NCBI GenBank assembly: GCA_016098155.1
Contig: JAAAJB010000070.1
Span: 1 to 64,000, forward strand
Direction of reading: 5' to 3'
Source: Actinomortierella ambigua
Taxonomy: Eukaryota; Mortierellomycota; Mortierellomycetes; Mortierellales; Mortierellaceae
DNA: 64,000 bases
The notes under the pieces were generated by a model. That model was not told the origin of the DNA, made no database searches, and saw only the letters and a list, made by a program, of their open reading frames with translations. The first letter of the stretch is position 1, and each line of letters opens with the position of its first letter. Made by a program: the position numbers and the translations under genes. Below, one piece after another: positions 1 to 64,000 of this stretch.

Positions 1-479
1 CTTCACCATAAGCACACCCTCGATCGAGAGAGATAAAAACTATCCCGCAGCCGTTACTGCTCCAATCCTCGCCAGTAGAAGGATCACTTCTGGCGTCCTC
101 CTCGCTATCCTCAGCATCGTGGACGGCACTTCGGTGCGAGAGCGTATGACCCACAGTGATGGCCGATCATTGAGGTGCCTAACGCCGTCTTTGCTTTCAT
201 TGTCGATGGTGTTGTTCTCAATATTATCTAGTGACGAAAAGAACACTCGCGTGAGTGATGCTGAGGCTGGAAAGAGACATGCACTTTCCTTGCATTTGGT
301 GGATAAACTGTCCTTCCTGTAACACTCTCGCTTTCCCACCTTCCTTCTATCTCAGCATGCTTCGGCATATCGAGGGTGCTTCCATAAGTCTTGGTAACAA
401 GCCTGAATGTAAGGGTCGTCACTTAAACAATACCAAAAAAAATGAAAAGATCGCCACTCAGATTTTCGATGCATCCACA
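1..479 (+). repeat. 480-bp dispersed direct repeat R1, copy 1
   Basis: This segment is nearly identical to 18155..18634, with only scattered substitutions, and homology stops sharply after GCATCCACA. Copy 1 starts at the window edge, so its true left end is unknown. Both copies keep a 67-codon plus-strand frame (119..322 here, start MDGTSVRERM) and an open minus-strand frame of 99 codons, with only conservative changes. I recognise no protein family in either. It could be a solo terminal repeat of a retroelement, a MITE or a segmental duplication; no terminal TG/CA or flanking duplication is visible to decide. Confidence 0.85.
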
Positions 480-645
480 TTTATTGTCGTTTTCATCTTT
501 TTTTACTGCTCGAAATTGTTATTCAGGGATTAGTTTTTGCTAATTAGGGCTAATTAGATCATATGGGAGGCGGTCCTAATAGGAGCTCAAAGCGCGATTT
601 ACTTGCTCCAAATAAGATAAAAATGTGTGAAAAGGACAATATATC

Positions 646-1370
646 CATTAGTTGAGTAGACGATGGCTGTGGTGGGCGTTCTATGCATCGGATGAATGGC
701 ATTCTTACCTGGGTTGCTCGGTGACATCCCTTCTACATAACTTTGACGCGATTTTTGAGCTGCCACCGCTTGTAAATCTCGAGCGGCTTCATTGGATGTG
801 ATTTCAGAGCTGACCTGTAGCCTTCTCCGAGACCAAAAGATATCGGCATGGTTTGCCTGAAAAGCCATAAACGCCGCTTGCAGCCTCTCTCGTCTGCGCG
901 ACCGAATTTCATCCGAGCCAATGAGTACCGTGTAGGTCTCCATGGCCATCTGCCTGTTGTTTAAACCGAACTCCTTGACAAAGTTCTCGAGTGATACGTG
1001 TTCAACACCCGGGACCTTGTTCCGCACCCAACGCAAATGCTCTGGCAGAAACATATATTTGAATAGAGGTAGCGCAAAATTAACTTCGCGAAATGTGTAG
1101 CATGCCGCCAACGACACTATGATCACTCCTCCGTTCGGCAGAGCCCAGAGGTGCATCTGCTAGAACAAAAGAAGCGGGGCCGCATATGACGCAGTGTTAC
1201 AGTCCAGACAGGGTCGTGATCATAGAGTAGTTACCTTCTCCATCCTTGTTTGATTGTACGGAAATGGACACCTAATTTCGCAGATCAGCACAGCACAAGG
1301 GGGTGGGGTCAAACGAGCAGTGAATGGAGCGAGGATATGCAGAGCGAGAGGAATAACAATGAGTTCTGAA
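646..1370 (-). pseudogene. MSLP-header family copy A, 5' fragment
   Basis: Exon 1 is intact (complement 709..1054, 346 bp, exactly the length of exon 1 in the full copy at 8291). It encodes about 115 residues starting MFLPEHLRWVRNKVPGVEHV, closely similar to the 8.3-kb copy. The donor after CAACCCAG is conserved, and intron homology continues to about 646, where it ends abruptly. No exon 2 equivalent is found in the remaining 645 bases, so the gene is cut off. At the start the acceptor seen upstream of the 8.3-kb start (AAATAG-ATG) reads AAATAT-ATG here. Upstream homology to 7970..8290 extends to about 1370, so promoter and leader were copied too. The function of the header module is unknown. 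Confidence 0.75.
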
Positions 1371-1895
1371 TTAGTGAAGGGTTATGGAGGTGGAATAAAA
1401 GATGTGAGGTGACAATTAATCGGAGAAGAGGCGCAGCCTCCCGTAAACATCATGTGGTACGCTCAATATGGCAATTGTCAAATGAAATAGGCCTGTCCCC
1501 TGCGCATGGAAATCACTGCACATGAATGAATCACTCGCGATAGGTAATGGCAGTCCTGGGTAATGGGGCTCTGCCAGTCGATTCTGGAGTCGATCGCTGC
1601 TACGTCTGGGGTACAGGCTCAAGGGCTCTGTATCATTTTGTTTCATACAGCCATGGACGTATTTCAGCGGACCTGAAGGGCGTAGTCAGTGAGATACGAG
1701 ATCTGGCGAAGCCAAAACTTTGAAAAATCGCTGCTAACACAGCGTGGTGTGGTGGAGGCATTGTGGGCAATACGCTTTCCCTTTGATCAGCTGATGTCAC
1801 TTACGCCAGCGGAACCTATGGCTTACACAGGCAAGATCAAGACTTTGAGAGGTCTGAAGTGGAAGTGAGAGGAGTGTGTGAGAGGAGTGTGTGAG

Positions 1896-1925
1896 TGAGG
1901 AGAGAGAGAGAGAGAGAGAGAGAGA
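1896..1925. repeat. (GA)n microsatellite
   Basis: An uninterrupted GA dinucleotide run, preceded by a short GTGTGAGAGGA duplication. Confidence 0.9.
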
Positions 1926-3660
1926 CCATATTTACAAGCTATACATAGGAGATTGCTTCGTAGCTTGATTAATGAATCACGAGGTTTCATAGTCATCCCG
2001 CATGCCCCTGCGAAATTTATACTATGATAATGCAGGGCGACGATGACAGCCTGAGATGAACGCACAGCCGAGCCAACTTTGTGTTTCCCTCCTTCCCTTA
2101 CCCCACTCACCCCCCTCCCCAAGAAGACCACTCTACATATCAATGCGCCTTTTGTCTGGCAACGCAGCTTTTGCTATCCTCGCTCGCAACCAGTCGTACA
2201 CTACCTCACCTGACGGCAACCATGTTAGATCACTTTTGCCTCGCACGGTGCACTGAAAATGGTACTCTTTACCTTTACAAGACAGACCTGGTCAAAGTAC
2301 GCATCTCCGCCCTGTTTCCCTGACAAGCACCCTTCTTCCATCATCACATGCCCTCCCCTTCACCCAAGGAGATGAATATAATCTTATCCGCGCTTTTTAT
2401 TGCGGCTGACTTTCGTTGCTCCATTGCTGAAGAATGTCTCATGTCCCAATACATTCATTGATCTCGGCCGTAGGCACGCTTTGGTCGAGGCTCTGTAGGC
2501 ACCCTGTTTGAGGCTTCTGTCCCCAAGGGTGCCTATTTACCAATGGAAAACACACACGCAGGTTAGATGCCTTACATCCAGTCACTAGAAGTGGGCACAG
2601 TTCTCTCCAAGACTCCAAGGCGGATTCTCCCTCAAGTTGCCACTCCAGCTTTGAAGGCTGCCGTCAAAGAGCTCACCCAATCCATCAGCGAGTGCCCATG
2701 CAGCTGCATCCCATCAGGATAGTCTATATCGCGCTCTGTTGTAGTACCTTGAGCTCGTACCACCTGATTTGATTGTGAAGATCTGCACCTGGTATCAAGA
2801 TATCCAATCATGAAGACGACAGGAGCAAAGGAGCAAGCTATTGGCGATATGGTAAACATTAGCTGGTGGAGTCGATGTTGCCTCGGTCTCAATCAACCAA
2901 CTTGGCGCGCATGTTGTCGATTGCCTGGATGATGGTGGCAAGGTGTGGCTAGACAACCCTGTCCCTGCTAAGAACTGCTTTTCACCTTCTGCATTCGGCG
3001 CTTTCGACTTGCCATCTCCATGATTTTAGGCCTTCGTAAACATCTAGGCAGACGGCCTTTTTGTCTGGGTGGAGTTGATTTTTGAACACAATGTATACCA
3101 TCATACAATGGTCGGTTTGTGAATGCAGCTATCCCCGACAGGGAGGGACGGAGACATCTTGAGGGAAATCTTTGCGGCTGGCTGAGTCGCAAGCTCGATT
3201 CATATCCACGAAAAAACGACAACAATGTGTGGTTCAACGAGTTCCACATCATGGGAGCTGCTTGGATATTCGGCTTCGCCGCGTTGTCACTAATACGGTT
3301 CTAGGTCCATAAGCCTTCAAGAAATTGGAGCGAATATGCAGGGCAACATAGGGGAGCTATGTCATGGTTGGCCAGCAGAATACTTGTTCGCGAGGTGCAT
3401 CACTCAGCACAAGCTTAATGTCGCCGCCAGGGACACGCTTTCAGCATTTTATGACGTCACCGAACGAATCCCAGCGGCTCGACCGTGGTGCCTTTTCTTG
3501 CTTCAAGGCGTCTTGTCTGCCTGTGGTTGAGGCTCGTTTGTGTCTATGAACCAATGTGTTTCTGTCAGACGTTCAGCCTTGGGATATCTTGCTGTTGGAA
3601 GACTCATGTGTCTACTCCACTTCCTTTTGCTTCTGCATCCAAGAGTAAGTCTTATATGCT

Positions 3661-3728
3661 GCTACAGACTGGAGATACAGCTGCCACTGTTGGTGCTACA
3701 GGCTGGAGATGCAGTGGCAACTGTTAGT
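3661..3728 (+). repeat. 34-bp tandem duplication
   Basis: Two adjacent 34-bp units, 3661..3694 and 3695..3728, both starting GCTACAG-CTGGAGAT and differing at about six positions. There is no gene context. Confidence 0.8.
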
Positions 3729-4496
3729 GCTCCTGGTGACCAAGGAAAGCGTTGCAGATGTTGCGAGTAGCCATTACATCTCGATGAAGATACTTGTGGC
3801 AGTGCAAGCGACGGATACTCCTGGTTTGGGACATAAAGTTCATAATTACACATTGGTTACTTCTTGCTGGTGTAGACAGCATCAACATTATAGCCCAGGG
3901 ATCGCGCCTATGGTTGATGAAAGTCATTACGCGTTAGCATGCGAATGTGGAGTAAGTGCAGCATATACCAAAGCCCACAGCAAACTCTTATCATTTGGAC
4001 GAAAAAAGAAGACTGAAATCCTTTGTAGATGAAAGCTTGCCTTACCCCATTCCAATGATCACCTTGTTTGTCTCCTTCCTCCGAATACCGACACTTCCAT
4101 CCACTATCCTGAGAAGGCTGTCGGTCATCTGCCCGTTCTCCTTCTGCTTTGCTCGCTAGTAGAATCATCTAAACTTTTTGAAACGGTTTACATTATTGTA
4201 GAAATTGTCCAGCTGCTACAGGTGTTTGTGGAGATATTGCTTGTACTTCTCGTAATCGACAGCATTATGTCCATACAATGGAGGAAAGGAAGTCTTGATA
4301 TCTCTGACGCTCGTACTCAACCGTGGCGACTCTTGACTAATTAGTTGCAGTGGTCCTGACGCTGCTGTCTCTTGCTCGTCCATCCCAAGAGCATGTTGAT
4401 TTACTGGCGGTCTCACCTCTTACTTTCGTTCCATCCAACGCAAGAACTTCAAAGTAAGTTTGTAACATAGGCTCTAATAACCCCTCTCATACGTGT

Positions 4497-6084
4497 ATGA
4501 TACAATCGTTGAGAGGGTGGGTATTAGAACCCATTTTCTCACGAGCCAGCAGACCTTCTCAGGACACACTCTTGAGATTTAAAGTGAACATTGTCTATCG
4601 AGCTGATACCTTGAACATCATTCTTGACACCTTCCTAGAGCCTTGCCGGCTCATGTGGCGAACGATGATCGTAAAAGGTCAAGTCCTCGCGAGCTTGCAC
4701 ACTTCTCATGCGAAGACAGTTGAGACACCCTCCCACATCCGCAGGCTAGCCACAAGGAATGAATCTTTCATACAACCACCAAACAAATCGCCTCATGTTT
4801 TCACTTTTCCTTTATCATTGCCCAAGGGGAATGCTTCTCAGGATCCGATGGCTGTTTTTGATGCTGCTTCTGTCCAAAAAATGCGTGATGACACCGAACA
4901 CAATCTTCCTGACATCAATGAGCGTGAGACACTTCTCTTTTAAGTTCATGCTTTCGGTCACCTGGGTCATCATTCTATGGTGCAAGAGCTCTTTGAGCGT
5001 GATATCAAATGGGCTAACATGCAGAAGGATTATCATAATTTTGTCAAAGGCTGTATTACCTGTCAAAGAGTGAACATTACCAAGAAAGGATACCGCCTCA
5101 TGCGCGTCATCCATGCTTCTCTTCCTGATGAGCATATCGCCAGGTATTCGGTGGTGGGTCTGGAGCCTTCCAATGATCATGATGTGCACATTCTTATCAT
5201 GGTTGATGTGTGCACTCGTTTTGTGTTTCTCTTTGCTCTCTCAAGGACAAAACTGCTGCTGGTGTCGCCAAGTGTCTCTATACTCTTTTGGTCTTATTGG
5301 TTTCCCAAAGATCATTCAAAGTGACAATGGTGGCGAGTTCTCCAACAAGCTCCTACAGGACGTCTTGTACGCCTAGCGGATTGAGCACCATCTTTGCGCA
5401 CTTTATCATCCTCGCTCTAATGTTGTTGCTGAACGCTCTGTCCAGAATGTCAAGAACATGCTGAGAAAAATGGTTCAAGAGAATTACTGAATGGCATCAG
5501 CACTTGCCATGGTTCAGTTGCAGATTAATTCCCGAGTGGCTAGCCTGCATGAATCTTCCCCATTCTCGCTGTTCTTTGGTCGTCCTTTCTATCATCCCGC
5601 TGATCACAGTGGTGTCAAAAGTCTGCCATTAGAGGACAAAGATGTGGAGAAGCGCACGCAATACCCGATGAAGCTAGTTTACCCTGCAATCTCTAGCAAG
5701 GGTAAGGCGAAGCAAGAACAAGGTTGAATAGGTCTCATAAGCTTGTGGACTTCTCTGTTGGTGCCATGGTTCTGGCCAGAGATGAACGCAGAGATGGAAC
5801 CGCTGCTCTCGAGTTTGAGGGTTCTTTCAAGGATGGCAGCTAAGCTTCTGGTGGTTTCTACACGTTGCTTGATGGCACTAGTGAACCACTCACTCGCCGA
5901 TATGCTCCGTCGCAAGTCAAGCTGTTCTCTGGGCACACCTCTTTCTGATGGTGACGCTGAGGCTGATTCGTCCATTACACAAGGGACTACGTTTGAGTCT
6001 TATGAGATAGAGGCCATTCTTGATCATGACACTGACCCAGATTATCCGCATCTATTTTATTACTTTGTGAGCTGGAAGGACTAG
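4497..6084 (+). pseudogene. Decayed Ty3-type chromovirus pol (RNase H tail, integrase, chromodomain)
   Basis: The segment keeps the order expected of the 3' part of a Ty3-type LTR retrotransposon of the chromovirus group. A degraded RNase H tail lies near 4510-4640. It is followed by an integrase H2C2 zinc motif (H-x3-H near 4955, CITC near 5050), the integrase core (VDVCTRF near 5195, QSDNGGEF near 5318, and a Glu 36 residues after that Asp, a D-x35-E spacing), and a C-terminal part reading YTLLD and YAPSQVKLFSG in another frame. A chromodomain end (YEIEAILDH to YFVSWK) lies near 6000-6080. Frames change several times and stop codons fall inside the core, for example near 5375 and 5488, so it is dead. 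Reverse transcriptase, gag and LTRs are not visible in the window. Confidence 0.85.
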
Positions 6085-6352
6085 TGATCTGTGTTGGCTC
6101 TTAATGAGCTGGTCGTGTCCATCATGGCTCTAATGGTCGGACTTCAAGCGGTATCGAGGGAGAGGGAGAGGGAGCGAGGGAAAAAAAAGCAGAGGCGAGG
6201 GTCATTTATGATATCTGCGTCCTTGTGTCCTCACCTTTGGGGCATAAGGTTGCGTCTGTTAATGAAACACAAGGTTGTGCATTTTACAGCGTTGGAGCCA
6301 TAATCTTTAAAATGCGCAAACTTGTACACTCAAAACGGCCACAATACCTCGA

Positions 6353-6640
6353 TTGGTCCTCAAGCGCAAGATGTGGAGAAAAAGTTGCGACGAGGCTACG
6401 ATTTGGCCCCACAAGGTGGCGGAACAGGGCGACTCCACCGTGCAGTATAGTCTCGCGTCAATGTACTACCATGACCGGGGAGCCGACCAGAGCAATACGG
6501 ACGCCATCTGGTGGTACCAAAAGGTGGCAGTCTAGGGAGAGGCACAAGTACAGAGATCGTGTTGGATCGATGTACGAGGCTTACCGAGGAGCTAAGAAGG
6601 ATTCACGACCGCTCTACGGTGGTCCATGAAGGCGGCGATA
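6353..6640 (+). pseudogene. Sel1-like repeat protein fragment
   Basis: The frame reads KVAEQGDSTVQYSLASMYYH and then an ADQSNTDAIWWYQKVAV segment. These have the spacing and key residues of Sel1-like repeats (A-x-QG-x-A/x-YLGxMY and A-x-x-WY-KAA). An in-frame TAG follows, after which GEAQVQ, a frame change and WSMKAAI continue the repeat pattern to a stop at 6640. It is a remnant of two to three repeats. Sel1 repeat proteins, often fused to kinases, are expanded in Mortierellomycota and Glomeromycotina, but no kinase part is seen here. Confidence 0.6.
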
Positions 6641-7969
6641 TAAGAGTGATATATTAGCATCAGAAACTGTTCACTCTTGCTGTTGTGTACTGTGTACCTC
6701 ATGCTCAGTCAACATAGACCCTGAAGAAGGCCGCTATGGCGAAAAGGAGGAGAGGGCAGAGGAGAACTGAGACACATGGAGAGCACGTCCATAAGTGAGA
6801 AAAACATCACACTGGCAGCCACTAGCAGACATAGATGTACTGCGTCGCCTTGTGTTTTCTTGCAAGTCTTTAAACTCTCTTCCATTCTGCCACTCCTCTT
6901 CGCTTTCCTCTCATTTGCCTGTTGACCTGTTCATCTTTGAATTCCATTCCGCACGCCTCTCCCAAGCTTAATTCAGGTAAAGTTAACTCCGAACAAGCGC
7001 GTCGGTGGTCTTGGTGCTAGGTGGAGTGTACATGGCCTAAATGGGCTCTTGTCATTCTGCGTTGGTGTTGGGAGAAGCGGAATGAGAAGAATGCATCTTT
7101 CATTCTGGTTGATGGACAAACAAGTGGCGCCGTTCGTTGGGAGTGATTGCAACGGCCAGCACTCATTCCCTTCAGGGGTGACACGTGAGAAAGTAGACAC
7201 TGCAGCTTTGCTTATCTATTATTGCGCGTTGTGTGTGCTTCTACTGCAGCTGCTCAGAGATGGGTCTTTGTGGTGATGCTACAAATGGCGTTCACAACGG
7301 TCGTGCCGTTGGAGGTGGACTGATGATCCTTCCTCTGCGAGCTACTGATGCATAACTGACTGATTGACTGGCAATGTTCATGAGGGGATCGATGAGGCGA
7401 AGAAGCTGGCCGTCAGATGGGCGCGCTTGGAAATTGTGTCTTTACACACCTTCTCTCTCCATCCACCATCCTTTCGCTCTTCCTCATCATCATTTCTTCC
7501 TTCCCATCTTCCCTGGGCGCATGAGCTGACGGTCGGTGGCTGCCCAGGAATCTGATGTCAAATAATCCACCCCCTGACAATTTTGCCACTTCTCCTTCTC
7601 CCACGCCCTCCACCCGTCCTTCACAAAATAAACACGCGCACGCCAGCCGACAACAGTGCAGTACGCAAACCAAGAACACTCCTCTCTTCTCCTCCACCAT
7701 GGCACACACCCTAACCCCATGCTACACCTTCTGCTCTAGCGCTCCTGCTGGTGCTATGTCACTCTTCCCAACTGTCCTTTTTCACCCACGTCTGTCATCG
7801 AGTTTTCTTTGCTTGTTTTGAAGATGCTAGTCAGTTTAAGAGCACAGGGTCTGGGAGTGGTTGATGGGAGATGGTTGCAGTGGTAAACCGACTTTTTTTC
7901 CTAAAACCAGAATCTTCCATGCTTCCTTTCTACTCGCACCACCCCTCTCGTCCGTTTGCCACTCTTTCT
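6641..7969. other. Unassigned accessory DNA
   Basis: No coding sequence, RNA or repeat could be supported. The short frames on both strands lack recognisable motifs. Confidence 0.4.
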
Positions 7970-8290
7970 TGCGATTAATTGTCTCTTAATCCACCTCCTC
8001 TGAACATCTTTGCTCCATGCACTGCTCGTTTGACCCCACCCCCTTGTGCTGTGCCGAATCTGCAAAATTAGGTGTCCATTTCCGTACAATCAAACCAGGA
8101 TGAAGAGGGTAACTACTCTATGATGAACACGACCCTGTCTGGACTGTAACACTGCGTCATATGTATCCCCGCTTGTTTTATTCCAGCAGATGCACCTCTG
8201 GGCTCTGCCGAACGGAGGAGTGATCAGAGTGTCGTTGGCGGCATGCTACACCTTCCTGAAGTTAATTTTGCGCTACCTCTATTCAAATAG
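7970..8290 (+). promoter_or_regulatory. Duplicated 5' leader/promoter of MSLP-header gene B
   Basis: This region is the inverted homologue of about 1055..1370, upstream of copy A. Both contain the block from CCCCACCCCCTTGTGCTGTG through GGTGTCCATTTCCGTACAATC to GTCTGGACTGTAACACTGCG. The start at 8291 directly follows AAATAG, so the ATG may begin an exon after a leader intron; the mutated AAATAT in copy A fits this. No TATA box is obvious. Confidence 0.5.
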
Positions 8291-10623
8291 ATGTCTCTGC
8301 CAGAGCATTTGCGTTGGGTGCAGAACAAGGTTCCGGGTGTTGAACACGTGTCGCTGGAGGACTTTGTCAATGAGTTCAATCTGAACGACATGCAGATGGC
8401 AACGGAGATGTACAGGGCACTCATTGACTCGAATGAGATACGGGCGCCAAGGCGAGAGAAGCTGAAGGAGGCTTTTCGGGTTTTTCAGGCAAATAATGCC
8501 GATGTCTTTTGGTCTCAGAGAAAGCTACAGATCAGCTCTGAAATCACATCCAATGATGCTGCTAAAGATTTGCAAGTGGCAGCAGTTGAAAAGTCGCGCC
8601 AAGGATATGCAAAAGTATTGTTACAGAGCAACCCAGGTAAGCATGCCATTCATCCGATGCACAAAACGTCGACCATAGCCATCCTTTACTCAATTAATGG
8701 ATATACGTGCAATTCATAATGTAGTTAAAACTTTGTGCGTAAGCAGCCGTAACCAATATTTACTGACTGAACATCATCCTAACCTGTGTTGATGGATAGT
8801 CGTTAGCGCTGCCAGCGGAGTCCCGCCTACGGGAAGCTCATCGTCGAAACGTAACAACCGCAGAAAAAAAGCTATCACTCTCATGGATGAGCCATGGAAA
8901 GGGTTGACCAAGAACCTGCACCAATTGGTAATGCCAGACTGAAATGCTGTGTTGCCTCTTTAGCCACCATCCTTCGTGTATAAAAAAAATACTAACACTT
9001 GTGAGCAACGTCTAGATCAATGACCAGCCAGTCAACCAATTTGCCACCATCACCCCCAACATGCCCCATCTTCACGAACAACTCTTTCACCACACCGTTC
9101 ATCTGCTGAGCGAGTATAAGGAGCAAGAGCCGGCCAACAAGGACGAAAGCTTGGTGAAAGAAGCTCAGTAAGTAACCTACCTCGTGGTGTGATCATATTA
9201 TCTTTCTTGAGTGTGTTGCCACTGGGTTCGGCTCACTAATTTTTTATCGCCTCTTATGCATTATCTACTTGATTTTGTAGAGTGGCAATGTCCTGCGTCC
9301 TTGATACGATGTCTTCTCGCACCGTTCAGTATTTCGCCAGCAATGGCGACAATGATGTCATCACACGGGCTGTGAGTCGTACCGCCATCTCGACCTTCGA
9401 GCAGCACGCCAGCCTCGCCATTTTGCCACAATATCTGCAGGTCTTCAGGATTACGATGTTCGGTATCGGGCTCGGCAGCTCCTTCGAGATCGACATGAGT
9501 TGCAGAAGCCGTACGATCTTGGCGAGATACTGCCCGAGGAGGTCCAGATGAAGGAAAGAGTGCTCGTGATCCTGGAATATCTGTGAGTATCTCAACGTGA
9601 AATCTACTTTGTGCGTGTTTCCGTGGGTCGTTTTTCTTCACACATTTAATAATATCTAACTCTCATTCGAGTCATCTAGTTGCCGAGTGGTCAGCAACCC
9701 GCCCTTCAAGAGAGAAGATGCATCGGAAAACGACGCCCTTTTAGTCTGGGCTCATGTCCTTGATCTCGCGCGCAGCAACGACCGCATCGCGCTACAAAGT
9801 GGAGAGCGGATGCTGGAGACATCGAAGGTCCTGCGACAGCAGCAAGCAGCAGAGTTTTGCGACATAAGTGATGCAGGACGCACAGTCGACCTAGCCTTTG
9901 TCCACAAGGACATCGAGCTTTCAAACATCGGGTTCAAGAGGCCTGGAATCAGCACAATGGACATCAACGTCCAGTGCAGGAAGAACATCCGACTTGGCCG
10001 ATGTATTCAGGAGCAGCATCGGAAGTATGGTGTGCAGGAGCCGTCGGTGATCATGGGAGACGTGGCCGGTATGTGTTGAGGAATTTTGCCCTGAGCCATG
10101 AAAAAAGTAAGTGCTTCCTAAATCACTAATACTTTCTCTTTTTTTCCTGAATCGTCATAGGCTTCGTTGGAATATTTTATCAGCTGACGAAGATGGACGA
10201 GGTGTGGGTTGCTGGAACAACATCGCCCTCGAAAGTTCATCTTCCAACAACCCACGGAGAGTACGAGGTGTTTCTCGAGTCGACATCCCTCGCGCAAATA
10301 TTGAATTTCATGGTAAGTAAGCATTCTAGTACCAAACAAGGTCGAGGCAAAAAAAAAACACAAAATAAGTGCTTACTTACTGTCTTCCGTTATTCTGATA
10401 GGAGCACCTTGAAAAGGAGGGACCAAGGATCAAGCGGAAGCAGGAGCGGTACAATAGAGCAATAGATCTTGGATCCTTTGGGGAAGCAGTGGCCAGTGCT
10501 CAACCGACCACACCGCCGCCGAAACGCAAGGCGTTTGATGAAAATGTGACGTTTTCACCAAAGCGGAAACATACTGTGCATCGGTCTCCTTCCCCCTGCC
10601 CTCCTCTTCCTCTCGCACAATAA
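8291..10623 (+). CDS. MSLP-header protein with nuclease-like C-terminal domain (copy B)
   Basis: The exon model is 8291..8636, 8800..8927, 9016..9167, 9281..9371, 9449..9582, 9680..10068, 10161..10312 and 10402..10623. All introns are GT-AG with matching phases, giving 537 aa. Alternatively 9372..9448 is coding (it reads SRTAISTFEQHASLAILPQ) and a base is missing near 9440, giving about 563 aa. The first 80 residues are the header shared with the other copies. The middle is helical. Near 9870-9940 the motif RTVDLAFV, then ELSNIGFKRP, has the D...x-x-K layout of a PD-(D/E)XK nuclease core, but the residue two before the Lys is Gly where Glu would be expected. A conserved-looking block (GDVAGFVGIFYQ, WVAGTT) follows. 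The C-terminus has two basic, nuclear-signal-like clusters (PPPKRKAF and SPKRKH). This is the only complete long copy; function is inferred from motifs only. Confidence 0.7.
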
Positions 10624-11269
10624 ATCTTGGAATACCATGCTATCATATTAATACCATCGGCGCGCACCAGTCGTATGCTCTGCAAACATGGCCACCCGCT
10701 GCTGCGATAGTAGAGATCGAGTCTATCTAGCCACGAGAAGAGGGTGGGCCTGGCGACCTAGAAATGAACCATAAGTACACAGCTGAATGGAGATGCAATA
10801 ATACACAGAGAAGGGATTTCCAAACCTCGTTAAATTCGGTAGTTAAGGCTCTGCAGATGCGCGCAAGGGGATAGGATTTTGACGTGGCTGGGTGTAGATC
10901 GGTGTGTGCGTGGATAGGGGGTTGTGTGTGCAGGATACTGCTGCGTGAAGTGAAATCTCTCAAGGGAAAACGCACAGCGCTAAGACAACAAAAGCACTCG
11001 AACCAAGGATCATACACAAGGAACACTGCTCCGGGCGTGAGGGCACAACGAGTCTGGTATATATATTGTCGTATCTGGAGAGGTGTGTGTATCTGCCCAC
11101 CTGCGCAGGTTCCGAGTGCACGACAAGAGACGTCTGGACCACCACGACTTCAGGAGCACACGGCGAACATCTCAGAATGTCAGTCAAAAAAGAAGGATGC
11201 ATAGTAGTCTTCTCAATGTGCATCTGTTATATGAACGAACAATGCCACACATGCCGCAACCAACGAGCT
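10624..11269. other. Unassigned spacer
   Basis: 3' flank of the 8.3-kb gene. No gene supported; short frames without recognisable motifs. Confidence 0.4.
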
Positions 11270-11563
11270 TATGCTATAAAAACCATGTCATCCTTATAGA
11301 TGAGACGGTCTTTGTAGCCCTGGATGGGCAGAAGGCTGGCGATATCCTTGGTGGGCCAGTTGTCTTTGGTGATGAGATGACGAAGGAAAGAAGCCCAGGT
11401 AACTCGCTTGGGCGGGCACAAGATGACATAATGGGCGAGTGTCTCCTTCTCAGCACCACTGACGGGGCAGGCCGCGGAAGCGGTGTATACGTTCCAGTGG
11501 CTGAAACGAAAGCTAGAGTGAGGTAGAGCGCCACCATAGGTATACGGAGGGGGAATGTGCCAA
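11270..11563 (-). pseudogene. Non-LTR retrotransposon C-terminal remnant
   Basis: On the minus strand one frame reads HWNVYTASAACPVSGAEKET and continues with LAHYVILCPPKRVTWASF, ending shortly before 11290. This fits the C-terminal zinc-binding motif of LINE-type reverse transcriptases (C-x2-C, then ET-x-x-H and C), except that the second Cys is Ser. No reverse transcriptase core remains. The identification rests on this motif alone. Confidence 0.4.
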
Positions 11564-12870
11564 AACCTATTTCATCGCGAAGTTGATTCTGTGAGCCTGT
11601 CTTAAAAAGTTCGCCAGCATTTTGTTTTGTTTTTTTTTTCGTTTATTGATTGGCTTTTTTGCCTTGCGCGAAGCTAAAGAGATGCACCGGTGTGTCTTCG
11701 TGGTTGCAAAGGTGGCGGAGGAGGAGAGGATAACCTGCTGTTAAAAAAAGTGCTGGATAAACTTAGTGATACCTGCCATGCCGCAAGCGATGGGCTGATG
11801 GGGGAGGGGTCTCTTGTCCACTTAAAAGATAGGAGAGTGCGGCTGGCCCGCAGGGGGGGGGGTGACCTCAATGTGTCCTTGGTCAGTCCATTCGATTTTG
11901 GTGCTGTCAAGGTTTTTTCGAGGATGTTTGGTTACGGATGTGTAATAATGACCTTCCGTCTAATGGAGATGTAGCCAACAGGCATTCATTTCACTTCCTA
12001 CGAGACATGGCGGTATATATTTAGATCCGTGCATGCATAAAAGCTGCCGATCTGGGACGACTCGCCACCCGTTTTGCAGACCATAACCATCATGATGATG
12101 CAAGCAGCTGGGAGACAAAAGTACGCGCTGGAGCTCTTGAGGCTCACGTTCATGATGCGACACGGGTGGACAGTAAAAATGGACTCGAGTAGTACTGATG
12201 ACCATACTGGAGATGACTACTCGAGTCCATTTTCTGTCCAATCAACAAATGATTCGGCTCGAGCCCCATGCATGGAGCATGGATCATAAAGTAAGTGTTG
12301 ACGAAAACATGTTCTTTGTACTCCACCACTCGCTAAGCAGCCACTAACCCGCTCCACGTTCTATTTTTGCCTGGTAGATCTATAAATCCAGTTGCAGTTG
12401 AAAAAAAATTCAAACGCGTGGCGATGGCAAAATACTAAAATAAGCCAAAGCGCGTAACAAGGACAAGCACTAAAACCGGGTTGACATTGCCAACGTTGAC
12501 ATCGTGGGTAGGATATCGCCCAGGCCAGGACTGGCGGCTCTACGCTTTACTCTGGACTGACGATTCTATGCTCTACTCTGAGGTCCTCGGCCGATGGTTG
12601 GCATCGCCCAAGGGACCAACTCTGCCGGCTATGGCAGCTACAACGACGATGACGGATGGCAACTCGACACAACTGGACCATTGTCGAACCCCTGCTGTAG
12701 CAACAGCTGCATCGGCACCAGTAAAACCAGTCGGGGCGACGGCTTATGGTGGTGTCGTGGTGGTGGCGACATTGGTTGTGGTGGTTGCCACTTGATGTCT
12801 CCCAGCTCTGAGAATACTATTGCTCCACAACTCAAAAGTAGAATGTAGGTTTGTGTACGTAAAATATGGG
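11564..12870. other. Unassigned accessory DNA
   Basis: No supported gene. The only structure noted is the hairpin at 12168..12241. Confidence 0.4.
12168..12241. repeat. Perfect hairpin, possible tiny foldback element
   Basis: The arms 12176..12193 (AAAATGGACTCGAGTAGT) and 12216..12233 are exact reverse complements of 18 bp around a 22-bp loop. The similarity continues outward through GGACAG/CTGTCC with small gaps. No clear target duplication is seen. Confidence 0.7.
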
Positions 12871-12922
12871 TATACACATTTTAGTGTGAAGCTCACTAGT
12901 GTGCGCACACTAAAATGTATAT
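12871..12922 (-). repeat. 52-bp palindromic repeat P, copy 1
   Basis: The arms ACATTTTAGTGTG and CACACTAAAATGT enclose AAGCTCACTAGTGTGCG. The reverse complement is nearly identical to 17867..17918, so the two copies are inverted about 5 kb apart and bracket three MSLP-header copies. Here the repeat joins directly to the start of the duplicated block at 12923; the matching block at 16141 lacks it. Confidence 0.8.
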
Positions 12923-13708
12923 CCACTTCATTTTTTTTTTTTAAAAAAAAAAAAGGACCTCAACTCGTGCAGATTGACCACTTAACGTACATCATCGGGT
13001 GTGGCCCGTACATCATCTGGCGTGGCCGGGCGGTAAGAGCGAGCTATGAATAAAACGTAAAACGGGGTCAGAAAATAGGCTATCTCAAACTGCCCAAGCT
13101 TATCATTTGAGAAATACTTACGTGAGTTGCCTAAGAGTCTCTGGCCTGCTGGTGGCAATTGCTGCATTAGCACCTGAGTTACGAGGGGTATGAACACTAT
13201 TCTGACAAGCGACGTGAATATGAAGTCGACCTACCTGCACCAAATGTAGAGGACACTGATTGCAATGATGCTGATGATGTCTCCAATCCTGCAACTTTCA
13301 ACGTGGAAGAATCGAAGTGCAGTGTGCAATGAGGCCCATGGAGAATAGATGCGTTAATGACGTGCGTTAACAATGTGCAAACCAGATATGATTGTGTCGA
13401 GAATTCGTGGCGAATGAAAAATGAAATGCCATGAGAGTCAGCTTCTCACCTATGGTTGATTCGTCTAAAATATACAAGAACAAAAGAGGAGTGAGATACG
13501 AGATGACATGGCACGAGACGATTGTCAGAGATAGGGCATTAAAGAGGAGAGCACTAACCTGTACCATGACGAATATCGTCGAGTACCTGGCGTCTTCTTG
13601 CGATGATCTTGGCAAAGGCAATCTCGGACTCCATTGCCGCAGCCATGCTGGCTTGGAGTCCCGCACGCGTGGCATACATCTGGAGACTGACCTCAAGCGT
13701 ACGTTGGA
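12923..13708 (-). pseudogene. MSLP-header family copy F, 3' exons only
   Basis: The block is a near-identical direct duplicate of about 16141..16945, which holds the 3' end of intact copy D. The exons corresponding to D are complement 13559..13708 (partial), 13450..13464 (15-nt exon), 13235..13288, 13122..13196 and 12982..13043, with all splice sites kept. The protein end has two ATPDDVR units and a TAA stop, against three units in D. The header exon is cut at about 13708 within the part encoding LQMYATRAGLQASM, so there is no start codon and no header. Confidence 0.75.
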
Positions 13709-13762
13709 CCTAAGAGTTCCAAAAGTACGGAGTTTTTGGTTAATTTTGAAGCTATTGGAGAG

Positions 13763-13947
13763 GGACAAAGGATGTAGTTTTGTTCAGGGCTGGAGGAGCG
13801 TCGCTCTCGTAGCTCACTTATTAGGCTCCAAAGGCGGAGGAGATGGGGGATGACGATGAGCTGATCGAGGCTGATGCTCCAAGAGAGGCTGATGCTCCTA
13901 GAGATACTGATGATGCTCCACAAAGAGCAACAATGCTCCAGAAAAGA
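13763..13947 (+). repeat. Duplicated module M, copy 1 (ADAPRE-coding)
   Basis: This is a near-identical direct copy of about 23229..23437. It contains TTATTAGGCTCCAAAGGCGG and then repeated GATGCTCC units. In both places it lies next to a broken MSLP-header copy. Here its frame (MGDDDELIEADAPREADAPR) runs open into the Crinkler-like segment; at 23.4 kb the same frame stops soon after. Confidence 0.75.
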
Positions 13948-14406
13948 GCGATGCTCCAAGCAAAGAGGCAAAGTTTCCTCTTGGAAACAACGATTTTGCC
14001 TTCGAGTATTTTTTTTTCCATGCTCCACGACATGACTACCAACTATAACCTCTTCTGTCTTGTTGATGGTGACTCCACTTCCAAGGCATTCACTGTCGAC
14101 ATCAAGTCAACCAAGACAATCGTCGATCACTCAAAGACATTATGCGAAGAATCTCACTTTCTCGGCCAGCAAGCATCGGCCCGTTCTCCTGAGAGATATT
14201 GCGTCACCAGAGCTCGACCCACCGACGACAATGCTAATGTCTTTGAAGAAAACTCCCACATCATTGTCCAACGTCCCCCTTCCCAAGGTAATGAGACATC
14301 TTGGCTCCCTGTTGCATGTGTTTACGCTCCAGTACCTTTGTGTCTAGGAAACAACTCCTTCCATATTGTCCGTGATCTCTCCTTAAACCCCAAAACTTCA
14401 GCCTGA
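13843..14406 (+). pseudogene. Crinkler-like N-terminal header fragment fused to an acidic repeat leader
   Basis: The open frame of 187 codons starts with the module-M peptide. From Met at 14032 it reads MTTNYNLFCLVDGDSTSKAF and continues TVDIKSTKTI, which resembles the ubiquitin-like header found in fungal Crinkler (CRN) proteins. Further on, HIIVQRPPSQ just before a GTAATG donor at 14288 also fits the end of such headers. Between them the family-like segment (VLLRDIASPELDPPTT) lies in a different frame, so at least two frameshifts separate the parts. No C-terminal effector domain follows. CRN headers are known in oomycetes and in Mortierella/Rhizophagus, where C-termini vary. I read this as a dead fragment. 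Confidence 0.6.
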
Positions 14407-14787
14407 GGCATTCTGCCAGCATGAATAGGATGGCAGCTGCGACTCTATATTTTTTCCTACCCCACACAAGCTTGGCTAGCAAACACCCTTCTCTTGTACA
14501 CATCCCCTCCCCTACACAACACACGCACACGCACACGCACACGCACACGCACACGTATATCTGTGCGCCCAACCATCCACACATAAAAGTAGTTTTCACT
14601 CACAACACTTACAACCAACAGATCCTGATAATACACATTGCTGTAGTTTGATTGCAGGTGGCATCTAAGCCATGTCGGATTTTTACTTGAAGCAGGGAGA
14701 AATGGGGGGAGAAAGCGGTAAGGATGTTGGATCCTGGCAAAGATAAGCAGAGAGATGGTGAAGAGGTAGAGACAAATACAGAAGAAG

Positions 14788-14835
<48 letters not shown>

Positions 14836-14899
14836 GTGTGCACTTTGGTTCCTGATATGGTGGAAAGTTAAGAAATAAAAAAAATGGAAGGAGAGGGAG
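14407..14899. other. Spacer with two microsatellites
   Basis: It contains a (CACACG)n run at 14521..14556 and a (GA)n run at 14790..14832. No gene supported. Confidence 0.6.
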
Positions 14900-15740
14900 G
14901 GCTTGCATGTAAACGAGAAGCGAGGTATATCATTTTCGTTTACTCACACTCTTGGCTTGGTCCTTCTTGGTGGATACTTGTCATGGAATGCGATGGTAGC
15001 CATCCATCCCCTCAACCTACCTAGCCTACCCGGCCTACCCCTTGCCCACCATCGCACATAGACTCGAAACCAGTCCAAGCATTCGTTGTGCAAAACACGA
15101 TGAATATTTCACCATGTTTTGCACAACGAATTTTGGACTGGGTTCGAGTCTACATCGCACAACCTTGCTCGCCTTCATGAGAACTAGGAAGATATTATCA
15201 AACATCTACCTGATACTATCACACACTTGTACGTCTCTTCCTTACATAAACACCCAAAGCACGACACTGCCCCACCATCCTCGCACCCCACCCTTTCACC
15301 CAGCCACCTGGCCTGCTGTGGCCATCCACAAGCGGAGACCCAATATATTGTACGTACACTCGAAGATATCTCCTTCAGCAGCTCTGAAAGATATACTTCG
15401 GCGTCTGCCGAGTTCGTGCCATTGGCTTGTCCCCCCCCCCCTTTTCATTTCCAGACATGTCGCTGCCCAAGGAGTACCCGCAATGGGTCCAAAGAGCCGA
15501 TGGCGAGGAGCACGTCTCCTTCGAAGCGTTTTTCGAGAGATTCAACTACAACGACCAGGCATCCGCCACAGAGGATTACCTCCAGTTGCTGGAGAGCGAC
15601 GAAATTCGTCGCAAGAGACGGGATGCCCTGAAGGCATCATTCAAGCGCTTTCAGCGAAACCACGAACAACAGTTCCGGGCACAACGTGCGCTTGGAGTCC
15701 TGCACGTGTGGCATACATCTGGAGACTGACTTCAAGAACT
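14900..15740 (+). pseudogene. MSLP-header family copy C, 5' fragment joined to inverted sequence
   Basis: The upstream region and header are an inverted duplicate of copy D (matching about 18090 down to 16990). The start is ATG at 15457, and the frame (MSLPKEYPQWVQRADGEEHV and onward) stays open through FQRNHEQQFRAQR. Near 15690 the sequence switches to the antisense of the same gene: CTTGGAGTCCTGCACGTGTG matches the complement strand of copy F near 13650. The gene is therefore broken by an inversion junction inside exon 1. Its leader carries a 94-bp palindromic insertion (15059..15152). Confidence 0.7.
15059..15152 (+). mobile_element. 94-bp palindromic MITE with 9-bp target duplication
   Basis: The insertion begins TAGACTCGAAACCAGTCCAA and ends with the near-perfect complement. 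The arms, about 40 bp each, include TTGTGCAAAACA/TGTTTTGCACAA. It is flanked by CATCGCACA at 15050..15058 and again at 15153..15161. The homologous leader of copy D (about 17925-17940, inverted) has one uninterrupted CCATCGCACAACC, so it is the empty site. A 9-bp duplication with long inverted repeats fits Mutator-like (MULE) families. No coding capacity. Confidence 0.85.
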
Positions 15741-16140
15741 GTCAATTCTTTAACACTCACTGGGACTCGTTGGTTCTGTTGCACTCACCTTCTTTTCAGA
15801 CAGTGCCAACAAGACTTCGCGCCTCATTTTGTCGGTAACGAATCCGAAAAAAATGAGCAATTGTCTTGTGTTGGGAAAGCTGTTCTCCCTCTCTCCTCTC
15901 TCTCTCTCTCTCTCTCACACACATGGTATTCTCTTTAAGATTTGAAGAAACGTATTGAAGCATCGAGCAAAATTTAATGCTGCAAGTTATGGCTACAGGC
16001 GAAGGGGGGTGGTGTTAGAGGGTGGGGAGGTGCTCCGGCGGAGTGACAGAGACTCGATCAATATCTCGCGGGTCGTCCCTCTAAATTTGGCCGAGCGCAA
16101 AGTTAAGATTCCAAACCGAAATTTTTAGTGAAATCGACAG
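15741..16140. other. Spacer with CT microsatellite
   Basis: It has a CT run around 15892..15918 and no supported gene. Confidence 0.5.
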
Positions 16141-16202
16141 TATATCCACTTCATTTTTTTTTTTTTAAAAAAAAAGGACCTCAACTCGTGCAGATTGACC
16201 AC

Positions 16203-17173
16203 CTATCGTACATCATCGGGTGTGGCCCGTACATCATCGAACGTGGCCCGTACATCATCGGGCGTGGCGGGGCGAGAGGAGCGAGCTATGAATAAAACGT
16301 AAAACGGGGTCAGAAAATAGGCTATCTCAAACTGCCCAAGCTTATCATTTGAGAAATACTTACGTGAGTTGCCTAAGAGTCTCTGGCCTGCTGGTGGCAA
16401 TTGCTGCATTAGCACCTGAGTTACGAGGGGTATGAACACTATTCTGACAAGCGACGTGAATATGAAGTCGACCTACCTGCACCAAATGTAGAGGACACTG
16501 ATTGCAATGATGCTGATGATGTCTCCAATCCTGCAACTTTCAACGTGGAAGAATCGAAGTGCAGTGTGCAATGAGGCCCATGGAGAATAGATGCGTTAAT
16601 GACGTGCGTTAACAATGTGCAAACCAGATATGATTGTGTCGAGGATTCGTGGCGAATGAGAAATGAAATGCCATGAGAGTGAGCTTCTCACCTGTGGTGG
16701 AGTCGTCTAAAATATACAAGAACAAAAGACGAGTGAGATACGAGATGACATGGCACGAGACGATTGTCAGAGATAGGGCATTAAAGAAGAGAACACTAAC
16801 CTGTACCACGACGAATATCGTCGAGCTCCTGGCGTCTTCTTGCGATGAGCTGGGCAAAGGCAATCTCGGACTCGATTGCCTCAACCATGCTGGCTTGGAA
16901 TTTTGCACGCGTGGCGTACATCTTCTGACTGGTCTCAAGCTCACGTTGCTGCCAGAACTGCCTCTCGTGGTTTCGTTGAAATCGCGTAAATGATGCCTTC
17001 AACGCATCCCGTCTCTTGCGACGAATTTCGTCGCTCTCCAGCAACTGGAGGTAATCCTCTGTGGCGGATGCCTGGTCGTTGTAATTAAATCTCTCGACAA
17101 ACGCTTCGAAAGAGACGTGATCCTCGCTACCGGCTCTTTGGACCCATTTCAGGTACTCCTTAGGCAGCGACAT
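16203..17173 (-). CDS. MSLP-header short protein, 199 aa (copy D, intact)
   Basis: The exons are complement 16801..17173, 16692..16706, 16477..16530, 16364..16438 and 16203..16285. All introns are GT-AG and every junction is in phase 1, giving an uninterrupted 200-codon frame including the stop. The second exon is only 15 nt. Residues 1-80 are the header (MSLPKEYLKWVQ, then HVSFEAFVERFNYND and SDEIRRKRRDALKASF); a charged helical stretch to residue 124 ends RRRQELDDIRRGT. The tail is Ser/Thr-rich and ends in three ATPDDVR-type units. Unlike the 8.3-kb copy there is no nuclease-like domain. No signal peptide or membrane segment. The start is supported by conservation of the MSLP start in three other copies. 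Function unknown. Confidence 0.65.
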
Positions 17174-17458
17174 CTGGAAATGAAGGGGGGGGGAGACAAG
17201 ACAAAGGCACGAACTCGGCAGAGACCGAAGTATATCTTTCAGAGCTGCTGAAGGAGATATCTTCGAGAGTGTACGTACAATATATTGGGTCTCAGCCTGT
17301 GGATGGTCACAGCAGGCCAGGTGGCAGGGTGAAAGGGTGTCGGCGGGGTGTGGGTGGGGTGCGAGGATGGTGGGGCAGTGTCGTGCTTTAGGTGTTTGTG
17401 TAAGGAAGATGTAAGAGTGTGATAGTATCAGGTAGTATGATGGAACTCGAGAAAGAAG

Positions 17459-17918
17459 GAACTCGAGAAAGAGTGAACATACACCCAATAAAAAGTCACT
17501 CAGACAAGAGTGCTGGCTTGGGCACTGGTTGATGCTGCGGTGACTGAGCAGGCTGTCTCCGATACCAGGCCTCGCTAACAAAGTAACCCGCCATCTCCTT
17601 GCGCAGATTGTTTTGGCTAACCCTTTGGGACCTTCGTCTACCCATCCCGTCATACAACATTATCCGGTCTTTGATTACTACTGAACACCGGAAATTAACA
17701 CCGTTGCTATAAATCAAGGCCATTAGTTGGAGCGGGGTCCACTTTAGCGTTTCTGACAGCCCTCAGAAGCGCACTACAGAGCGTGACTAAATGCACCTCT
17801 GCGTCGCTCATGGGGGGATATCGCCTATAGGAGAATGATATTTTATACGTGCCTTTGTTTACTGTGACATACATTTTAGCGTGCGCACACTGGTGAGCTT
17901 CACGCTAAAATGTGCATA
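17459..17918 (-). mobile_element. Insertion in the leader of copy D carrying a Ulp1-like ORF remnant
   Basis: Copy C has a short leader where copy D has about 460 extra bases, so this is an insertion in D or a replacement. Its outer end is palindrome P copy 2. On the minus strand a 75-codon frame (17496..17723) contains VVIKDRIMLYDGMGRRRSQR. This faintly resembles the strand before the catalytic Asp of Ulp1/C48 proteases carried by some large fungal transposons. The frame preceding it is open but shifted by one base. The protease match is weak, and the left boundary is approximate. Confidence 0.35.
17867..17918 (+). repeat. 52-bp palindromic repeat P, copy 2
   Basis: The arms ACATTTTAGCGTG (17871..17883) and CACGCTAAAATGT (17901..17913) are exact complements. 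It is the inverted counterpart of 12871..12922, with compensating A/G changes in the arms that keep the palindrome. Confidence 0.8.
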
Positions 17919-18087
17919 CGCGAGCAAGGTTGTGCGATGGTGGGCAAGGGGTAGGCAGCTTAGGTTGAGGGGATGGATGGATACCAACGCATTCCATGAC
18001 AGGTATCCCTCAACGGAAGGGGACGTAGTAAGAAGAAGGAAAACTCGGTACTCCTCGCTTCCTATTTACATGCCAGCCCCCCCCCCT

Positions 18088-18150
18088 CTCTTTCCTCACT
18101 CTCACTCTCACTCTCTTTCACTCTCACTCTCTCTCACTCTCTCTCTTTCC
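18088..18150. repeat. (CT)n / CACTCT microsatellite
   Basis: Pyrimidine tract of CT and CACTCT units between the leader homology of copy D and repeat R1 copy 2. Confidence 0.85.
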
Positions 18151-18154
18151 GTCT

Positions 18155-18634
18155 CTTCACCATAAGCACACCCTCGATCGAGAGAGATAAAAACTATCCC
18201 GCAGCCGTTGCTGTCCCAATCCTCGCCAGTAGAAGGATCACTTCTGGCGTCCTCCTCGCTATCCTCAGCATCGTGGACGGCACTTCGGTGCGAGAGCGTA
18301 TGACCCACAGTGATGGCCGATCATTGGGGTGCCTAACGCCGTCTTTGCTTTCATTGTCGATGGTGTTGTTCTCAATATTATCTAGTGACGAAAAGAACAC
18401 TCGCGTGAGTGATGCTGAGGCTGGAAAGAGACATGCACTTTCCTTGCATCTGATGGATAAACTGTCCTTCCTGTAACACCCTCGCTCTCCCACCTTCCAT
18501 CTATCTCGGCAAGCTTCGGCATATCGAGGGTGCTTCCATCAGTCTTGGTAGCAAGCCTGAATGTAAGGGTCGTCACTTAAACAATACCAAAAAAAAGTGA
18601 GAAGATCGCCATTCAGATTTTCGATGCATCCACA
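18155..18634 (+). repeat. 480-bp dispersed direct repeat R1, copy 2
   Basis: Near-identical to 1..479. The 67-codon frame is kept at 18273..18476. Both copies sit beside an MSLP-header copy, but on opposite sides of it relative to gene direction. Confidence 0.85.
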
Positions 18635-19636
18635 GTTAGTTCTATGCATCCCTATCTTTGCCTTCAATTTTTGACGATCAACTGAATGTGATGCAAAGGT
18701 AAAAAGTTAAACAGTACAGAGCACCACCCACAAGGAGATTATTTTGCCACGCTTTTTTACCCTTCAATTGGCTAACATTGTGGTCGATGGTAGAGTAGAG
18801 GCAACAAACACTTGCCGCCATTGTCTAATAAATTATATTAGTCGGAGGCTTCGAAAAAGGATTGGCCTTGTATAGATGTTCGTGGAATGGTTCGTGCTGC
18901 CGTACCCTCCGTTTGGGTTTGCTCCAAGGAGAGAAAAAAAATAGAGAGAACGGACAATAAAAAGACGAATGCAGGGGTTGCATCCGAAGAGAAAGAGAGA
19001 AAAGAGATTGAGTGGCAGAGAGGAAGAGTCTGAGGCAAAGATCCTTGCCAGTGCTGTCCTGTCTCTTCCACGTTTTGCACTGCCCGAAGAATTCCTGCCA
19101 CTGTCAAAGGCAAGAAGCGAAAAAAGAAGAGAGAGTACCATGAATGTCACAAAACAAGGGAAAGAGAGAAAGAGAGAAACGAGCAACTAAAAAGAGCGCA
19201 CCCTCATTGACATATCAAAGAACGTGTGAGGAGGCAATGGCATGAGTAGAGCTGTTCTGAGGACGGTAGAGACTGACGAACTGCTGGTCACGCAGACAAC
19301 ATATGTATTTAGGCTTGGGAGGGAAAATATAATATTTTGGGTGAGCATTCTTGCGTGCAATGTGTTAAGAAGGGCTGATACGGATGGCGGAGACGATCAG
19401 GATGGGAGAGGAAGGCACAGGCTGATAGACTGCTGGCCACACAAGCCGATATTTCAAAAGAGGATGACAATGAAAAAAGGCGAATACAGAAACAATGGCG
19501 GTACAATCAGTAGTGTCTATTATTTTTTTGTGGGATATCCGAGGTGACGCTTGTCCTGAGCACTAGGTCGTGGAAGGAAAATAGAGTAGACTTTGGCTAA
19601 AATGTTGTCAATGCATGGCGTTGTTCAAAGGCGGCA
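18635..19636. other. Unassigned spacer
   Basis: No gene supported on either strand; purine-rich short frames only. Confidence 0.4.
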
Positions 19637-20770
19637 TCAGTCTACTCGGAAGGCCGAGACGAAGGTTTTGCCTTGTAGGTTATTCAACTTACATTGATCA
19701 GGGACAGCTGGCTCCGGGTTGGATCGCGGACCGGGCGGAGCGGAAGTACTGGGGCCGGGCATAGCGGAAGTACTGGGGCCTGACGTTGACTGGAGGCCCT
19801 TGTCAACTTTTTTTTCGAGGCGGGTCATCTGATCCCTCGCACGTCCCTTCTGATCCTTCGCACGCCCCTTCCGATCCTTCGCACGCCCCTTCTGATCCTT
19901 CGCACGCCTCTTCTGATCCTTCGCACGCCTCTTCTGATCCCTCGCACGCCTCTTCTGACGGAGCTCCTGTTCGCGTTCTTGATCCCGCAATCGACTCACA
20001 TACTCTTCATATCGACGCGTCAATTCACCATGGGATTCCAGACTTTGTTGTATTCGACGACTGAGATCTTCCATCTGGCCTTCCAATAAATGTATGCGCT
20101 GCAACACCATATCCGAGGAGTATCCAGCTGCGCTCGGCAGATCTGGAACGACAGTATTGTTGGGATGATAGGCGTTGGGAGCGTAGGGGGCGTTGGTGTT
20201 GGGAGCATAGGTGTAAACGTTCACCAAATCCCTATCACCCTCTTCGTCGTCTACCACCACGTTCACCAAATCCTTATCGTCCTCTTCGTCGTCTACCTCC
20301 ATGTTCACCAAACCCTTATCGTCCTCTTCGTCGTCCACCTCCATGTTCACCAAATCCTTATCGTCCTCTTCGTGTTCAACCCCCAGATTCACCAAATCCT
20401 CATCACCCTCTTCGTCGTCTACCCCCTCCAGCTCATCTTGAGGGTCTCCCGCAGGTTGCTGCTCAGGGCCGACGATCGACACGAAGTCCGCGACCTGAAC
20501 AGTAAAATCGAACGACGGGCATGGGTGGTGTTGCTGTATCGTGGAACGCGATAGCGGTTCTCTCCCGCAGATGCACTGAAAGCGCATCCCGTTCGCCGGA
20601 TTTCTTGTGTGAACGAACGTGAAGCCGTGGACGACGACCTTGACAGGTGTCTCGGAATGCATTCGCAAGAGGTGATCTTTTTCAACCTTGTCCAGCGCCT
20701 GACCTCGAGCCTTCTTGTCGAGGAGACCTTTCTTGCACACGGAATATGAGCAGAATGCTTTGGGTGCCAT
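19637..20770 (-). CDS. Hypothetical protein with acidic and basic tandem repeats, 377 aa
   Basis: This is a single exon. The start chosen is ATG at 20770 (MAPKAFCSYSVCKKGL); the frame continues upstream, but that part is low-complexity leader. The N-terminal 110 residues hold paired Cys/His (CSYSVCKKG, RFQCICG, HHPCPSF), suggesting a small metal-binding domain. Next come five acidic units of about 14 residues (VDDEEDDKDLVNME type), a Pro/Asn linker, a predicted helix (MVLQRIHLLEGQMEDLSRRI), and then about six basic seven-residue units (RAKDQKG type, 21-bp period near 19825-19960). The tail is Ser/Pro-rich. No homologue is recognised. Repeat number is probably polymorphic. It resembles fungal DNA- or chromatin-interacting accessory proteins only in composition. 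Confidence 0.6.
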   Translation of the reverse strand: MAPKAFCSYSVCKKGLLDKKARGQALDKVEKDHLLRMHSETPVKVVVHGFTFVHTRNPANGMRFQCICGREPLSRSTIQQHHPCPSFDFTVQVADFVSIVGPEQQPAGDPQDELEGVDDEEGDEDLVNLGVEHEEDDKDLVNMEVDDEEDDKGLVNMEVDDEEDDKDLVNVVVDDEEGDRDLVNVYTYAPNTNAPYAPNAYHPNNTVVPDLPSAAGYSSDMVLQRIHLLEGQMEDLSRRIQQSLESHGELTRRYEEYVSRLRDQEREQELRQKRRARDQKRRAKDQKRRAKDQKGRAKDRKGRAKDQKGRARDQMTRLEKKVDKGLQSTSGPSTSAMPGPSTSAPPGPRSNPEPAVPDQCKLNNLQGKTFVSAFRVD

Positions 20771-21649
20771 GTTCCGAGAAAAAAAAAGATGTGAAAGTGG
20801 TTGAAAAAAAATTGTGTTGAAAAAAAAAGTTGTGAGTGTTGAAGAAAGTTTTTGGATGTCAGAATTGGTGCCTCTGTTTCTTCCCGTGCTCGATACCTCT
20901 GTATATCTACCCGCTATCTCCTTTTCTCCCGTGCTCCTTTTCAATGCTCCTTTCCAAGCTGCATCTCCAGATCATTTGATTTCTTTTTTTTTGTGGGCCA
21001 CAAAAGATGCCTTCAAACCTTGGCGCATACCGACAATTTGCCCATTGTACTACCTGCTACGGGAGGAAGATGACTCAAAGCTAAAAGTCCCCTCGTGCAT
21101 GTCTTTCCGATCCCTCTTGCCATTCCTCTTTCAGGAGCTAAACGAGAAAGCGAGCAGCTAAACAAAGGAGCGAGAGGAGCTGGGAGAAAAACGGTAGACA
21201 GAGCTGTAGAAGGGGTACGGGAACTCTTGAGCCTCGGATAACGGCTGTACATCCAGGAAAAGAAGGTAGTCTTTCCTCGTTGTTTGCATGAAGCCTCTTC
21301 ACATATTCATATCGTTTTTGATATGGCGTTTGGTATCTGCCAGCCCTTTATAATGACTACTAGCACACTCCGTACATAGCAAGCATGATATCTTGGCATG
21401 CACAACACGAGGAAGCTTTGACCATCATTGTTGCACGGTCCCCACCTTTTCAGTGACTCGCCAACAGCTGAAGGCAAATAGCCATTGTTTAAACTGTCTG
21501 TTTTCTCCTCTCTCACCTATTCTTCCACACTTTTTTTTCTAACTCTCTTACTTACACTCTCTCCCCCTCATTCTCTCGCCCTCTCTTCCACTATCCTCTC
21601 ACACTCATTTTCACTCGCTCATTTTCACTCTCTTCCTCTCTCTCCCCCT
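20771..21649. other. Unassigned spacer
   Basis: Upstream of the minus-strand repeat protein. Contains poly-A/T tracts close to its start codon and a CT-rich tract at about 21500-21655. No gene supported. Confidence 0.4.
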
Positions 21650-22291
21650 CATCCTAGGACTTGCAGGGAGGCCTTTAACCACTGCGGCAGCGTATCGTCT
21701 CTCTGGGAACGTGGCCATTAACACCATCTGCCCGAACAATAAACTCAGTGAGGCCGTGGACGAGGACATTTCTGCTGGCCACAGACGTACAAGCTTCTGA
21801 CGATCACCATCCACATAGACTCTTTTATCACTCGCAGGGTAAGTATGGCAATCATTGCATACCACAAAGCTAATTGTTACAAACACTTTATGTGTGTAAT
21901 ATCCTGTAGAAGCATCTCCAGCAACACCTTCGGTCGTATCCTCAGTCGAATCCACGGCGACAGGCGGCGCCAGCGCACAAGACACTGACCCACCATCAGG
22001 TACTTTTGACTAATCTGTGCATTGTTAGCATCAATGAATTTATTAGCTATCAAAATCAGGCTGTCTTGATCAGAATTGTGATATGACTTTGAGCGCATAC
22101 TTTAATGACTATCTAATACCTACGGAAATTTACTTGTTCGAATTTTAGGCCCCAACTCTTATATTGTCCGCGCACACGCGTCTCCTTTTTACGAGCTAGT
22201 GGACCATATCTTCAAAAAGGTACAGGCGGCCTATCCAACCAACTGCAGTGTAACTCCTATCTCTCAATCCCTCAGTGCTAATATTGAGTAA
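21650..22291 (+). pseudogene. Possible decayed multi-exon gene
   Basis: After AG acceptors, protein-like pieces appear on the plus strand: LAGRPLTTAAAYRLSGNVAI (about 21660), VEASPATPSVVSSVESTATG (about 21906) and PNSYIVRAHASPFYELVDHI followed by FKKVQAAYP (about 22150), ending at TGA/TAA-type stops. I cannot join them into one clean frame. No family is assigned. Confidence 0.3.
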
Positions 22292-23215
22292 ATCAACATA
22301 GGCGCAAGGCCTTGACCCTCCAGGACTTGTCAACAAAGACTCTGATCGTCAAGTCCACTTTTCTGGGGTTCGTACAGGTTGCTGTCTTGTGGCCAAACAC
22401 ACTCTCAGTCAAGTTGCGAGACTCTCGCGATGCCATACTGCCTAGTTCGCCGCTGTGCAAGTAAATAAAGCAGAGGTTTAGTTTTTTAATAACAAGATTC
22501 CAAAAACTAAACAATCAAAACATCCACGTACAGCATACCACGTAGCCCAGACTGAGCAAAGAGTGTGTTGAATATGTCGCTCCATGCGCTGACAAACACA
22601 TGCTCGGATAAGGGTGCTGCAAATACATCATTTTCCAGCCAATGCAGGACTTGAGAGACGATCTTGAGCACCAAGTACTTTTCTTTTACTACTCGTGTAT
22701 GATGCAGACCAGTACACTACGAGAGTGATACATGAACAAATCTCTGGAGAGATTCGATTGACATAACTGAGGGGTCATCAGTGTCTGGATATAGTGCTGC
22801 TTGTAATTCGGCGCGGAGCTCATCAACGGCCTTGGATGTATATGATAAACATGGCATACGAGACTTTTCCGTCACGAGTGGCGAGATAGTGAACTGTTGC
22901 CCGATAGGTGAAAGGGTGTTGATGACACCACTGACCAATGTTCTACGTGTAAAATTGAAAAGTTAATAGCTGCTTCAAGTAAATATATTTGTTGTGCTCA
23001 AAGGGAATGGGTAGACAGCACTTACAAGACATCTTTTTTTCCTAACAATCTCGTCAGGCTCTTGCAGGAGTTGAAGGGACATACGGAACATTTCACTATG
23101 CGTTGGGGACAGATCTGGTGGCACGGCAGGCAGTGGACAAACGCTTCGAAGGAAACGTGTTCCTAGTCGCCATCGGCTCTTTGAAGCCATTGCGGGTACT
23201 CCTTGGGCAGCGACA
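22292..23215 (-). pseudogene. MSLP-header copy E fused to exons of another gene
   Basis: The start reads MSLPKEYPQWLQRADGD, then an in-frame TAG, then EHVSFEAFV. Near 23137 homology to copy D ends. From there a different exon reads DLSPTHSEMFRMSLQLLQEP up to a GTAAGT donor. Later minus-strand exons read RTLVSGVINTLSPIGQQFTI, EKYLVLKIVSQVLHWLENDV and GELGSMASRESRNLTESVFG, ending with RKVDLTIRVFVDKSW before a stop at about 22291. The last part has the same layout (GE, AS, then K/TVDL) as the nuclease-like part of the 8.3-kb gene, so it may be a distant relative of that domain. The stop codon and the junction make this copy non-functional as an MSLP-header gene. Confidence 0.55.
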
Positions 23216-23228
23216 TCTGGAAATGAAG

Positions 23229-23437
23229 GGGGACAAAGGATGTGAGAAGACAAGAAGAAGGTAATGGTTATTTAGGGCTCGAGGAGTTTCGCTCTCGTAG
23301 CTTGTTTATTAGGCTCCAAAGGCGGAGGAGATGGGGGATGACGATGAGCTGATCGAGGCTGATGCTCCAAGAGAGGCTGATGCTCCTAGAGATACTGATG
23401 ATGATCCACAAAGAACAACAATGCTTCAGAAATGAGA
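23229..23437 (+). repeat. Duplicated module M, copy 2
   Basis: Direct copy of 13763..13947; its frame MGDDDELIEADAPREADAPR ends at a TGA near 23435, and no Crinkler-like segment follows. Confidence 0.75.
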
Positions 23438-24072
23438 TTGACCCGCACGATGCGGCACTCTGAAGCCATGGCCATGCGAGGCATCTCCCAAAGTGTTAAA
23501 GGCCAGAATCACATGTATTCCGAAGCCAAATGCCACAAGGCTTTTGGGAGGGAAAGCAGCATCGGTAGTGTGCCTATGAATGGTGCTCTTGATTCGATTT
23601 TCTTGAAGAACATTATCTAGGACACTGTACAAAGGAAATAAAAATAGGGACATGCCTCCTCACGACTTTGCAACTAGAAGGGTATTTTTCAATGGAGATC
23701 GAAGACGATTTTTCTTGGATAGAACGTATGGCACATCTTGAAAAAATTTATTGCTCACTCTCTCACTCTTTAGATTGCTCGTTGGCACCTGTTTTACGTT
23801 GCTAGCAAGGATAACTGCACATTTGAACAGTCAGCCTTTAGCATTTGATCCAAAGCCAAGGCTGGATAGTGAAGGTACAGGCGCAGGACTCGTCCAGCGA
23901 GATGTGCTCCGGCGAGGTGCCCTTGACTCCACAGCTAACTTCGCGTAGGGCAACTCAAACACGGTGAACTGTCAAACATAGGCTACAGTTAGCGCACTGA
24001 GATAATCGGTTGAAAGGAGGCAGTGGTTTTTGCCATTAGAGGCTAAGAACTCTGCGAGGCAGTCGTGTGGCC
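23438..24072. other. Unassigned spacer
   Basis: No supported gene or repeat. Confidence 0.4.
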
Positions 24073-24430
24073 ATGGATGCTGCTGTCAACAGCAGCATCA
24101 ACCTCCTAGCATTGTCTGAAGTGTGTCCTGAGTTCAAACGCCCTGGTGCCGTTGGAGCAGCTTTTGTAAAATTATCGGGTTCCGAAGACATCCCGCAGCT
24201 TGATGAGTCTTGTAGGATGATTCAGGGCTCTTAACAGAGTCCTACACCTGAAGACATAGATCAGGTCTGGGAAGCCTGGGAAGGTGCCAAAGAGACAAAC
24301 ACGTGTGGTTTAACTATTCACCTCGTGCTAGTGTACAAACCTTTGGGCGACGGGCCAAAGGCGTTCACTACTAATGTACTAAGCGCCCGGATCAGGCGTC
24401 GGAAAAAAAATAAGGTTGACCCCATTGAGG
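24073..24430 (+). pseudogene. Protein-like frame with one in-frame stop
   Basis: From ATG at 24073 the frame reads MDAAVNSSINLLALSEVCPE and onward for 53 codons to a TAA at 24232. The same frame then continues without a stop (SPTPEDIDQVWEAWEGAKET and further) into an RRRKKN stretch near 24410. Composition looks coding, but I recognise no family, and the stop implies decay or an undetected intron. Confidence 0.25.
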
Positions 24431-25167
24431 GGAGCTTCGTCATTTTCGCATCTCTCGTTGGGAGCCCGTGCAGGCATATTTATCCTGCCTTCCAGCAGCT
24501 TCAGGGATCGAACACATTTTGTAGACCCTCTCATCACAACAGGTTATGTAGGGGCAGGGGAGATGTGGTTCTTCGAAACCGCTTCCTGACTGCTGTTCCA
24601 CTGGTGAGAGTCCTCTAGAGAAGAAAGACTGATAAGCAGGTCTTGGGAGTACAGAGTTGCCCATCCCTTCGAAAGGGTTATGGTGCAGGACAGATATCGC
24701 ATCGTAAACGAGGAGCCTAGTTGAACACAAGGGAGCAGGGTTCGGAGGTGTTTCGTTTGACAAGAGGCGTGATAGATGATGTTGGCTAAAGAATCGGAGC
24801 CATCGCGCAATGAATGATGTGAATGGCTCATTTCTCACTCGATGATATGATACTTCGAAACCAAACTACGTTTGTTGGGCCTCGCACACGTGCCCCCCGC
24901 CCGTTCCTCAATTGAAAAATGCTATCGTTGTTTGATGGCAAAGATCCGAGTGCCACCAAAAACGCGATAAGGTGAAAATGGCAGATAAAAAAAATAATTA
25001 TGATGTCATTGATCTTCAGAAGCGGGGTGATAAGACTTTCTCTTACACACACTCTCTTTTTTGCATTTGGCCATCATTCCGTTTTTTTAAACCCTTTTGT
25101 ATATATTCTTGTTTTCTCTGCATCCTTTTTTTTTCATTATTTCTCATCATTTCTTCATTCACGATAT
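24431..25167. other. Upstream region of TPS2
   Basis: No gene supported. The last 150 bases before the ATG are rich in C and T, with T-runs, as is common for fungal leaders. Confidence 0.5.
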
Positions 25168-28100
25168 ATGGCTCCATCGTCAACAACCTCCAAAGAAATG
25201 TCGTCTGTCGCCACGTTCCACTCGTCGTCTTCCACACATTCGCTAAGCGTACCTAAGGCCGTCTCCTTAACCGAATTGCCAGAGACGGCCCAAATTGTCT
25301 TGTCCGAGAAGCCGCGCCTGATCAATGTCACTCATCAGATTCCATACGCTGTGACCCTCATCGAGCGCATCTCTCCTGGCGGAATCTCCTCTCCCTCCAA
25401 CCGCCGTACGTCGTATATTTCTACACCGCGCCATGCATCGGTCGACGAGTCCGCTTCTGCAGCACCCTTGGCGTCTGAAGAGGTGAAATCTAATACCAAC
25501 CCGCCGACGACCCCGGCGTCGAGCCACGACATCAACGGTTCCAAGGCTTCTTCAGCCAAGGCCTCAACGAACGGCGCTTGCGCCTCTTCAACTGCCTCGT
25601 CGACAACACCAGCACACCCCGATGGCGATCTGATTCTGGAAAGCCGTCGTGGCCATTCAGCACTGTATTCAGGAATCAAGTCGCTCGAGAAGGACTTGGA
25701 GACGATCCAGATCGGCTGGGTCGGTGAGCTGGCGGATCAGGATGGCTATGTTGTCCCATCGAAATGCCTCACTGACAGCCACAAGACCGCGATCAAGCAA
25801 AAGCTATGGGAGAAGGAGAAGGTCGTTCCCATCTTTCTGGAAGATGCTCGTGCCGCGGGCCATTACGAGGGCTACTGCAAATCTGGTAAGAGCATTATTT
25901 TTTTTTTCAGTCAGCCTCGTGCTTCCACATGGGAGGGGGAGGGGAGGGTGTAGAGGGAGGAGTGGAGTGAATTATATCGGACAATCGAGTAGAGGCCCAG
26001 GACACCGAACACGACAGAAAAAAAAATGAGAAAGAGAGCGATCTATCGGGCCAATGGACGCCGGTGCTTCTCTCGCTCCTTCTTTGTCCCTCTCTCTCTT
26101 TTGGATGGTTTGGGACAAACGTGAATGTGGTGGATTCCAACACGATCGCCCTGATCATGCGCACCTGGTTCACGGACGAGGACAAAGAGACAGCGAGTGA
26201 CACACATACAGACAGTGCTTCCAACACCACATTCATGCACCATTACCACAGGGGCCTCTTTCACCAGGTGGTGAGCTTGTTAGACCTCTAAGCCGCCTCA
26301 CATTGACGTTCTCACTCTTTCTCTCTCCCACCCCCCTTCCCCATCCATTACCTCAACTGCCCGTCAATAAGGGAGGAGGGAAGGAAGGAGGGGGAAGGAG
26401 GGAGAGAAGGGGCGCGCGAACGGACAATCATGACGATCGATAGTGGAGAGTTGTTGTAGGACCTGGGCGAGAAAGGGGAAGAGAGAGAGGGAGAGAGAAT
26501 GAGTGCGCGAGAGCGAGAGGGGGGAGGGACGCGGGGGAGGGGGGGGAGGACAAAGTTCGGGCAGGGGCAGCGAAACAATGATATCAGCCTGAGAGAATGA
26601 CAAATGTACCGTACCTTGTTAATGACCTTTTTTGCCTTCTGTTTTGTTCGCATGATGTCTCAACAACGCCCTGTTCCTGTGTGCCTGTGTCTGTGCCTCT
26701 GCCTATGTCTGTGCCTGCCTGTACCTGACCTGTGCCCCTACCCTACTCGCCCGCCCTTGCCCCAATTTTCCCATTAGTTCTGTGGCCACTCTTCCACTAT
26801 CTCTTGTGGGACGAGGCCACTGATGGCCGTATCGAAAAGAAGAACTGGGACGACTACGTCTTTGTAAACCAGCAGTTTGCCGATGCCATCGTCCAACAGT
26901 ACCAACCTGGAGATATTGGTAAGTCCTACATCGCAATTGGGGGAGAATTTCTGCGCCACTCCCTGTCATTCATTGTCTTTGCTGCTTTCCCACATAAATG
27001 GGGGAGAGAAAGAAAGAGGGACATTGTTACTCCAGCACCATGGTGTGCTGTGAAGAAAAAAAAACATGAACTGACATTGTTGTGTTGCTTGTGTTCACAA
27101 CTACTTTAGTTTGGATTCATGACTACCATTTGTTGCTGGTACCACATATGCTCCGCCAAAAATTACCTAGCGCCGCCATTGGCGTTTTCATTCACGCTCC
27201 GTTCCCATCCTCAGAGATCTTCCGCTGCCTGCCCAGTAAGCAAACCCTACCGTTGTTATTTTTGTCTCTTGCTCGATCGGTCGTGTAAATGCCTGGACAA
27301 GACGCTCTTCCGGATCTCACTAACCCACTTCCTCTTTTTCCTCTCTTTTGCTTCTTTTTGATATCATCCATGTGTGTCCATAGAACGAGTCGAGGTTCTG
27401 AATGGTATGTTGGGCGCGAACCAAATTGGCTTCCAGGTAAGACGACATGCAAAGGAACAGAGACGCCCTCCCCCCTAGACAAATAATTTGTGTTAGCTGA
27501 AACTTTACTACTCTAATTCACATGCAATTTTAGACGTACTCGTACGCACGACACTTCATCAGCTGCTGCACCCGAGTCAACGGCTATGAGTCTACACCAC
27601 GCGGCGTTGATGCCCAAGGATCAACCGTCTGGGTCGGCACGTTCCCTATTGGTATTGACGCCGAACGAGTGGAGCGTCAACGTAAATCCCCAGGTGTTTT
27701 GCCCAAGATGAAGGCTATCCGAGAGACTTATGCAGGCAAGCGGATCATTGTTGGGCGAGACAAGCTGGACCTTGTCAAGGGAGTCCAGCAAAAGCTGCTG
27801 GCCTTTGAAAAGTTCCTGAGGGACTACCCTGAGAAGCAAGGGCAAGTGGTGCTCATCCAGGTCACATCTCCGCCTTTGGTTGAGAACCCCAAGCTGGAGG
27901 CCAAGATTGCTGAGTTGGTGGCCCACATCAACGGTACCTACGGCTCGCTCAACTTTACGCCCGTCCACCACTATCACCAGCACATTGATCGTGATGAGTA
28001 TTATGCGCTGCTGTCGGTGGCCGATATCGGACTGATCACGTCGGTGCGCGATGGCATGAACACGACCTCGCTTGAGTACATCATGTGCCAATCCGAGCAT

Positions 28101-29752
28101 CACGGCCCCTTGATCCTGAGCGAGTTTACAGGCACTGCTGGCAGTCTCGGAGGCGCACTCATGGTCAACCCATGGGACTACCAAGGCGTGGCCAAGGTCA
28201 TCAATGATGCGCTTAATCTTTCTGAACAGGACAAGAAGACTCGTCATAGCGTGAGTGGCTGATCTTGTCGTATTTTGTATCCTAACAGCTCAACAAGATT
28301 GTGAGAGTTGATTATGGTGGTTGACCTAACCCCCCCCCCCTTTTTTCTCTGTTTTAGCAACTGTTGAAGCATGTCCTTGCTCACACTGCCCAGTTTTGGG
28401 CCAAGAGCTTTATCTCGGAACTCATTCTTAATGTTGGAACGTGGGACCAGTCCACACCCACACCGTACTTGGATCTAAGTGTCATCACCGAGAAGTACCA
28501 TGCCGCGAAGAAGCGCCTCTTGTTGTTTGATTACGATGTAATTTTTTTTCCTTTTGTCATTGTTGGGTTTGCGTTCCCCCCCCCTTCACATGAAATACTT
28601 CATCCATACTCACTTGCGCCCACTTTTCCGCTTTAATAGGGTACGCTGACGCCTATCCGCAAAACACCTGGTGCGGCAGTTCCTCAGGAGCACATGCTCA
28701 AGGCTCTGTCGGCCTTGGCGGCGGACCCGAAGAACGTTGTGTGGGTGATTTCAGGCCGGGACCAAAAGGTTCTGGAGGAGTGGTTGGGCAGTGTGGAGAA
28801 CCTTGGCTTCAGTGCCGAGCACGGATCGTTTATGCGGCAGCCGGGCAGCAAGAAGTGGGCGAACCTGACCGAGTCTTTGGACATGGGGTGGAAGAACGAC
28901 GTGATTGAGATCTTTACGTACTACACGGAGCGTACGCAAGGATCGTTTATTGAGCACAAGCGATCGTCACTGACGTGGCATTACCGGATGGCGGACCCCG
29001 AGTTTGGGGCGTTCCAGGCCAAGGAGTGTCAGAACCATCTGGAGAATGCCGTGTTGTCGAAGCTGCCCGTGGAGATCTTGGTGGGCAAGAAGAATCTGGA
29101 GGTGCGACCGACGATTGTCAACAAGGGCGAGATTGTGAAGCGGCTGTTGGCCCAGCACCCCGATGTCGAGTTTGTGTTGTGTGCGGGAGATGACAAGACG
29201 GACGAGGACATGTTCCGCGCGTTGGCTACGTCGAAGAATGCGGCCCTGAATTCGACCACGACCACGACCACCGCCACTGCCTTTTCTGCGAATGATGATC
29301 ATGCGGCGGCGGCTGATGATATGTACGCGGAAGACTTGATTGCGGAAACGGCGGCCAAGCTTGCACAGGCGACGTTTGAGCAGTCTGCCAAACTGGGTGG
29401 CCATCTGCATCTGCCTGAGCACCACCATCATCATCATGACTCGGGTCACCAGCACCACGAGGTCCCGAATGGCGGCAGCAGCAGCAGCAGCGGTAGCAGC
29501 GGTAACAGCAATAGCAACAATGGTGCAAGTGCATCATCAGCGGCATCCTCAACAGTGTCTGGCACGCCTTCAACAGCCGCATCATTGGTGGCGATTGGCA
29601 ACCAGGCGAATATGACCAGCCCGGGAGGCACGACGTACTATTCGATCACGATCGGACATGCGCTCAAGAAGACTCTGGCGAACTGGCACGTGACTAGCCC
29701 AGAAGAGCTCATTCGCGTCCTTGGTATTCTTTCAGGAACCATCGACTCTTGA
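25168..29752 (+). CDS. TPS2: Trehalose-6-phosphate phosphatase (Tps2 type)
   Basis: The exons are 25168..25885, 26778..26918, 27110..27235, 27384..27436, 27534..28250, 28358..28537 and 28640..29752; phases agree and give 1015 aa. The enzyme removes phosphate from trehalose-6-phosphate in the cytosolic trehalose synthase complex. A Ser/Thr-rich leader precedes a GT20 glycosyltransferase-like domain (LWPLFHYL, VWIHDYHLLLVP, HAPFPSSEIFR, VRDGMNTTSLEY). From about residue 640 a HAD phosphatase follows: DYDGTLT (split by the last intron), VISGRD and GDDKTDEDMF, so its catalytic motifs are intact. About 128 low-complexity residues (His6, poly-Ser, Asn/Ala) interrupt the HAD fold near residues 850-977, before the final YYSITIGHALKKTLANWH strand. 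Intron 1 is unusually long (892 bp). In yeast Tps2 the GT20 half is inactive; the same is inferred here. Confidence 0.95.
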
Positions 29753-31019
29753 AGATGCATGGGGTGGAAGCAAACAAACAAAACAAAACAAAAACAAACA
29801 AACAACAACCATATCAACAATAACAAAATTGTAGGGATGTATGGTGTGGGGCGTATTACCATAGATGTCATATAGTTTTTTTCCTTTTTTTTTTTTACAC
29901 TCCATCTGTACTTTTGAAAAACTCGTCGCTATTGAAAGCTACAGCGGCATGGGATGGAAGAGGGGAGTGTGCATTGTTGTTGGGTCCCACCCTACCCTTG
30001 GAGTCAAACAAGCCCCTGACACAAAAAGGTTTCTACTCAGGGCAGGCATGAGAAAAAAAAAAGTCGTGCGGGATAGAGCCAGGCACTGACATACGAGAGT
30101 ACAGTAGCACCTTTCCCGAGAGAAGAAAGGGGGAGGATCTGTCAAGAAGGGAAGTAGAAAGTCGGCTTACATTTTTTTTTTCTTTCTTGGCCACGTTGGG
30201 GGCAGGGTCCACTCTCTGGCTGCATCTTTCATCGAGGACCTTCAAACACGAGGAGCCCACAATTTTTCAACACTTTTCATGTTGCAAAGGATACATAGGT
30301 CTAGACAACTTTTATATTTTGGGGTGGAAGACCGTTGAGATTGTGGGGTCTTTCTTCTTTTGTTGTTAACAATGTTATTCTCCGGTTTTAAGATACTAGA
30401 GTTTGAGTGGTGTCCGGAGCTTTAATCCATTGGCCTTCGGCCAGGGCGGAGAGCAAGGAGTTGTCCGACCCCAATCGGGAACATTACATATGCACTGGGC
30501 CGAACAGAGTCAAAAAGTCATGAAGGATGCAGGACGGTTGCATTAAGTAGTGGCTAAAGACGACTTATAGAGACGCCGCTTGTACACTTCTTTCTGTCGA
30601 GGATTGATGATCTTTGCATCTGGGGAGTGAAAAAATGATGAAAAATATGCGTCATATTCCTTTGAGGCACTTTGTTTTTTTCTCACATCTTGTGCATGTC
30701 CACCTCCGCCAGGATACCAACAAATGGCGCGTACAAATGTTGATGCGTTCCACATCCTCCTCGAGTTCCTCGAAATACCACAGAATATAGAATGTATTTT
30801 TTTTTTTTTTTGAAAATGAAAATATATTACACTGTTGATTCATTAACAAGGTCGTGCGTGAAAATCCTAAACGACATGCAATGGGGGGAGACTGATGAAA
30901 CGAACTGAACAAAGAAACGACAACGAGGAGAGGGGAGAAAGGTGGTAAAAAAAACTCTGAGAGGGGGGTAGTTGAGGATCTTAATCAAGTCCATGTCCTG
31001 TTATTTTTTTTTGGGACAT
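29753..31019. other. Convergent intergenic region TPS2/ACO1
   Basis: 3' flanks of two convergent genes. It contains A- and T-rich runs (for example 29880-29900, 30797-30812) and no supported gene. Confidence 0.5.
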
Positions 31020-34000
31020 TTATGCAGAGTTGGCCTGAGCCCTGGCCTGAGCCTTGGCAGCCATCTGGTTCAGGGCCGAACCGAACTTGAACCACTGGAT
31101 CTGGTCAGAGTTGAAGGAGTGGTTCAGGGTGATGTCGAGCTCGGCACCAGTGGGCTTCTTGACGTGCAGGGTCAGGGGAACGCCCTCCTGGAAGGTGGTC
31201 AAGCCACGGATCGAAACCTTGTCAGCGGGGTCAATCTTCTCGTAGTCGGCAGGGTTAGCGAAGGTCAGGGGCAGCAGACCCTGCTTCTTGCAGTTGGTCT
31301 CGTGGATACGAGCGAACGACTTGACGATGACGGCAGCACCACCCAGGTGGCGAACCTCGAGGGCAGCGTGCTCACGGGAGGAACCCTCACCGTAGTTCTC
31401 GTCACCAATGACGACCCAGGGGATGTCGTGGGCCTTGTAGTCACGGGCAACGGCAGGGACAGCGTCGAACTTGCCGGTCAGACGGTTCTTGATGCTGTTG
31501 GCCTCACCGTTCTCAATGTTGATGGCACCGATCAACATGTTGTTCGAGATGTTGTCCAAGTGACCACGGAACTTGAGCCAGGGACCGGCCATCGAGATGT
31601 GATCGGTCGTGCACTTGCCCTTGACCTTGATCAGGACGGGGATGTCCTCAATGTCCTTGCCATCCCACTTCTTGAAGGGCTCCAGAAGCTGGAGACGGTT
31701 CGAGGTGGGCGAGACAGCAACCTTGACCGAGCTCTTGTCGGTGGTGGGGGGGACATAGGTGTCCTCACCGGGGTCGTAGCCGCGGGGAGGAAGCTCGTTG
31801 CCGCTGGGGTCCGAGAACTTGAAGGGCTTGCCATCGGCACCAATCAGAGTGTCGGTGATGGGGTTGAAGGTCAGGTCACCGGCAAAGACCATGGCAGTGA
31901 CAAGCTCGGGCGAGGCGACGAAAGCGTGGGTCTTGGGGTTGGCATCGTTACGACCAGTGAAGTTACGGTTGTACGAGGTAATGATCGAGTTGGGGGTGCC
32001 CTTGGGGACATCGGTACGGTCCCACTGACCAATGCAGGGACCGCAGGCGTTGGCAAGGACGACACCACCGGCCTCGTTCATGATACCCATCTGACCATCA
32101 CGCTCGATGGTGGCGCGAATCTGCTCGGAACCAGGGGTGATGGTGTAGATCGACTTGGCCTTCAGACCGTGATCCAGAGCCTCCTTGGCAATCGAGGCCG
32201 AGCGCGACATGTCCTCGTACGAGGAGTTGGTGCACGAACCGATCAATCCGACCTTGAGCTCCTGAGGCCAGTTGTTCTTGATGGCAGTCTCCTTGAACTT
32301 GGAGAGGGGAGTGGCCAGATCGGGGGTGAAGGGACCGTTGATGTGAGGCTCGAGGGTGTTGAGGTCGATCTCGATGACCTGGTCGTAGTGGGCACCCTCA
32401 TCGGCGCGCAGGTTGTGGGCAAAGTTGTTGGCCCAGTTGGCAATGTAGGGACGCTTGGTGGCGTTCAGGTAGTCAGCCATGCGCGAGTTGTAGGGGAACA
32501 TGGAGGTGGTGGCACCAATCTCAGCACCCATGTTACAGATGGTGGCCATGCCCGTGCACGAGAGATGGTCGACACCGGGGCCAAAGTACTCGACGATGGC
32601 ACCAGTACCACCCTTGACGGTAAGGATACCGGCGACCTTCAGGATGACGTCCTTAGCGGAGGTCCAGCCAGACAACTTGCCCGTGAGACGGACACCGATG
32701 ACCTTGGGGCACTTGAGCTCCCAAGGAATGTCAGCCATGACATCGACAGCATCAGCTCCACCGACACCGATGGCAACCATGCCGAGACCACCGGCGTTGG
32801 GGGTGTGGGAATCGGTACCGATCATGAGACCACCAGGGAAGGCATAGTTCTCCAGAATGATCTGGTGAATAATACCGGAACCGGGCTTCCAGAAGCCGAG
32901 ACCATACTTGGCGCACGAGGAGGCCAAGAAGTCGTAGACCTCACCGTTGATGTCCTTGGCACGGCTCAAATCCTTGACACCACCCTTCTGGGCCTCAATC
33001 AAGTGGTCGCAGTGGACGGTCGAGGGGACGGCAACGTTGGGGAGACCAGCCGACATGAACTGAAGCAGAGCCATCTATTTGGTTGGTGGTTGTCGGTTTG
33101 TGACCATGTTCCGAAACACAAAGAGTCAGTATTTTTTTTGTCTTTCCCTGATCAATTGACTTTTTAGATTTCTCTTCCCATCAGCAGATCAGATATGGTG
33201 ACCACCCGAAGCCGGGGTCGGATCAAATAATTTACCTGGGCGGTGGCATCCTGGCAGGCAACACGATCGGGGCGAAGCTTGAGGTAGGACTTGCCACGCT
33301 CAATGACCTGGTTGTGAGCATCGTCCAAGTGACCATAGACGACCTTCTCGGCAAGGGTCAGGGGGTGGTTGAGTCTGGAGAGAGGCAGAAGGTTCAAAGA
33401 CAGGAGCAACAGAACAGCCGACGAGAAAACCAAAGATACCGACAAGCGACATTATCATATGCGAGGCACACGATGACGGAGAAGGAGGCGTACGGAAACG
33501 GATCGAAAGTAAACAGCAAGAGGTTTGTCCAATCATATTCGAGAGCAGCCCAGCAGAGAGCAAGAATAGAGTTTGGAGAGCACGAAGAGTGGGGGTGAAG
33601 GACATGCGATCAAGAGGGATGTTTTGTTTTTGTGTTTGAGAAATCAGTGGACACGAAGACCGAGAGTGGAGAATTGAGGGATAAAAAAAAATTGAGCGCT
33701 GTTAGAAATCCCATATCGAGAAGTGTATCCTGATCGTGATCATAATCATGCATGCATGCTATGAGAACTTGCCTCTTGCGGACAATGGAGAGGTTGTCCT
33801 CAATACGCTGGTAGTTGATGTACTGGTCCTTCTCCAGGTTGGACATCTGGACCTTGACGCCAGTGGCAGCCTGGGCGGCGAAAGTACGGCGGATGGGGGC
33901 CTTGACGCTGACGGCAGCAGCAGCCTAGAGGGGGGGAGAGATCAGCAAGGAACAAATAATAGAGGGAGGGAACGAGATAGCTGCACGTTAGTACAATCCA

Positions 34001-34674
34001 TGCATGACAAAAGAACACGAACGCGCGACCCAACACACACGCGCTAAAGATTCCCCGAGAGAAGGATTGATCCTCCCACCACATCGGATCACAGTGACGC
34101 AAAAGACACACAATGGTATGAAAGGGGGGGGATGGTGGGTGGTGGGCTGGGCTAGGGCTGGCTTCCAATAGCGCTCTACCACGAAATAGAGCGTATTTGG
34201 CACTGCCGAGCCCTCCTAGCCTTTGTGGATAAACATACTCTCTCCTCTGTACTTGAGACGAGAGGAGAGTTTATCATATCGACATCTGAACGAACACAAG
34301 TGCGTCGCCGTATGGAGTATGCGGGGTAAGGTTGGCGCCTCAACCCAATCAAACAAAGGTTGGAATTGCCACAAATCACTGATTCAGCCATGAGCCGTCA
34401 TTTGCATTGTGGTCGTGTGATTGATCTCCAGCCCCGTGCTGATGCCAACCCCTTCCTTCTCGCAAAAGAGTTTCAGTGTCGTGGCGCCACTGTCTCTCGG
34501 ACTACAGTGCCGGTGTATCCGTGTGCGGAGGACTGATCCTGCTGCTCCGAAAGGGACAAGTGACTCGAGGAACACCGATCCTGAGCGAGATATATGGTGG
34601 CGAACATGGCATGCGAACCGGCAACCAAAGAGGCGAAAGATATTTACCTTCCACGAGGAACGGAGACCGAACAT
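31020..34674 (-). CDS. ACO1: Mitochondrial aconitate hydratase
   Basis: The exons are complement 34648..34674, 33773..33924, 33236..33374 and 31020..33074, giving 790 aa. It interconverts citrate and isocitrate in the TCA cycle. The 9-codon first exon joined to exon 2 makes a typical mitochondrial presequence: MFGLRSSWK, then Ala-rich sequence and PIRRTF. The Fe-S cluster cysteines are present (GSCTNS near residue 385, CGPCIG near 451), as are [12 protein letters not shown] and the swivel-domain signature [15 protein letters not shown]. Intron 1 is 723 bp. Intron 2 starts with GC (AG-GCAAGT at 33774..33767, descending); reading it as GT-AG would break the frame. A 731-codon open frame on the opposite strand is an antisense shadow. 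Confidence 0.96.
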
Positions 34675-34880
34675 TATGTATATGTATTATGAGGAAGGAT
34701 GAAAAGGGAAGAAAGGCCTGAAAGGAGGAGTGGAGTGGAGAGGGTAAGGTGGGAGGAGAAGAGGGTGGGAGGGGAGGGTGATGGTGATGGAGGGGGGCTT
34801 TCTGTCTTCAGGAGGAACAGATGTAGAGAAGAAGAAGAAAAAAAAAGGGAACAGGAAAAAGCGAGGCGCGGTGATGAACA

Positions 34881-34888
34881 CTTTTATA
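34881..34888 (-). promoter_or_regulatory. TATA box of ACO1
   Basis: The minus strand reads TATAAAAG about 210 bp upstream of the ACO1 start, followed by a pyrimidine-rich stretch as in strong fungal promoters. Position and consensus only. Confidence 0.45.
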
Positions 34889-37045
34889 CGACCTCGGAGA
34901 TCCTCCTCCGTCGATACGGCCTAACAACATCATCGAACAGAGTTTGATTCGGAGGACAAATTTGGCGCGGGCCATGCAAAGTTGAGGGGCTCAAGTTGTC
35001 ACCCTGCTGCTCAGCAACGTGAAATCAAGAATCCCGGCCCCTCCTCTCCGTCCCTCTCCCCCCTCCTCTCTCTCCCTCCTTCTTCTTCTTCTTTCTGCTG
35101 TTGCTCACATTTAGATGCTGGGTGGCAGCCATAAGTAGCGTAGCGTCGCACTATGTACAGTACTTGATAAGGAGAGAGAGTCACCAGTTCATCCCCAAAA
35201 AGCCGACTGCGTCGTCATTTTTTTTTCTTTGTTCGTCCGCCCTCGCTCCTCAATGCGGCAATGCGATGACAAGAATCGTCGCGACAAAGAGGGGGGACAG
35301 GTGTGCATTGTGGACCACCCTTTGTCGTTCTCGCCTTTACCCCGCATAATCCTATGAGCCCCTCTTGAGAAACGCAGATGTGTTTCGATAAAGTAATATG
35401 AATACTACTACTACTGTACTTGCCCATCTCCACTCCCCCTCCTTCCCTCTTTTCTCTCTTTCTCTCTCTCTCTCTTTCTCTCTTGGTAAGGATGATTACT
35501 CGCTTCACCCACAATGTTTGTGTGGAACACCACAGAGTGAAAGGACATTCTATGCCTGTGCGCATCCTTTTGCTGATCAGACGAGCTGTCAACCCGCTCT
35601 CACTCAAAGCATGCTTTATGACTTTTGGGGATGTGTTGAATGTACATCTGCTGTTGAACTTTTTTACTCCATGTATCTTGAATTGGCACATGACAGCGCG
35701 GTAAGCAAGGAAAATTCGGAAAAGTGAGCGAAGAGTAGTGTAGTTGCAGTAGTCGTGGTAGTAGGGAAGGAGAGACAAGACATGGAGCAAACAGAAACCA
35801 AACTGTATTATTATTGTGAATTGTTTACACCATCAGTGTCAAAAATCTTCCCCCGCACCTTTCCCTTTTGAAGAAGGAGAGCGCCGAACACCCCAACACA
35901 CCTTCCCTCCCCCCCTTTACAACGCACAAGCATCGTCAACAACAATAATGTAAAACACGAAAAAGTACGGGGAAGACAACACTGCAGCTTTGTGTCCCAT
36001 CGCACACATACACACAGACAACAACACATTTCCTCCCTCTCCATTGTGATAATGATGATGAGAATGATTGACCATATTCCCTAGAATAGTCTACACTGTT
36101 ATCTCGCCCTTTCCATCACTTTTGCTTGCTGGGAAGAACACATGAGCTGCCATCCTCTCCTCCCATACACGACTCCCGGAATTTGGGTTTAGCCCATCTC
36201 AGATTCCTCTTTACCTTCAATCTCGGTCTTTCACAACGTGTCAAGAAGAGAGCAGCAAAGAAAGAAGGAAGGAACGATCGTTGGTACGATTCTCCGAATC
36301 CGGCGTGAGAGTACCTCCCCCCCCTCCCCTTTTGCAGCTCCGATCAAGATAGATAGCACATCACTGCTGCTACTTGGCTGGAGTTTAAAAAAAGACTGGC
36401 AGTATAATAATATTTATTGTACGGTACGTGTATCGCCCCGCTGCTGCTGCTGCTGTTGTTCACTCGTGCCTGACCTAATTCCTCATGACATGAGAGGTCG
36501 TCTAGGCCAGTTTCTCTCCGCTCTTTAAATACGTCGCCTTTTTCTCCACCAAACACCTTAAGACTTGATTTCCCTTCCCACCCTTTCTCTCTAACCCTGT
36601 CATATGGAGGACAGATTGTCTCTCCGACTATGCCCTTCCGAACAGCCACTGTTCCACCATCAGTGCTTTTTTTTTTTTTTTTTTTTTGACAACAGTACAC
36701 TACACCCCTACTTGACCTACCCCCCTTTCTTAAGCGGAGATCCAATAGAGTACTATAGTGGCGAGGGTTGTGTGGAGATTTCATGTTGTCAAAAATTCCC
36801 AAGACTGAACTGTTGCAGTCAGCAACAGGTTGTTTGAGGAAGCTGGAAGGAAGATTGAAAGTCGCATATACTGCGTCTCCTCTCCTTTCCCTATTTCGGG
36901 CAACGGTCCAATCAGACCCTGTGTACTTTCAGGGCGCAGACACACACACACACGCAAGAGATTCACACATCCTCAAAAGGATTGATCTGAATTCACTAGC
37001 TCATCTTAGCGCGCCGCTAAAACAGAAACGATTGCATACCCAGTC
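34889..37045. other. Divergent intergenic region ACO1/methyltransferase
   Basis: It contains CT-rich tracts (35040-35095, 35440-35484) and a run of about 22 T at 36667..36688. No gene supported; the remote parts may hold regulatory sequence for both genes. Confidence 0.45.
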
Positions 37046-38242
37046 ATGAGTCCAGGTCCTCTCACCACTCCACAGGAACAAGAAGAGCTGCAGCCACAGG
37101 ACCCTGCCATCAAGGTTGCTCAGCTTTGCATTCAAGACCATGCATCCATCACCACCACTACCACCACCTCCACCTCCACCACCACCACCACTTCCATGGG
37201 CCAACGGGGCCAGAAGGACGGCAGTGACAGCAGCGACTTTAGCGGCGACAGTGACTCTGAGGAATACACCATGAAACGATTCCTCAAGCTCAACTCTTCC
37301 TCCTCGACAACTCCCTCTGCCGCCCCACCCACGACAGTGTCGGCCCACAACACACTAGCACCGTTGGTGGCGCTGCACCTGCCTGTGACCAAGGACCAGC
37401 AGGTGTACTCGTACCCGGGCGCACCGGGCGTGTCGATCGAGCTCATGCAGGACTCGCGAGGTGGTTGTGGTGGCAAGATCTGGGAGGCGGGCGATTTCCT
37501 GTGCCGGTACCTGATCCACATGAAGCAACAGGCAAAACTCCAGGAGGAGGAACTTGGTGGTGGTGGCCACGATTTGCCCATGTCGTCGCTCACCCCTCGG
37601 TTTCCGCAGCTCGACTACTGTGAGGCGACGAAGAAGGATACAACAAAACAAAACAAAAGTCCATTGATCCTCGAATTGGGCAGTGGTACGGGTCTCGTTG
37701 GACTGTATGCCGCGAAACTGTTCCCCGGCGCCACCGTTCACATCACTGATCAGATCCCCATGATGCCGATCATGGAGGCTAATCTTCAGCTCAATGGACT
37801 GCAACAGTCAACAAAGGCTCTGGAGCTTAACTGGGGAGAGCCGAAGCCTGAGGATGCTCCCATCCCTGACGTTGTATGTATACCCCCCCACCTCTTCTTT
37901 CTTGTGACACGGTGATCCGGTTAGGATGTCAACTCCCAACAAGTGTTATGGAGATAAAGTGTCTTATCAAAGTTTTCATTTTGTCTCATCTAGATCCTAC
38001 TGGCAGACTGTGTCTACCACGAAGTCGCCTTCCAACCACTGGTCCAGACCCTGAAGGACTACTCGACAAGAGAGACTTGTATTCTGCTCGCCTACAAGAA
38101 GCGACGCAAGGCCGACAAACGCTTCTTCACCTTGCTTCGCAAGCACTTTGACTGTGTCGAGATCAAAACCTACCCAGATTATACCATCTACTCGCGTGCC
38201 GGCGTCTATTTGTATGATATCAAGCGCAAGGCCAGCAAGTAG
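37046..38242 (+). CDS. METTL21-type protein-lysine methyltransferase
   Basis: The exons are 37046..37873 and 37994..38242, giving 358 aa. The family 16 (seven-beta-strand) methyltransferase fold is shown by the AdoMet-binding motif LELGSGTGLVGLYA near residue 210, the acidic loop HITDQ, and ILLADCVYHEVAFQPL at the start of exon 2. The last contains the D-x-x-Y motif typical of METTL21-like protein methyltransferases. The substrate is not predictable; yeast relatives modify translation factors and human METTL21D modifies VCP. The N-terminal 110 residues are Thr/Ser-rich and acidic, and a Gly/Lys-rich insertion precedes motif I. No targeting signal is seen, so it is probably cytosolic. Confidence 0.85.
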
Positions 38243-38590
38243 TTCCTATATTTCTCACACATATATACAATCATTTCATCTCATTTCTCATGTGAAATTG
38301 TAGTATTTTGGAGAAATTTCATAATGTTTAAAGAGGTTTTTTGCTTTTCTGAGGTGGATGGTAGGAGTAAAGGGTACATGAAGAACTAGTAAAAGGCTTA
38401 CAGAAGAAAAGAATGTGGGCGGAGGAGGAGGAGGAGGGTGGGGGGAAAGGCGCTACATGAGAGGAGGGGTTGTACAAAAAGAAAATGAAATACAGTAAAA
38501 TAAAAAAAAACTAATGCTACCTTTTTGGTTTTTTTTTCTTCCTTTGAGATTAACGCGTCGTTCTCTTGCTTTTTTTTGGAGGGGAGTTGC

Positions 38591-38738
38591 TTATAAAGCA
38601 GCATCTGGTTCTGGTCCTAAAGGTCTTGTCTGGATCGTGACCCGCCGTTGGACGCCCGTCTTTTGAACATCCAATCCTTGCTCGCTCAGCTCCTTCCTCA
38701 ACAGCTCTTTAGCAGCCCGCCGTGCCTCATCCTGTCCA

Positions 38739-38771
<33 letters not shown>

Positions 38772-40472
38772 ACCTCCACACCCTCTTCCTCCCATCGCGG
38801 TCGCCGTAATGACTTGCGGAACGTGTCTGCTATCAGCCGTGCATCACCTGCTGAAATCACCGGCTCGAGTGATGGTCGCTGACCACCACCACCACCGCCG
38901 AGGCTAATGCTGCTAGCGCTGCCTGCTCCGTGGAACCGCACTGAATTCTGTTGTTGGTAGGGTAGTGGTTGTTGTTGTGGTGGTTGTTGTTGTTGTTGCT
39001 GATACTCCTGTGAAGGGTAATCTCTCACCGAGGACGATGACGACAACGGCGACGGTGCTCCTCGGTGTTGGTCCAGTGTCGACGGCCGTCGCTCTTCCAA
39101 CGGTACCACAATCGTCGGGATCGGCTCCGGCGTGCTATAGCCCGAGAGCGCATGGGCACCCTGGATCATCGCAGTATTCGACCGTACGGTCGTGGAAGAG
39201 TTTCGACTGCCCGCCAGACCGGCGGCTGCAGCAGCTGCAGCTGCAGCTGCTACTCCTTCAAAGTCGGATTTTCGCTCCGAGCCACTAAAGCCACTGCCAG
39301 TAGCACCACCAGCAGCAGCAGCTGCTGCTGCTGCTGCAGCGGCACCTTTCCCAACCGACCCGTTTCTAGGAGAGCTGGGCTCCGGCAGGGTCCTGAAATG
39401 CGCATGCTCACGCATGTACCGTCTCCGTGTCCTAAACACCTGTGCGATCGCCACCGCAGCGATGACGATGGCCACAGAGCCGGCGACGATCAGGCCGACG
39501 GCCAGCGATGAGAGGGAGGTCTGTTCAAAGGAGTTGTTGGGTGGTGGTGAGGATGGTGCTGGTGGTTGTACGGCGCCCGGTGGTACTAGCACGGATTCGT
39601 TGCTATTGCCCGGCGCGTGGGTAAAGGTCGCTGTTGCTGTTTGCGAGAGTGACTGGGTGAGGGTGGGAGAGATACCGGGTGACACGCTGTTGGTTGGGAT
39701 GGGTGTTGGCGTGCCACTGACATATTGTTGGGTGCCTAAAAAAGTGCATTGTATATAAAAAGAATGGTGTGTGGGGGGGGGGAAAGGGGTGGAGAGAGAG
39801 AGAGATCAGAAGCCCGAAACATCACGAGAATCTTAGGGATGAAACCTACCAAAAGATGTGCCTGCAGGTACATTATTATCCAGGAACACTTTTGTCTCTC
39901 TCACCCACCCACTCTCTCTCTCTTTCTCATTCTCTCTCTTTCTGTCGCACACGCACATATGATCTCTCACTCACACACCTGCATTCTCTCTCTCTCTATC
40001 TATCCCTCCATCTAAAAAGCTTGACTTACGAATCAAAAGGAAATCACTCGAGTTGACGGTACGGTGTGTTCCGTCGAGTGGTTTGTCCGGGGAAATAAAG
40101 ACGATTCTGCAGGTGCGATTGACGGGCAGGTTATCCGGGTACATGCTGGCGTCCTTGCGTGAGGCCAGCATGCCGAGGCTGACCTCGGCGTTTTGCTGGA
40201 GCAGCAGTTGCCAGTTGTTGGTCTCGTCGACCAGGTACACGTCCACCTTCTCGTACTGGTCAAAGGGTGTCATGTTGGTTGGGTTCCAGATCACAGACGC
40301 AAAGTCCGCGTCCTGAGTCCATACGCTACCCGCCGCGGGAGCACACACTGGTCCTTTTGTGCATACTGTTTTTTGTTGTTGTTGTCAAAAAAGAGTACAT
40401 ACAGTGGGGGGAAAAATAGAAAAAAAGAAAGACACGCAGCACATACACAAAAAGGCAGTGGAGTGGGGTCAT
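38591..40472 (-). CDS. Kre9/Knh1-like single-pass membrane protein
   Basis: The exons are complement 38591..39735 and 40030..40365, plus a proposed first exon 40403..40472 coding a hydrophobic leader (MTPLHCLFVYVLRVFLFFYF); total 516 aa. The proposed first intron would be only 37 nt, so the start is uncertain. Exon 2 encodes an Ig-like domain of the Kre9/Knh1 type (GSVWTQDADFASVIW, then VDVYLVDE and CRIVFIS to SDFLLI), found in fungal wall beta-glucan proteins. Then come a Ser/Thr/Pro stalk, one membrane segment (AVGLIVAGSVAIVIAAVAI) and a basic stop-transfer (RTRRRY). The cytoplasmic tail has two poly-Ala tracts, Gln-rich repeats and a run of 12 Asp. The layout suggests a wall-to-cytoplasm sensor or anchor; that role is inferred. 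Confidence 0.7.
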
Positions 40473-43400
40473 GTTAGATAGGGTAAGCAAAAAAATGTAC
40501 TCTACTACTACTGTCGCGGGATGGGAAAAAAAAGCTCGTGTTTGTACGCGTTGCTCGCTCCAAACAACTGCGGCGCCAGCTTTTGGTAGCTCACCCGACC
40601 ATGGTGTTTGGAGTGGACCAGGGGAGGGGAACGGGGGTTTAGGAGAAGGTGGGGGGGGGGGAGGAAGGCTTTTCTACTCCCCCTCTTGCTCTCTCATTCT
40701 CATGCCTTCTTCTCCAAGCCCAAGAATTGCAGGTCATGCAGCTCTAGTGCTGGTTGGCTGAAGCGACATGCGCGTCATTGATTTCAGGCGGAGCATCACA
40801 CAAAAGTGGCGGAGGGTGAGAGGAGCAGGAGAGGAGTGGAGTGAAGACCCGACTGGGAAAAAAAAATGAATGCGAGCAGGTGGCACAGCGTCGAAAAAAA
40901 AAGTACTAATCGCGCTTTGTTAATTTTAGATCAATCAACAAAAACTGTGTCAAGGCTGAGTGGGAAGACATGTTGAAAGCTTGTTGTGTCCGTGATGCTG
41001 TCATTGGCATTGTGGGTAGGCCAAGTGGGGTTGGTTGAGGAGTCCTGTTTGCATTCGAATACATGCTACGACTTTAAAGTGCTCTTTTGTCATTGTGTCT
41101 CTCTCTCTCCCTCCGCCCACATTAGCTTTTGACAGACAGTTCTCCGTGATGGCTCACAATCCAAACCCAGGTCGAGACAAAAAGGCGAGAGTAATAAAGG
41201 GAAAAATAAAAAAGAGCGGGGACTCTCTCCTTTTAGGTCTGTTCTTGTCACTGAACTCACAACGGTTCGCTCAGTGGGTCCCGATTGACCCCATGGAGGA
41301 TCGCGCGTGGGTCATGAGAAATTATTATTGTTGGGTGAGTGGCGGAGAGTGTGTTGTTATGGTTGTTGTTGTTGTTGCTGTTGTTGAAAGCAGTAAAAAA
41401 AATGGTGATACCAAGTGCTCACAGGGAAAAAGAAAGAAGAGAGAGAATGTTTTTGTTGTGGGCGCATGTGTGAACCTGTCCTGTGTGAGGGGAAGGGGCA
41501 GGAGAAAGAGGCCAGGGCCAGGGACGGAAAGGCAAAGGGGGCGGGATGTTGTGAGGAGGTCCAGATGGGAGAACCGATACTTGCCTGGTTCTTCGGCGCG
41601 AACGACTATAACGAGCAGCAGCAGCAGGAGGAGAAGGTGGTGGGGGGATGCTAGGGCAGAGTAGCCGTAGCGGAACGGATGCATGAAGGGGGGATAATGC
41701 TCTATGCTGGAGTGGAGTGGGGTGAGGGCGAGAGGGGGTACTGGTGGGATATGAACTCCAACAATTTTAAATAGAATATGGTCACAGACAGGCAGAGTAA
41801 GGCTCCCTTCTCTTTCTCTCTCTCCTCATACACACACACACGCTCAGCTCCTGTTGGGGGGTGCAACAGCAATGTTGTGAAGGTAGAGATACCAAGGATG
41901 GGAACGAGGGAGTGAGTGGATGGGATGTTGATGGTGAGAGAGTAAGGGTAAAGAAAAAGAAAGAGGCGACGAGAAGGAAAGAGAGAGCTGCAAGGAAGGA
42001 AGGTTTTGTTCGAGATTGAGAGAAAAGGACAAAAAAAAAAGAGTTTAGAAGGGTGGAACTTTGGTCTTATGGTCGAGACGTTGCCGTGGAGGATGAATGT
42101 CGAAGGCAGACCACTGACATTACAGGTGAATGGAGGAGGAATGGCCGAGAAGACTGTTGCGAGGAGGTAAGCAAGAGGAAGGGCCGTTGGACAGGGACAG
42201 GGGCAGGGGCAGGGGCAGGGACAAGGGCAGGGATGATGATGATGATAGCAGGGTTGATGATGGCAGGGATGATGGAACAGGAACAGGGGGAATAAAGTGC
42301 AAGACGAACAAAGGCGAGCGGCTGTGGGGCGAAGTTGACAGGAAGGATCAGAGATGAGAAAGAGCAAAAGAGAGAAAGAAGGAAAAAAAAGAGAGAGTGA
42401 GACAAGAAAAGAGAATGTCTGAATGCTTGTTTTTTTTTCTCTTCTTTTCCTGCTGGAAAACAAAGCAAAAGATGGACGGAAGAACAATTGAGTTTTTTGC
42501 AGTAGGCAGGCGTTCAGGATAATTCGATGTAAACTACAGCGAGCCTAGCGTCGTCCACCCCTCAAATTCCTGACCTTCGCTCTTCAATCATTCGCGTTCT
42601 GTCACTCTTGGGCCAAACTACGTGGGCAAGGTGTGCATATCTAGTGCTGTGTGCATTGTGGAGATCGGGCAGGTAATTGAGAGGACTGGGAATGGACTCC
42701 AAGCGGTCACTGCTCGATGAGCAACGAGATGAGTTTGTACAGCAGCCGGAATTCAGTCCCTGCCTGGCTCTCCCTTCCTCTCTTTCTCTGTCTGAATGTC
42801 TCTCTCTCTCTCTCTCTTCAGGCACCGCCCGATTTTTCGTCCCTTGCACTCACAATCACACTCGCATTTTCATGGATGAACTTTGGATGAGATGAGCAGA
42901 ATGTATCCGCGACATGTAAGGTGAGGCAAATCTCCGTTGAGCTTTTGATCGTGTCTGACCAAAACACTAACAACAACAATAGAGCACTCTCGCAGTATAT
43001 GAGAGCTCTATCTCGCTCTGTCTCTCGCTCTCCCGTCCCCTCAACCCCTCTCACAACCCTCTCTGTGCAGCAGCAACAGCAGCAGCAGTTTTCAAAATGC
43101 TCTCATCCAAGATTCTATCACTCCCACGACTCTTTCTATCCAGCACCGCTCTTCTTCTGCTGTCGCTGTTTCCGTTGTTGGTATTGAGGTTCGGCCTTAA
43201 TGGTCTTCCATCCTCTTGCCTCGTACCGTTCAATCGATTAAGCAAACTCTTTATGCCAATATAGCAAATAAAATAAGCAATCATAATAATATTATTATTC
43301 GGAATTCGTTATGGCATTTGGATATTTGCTTCACTTCTACTCCCTTCCCCCCCCCTTCGCTCTCTTTCGCCACACTTACACTCTCTCAATCTCTTCATGT

Positions 43401-43662
43401 GGGATACATCCAACTTCTTCTCCCCGTTCCGCAGGAGAGGAGGGATATCCCAGTAGACAGAAAAGATTGTTGCTGACAATCTTCTGGACCTGGACAGAGG
43501 AACAACAGAGAGAGAGCCATTTGTGTGACAAGCCGCGGAAACAATTGACTGGTCCAACGAGACACCACTATTTTTTTTGGTGGCAACGAGTCGTCTGTCC
43601 ACAATCCGAACTGTACTTTTCTTACATCATCTCAAAAATTTTATTGTAAGAAAAAAAATTGA
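40473..43662. other. Long spacer with low-complexity tracts
   Basis: No gene could be supported in 3.2 kb. It contains CT/GA tracts, GT-rich stretches (41340-41390) and the G-rich repeat at 42191. Several open frames on both strands are low-complexity only. Confidence 0.45.
42191..42250. repeat. (GGCAGG)n and (GAT)n tract
   Basis: A run of GACAGG/GGCAGG hexamers followed by GAT trinucleotides. The G-rich strand could form a quadruplex. Confidence 0.7.
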
Positions 43663-46600
43663 TCACATGCGGGCAGTCTGGCGAGGATGGACAGCAATTC
43701 CCGCGGCGGCCGAGACAGGGATACGAACAACGAGGGCGTCGCGGACAGCCTGGATCTCCGCGTGCGTCAGCCCCACCTGGTTCAGCATAAAGTCGGTGAT
43801 CGTACCATACGCTGCATGGAATTTTTGCAGGAATCGCACCATGTATGCCTCCCTTTGGAGTGAGATAAAAATACAAAAGGGGGGGTCAGAGAGAGAAAGG
43901 AGGGGGGGGGGCAACTGGTTAGTGAGTGAACAAAAGTGGTTGTCGTGTTTGCTCCAACAATACCCCTTTTTTGTCTCTGCTTCCCGCGCATCCTTTTTTT
44001 TTTCTTCATTATACGCCACAACATTTTTTTTTGGATCTATCCTAGTGCTTCTTGCAGTGTAGAGATCAAAAACGCAAGCAACAACATACTTTGTAGACAA
44101 GACATTTCGGATCTTTTCGTCAGCCGTGTCTTCACCCATGAGGTTCTTCAAGAAGTTGACGTCTTGCTCCTTGACTAGGACACGAGTCAAGAAAGAGGAT
44201 TGTGCACCACCATGTACATGTTAGTAGTCAAACTCCATCATCTCATTGAAAAGGATATTCAAAGAAAAAAAAACCACGCAAATGGACAAGGAACAACAAA
44301 AAAAAACCACATACTGGCCATGCAGCGACTTGTGAGCTCATACTCCCACGCAATCTGGTCCTCATCAACGCCACAGAGCATCTGGATCAAGGCACACACG
44401 ACGCCAGTGCGATCCTTGCCTGCCGTGCAGTGAACCACAAACGCGGTACGCTTGTGGATAATATGGTCTAGAACCGGCTTGAGGTACTGTTTAATAGTCG
44501 GCATCATGCTCATGTAAGCTTCCGAGAAGCCTTCGACACCGTCCAAGTACATGGTGAATCGAGCTGCGATCTTGGCAGGAGAGTAATCCTGGTCGGCAAA
44601 CACTGGTACATGTTGGCGCTTTACTGTATCCGAGGAGCTATTTTTTAGGCGGATGGGGGAAGGGTGGACGGAGAAAGGCGAGCGCGGGAGAAAATATTGG
44701 GTCCAGGAAGATTAGCCTATCCAATTTGGCCTGACCCTAAATTACATATCTTATATATCTCATTGTCAACTTCAGTAGGCTTACAATGTTCCTCTTCGTT
44801 CAACTTCAGAGTCGGAGCGCAAGTCGAATGAGTCTGTAATACGGAGAGACTCCATGACCTTGATACCCTCTGGCGTGATGCTAGAGAGACTGGTAGGAAG
44901 AGGTGGCAAGCAAATATGTTTGTTAATCTCAATCGCACTAAAGTCAGCTCAAGGTTCCACCTCCTTTGACAACAGCACACGCCTCTGTTCAGCAACGTAC
45001 TCTGCACTCCGATACATAATGCCAGGCTGAAAGTATCCAACACGACCCTCGGCATCCTGCGACAGCCAGGAATCCCCCACGTTTCTAAAGTTGAGGACAC
45101 CATCGACAGCATGAACCCAGGTCTTCCATCTGGGGATAATACGGCGGGCCCAATCCTCTTTGCGGCCATCGTGGGAAAAGTAGTGTGACACAACATCAGA
45201 CAGCTCCTGGTAGTGCTTGCGGTAGTTGTGGTCAGCACCAGTGATGATCCGCAGAGAAGTGTTTGCGTGCGATAGGTGGCTCTGGAGCAGAACAATGTCT
45301 TTGACGGGAACAACCTGGGTAGAGAAGAAAGAAACACGTCTCATTAGGTCAAATTGAGGTGGAACACCCTGAGATGGCTCCATAGTCATTCTACCTCCCA
45401 CTCTACTTACATCGTCTTCAGATCCATGGCACAACAAAACGTTAGTCATAGCCGGCATCTGAGCAACTAGATTCAGGAGAAGGAGCATTGAACATGTGAG
45501 GACAGGGGAGGGGTTCTCTGGCTACAACACAGCACACCTTTCTACATCTTTGGACAATGTATAGTCATAGCACAACAAACCTTTAGCCGTGTCAAAGTGG
45601 ATAAATTCTTCAAAGTTCTTCTTGGTCACGGTAAGGCTGACATCCTTTCCAGCAGCCTTCGCCTCCCATACAAAGTGACCCTGCTCCTCCAGGAGCTGCA
45701 TCACTTGTGGGCCATGTTTACGTTTCACGTCCTCCATGTTGAAGCGCGAGCTAATGCTGACAATAAACGGGATTAACGGCACGCGTTGCGAGGTTGACGC
45801 GTAATTGAGGATGGAGATAGCTCCTGAAGGACGCATGTAAGTCGACAAAGGGGGAGGGTGGATGTTAGATCAATGCGGTTACACCAAGGCCAGCCACACC
45901 ATTTCTCATGCCATTTTCTTCTATTGCAGAAGGTGACTTCACTATACCTCGCGAGTGTCCGAGCAAGGCGTAGATGGTGTATCCCTCGTTAACAAAGTGA
46001 TTCACAACGGCTTCAATGTCAGACAGATCATCGTCCCAGTTAGAGTAGCCCATGGTTCCCTCGCTGTCGCCATTGCCTCTGTTGATTGTGCAACACCATC
46101 ATAAGGGGGAGGAGGAGGGGGGGGGCGGAAAGAGAAGGGGCAAGGAATGTGAAGGCAAGTGTGTGTGCACATGAATGTAAAGCGCGTTAGTAAGGCTGCA
46201 GCTATTATTGGTGCCCCATTTTCCCGATCCTTCGGCTCGTGGAGAATACGATCGGGGAAAGCATATTCCCTGGAAAACCACATGGACACCCCCGTCTGTC
46301 TCTCAGTCTCTGTCTCTCTCTCCCTCTCTCTCTCTCTCTTCCTTCGTCGTTAGCTGTAAAAACGAGCAACCGACTTGCCTGAAATCAAAACGGAACGTGT
46401 CCATGTACAGTGCTAGATCATTGGCAAGCGTAGGCTGGAAGAGGTAGTTTTTGTGCCCTGAACAGGTAGATGGCGAGCGTCACAATAAGAAGAAATTGTC
46501 AGGTTAAGAAGGAAGGTCGAGGCCTCGGCCACCAACTCACTTCGTGCAAGACAAGATAGAATTACCCAGGACACCGTGACAAATAATGCCGAGTCGGCGT

Positions 46601-46737
46601 GTCGGGTGCATAGCGCCGTCTTTCTGCTGCAAGACTCCTGCAAGGCGGAACGAGGTGCCAGGCACTTGAATAAAGTGAGTAGGGGCTGCACGGGAGCCGG
46701 GAAGGCTACTGCTCTGGGCCGATTGTGGAGAGTCCAT
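43663..46737 (-). CDS. Alpha/beta hydrolase fused to a protein-tyrosine phosphatase
   Basis: The exons are complement 46566..46737, 46379..46457, 45948..46078, 45581..45823, 45411..45466, 45001..45314, 44785..44889, 44315..44637, 44090..44174 and 43663..43852. Phases agree and give 565 aa. The N-terminal half is a serine-hydrolase fold: oxyanion HGVLG, nucleophile elbow GHSRG near residue 126, acid in HGSEDD near 222, and His in GADHN near 253. The C-terminal half is a Y_phosphatase3-type (SidP/IphP-like) phosphatase: YRSA, DLRSDSEVERRG and the P-loop HCTAGKDRTG near residue 436, all intact. Both halves thus look catalytic. Intron 2 uses a GC donor (AG-GCAAGT). The gene starts 325 bp from a divergent F-box gene. 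Substrates unknown. Confidence 0.85.
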
Positions 46738-47062
46738 AGCGCAGGAGGTGGGGGAGCTGAAGAGAGGGTGAAGGGTGAGAAGGGTGTGAGTGGAAGAGAG
46801 AGTAAAGAGCGCGATTGGCAAATGCACTGTCTATGCAATGAAGAGGGGGCAGTGCGACTCGCAAATGGGGGTGAATGAGAGAAAAGAGTTGCATCGCCTT
46901 GGTCCCCTTTCCCCGTCTGCCCACTGCCCACGGACGAACGTTTGCTCGCAAGTGCAGTGACTGTCAGCCCAGGCAAATCATTCTTCAGCCTCTCCCCACT
47001 TAAAGTCGTGCCCGACAAGTGGCCACAAATGCGCAATCCACCACCAGTAGTACAATGCTGAC
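46738..47062. promoter_or_regulatory. Short bidirectional promoter region
   Basis: The hydrolase-phosphatase gene starts at 46737 (-) and the F-box gene at 47063 (+), so both promoters must lie in or overlap these 325 bp. No TATA box is evident. Confidence 0.5.
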
Positions 47063-49255
47063 ATGCCAACGAGCTTGATTGACCTGCCAGAAGAAGTGCT
47101 TTTGCAGGTAGCACGGTGCCTGCACGGCGACCGAGCCAGTCTCGCTGCCCTCATGCAGACGCACGGCGTGTTGTTCCGCATTGCCACGCCCTTCTTGTAC
47201 GCAGGCCCCTTCCGGTTGCTCCAGGACGAACCCAACTTCCACTGGGTCAAAACCGAAGAGACTCGCCGATACGACCGGCTAGCCCACCTGCTGCTCGTGT
47301 CATCCGGCCTCCTGAAGCATCGGGAGATCGACCGAGGCGGCTTTCGGTTCCCAGAGGACAATGGTGCCCTTGAACAGCAGCATCAGCAGCAAGGTGCGAC
47401 TGACCGAGCGTTGATGGGCTTATTCCAGTCGCAAGCCACCATCGTCACCACCAGACACACCAATGGCCAACTACCCTCGTACGGACCAGAAGTCATCCCG
47501 CTCGATCTACCGACGACCACAAACTACCTCGCCTACTACACGGACATGCACCACGACCCCATGTTGCACGAAACTTTCATGACACTATTTCCGTTTATTC
47601 CGCACTGCTACCGAGCACACCCTGTTGCTTTCCCTGCCTTGATTCACACTCGCAACCAGATCGAACTGGCCATGATTGATCGCCTTGCACCGCAGCTCCA
47701 GTCGCTGACCATCTCGCTGCATTTTAATGTCCCCCGGATCAAGGTACCATGGCTGTCGCATCTGCGGAGACTAGAGATCTTGGGAACTGAATTCGGTCTG
47801 TTAACGTCGACGGACCTGGCGCTCGGCAAGTACCGGATCACCAATCGTGCGACACGGTCTGTGGAACTGCAGTCAGGGACGTGGACAAGGCTCGATCAAT
47901 TGCTTGTCTTTGTGGTCGACCATAACCGAATCCATGGCACGCTGCGGGAACTCAAGATTGACAACAACCTGGAGGGCGTGTATCTGCAGCCGAGTGAGCG
48001 ACTGGTGGAGATTGTGGAGGCGATGGGAGATCAGCTGGAAGTGCTCGATGTCGAGTGCTGGCCCGATGCCGTGTGGTATCTGGATCGGATCCCGACCGCC
48101 AACCTCCGGAAGCTCACCTTGCATCGCAGCAAGACGCCTGTCCAGAACTGGGACCAAGCACGGTTTTGTCGGTTCCTGGAGAGCTGCACTCATTTGGAGG
48201 ACTTGCAAACTTTTACCGCTCAAGCAGATATTTTTTCGGCATGGCAACCACCATCACCACCATCGATCCGTGCGTTGTCGGCAGCGTTATCGCCAACTGA
48301 ACAAAAGCCACAGCCGATTGCGCTCAAGAATTATATCCGCACGACCAGTCTGCGAAAACGGCGTCGAGGAATGAGACGGATCGAGATTATGGGTTATGCC
48401 GAGGTCGTGAACACAGCCGTCAACGAGGCGACCGTCCTGTTTGCGGACACACTCGAATCCATTACAGTCAGGTCCTGGTTCAGTGGCAAGCTAACGTCTA
48501 TCCCACTCTCATGGACCACCACTGGGACCATGGCTCCAGCAATTGTTGTTGCCGGACAACAGCTGTCATACTCGAACCTTCACGAGCAACCACCGAGAGC
48601 CCCACGGGCCCCATCGTCTTTATCGCCAACGGCCAATTGGTTGCCTCAATTGACCGAACTTGACCTCCAAGGCGAGATTGCATGGACGTTCGACTTTGAG
48701 TCTTTGCTGAGCTGTCCGAGACTGGTGCGGTTACGACTCGCCTTCTCTGGGCCTGTCCCACGCAGGTCTGTCGCCAAGCAGGCCCCGGCCGAGATCTTGC
48801 GCCAGCTGTGGACGTTGAGGGACGTTGAGCTCGAGGGTAGCTGGGAGACACTGAGCAAGAAGGGGTGGATCGGCACACTCTCTCAAGTCCGGAACCTGGA
48901 GCGACTGGTGCTGAGTGAATGTCTTGGCGCGCAAGGGTCCGACATGATGCAGCTCGTGCAAACGATCCTGGCGGAGGCTCGGGCGCGATGTGCCCGAGAT
49001 TGGTCCGAGTTGGACACGGTTGACAGGTGTCACGCCTTTGCGGTCCATCCGGGGTACTGCGAACGTCTGCGCTATGTCCACATGAGCAAGCGGATCGAGG
49101 ATGCGTTCAAGAGACTGTGGGTGCCGTACCTCAAGACGGTAGATCGCACTTGTACCAGGCCATCTGCTCTACCGGATCTTGCTCACGACTTGATCCATTC
49201 GCATATCCATCGTGTCCAGTTTTCATATTTGCCCCAGGCACCGTCAGCCCACTGA
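47063..49255 (+). CDS. F-box protein, 730 aa
   Basis: This is a single exon starting MPTSLIDLPEEVLLQVARCL. Residues 4-45 form an F-box (LIDLPEEVLLQVARCLHGDR and onward to FLYAGPF), which would bind Skp1 in an SCF ubiquitin ligase. The rest has irregular leucine-rich segments (LRRLEILGTE, LRKLTLHR, LTELDLQG, LVRLRLAFSG, LERLVLSE), the usual substrate-side arrangement of the large F-box/LRR families in Mortierella-type fungi. There is no signal peptide. An AATAAA polyadenylation signal lies at 49265..49270. The substrate is not predictable. Confidence 0.85.
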   Translation: MPTSLIDLPEEVLLQVARCLHGDRASLAALMQTHGVLFRIATPFLYAGPFRLLQDEPNFHWVKTEETRRYDRLAHLLLVSSGLLKHREIDRGGFRFPEDNGALEQQHQQQGATDRALMGLFQSQATIVTTRHTNGQLPSYGPEVIPLDLPTTTNYLAYYTDMHHDPMLHETFMTLFPFIPHCYRAHPVAFPALIHTRNQIELAMIDRLAPQLQSLTISLHFNVPRIKVPWLSHLRRLEILGTEFGLLTSTDLALGKYRITNRATRSVELQSGTWTRLDQLLVFVVDHNRIHGTLRELKIDNNLEGVYLQPSERLVEIVEAMGDQLEVLDVECWPDAVWYLDRIPTANLRKLTLHRSKTPVQNWDQARFCRFLESCTHLEDLQTFTAQADIFSAWQPPSPPSIRALSAALSPTEQKPQPIALKNYIRTTSLRKRRRGMRRIEIMGYAEVVNTAVNEATVLFADTLESITVRSWFSGKLTSIPLSWTTTGTMAPAIVVAGQQLSYSNLHEQPPRAPRAPSSLSPTANWLPQLTELDLQGEIAWTFDFESLLSCPRLVRLRLAFSGPVPRRSVAKQAPAEILRQLWTLRDVELEGSWETLSKKGWIGTLSQVRNLERLVLSECLGAQGSDMMQLVQTILAEARARCARDWSELDTVDRCHAFAVHPGYCERLRYVHMSKRIEDAFKRLWVPYLKTVDRTCTRPSALPDLAHDLIHSHIHRVQFSYLPQAPSAH

Positions 49256-49606
49256 GCAAAACAAAATAAAGAAAGTGATAATATGAAAAAAAAAATGAGC
49301 TGTAAGAGCTGCGGTGTATTCTGGTGTTATCTTTATTGGTTGCATTGGTTTTCGTCAAACATGGATATTTTGGCCCAGCCTTATTCTCTCCATGTATCCC
49401 TTGCAAATGCGGGTGTGTGATGTGCAGGTTGCTGTCATGCGTCCTGCAAGCAGAGCGGAGGGGGGGGGCGGGTGAGAGGAAGAAAAAAAGAAGGTGGCAA
49501 AAATGTATGAAGGGGGTCGAGGAGGGGTAGGAGGACAGTAAAAAAAAAAATAAAAAAAGGAGAGGAAAGAGAATAGAAGATGGCGTTTTTCCTATCGGCC
49601 CAGTCT
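49256..49606. other. Convergent spacer
   Basis: 3' flanks of the F-box gene and ARF6; A-rich runs at 49540-49558. No gene. Confidence 0.6.
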
Positions 49607-51096
<1,490 letters not shown>

Positions 51097-52319
51097 TGTG
51101 TGTATAAAGTGTGATGAGTGAGAGAGAGTGTGTGTGAGAGAGAGAAGGGGGGGGAGGAGAGGAGGAGGAAGGACAAGGAGAATGTGAAATGAGATGAAGA
51201 GAATTGAGGAGCAGCCAAAAGGATTCAAACGGTTTATGAGCAGGGGCGAAGGGAGGGAGGGAGAAGAGGGAGAAAAGGAGGGAAAGCGTGAGAGAGAGAG
51301 AGAGAGTTGGACAAGGAAGGATAGAGAGAAGGAAGGAGGGAGGGAAGGAAGGGAAGGAAAGGGTGGATGGAGAGAAGAGGGAGGGAAGGTAGGTTGATGG
51401 GAGGGAGGGGGGGTGAAGAAAGAAGATGGATGGATGGATGGATGGACCAGTGCCTGAAAAAAATAAGGGAGCGAGTGAGTGAGAGAGTGAGCGAGTGAAA
51501 GTGAGAGAACAACAAAGTGTCTGACTGACTGAAAATGTGGGTCTTCTCTCGAGAGAGAGAGTCTCTTTCTGTTGCAGAGTCCTTTTGAGTTGTCTCAGTC
51601 GTCTCTCTCTCAAAGTGAACCCACTTTTTTTTTTCTCTCACTCTCTCTCTCTCTCTTTTGGATTGTGGAGCACCATATGCCATAGAAAGACAAAGATACC
51701 ACCTGACAGCAGTCACGCCCCCCCCCCCCTTTGTCATATATCCCCCTCCCCGCATTGCTGCGTCTCAGACGCATTGGAACGCTCAGCTTGGAACAACCAC
51801 GTTGACCACCTCACACTCACACTCACCACACGCTCTCTTCTATCCCTCTCTCTCACTCTCTCTTTCTCTCTTTCTCATTTCGTCATTGCAGCACACGCAC
51901 ACATCCTCCTCTCATTGAATAAAACCCAGGACCTTCTCTCTCTCTCTCCTCTCCTCTCCTCCCTCCTCTCTCCTCTATTCTCTCCTTGTTCCTCATCTCT
52001 CACCGCGACACCTACCAGCAGGTCACGCAGTGCTCACTCTCTCTCTCTCATTCTCTCATTCCTTCTCTCCTGCATTGCCACTATTTACATTTCACATTCT
52101 GCATTCATCCACCTTACTCCACTTCACCCATAACTAGTTCTTGACCTGCTTTTCCACGACCACAGGCGCTGTGAACCTCCGCCCTTTCACCGCTTGCAAT
52201 ACCCTGTGGTCACGCTCTTTTCCTGTCAAAAGAAAAACAAGTCTCTCCTTCGTTCTACCTCCTCCTCCTCCTCCTCCTCCCCACGAGCCCTTTGCTGTAT
52301 CCTACCTCGGACGTCCATC
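51097..52319. promoter_or_regulatory. Divergent promoter region ARF6/BCAS3 with GA/CT tracts
   Basis: The ARF6 side is purine-rich on the plus strand (GGGAGGGA-type from 51120 to 51420, GGAT repeats near 51428). The BCAS3 side is pyrimidine-rich (51840-52280, CTCCTC repeat near 52260). Such tracts are common in fungal leaders. No gene supported. Confidence 0.5.
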
Positions 52320-55300
52320 ATGGTTGATCAGGGTGGACACGGAGTGCGTGCGGAGCCTGTCTTCATCAGGTACCACCAAATACGACAAAATGTCCAGTGC
52401 GAAGCGAACAAACATTGCCCATATTCTTGCATGCTCCTTTACCCCCCCTCCCCCCTTTCTCCCTTTTTTTTTACCCTTCCCAAAGACTTGTCTCAAAGAC
52501 AACTTCACTCACCCCCTTGTATTCGCTCCCACGCACAATTTATTACAGAGACCCTTCGGCACTCGAGTCATTGTCGTCAGTTCTGACCGGAGTCTCATCC
52601 TATGTCGCCAACACGCTGCCTGCCTCCTTCTCCTTACCGGCACGCGGGTTCACCACTCCCTCCGGCACAGGAAATCACCACAGCCCATCGCCCGTCCACC
52701 CGCTGCAGACAAGCCCTGGGCACCCTCAGGAGAACATTGGAGTCTTGGCAAGCGGTGATGTAGTTCTGTTTTCCGCCTTTGACTGGATGGAGACAACCAG
52801 CAGTGTCAAAGGCAAGCCAGCTCGGTAAGTTTGATATTAGTGTTTATGGAACTGATCTTATTCCCTCCTCGCATACCCACCCAAGGAGCTTACCTCACAG
52901 TCCCGATTGCAAGATCATTTGATACCACAACGGTTGCAACCATCCATTTGGGAACGAGATATCATTACCAACGATGACGGATGAAAAAGACAGAAAAAAA
53001 AGGAGACATGCTTCCACACCACCGGTCGGGAATTCTCTCCTCTCCCTCTCTCTCTCTGTGTGTGTGTCTGCTCCTCCGACGTTCTTCCCCCCTTACGCCT
53101 CTCTTTTTCTCTTCATAGACGGTTCTGTCTCTTGCTAGGATATATGGATGGCTTTCAGATTTGGGATATCACACACCCTGACAACATCCATGAGATCATT
53201 TCCATTCGGCAGCCCCAAGAAGGCGAAGTGTCGTTCTTGAAGGTGAGGCGCTTTTAAGACAGCTACAAAATTCAGGGATATGAAAAAGAGGAAGACTGCT
53301 GAAAGCATGTGTTATTGGTTCCTTTTACTGATGCCCCGAGCGTCATAATCAGGCTGACTCGTTCTAATCACCCTATTACCCCCCCCCTTTGCTTTATGCA
53401 CACCCTTTTTGATCTTGTCAGGTACTTCCTGCGCCCAAGAGTGCTGGTGGAAGAATTGACCAGTTTGAGCAGTATCGCCCACTCGTCGCATACATGTAAG
53501 CACTCCATCAAAACGTGGCTGGGTTCTGTTCACGCCTGTACTATTCAACGAATGTAGATTGACGTCGTGTGCTTAATTGCCATTAGAAGTGCAACACGCG
53601 AAGACGGTGTCGATGAGCTTGCAGGAGGAGGCGGAGCCAGACAGCTCAAAATCTACTCACTGCGGACGCATCAGGTGGTCAAGACCTTCGACTATGGTGA
53701 TCCATCTGTCCATGAGATCACAGCCGTGGATGCAAACGAACGTTGTCTGGTGGTCGGTGTCACTTCTGGTGGGAGCTCAACACGACTTCATGTTTACAGT
53801 CAGCTCACCCTCTCGCCCATTCACCCGAAATTGTCGGTTCTCGCGGATGCGTCAAGCCCTGGTATTTTCATGTTGGGCTCTCGACTTTTAGCCTATGTCA
53901 CCACACAGGAAGCGGCTGTCGAGAGTGGAGATGGCAAAAAAAATGGCGAAGATCCTGATGGAAGCAATGGATACCAGGATATCGCAAAGGGTGTTGCAAA
54001 AGAGGTCCTTGGTGGCGTAAAATTGCTCGGTAATGCATGTGGAAACAAGCTTTTGTGTGGAGATCGATCTGTCTTCATCAACTTGTCAATCAGTCTAAAC
54101 TGACAGACGGACTCTTCGACCTTTTTTTTTGTTCATTTTCCTTTGGTCCTCCTCCCTGGATTTTTACTACAGGCGGTTTTGCACATCAAACAATATCATC
54201 ATACTGGTCAAACGGATCCTCCCCAGGAAGTACAGGGCACCCCTCGACTTCCCCGCCAGCGCCATCCACAATGACAAAAACCCTGCAGCGCCAATCTAGA
54301 AGATCATCATCGTTTATCGACCACGAGCGAACCGGGCAGTCGTCTTCTACACCTCGGAGAAAGGCAGACGATGGAGCACACAGGCGGGAGGCCGTGGGAA
54401 CGGTAAGTGTAGCGTGTGAAGCTTCAGAGTACACTATACCACCATGTCCCTCAACAAACAAAACAAACAGCTCATCAATCATCGTACCCTCACTTTCTTG
54501 CAGATCATAATCCGAGACGTCACACTGCCCAACATGCCAATTGTCACACACTTCAAACCTCACGATCACCCTATCTCAGGCATCAAATTTTCGCCTTCAG
54601 GGCGACTTTTACTCTCAGTCTCGCGCCAGGGCAATGTTTTCCACGTACATGAACTAAGACCGAGTGGAACTCCAGTCACCAGACACCTGTATAAGCTCGC
54701 CCGAGGAATCACTCATGCCAACGTCGAGGATATTATCTTCAACGAGGAAGAAACGTGGGTAGGAGTGACGACATCACGAGGCACGACACACTTGTATGCC
54801 ATCAACCCTTTTGGAGGCTCTCCCGACGTCGGGGCCCACATGTACACGGGCGTCATCAACTGGACAGCGATTACTATTGAGTACCCGACGAGCCTAAACG
54901 CTGTTTGCCGTATCAAGCAACGTCACCACATACCGGATTTCATCATCGGCGCCACAGGAGCAGACGATGTTGGATCTCGAATTGGGAATACCTATATCGG
55001 TCGACAAAGCACACCAGACTCTCAACGCTCCGCCACACTAGGATACGACCAAGGGCGCAATGGCCAGCCCTCTATTAGTGGTAGCGGTCAGAGTACATAC
55101 CCCTCGAGCCTGGAGCTGTCCGCCAAGTACCGCTCCTCGATCGCGACCCATTTCTTACCGTCTTTGACCATTTTTGCAACCGATCCAAATTCGATCCCAA
55201 TGTCACCCGGAACGGAGGAAGATAGTACCCTGCAGGATGGACTATTGGATGGCCGTGATTCCTCATCGGCAGGAGCACAAACGTCCTCTGCGGCGACCTC

Positions 55301-57441
55301 GTTCGTGCTGAATCGATCCAAAGCACCACCAGTCAGCACCGCAGCTCGTTTGCAATCGACCGCCTCTCATCTCTGGCAGACCCTTAGTCCCCCTGCTGCG
55401 ACCATTGTTCAACATGCTGCGCACGGGTTGGCAAGTATTCCTAGTCTCGTCGTTGAAGGTAGTCGGCGTGGTGCTGTCTCAACGGCCCGTAGTCGGACCC
55501 TGAGCTGGGCGGGAGGCTCAAATGCAAACTCAAATACCTCCAAACTGAACCATGCTACGAAAGAGTCACAAGATGGTCACCAAGTGCATGGGATCGGCAT
55601 CCATTCGCGTCAATCACATCAGAGATCACAAGCCAGTAGGCTGGATGGCGAAATTCCGTCGTACTCATCATCAGCCCCTCAGGCAACAGAGTCTGAACGG
55701 GGCCCAGCCTTCCAGGATATCTACGTGTTCAACCCTCTGGGAATGCTTACATTGCACCGCTGCTGGATAACGAGCACGAAGAGCAAGCGAACATACAATG
55801 GTAGGTTTTTCAATGCCAGCGTTTTCTATACAAATATTCAGTGGAGATGATCAGCAAAAGAGTTCTTACATGGATCCCTATCTTCCTCCTCCATGCACTC
55901 CAGGCCGCGTTGTAGAGACACTGGAACTTGTGCTTGCGCCGGAGGATGTGGCAGAGTGGACACTGAACCGTGGCTCGGACTGGGCGCCTGTGAAACGATC
56001 ACTCATGTCATCCTCAAGTACTCCGCAACGCTCTTCGCTCACCATGCCGCCATTAAGGTCCAACAAATCGCCCATTCGTGGTTCAAACGCAGCATCAGGA
56101 GCAGCGGCAGCCGTGACCAACTCGCGTTGGCTTGCCCATGCCGAGATTACTACTTATGACAATGGCATTCATTCTGGGTGGCGAGGTCACTATCCTCTGC
56201 TGAGCCAGTCATCAGCTAACGGTACCAGCGGAGGCCAATCTGGAGGAGCCCATTCGACACAATACGCCGGACTCACCATGATGCTTATCCAGCCTCAGCA
56301 CCTCTTGTGGAAATCACCACAGTTCACTTTTCAGACATATGTTGATTCTGCAGCCCAGGCCCAACATCAGCTCATCGAGGGGCAAATGCCTGCCACAAGG
56401 ACGCTCGACTTTCGGCGGGGCATCACGATTGTTCCGGGTGGTAAAGATGGATCGAACAATCGGGGTAGTCAGTATACGGACCTCGACACTCTGGGTCGAC
56501 CATTTGTCTCGGGCATTGCAGTGGCAGCCGATGGCCGTGGCGTCAAAGACCACGGTCGGGTCGAGTCACACGAAGGTGACGCGGAGGACTTGTCGGAGAA
56601 CCTGTCGCAGGCGATGAAGAGCTATCTTCAGATGCATTCGAGCAGCCCGATTCAGGACCACTTCCATCGCCATCAGCACTCAAAGATGTCGCCTACGGTC
56701 AGCAGTATCAGCCCTTCCTCTTCATCTGCCCGTGGTGCTGCCACACTCTCGTTTGAAGATGCGTACCAGATTAACCTGCTTGGAAACGGCTCTTCAGTGG
56801 GAGGTAGCCCCTCACCTGCCTCGTTCTTCAACGCCAGTAACGGAAACTACAATCGCAACAGCCATCATGGTACACCGCAACACACGTTTATGGCGACACC
56901 ACCAGCAGACGAAGTGCCACCGCTCGGGAGCAACAGGTATCATCGTGGCTCGTTCCAGGCCAGCCGTCCGTTGTCTCACGTTTCAGTGCAGCCGAGCAGT
57001 AACCACTCGTCGCCACCAATGATTGGCGACTCAATGGTGCTGCAAGGACCGAACGGATCGCAACTCCGATCGTCCGCACGGACCACGAGTGAGATTGGTG
57101 CGACAATGGCGAGCAACGCGTATGACCCTTTTTCGCCTGTGCCACCATCGCAACCATCGGCGTCTACAGTCCCTATGCATATCCAACAGGAGGTACTCAT
57201 GAGCGAAAGCATTATGTTTTCACCTGACGGAGATAACGAGGTCGACATGCCTGGTAGTGCCTCAGTGATGTTCATCCCCATCAAACAGCAACAGCAACAG
57301 GCGTACCAGAATCGACATTCACCAAGCGCTGCTGCACCCCCGGGCTCGACCCAAGCACCGCTGAGTGGCGACCAAGATCAGGATGGCATCTTCCACTTGG
57401 ACGACGACGATGACTTTTTTGAGGTGTCCAGGCAGCCATGA
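52320..57441 (+). CDS. BCAS3-type WD40 protein
   Basis: The exons are 52320..52369, 52549..52824, 53119..53242, 53422..53495, 53587..54029, 54173..54402, 54504..55800 and 55847..57441. Phases agree and give 1362 aa. The N-terminal WD40 region resembles BCAS3, a phosphoinositide-binding propeller protein linked to autophagy sites and cytoskeleton: LLLGYMDGFQIWDI near residue 115, HFKPHDHPISGIKFSPSGRL, TWVGVTTSRGTTHLYAINPF. A second conserved stretch (RVVETLELVLAPEDVAEW, WLAHAEITTY, MMLIQPQHLLWKSPQFTF) fits the BCAS3 C-terminal domain. Long Ser/Gln-rich insertions make it larger than animal BCAS3 (about 930 aa). The last intron (55801..55846) is 46 nt with a GAG acceptor. An AATAAA lies at 57476..57481. 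The exact role in fungi is unknown. Confidence 0.8.
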
Positions 57442-57663
57442 GAACCCCTGCCCACCATCACCCCAATTCCCCCGAAATAAAGAAAAAGATCATCCACATC
57501 AATGATACTGATTAGATTTTTTTTGGTCATTTTGGAAAACAAGAGGCTATTGAAAAAGTGAGGCGAGTGCTGTAAACGAGTTATTCTTCTTGTCTCGCTA
57601 CCTCCAACCCCACCTCACGCATCCATCCAGCTCCTTCCATCTTTCACGACGTACTCATACGCA

Positions 57664-59810
57664 ATGGATTTGACGCCAAATTCAACAGCACCTTCGATCG
57701 ACATGGGTACGAGCACTGACCGTGGACATTGACTTCTCAAGCACCACTCTTCTCAAAATTGGGCTCTCTTTGTTCATATACTTTATCGGTGTTCTTTGGC
57801 CATTGACCTCTCTCGTCGTGGGACTGGCACTGCCACTATTTTGCTATGCAGATTTATTGGAGGAGCTCTTCAGCCTCATTGTAGAACGCCGCGATGGTGA
57901 CAACTCGCCTATTGAAGCGGCATCGAGTTTTGAGGCTCTCCATCTGTAAGGCTCTGTTGTTCGCTGGCATATGGCAATAAAAGAGACTTTATGGACCTCT
58001 TCTCTGTTGCGCACTGTTTCCAATCACGAAAGATCATCAGCTCAATCTTCTTGCACATTGCCTATGTAATTTTTTTTTGTTTAATCTTCAGGCCGGACGA
58101 GTTGGTGCGTGCCGCTTACATGTGCAAGTTTACAAAGCCGTCCAAGATCCAGGCAAGCTCGATTCCACTGCTTCAAAATGGCGAGCACTTGATTGCTCAA
58201 GCGCAGGCGGGGACGGGGAAGACTGCAGCCTTTGTGTTTGCAATCCTACGAGCGATTGACTTTAAGCTGCCCAAGACGCAGGTAAAGAAGTGATGATTGG
58301 ACCCGTTCACCGCCAACTCTTTTGTCTCTTCTTCATTATCGCGCGCCCAAAAGCGAAAAAAAAAACATTTCTTGACTCGCTCTACATGATACACACGTAC
58401 AAAAGGCGATCGTCTTGGTGCCGACTCGCGAGCTGGCAAGACAGGTTGTAAATGTGGTCCGCGAGTTGGGTCAATTCACCGAGATCAAGGTTCAGGTAGC
58501 CATACCAGATGTGAAGTTTAGCAGCCCGCAGGAACGGCGACAGTTTGAGGAGACCTTTCCTCCCAATGACACTGCCTTCCAGCCATTTCGCTCCGGCCAG
58601 ACGCAGGCGCACATCGTGGTGGGTACCCCCGGACGGATGGGCGATATTATCAAGCGTCGCATACTTGATGCAAGACACGTAAAGATGCTTGTATTGGATG
58701 AGGCCGATCACATGCTGGACTTTCAAGGACTTGCCAATCAGAGCTTGACATTGATCAGGTAAGACGAAAAATATAACTATGGCATTTTGATCACTCACAG
58801 CCTTGAAATTGTGCAACTCTGAGAACAGCAACCAGTTCTCACCCCCCTCCCCTTTTTTCGATAGATTGCTACCCGCCAGCATCCAAAAGATCCTTTTCTC
58901 CGCCACGTGGCGAGAGCCAATCCTCAACTTTGCGCAGCGTTTCGTAGGTGACAGCTGCAACCGGATCACGCTCAAGTTGAGCGAGGTTGCTGTACGAGGC
59001 ATCACTCAATTCTACATGGACTGCCGTGACAACGAACACCGTTTGGAGCTCCTCGTCGCGCTTTATGGCGTGATGACGGTCTCTCAAAGCATCATCTTTG
59101 TCCAGGTATTTGAGATCTAGTAGAAGGGAAAAAAAAAGAATGAACAACCCTATTTATTCCTAGAGTCCCCCCTCCCTGATCAGACCAGGCTGATATCCAT
59201 GTTAACAAGATTTGTATCTCCCTACTTCTTCTTCTTCATTCTCCCCCTTACCACTGCCTTTTTTCACATCCCTTTTGTATATATTTTTTTCTAGCGTCGA
59301 AAGGATGCCGACGATATTGCCAGACGCATGGTTGCTCGCCGCCATGCTGTGACATCCCTGCACGGGGGCATGGAGGCTTCGGAGCGTGATCGACGGATCG
59401 ACGATTTCCGAAATGCGCGTTGCAAGGTGCTGATATCGACCAATGTGCTCGCAAGAGGGATAGACGTGACGAATGTGAATGTGGTGATCAACTATGATCT
59501 GCCAACGGAGGGGTCCGGCAGGGCGGACACGGAAGCCTACATCCATCGGATTGGTCGCACGGGTCGGTTTGGTCGGATGGGGGTGACGGTCAACTTTGTG
59601 CACAGTGAAAAATGCTTCAACATCTTGCGCGAGGTTGCCGATACGTATGGGTGCGAGTTCACGCGCCTGCCTACAGACTCGGTCGATGAGATGGAGGAAG
59701 TCATCAAGGCCGCTATCAAGGGCAAGCGCCCGGCTTTGTCCACTGCTGTCCTCCGCCGTGAACCTATGCAGCAGCAGCAGCAACAACTTCGTAACCCACA
59801 GCAACCATAG
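57664..59810 (+). CDS. DBP5: DEAD-box RNA helicase Dbp5/DDX19
   Basis: The exons are 57664..57706, 57852..57945, 58092..58281, 58406..58758, 58865..59105 and 59295..59810; phases agree and give 478 aa, the usual Dbp5 size. The start of exon 2 is uncertain (an alternative acceptor is near 57890). The helicase remodels mRNPs at the cytoplasmic face of the nuclear pore. All motifs are present: SFEALHL and FTKPSKIQ (Q motif), AQAGTGKT, PTRELAR, GTPGR, LDEADHML, FSATW, STNVLARGID and HRIGRTGRFGR. The RMVARRHAVTSLHGGM and INYDLPTEGSGRADTEAYIH stretches are typical of Dbp5 rather than eIF4A. A Gln-rich tail (QQQQQQLRNPQQP) is unusual. It lies 222 bp downstream of the BCAS3-type gene, same strand. 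Confidence 0.93.
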
Positions 59811-60879
59811 CAGCCGTCAGCAGCCGCACCAACCACTGTAGCCACAGCAACCACCACAGTAGCGACGGCGGAGGTGCAATGCCTTGGGTGATACGCCTTT
59901 GATCTCCTTCGAATAGTTTCCGTCGCGCTCGCTAGTCTTTTACTTTTCCCACACACCCCTTGCATCTGTTTTAGCGCACAACGAATGGCTAGCATCTCTT
60001 CGATACAATCTTTTCCACAGTGATTTTCCACAGTTTTCCCCCTCACCAGACAACAACAAAGAGTCCATGTAAGAAACAATCGCAGAAGTGTCTACCCCAA
60101 ACCCAATGGCTCTGGTTAGTAGGATCTGCACTATAGTGACACTTTAACGCATGTTGTATGACAGTGTAACCATCCGCTTGTCGGCCCTATGCACCTCGTA
60201 CGCCTATGAATGCTCATCACAGCCACTCGCGACATAACTCAAGCATCGAAGACCTGGTCAACGCAGCAATGAGCCATTATTTTCTCCACAGATGATAAGC
60301 AAGTCTTGCAAGCATAACTGTGTGTCTGTGTAGCTATGTCGTCTGGAAGTGTGGTCAAGGTTTGGCCTCTGGGCGCAGGCTTTTGTCCAGCAATGGATAT
60401 TCCAGATTGGTCTGAAACAAATTGAATCCACTCACAGGAGTTCGACTTTACCCCACTGTTTGTGCCTGGCGATCCCCTGCCAAGAGATCTAGCTAGTCCT
60501 TAGTCGTTTGGTAGTTTCGCCCATTACACGAATGATGGTATCCTGGGCTAACCTTGAGGAAGAGACCTGAGGGCATGTGAGTAACTAGACCGAGAGATAC
60601 ACATACAAAGCGAGGGAGTGTGCATGTGTACATGCATTCATGCGTATGCTTGCTGTGTGAGATGGGCGATGTACCGAGAAGGTGGTGCAAAAAAAAAGAA
60701 AACAAACCAAATCACGAGATGGCGACCAGAGCACAGCTTCAGTAAAACGTGTTCCTCCTCTCTCTCTCTCTCCCACACACATCTCCATCACACATCTCCA
60801 TCACACGTCCCCTTTCTCTTCTTCTCACATCACTCTTTGTCAGCACTCACCTCCCCGGGCCTTTCAGTCAAAAAACAAT
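59811..60879. other. Spacer upstream of the MGG gene array
   Basis: 3' flank of DBP5 and promoter side of the first array gene, with a CT-rich leader near 60750-60850. No further gene supported. Confidence 0.5.
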
Positions 60880-61485
60880 ATGGGTGGCATATTCAGCTCG
60901 CATGATCGTCAAGAGGCTGAACGCCGACAACAGGAAGAAGCTCTTCAACAACAACGGGAGCAAGAATGGAAGAGGCGGAGGGAAGAAGCCCTTCAGAGAT
61001 GGCGCGATGAGACTCTACGGAGGCATAGGGAAGAAGCCCTTCAAAGATGGCGTGATGAGGCTCTGCAGAGGCAGAGGGAGGAAGCCATTCGGAGACAGCG
61101 TGAGGAGGCTCTGCGGCGGCAGAGGGAAGAGGCCACTCGCAGACAGTTGCAAGAAACCCTGAGTAGGCAGCAAGAAGAAGCCGCTTGGCGTGCGCGCGAA
61201 GCTTCTTCTAGTAGTATTACGGCTCGTGCTTATGAAGCTCCGGACACCTACTACTACGAAGAGCACTACAGCCCCAGCAGTGCGACCGAGGACGTATCAT
61301 GGTACAATCCTGGATACCATCCTGGCCGGCGCTTCCAAGTAGTACCATTCAAACCGCGTGCCAAGGTCACAAAGGCCCAACGGGCAGCCAGACGCAAGTC
61401 CAGATGCGCACGAGAGGCCAAGTTTGAGCTGGGCGTCCTCATGGAAGACGAGAGAGCCTCCAAACGGGACCACAGAACTGACTAA
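60880..61485 (+). CDS. MGG-array gene 1: putative N-myristoylated protein with octad repeats, 201 aa
   Basis: This is a single exon starting MGGIFSSHDRQEAER. Gly2 with Ser6 fits the N-myristoyltransferase signal, so the protein is predicted to be membrane-anchored. Residues 20-105 are about nine units of eight residues (REEALQRW, RDEALQRQ and similar; 24-bp DNA period), a highly charged uninterrupted helix. The C-terminal part contains SWYNPGYHPGRRFQVVPFKP, then a basic KAQRAARRKS stretch and REAKFELGVLMEDE. That signature recurs in the next gene (61828..63330). I recognise no known family. An ATG further upstream in frame lies in the CT-rich leader and is unlikely as the start because the MGG start recurs in all three array members. 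Confidence 0.7.
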   Translation: MGGIFSSHDRQEAERRQQEEALQQQREQEWKRRREEALQRWRDETLRRHREEALQRWRDEALQRQREEAIRRQREEALRRQREEATRRQLQETLSRQQEEAAWRAREASSSSITARAYEAPDTYYYEEHYSPSSATEDVSWYNPGYHPGRRFQVVPFKPRAKVTKAQRAARRKSRCAREAKFELGVLMEDERASKRDHRTD

Positions 61486-61827
61486 GGAAAAAAAAATATC
61501 TCACACTACATAGCCACAATATAAATGAGGAATTGTGCACCACTAAAGTACACCGCAGATGGAGGGGTTTGGGCGTGGTGAATGGTGTGGTATTGGTCGT
61601 AGAACACAATAGAGCAAAAAAAAAAATAGAGAGACGACAACAAAACGCATTGACGGCTTTCCAGTATATTAGAGGAGGACCATTGTCGCCAAATTTTGTC
61701 TCTCTCCATCTTCTTTACACTATTTACCCGCTCAACCTCTATTTTTTTTCACTCGCTCACCTCGTGCTATCACGCTTTGCTTCTTCCAATCTACCCAACA
61801 CTTGAACAAAAAAAATCATACCAGCAA
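61486..61827. promoter_or_regulatory. Spacer between MGG-array genes 1 and 2
   Basis: It holds 3' flank and promoter/leader. The leader just before the start (ACAAAAAAAATCATACCAGCAA-like) resembles that of gene 3. Confidence 0.4.
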
Positions 61828-63330
61828 ATGGGTGGAGTACCAAGTGCCTTTCACGAAGGCTGGAAAGAAGGCAACCAGCCTTCAGAGCAGCATATGACAA
61901 AAACGCAGCAAGAATCGACCTCCGCAGATCCATCCACCACTTTCCCTTCCCTTGCGGCTTCCCTAAAGACCGGGGACTCTAGCACGGAACCATACCATGT
62001 CGTCAGCTCATTGTCCTGCGAGACGCTGCCAGCGGCGACGACCAAGAGCACTATGGAGCAGGTCCGACGTTTGCTGTTGGATAACGACAATCTACCCAAC
62101 CGACAAGGTAATTTGTTGATGGGCAGCAGCGCAAGTGATGGTGGCTCCGACGAGCCAAAGGTAGCCACTCTGCCCTTGTCGTCGTCGTTGTCGCCGTCGC
62201 CGTCGCTGTCATCACTGGATGTGCTATCAGCCCTGTCTTTGGAGGGTGATGCAGGAACCAGGGCTACCGAGGACACTCTGCCTCCACTTGAGCCAATCAC
62301 AGTGACATCAGCAGAGAGTCGCACCACCCAAGCGCCATCCCTTCCCGACACCTGCAACGTTGAGACCACGACCAACACCACTGTGAGCACCACTGAAAGC
62401 ACAGAGCCCACAAGCCCCCTCGGGAAAATTGTTCCCGCACCTACCCACGATGAAACTGCCTGGGCGGAGGCGTCCTACACCTATTTCGACTTGGACACTG
62501 ATTGGTTGCATAGGGGTAGTCGCTGGGGCGACAGGTACGACGACGACGGTGACAATGAAAACCACGACTATGACCATGGCTCGGGCGGGGTTGGTTACTG
62601 GGACGAATGCTACGACGAAGACGACGACGACGACGATGACGACGATGATGATGATGATTGGTCGAATGGTGAAAAGTATATTTGGGACGACAATATCGGT
62701 CGTGGCAAGCTCCGCTTAAAGAACCGCAGCGTCAACAAACGAGTGACATCCATGTCAGCATGGGCATCGGCGTCCCAAAGCTACGCGCAAAGCGTACTCA
62801 AGGATTCTGACTTCCCGTCTCTCAACGCGACAGCCCTTTCCGGAGCCTCGGATATGCCGACGAGGCTGCAGCAGCTCAAGAAGAAGACGAAGGATGATGA
62901 TGATGGCGACGATGCGGGACCGAAACATATTGGTCGCCGCTGGACCCATTTCGGTCTTCCAGTCTACAGCAACGCACTCGCCTATCGGCCCCAGGGCTAC
63001 CGTGCCGACAGTTGGAGCAAGGTGGTGGACGATGACGACGATTACCACGACGACAATGGTGGGCAGCAGCGCACCTCCAACACCACCACCACCACCACCA
63101 CCACCACCGGGCTCGTCAACGACCAGGAGAACGTGTCGAGTTACGACCCCGGCTTCCACCCTGGCCGCCGCTTCCAAGTGGTGCCGTTCAAGCCGCGCTC
63201 CAAGATCACAAAGGCCCAAAGGTCGGCCAAGCGTGGCTCCAAGATCGAGCGCGAGGCCAAGTTTGAGCTGAGGGTGCTCATGCGGGAGGATAAGGTGGCC
63301 AAATGGGGCCACCACAAAGCAGACTCATGA
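61828..63330 (+). CDS. MGG-array gene 2: putative N-myristoylated acidic protein, 500 aa
   Basis: This is a single exon starting MGGVPSAFHEGWKEGNQPSE, again Gly2/Ser6. The centre is Ser/Thr-rich and then acidic, with a run of 13 Asp near residues 268-280 and aromatic/charged segments (WLHRGSRWGDRYDD). Near residue 360 ASASQSYAQSVLKDSDFPSL, and near 385 a Lys-rich stretch, could be helical. The C-terminus carries the array signature: SSYDPGFHPGRRFQVVPFKP, then SKITKAQRSAKRGS and REAKFELRVLMRED. The C-terminal 60 residues align almost gap-free with gene 1, while the centres are unrelated. There is no membrane segment. Function unknown; a membrane-tethered scaffold is one possibility. Confidence 0.7.
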   Translation: MGGVPSAFHEGWKEGNQPSEQHMTKTQQESTSADPSTTFPSLAASLKTGDSSTEPYHVVSSLSCETLPAATTKSTMEQVRRLLLDNDNLPNRQGNLLMGSSASDGGSDEPKVATLPLSSSLSPSPSLSSLDVLSALSLEGDAGTRATEDTLPPLEPITVTSAESRTTQAPSLPDTCNVETTTNTTVSTTESTEPTSPLGKIVPAPTHDETAWAEASYTYFDLDTDWLHRGSRWGDRYDDDGDNENHDYDHGSGGVGYWDECYDEDDDDDDDDDDDDDWSNGEKYIWDDNIGRGKLRLKNRSVNKRVTSMSAWASASQSYAQSVLKDSDFPSLNATALSGASDMPTRLQQLKKKTKDDDDGDDAGPKHIGRRWTHFGLPVYSNALAYRPQGYRADSWSKVVDDDDDYHDDNGGQQRTSNTTTTTTTTTGLVNDQENVSSYDPGFHPGRRFQVVPFKPRSKITKAQRSAKRGSKIEREAKFELRVLMREDKVAKWGHHKADS

Positions 63331-63658
63331 AAAAAAAAATAGCCCTTCTCTTCCTTCCTTACCCCCGCCCCCTTCACCCCACACCTTTCACGCATAGTTA
63401 GTATCCAACACGAATCACAATATGACAAATGTGAACGAACCGAGCTTGACATATTCTGTTTTGAGAGGGGCTGCGCCTTTCGTCACCCATTTTTTTTTCG
63501 GTCTCGCCTTTTTTTTTTTCATCCTCTTCCCTTTCACTCCTCCACCACTTTTCCTTCATCATCCTTTTCAATCACTCTATTTTTTTTCTTACCTACACCC
63601 CGACCCCCACCTACAACCTTGAAAAAAAAATACGCACAAGATTCATTAACGCCAATAA
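63331..63658. promoter_or_regulatory. Spacer between MGG-array genes 2 and 3
   Basis: CT- and T-rich leader ending in an A-run and CCAATAA just before the gene 3 start. Confidence 0.4.
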
Positions 63659-64000
63659 ATGGGTGGAGTCTCAAGCGCGCTCCAGCAAGGCTGGAAAGAA
63701 GGCAACCAGCCCTCAAAGCGGGGAATGATGAAACAGAAGCAACCTAAATCTGCGGCAGCAGCGGCGGGCACTGTATTGCCTGCGCCCGTATTGCCCCCTG
63801 CGCGTACATCGGTCGCTTCCTCCGTACAAGCAGCGTCCACCAAAGACGCTGAACAACTTAAAGAGAAGGAGGGTGCTTCGCTGGGCGGCGGTATTGATGG
63901 TGGGGGTGATGTTGATGTTGATGGTGAGAGCGAAGGCTCTGATGATGGCGTGGGTGATAACGCTGGTGATAATGCTGGCGAAGACACTGGCGAAGACGCT
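63659..64000 (+). CDS. MGG-array gene 3 (partial, runs off the window)
   Basis: It starts MGGVSSALQQGWKEGNQPSK; the first 20 residues closely match gene 2 (GWKEGNQPS shared). The frame is open to the window edge (114 codons), with an Ala/Pro-rich stretch and then acidic Gly/Asp repeats (GDNAGDNAGEDTGEDA). Its C-terminus is outside, so presence of the shared signature cannot be confirmed. Confidence 0.6.
   Translation, partial: MGGVSSALQQGWKEGNQPSKRGMMKQKQPKSAAAAAGTVLPAPVLPPARTSVASSVQAASTKDAEQLKEKEGASLGGGIDGGGDVDVDGESEGSDDGVGDNAGDNAGEDTGEDA

Follow-up and report, generated by a model that had tools for sequence, protein, structure and literature searches.

The left end of one contig of Actinomortierella ambigua raises the question of whether a single N-terminal header has been joined to several unrelated tails, or whether one gene family has merely been duplicated and broken in place. 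The window analysed here comprises the first 64,000 bases of the 87,034-bp contig C664 (assembly of 33.8 Mb, 846 contigs). A sequence-only reading had placed a header at five sites (A to E) and a headless 3' copy between them, and all of these positions were borne out (Table 1). The motifs given for the header were likewise present, but they vary by copy, with VEHVSLE in A and B, EEHVSFE in C, EDHVSFE in D, and SNEIRAPRR in B.

Searching the whole 33.8-Mb genome with the D header revealed 13 places at E<=0.001, namely six on C664 (A, B, C, D, the headless copy, and E) and seven on other contigs (C250, C182, C135, C604, C418, C341, and C778). Since E-values in the own genome were 7.9e-77 for D itself, 1.2e-38 for C, 8.9e-19 for B, 3.9e-17 for A, 5.1e-15 for the headless copy, and 4.6e-4 for E, the matches are not due to chance, and the header in the window is real. 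A second query added weak places on C66, C2, and C296, and a local profile built from ten sequences of the genome header loci and applied to 20 stretches scored the same loci above threshold, apart from E, which fell below it. Comparison with known domains resulted in no match above cut-off in Pfam, the closest family being DUF3323 for the C182 header exon (E 0.0028; 18 bits against a cut-off of 26.6), none to the header profile among PDB sequences at E<=1, and none in Foldseek at E<=0.001 with the predicted structure, which is all helix. As none of these searches gave an accepted match, assignment to a known domain was rejected; a literature search of open-access papers found no description of this header.

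Among the window copies, only B yielded a complete gene model, consisting of eight exons with GT-AG borders and encoding 537 aa, in which the header is followed by a linker rich in serine and basic residues and by a PD-(D/E)XK-like tail. Its database entry, P0001 (DFQ27_008384 of A. ambigua; 99% identity over 77% of the 537-aa model), comprises 421 aa and misses the last two exons. This tail is the nuclease-like 3' part that had been noticed on one copy, an assignment upheld by the motif and by weak matches, including weak HsdR similarity with HsdR/EcoT38I among the VIA rows. Within 19 aligned relatives, the motif D was found in 17/17 ungapped rows, the K in 19/19, and the E in 17/19, the exceptions being P0001/B with G and P0008 with A. 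With an intact frame but an ExK lacking its E, B may be enzymatically inactive, judging from the sequence. The predicted structure of the B-type tail displayed strands at the motif (mean pLDDT 55.8), and Foldseek gave no match to it at E<=0.001. On C701, a headless copy of the B tail (95% identical), truncated on the 5' side and again where the contig ends, has kept the motif E.

Table 1. Positions of header copies, exons, and associated pieces in the window
Feature	Position	Strand	Remarks
A	640..1344	-	duplicates B from its upstream region through exon 1 (709-1054; header 710-1054) as far as base 69 of intron 1, splice donor included
B exon 1	8291..8636	+	header: residues 1-115 plus one base; phase-1 intron after it
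B exon 2	8800..8927	+	Ser-rich basic linker, tail start
B exon 3	9016..9167	+	tail
B exon 4	9281..9371	+	slightly different junction in P0001 database model
B exon 5	9449..9582	+	
B exon 6	9680..10068	+	PD-(D/E)XK-like core, VDLAF...ELSNIGFK; G in place of E in ExK
B exon 7	10161..10312	+	
B exon 8	10402..10623	+	stop; basic C-terminus
Headless copy	12917..13706	-	corresponds to D 16140-16948, 92%
C	15206..15694	+	copy of D upstream region and exon 1, to residue 79; header part 15457-15694
C end stretch	15690..15736	+	93.6% to headless copy 13651-13697, antisense to C reading
D exon 1	16801..17173	-	header; phase-1 end
D linker exons 2-4	16706-16692, 16530-16477, 16415-16364	-	GT-AG borders; Ser/Thr/Ala-rich
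E	23133..23232	-	27-aa header start (23133-23216, one internal stop) plus leader
Open pieces around and below E	22296..23271 (23271-22978, 22716-22510, 22514-22296)	-	weak collinear similarity to B/P0019-type tails

In self-comparison, A corresponded to B 7998-8705 in inverted orientation (86%) and is cut within intron 1. Located at the left end of the contig and read outward, its true 3' end may lie off the assembly. Upstream DNA of A and B is more alike (92.7%) than exon 1 (81.8%), the similarity dropping about 50-90 bases after the exon begins, and dN/dS for exon 1 was 0.46 (115 codons; a value without a significance test). Of the two copies of a direct repeat (1-483 and 18155-18638, 96.5% identical), one is located at the contig end, past header A, and the other upstream of D.

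C, in turn, corresponded to D 16936-17435 in inverted orientation (87%; dN/dS 0.22 over 79 codons, again without a significance test), and the inverted sequence described at its 3' side was confirmed, the last 47 bases being 93.6% identical to the headless copy versus 76.6% to D. Since, in D coordinates, C ends almost where the headless copy starts (16936/16948) and these 47 bases run antisense to C itself, the two are most simply read from their coordinates as halves of a single D paralogue that an inversion-type event has separated. Over about 300 bases (13047-13346 against D c. 16289-16588; 60/60 in five successive blocks) the headless copy is identical to D, more so than in either flank, perhaps due to gene conversion. 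Short stretches with palindrome-like surroundings, TAGTGTGCGCACACTA at 12897 and TAGCGTGCGCACACT at 17877, flank the block of headless copy, C, and D. For D itself, no tail was found after the linker exons, where the model stops. The 199-aa repeat-tail protein proposed here was not confirmed, as GT-AG splicing enters the last exon (16285-16203) in a frame with a stop after ten codons and the repeat is read in a different one. That the end of D is a dispersed repeat was also discarded, 16130-16345 matching only itself and the headless copy in a search that skips very common words.

Around E, 23136-23232 represents about 97 bases of D and C in self-comparison. The "foreign exons" described there are three separate pieces that weakly resemble the usual tails, in collinear order (best matches in a search of 26 proteins: P0019, E 0.0027; P0007, 0.015; P0014, 0.056). 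The headless copy and E also have in common a 169-base upstream stretch (13780-13948 and 23268-23436, 93% identical) with the same orientation at both, and a 377-aa open frame with a Cys-rich start and internal repeats (19637-20770, minus strand) had no Pfam match over cut-off. Since most combinations in the window trace back to duplication or truncation of two genes, the window by itself would speak for decay and not for header swapping.

Across Mortierellaceae, however, the claim that one header stands on different 3' ends was sustained, and the wider relatives speak against pure decay, the outcome named beforehand as fatal to it, as the tails of B/P0001, P0019, P0021, P0022, P0026, and C182 differ. 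Seven of 26 returned proteins have the header, B's own included, and the relatives are currently annotated as "hypothetical". Three tail groups, not alignable to one another by hhalign, occur behind headers of 61-78% identity, and two more behind more distant headers. In A. ambigua, the C182 exons join to a 504-aa protein whose header shares 37.5% identity with that of B and whose tail belongs to the group "ev"; C418 has a header with stops, behind which "ev" exons continue until the contig ends, and C315 represents a degenerate version related to C182. P0021 (A. wolfii) and P0022 (M. claussenii) carry a "me" tail, a combination conserved between genera at 76-77% in both header and tail. P0026 (Lobosporangium; header 50-56% to others) harbors a "t26" tail and P0025 a short one, "t25", while the tail of P0019 (Modicella) is distantly related to that of B (BLASTP E 1.7e-11; hhalign 98%, E 2.1e-13). 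The remaining tail-group pairs reached an hhalign probability of at most 4% (highest ev-me, E 0.01), so that grouping B-type and "ev" tails into one family found no support and was abandoned. Gene models with different N-termini (P0008, P0011, P0012, P0016) likewise bear B-type tails, and in C267 an "ev" tail follows, by eye, a different N-terminal exon. The full spliced protein and the P0021 region served as queries that found relatives; a 142-aa piece returned none, probably due to a comparison restricted to proteins of similar length.

No curated Pfam family was matched above cut-off by the tails. By eye, D-x13 or x17-E-x-[K/T/S] is common to the tail groups, with D-x13-E-x-K in B-type and "me" tails, E-x-T in "ev", and E-x-S in "t26", which suggests that they are PD-(D/E)XK-type nucleases. 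Two further places were recorded: a weak match of the P0025 tail (L030:1298-1092, E 0.0034) and, on C701, a "me"-group tail on the minus strand (L042:3260-4263) adjoining the headless B-tail copy on the plus strand.

The point of exchange coincides with an exon boundary. One exon, the first, encodes the whole header of about 110 residues. Among B, P0019, P0021, P0022, P0025, and P0026, mean pairwise identity per ten-residue block was 0.45-0.84 up to residue 110 and at most 0.11 in the next five blocks, gaps counted as differences, and the drop coincides with the end of B exon 1. First exons of 346 bases in B (codon 115 plus one base), 376 in C182, and 373 in D each leave one base over, and a phase-1 intron ends the header exon in all three, intron positions being known from A. 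ambigua only. In B and C182, the header exon is followed by a Ser-rich linker and then the tail. A constant first exon with a phase-1 intron at its end suits exon shuffling. New genes could thereby arise if upstream region, exon 1, and splice donor were duplicated together, as a cassette, to a place beside other tail exons. A has the shape of such a cassette, donor included, and C is a similar one whose exon end is lost; as copies of upstream region plus exon 1, they indicate that such cassettes do arise here, and cassettes of this kind presumably found new genes. We regard it as possible, if at somewhat less than even chances, that a header system specific to the Mortierellaceae and independent of Crinklers captures nuclease tails in one step by exon shuffling, with promoter, exon 1, and phase-1 donor as the moving unit.

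Regarding function, we lean slightly towards a modular family of nuclease effectors, probably acting inside cells, in which the header stands on several tail groups. The nuclease activity, delivery, and role of these proteins are what we infer: the header would deliver or regulate the nuclease tail, and basic stretches would send the proteins to the nucleus. Rather unlikely, in our estimate, is action within the fungus itself, whether to tell self from non-self or to ward off endobacteria, viruses, or mobile elements, the header serving as sensor or adaptor and swapping being part of internal immunity and not of export. This would agree with the start of seven headers, which revealed no signal-peptide-like hydrophobic run (highest 10-residue Kyte-Doolittle mean 1.08), with the Burkholderiaceae-related endobacteria described for Mortierella species (PMC6307997), and with the N-terminal domains of fungal NLRs, which are described as varying too, one of them helical and common with Mycoavidus (PMC9815663). 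Crinkler-type proteins, however, are also said to be without signal peptides according to a re-analysis cited in PMC5289972, so this point does not discriminate, and neither spliced B nor C182 revealed an NTPase/NLR module at E<=1.

Improbable in our view is an absence of swapping, in which case duplication, truncation, and misprediction within a single header-nuclease family would have produced false combinations. Most window copies (A, C, headless, D, and E) fit this, and the 9.0-9.9 kb of sequence per locus around the headers of C250, C135, C604, C341, and C778 revealed no known tail; yet B and C182 give clean splice models whose tails are not alignable by hhalign, and P0021/P0022 keep a third combination between genera. 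Still less probable is a transposable element that carries the header along and leaves nuclease tails as by-products. Between A and B, degenerate pieces of a Ty3-type integrase region were identified (4977-6084; Integrase_H2C2 over cut-off, rve and chromodomain weak), and local repeats flank the copies, but the 13 matches in 33.8 Mb are few, both pairs (A/B and C/D) are duplicated locally within one contig, and self-comparison revealed no terminal repeats bounding the headers. A fixed-phase intron as swap point and header duplicates with their upstream region could make the birth of effector-like genes traceable at the DNA level in a soil fungus, and the header is one more to search for in early-diverging fungi.

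Among known systems, bacterial polymorphic toxins likewise vary their toxin tails via recombination (PMC3482391), unlike here, where exchange occurs at an intron and a secretion marker was not found. Likeness to the PD-(D/E)XK superfamily lies in D-x13-E-x-K of B-type and "me" tails and in the weak HsdR similarity; differences are the absence of a curated family above cut-off and the deviating residues of "ev", "t26", and B. Crinkler and CR effectors of oomycetes, Rhizophagus, and other fungi are the closest in build, combining an N-terminal header with varied C-terminal domains, many of the latter in the restriction-endonuclease superfamily (PMC5289972); one header on several tail types was observed here as well. 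Their N-termini are described as including unrelated alpha-helical domains besides the Ubl one, and the header end as a recombination point in the form of a protein motif (PMC5289972). In contrast to the PF20147/Ubl header of Crinklers, the present one is modelled as all helix, shows no LxLFLAK motif by eye, and ends with an intron instead of HVLVxxP. As regards CR effectors in the wide sense, which have a header devoid of a signal peptide and a restriction-endonuclease-superfamily or other enzymatic tail, the headers here start without a hydrophobic run, and a nuclease fold of the tails is suggested by motif and weak matches. PF20147 was absent from the Pfam matches of the header proteins, while as a control it gave 27 matches on 25 contigs elsewhere in the A. 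ambigua genome. Five of these 27 places were examined with about 0.8-1.5 kb of flank each and carried none of the tail groups, so that sharing of tails with Crinkler headers was dismissed for them; one downstream frame had weak AAA matches below cut-off. C118 and C379 each combine a Crinkler match with one to a "me" tail, though their arrangement is not that of a single gene. A frame downstream of a Crinkler header (L061:162-1295, minus strand) contains VDFAVVDRVHQNQVLGVTEVK, nuclease-like by eye and without a Pfam match at E<=0.1. Based on the 27 matches and the five places without these tails, this genome contains true Crinklers and, alongside them, a system with a different header. The likeness to Crinklers drawn in the sequence-only reading is therefore apt as architecture: as far as sequence can tell, this is a header-swapping, Crinkler-like build on a header that is not the Crinkler domain.
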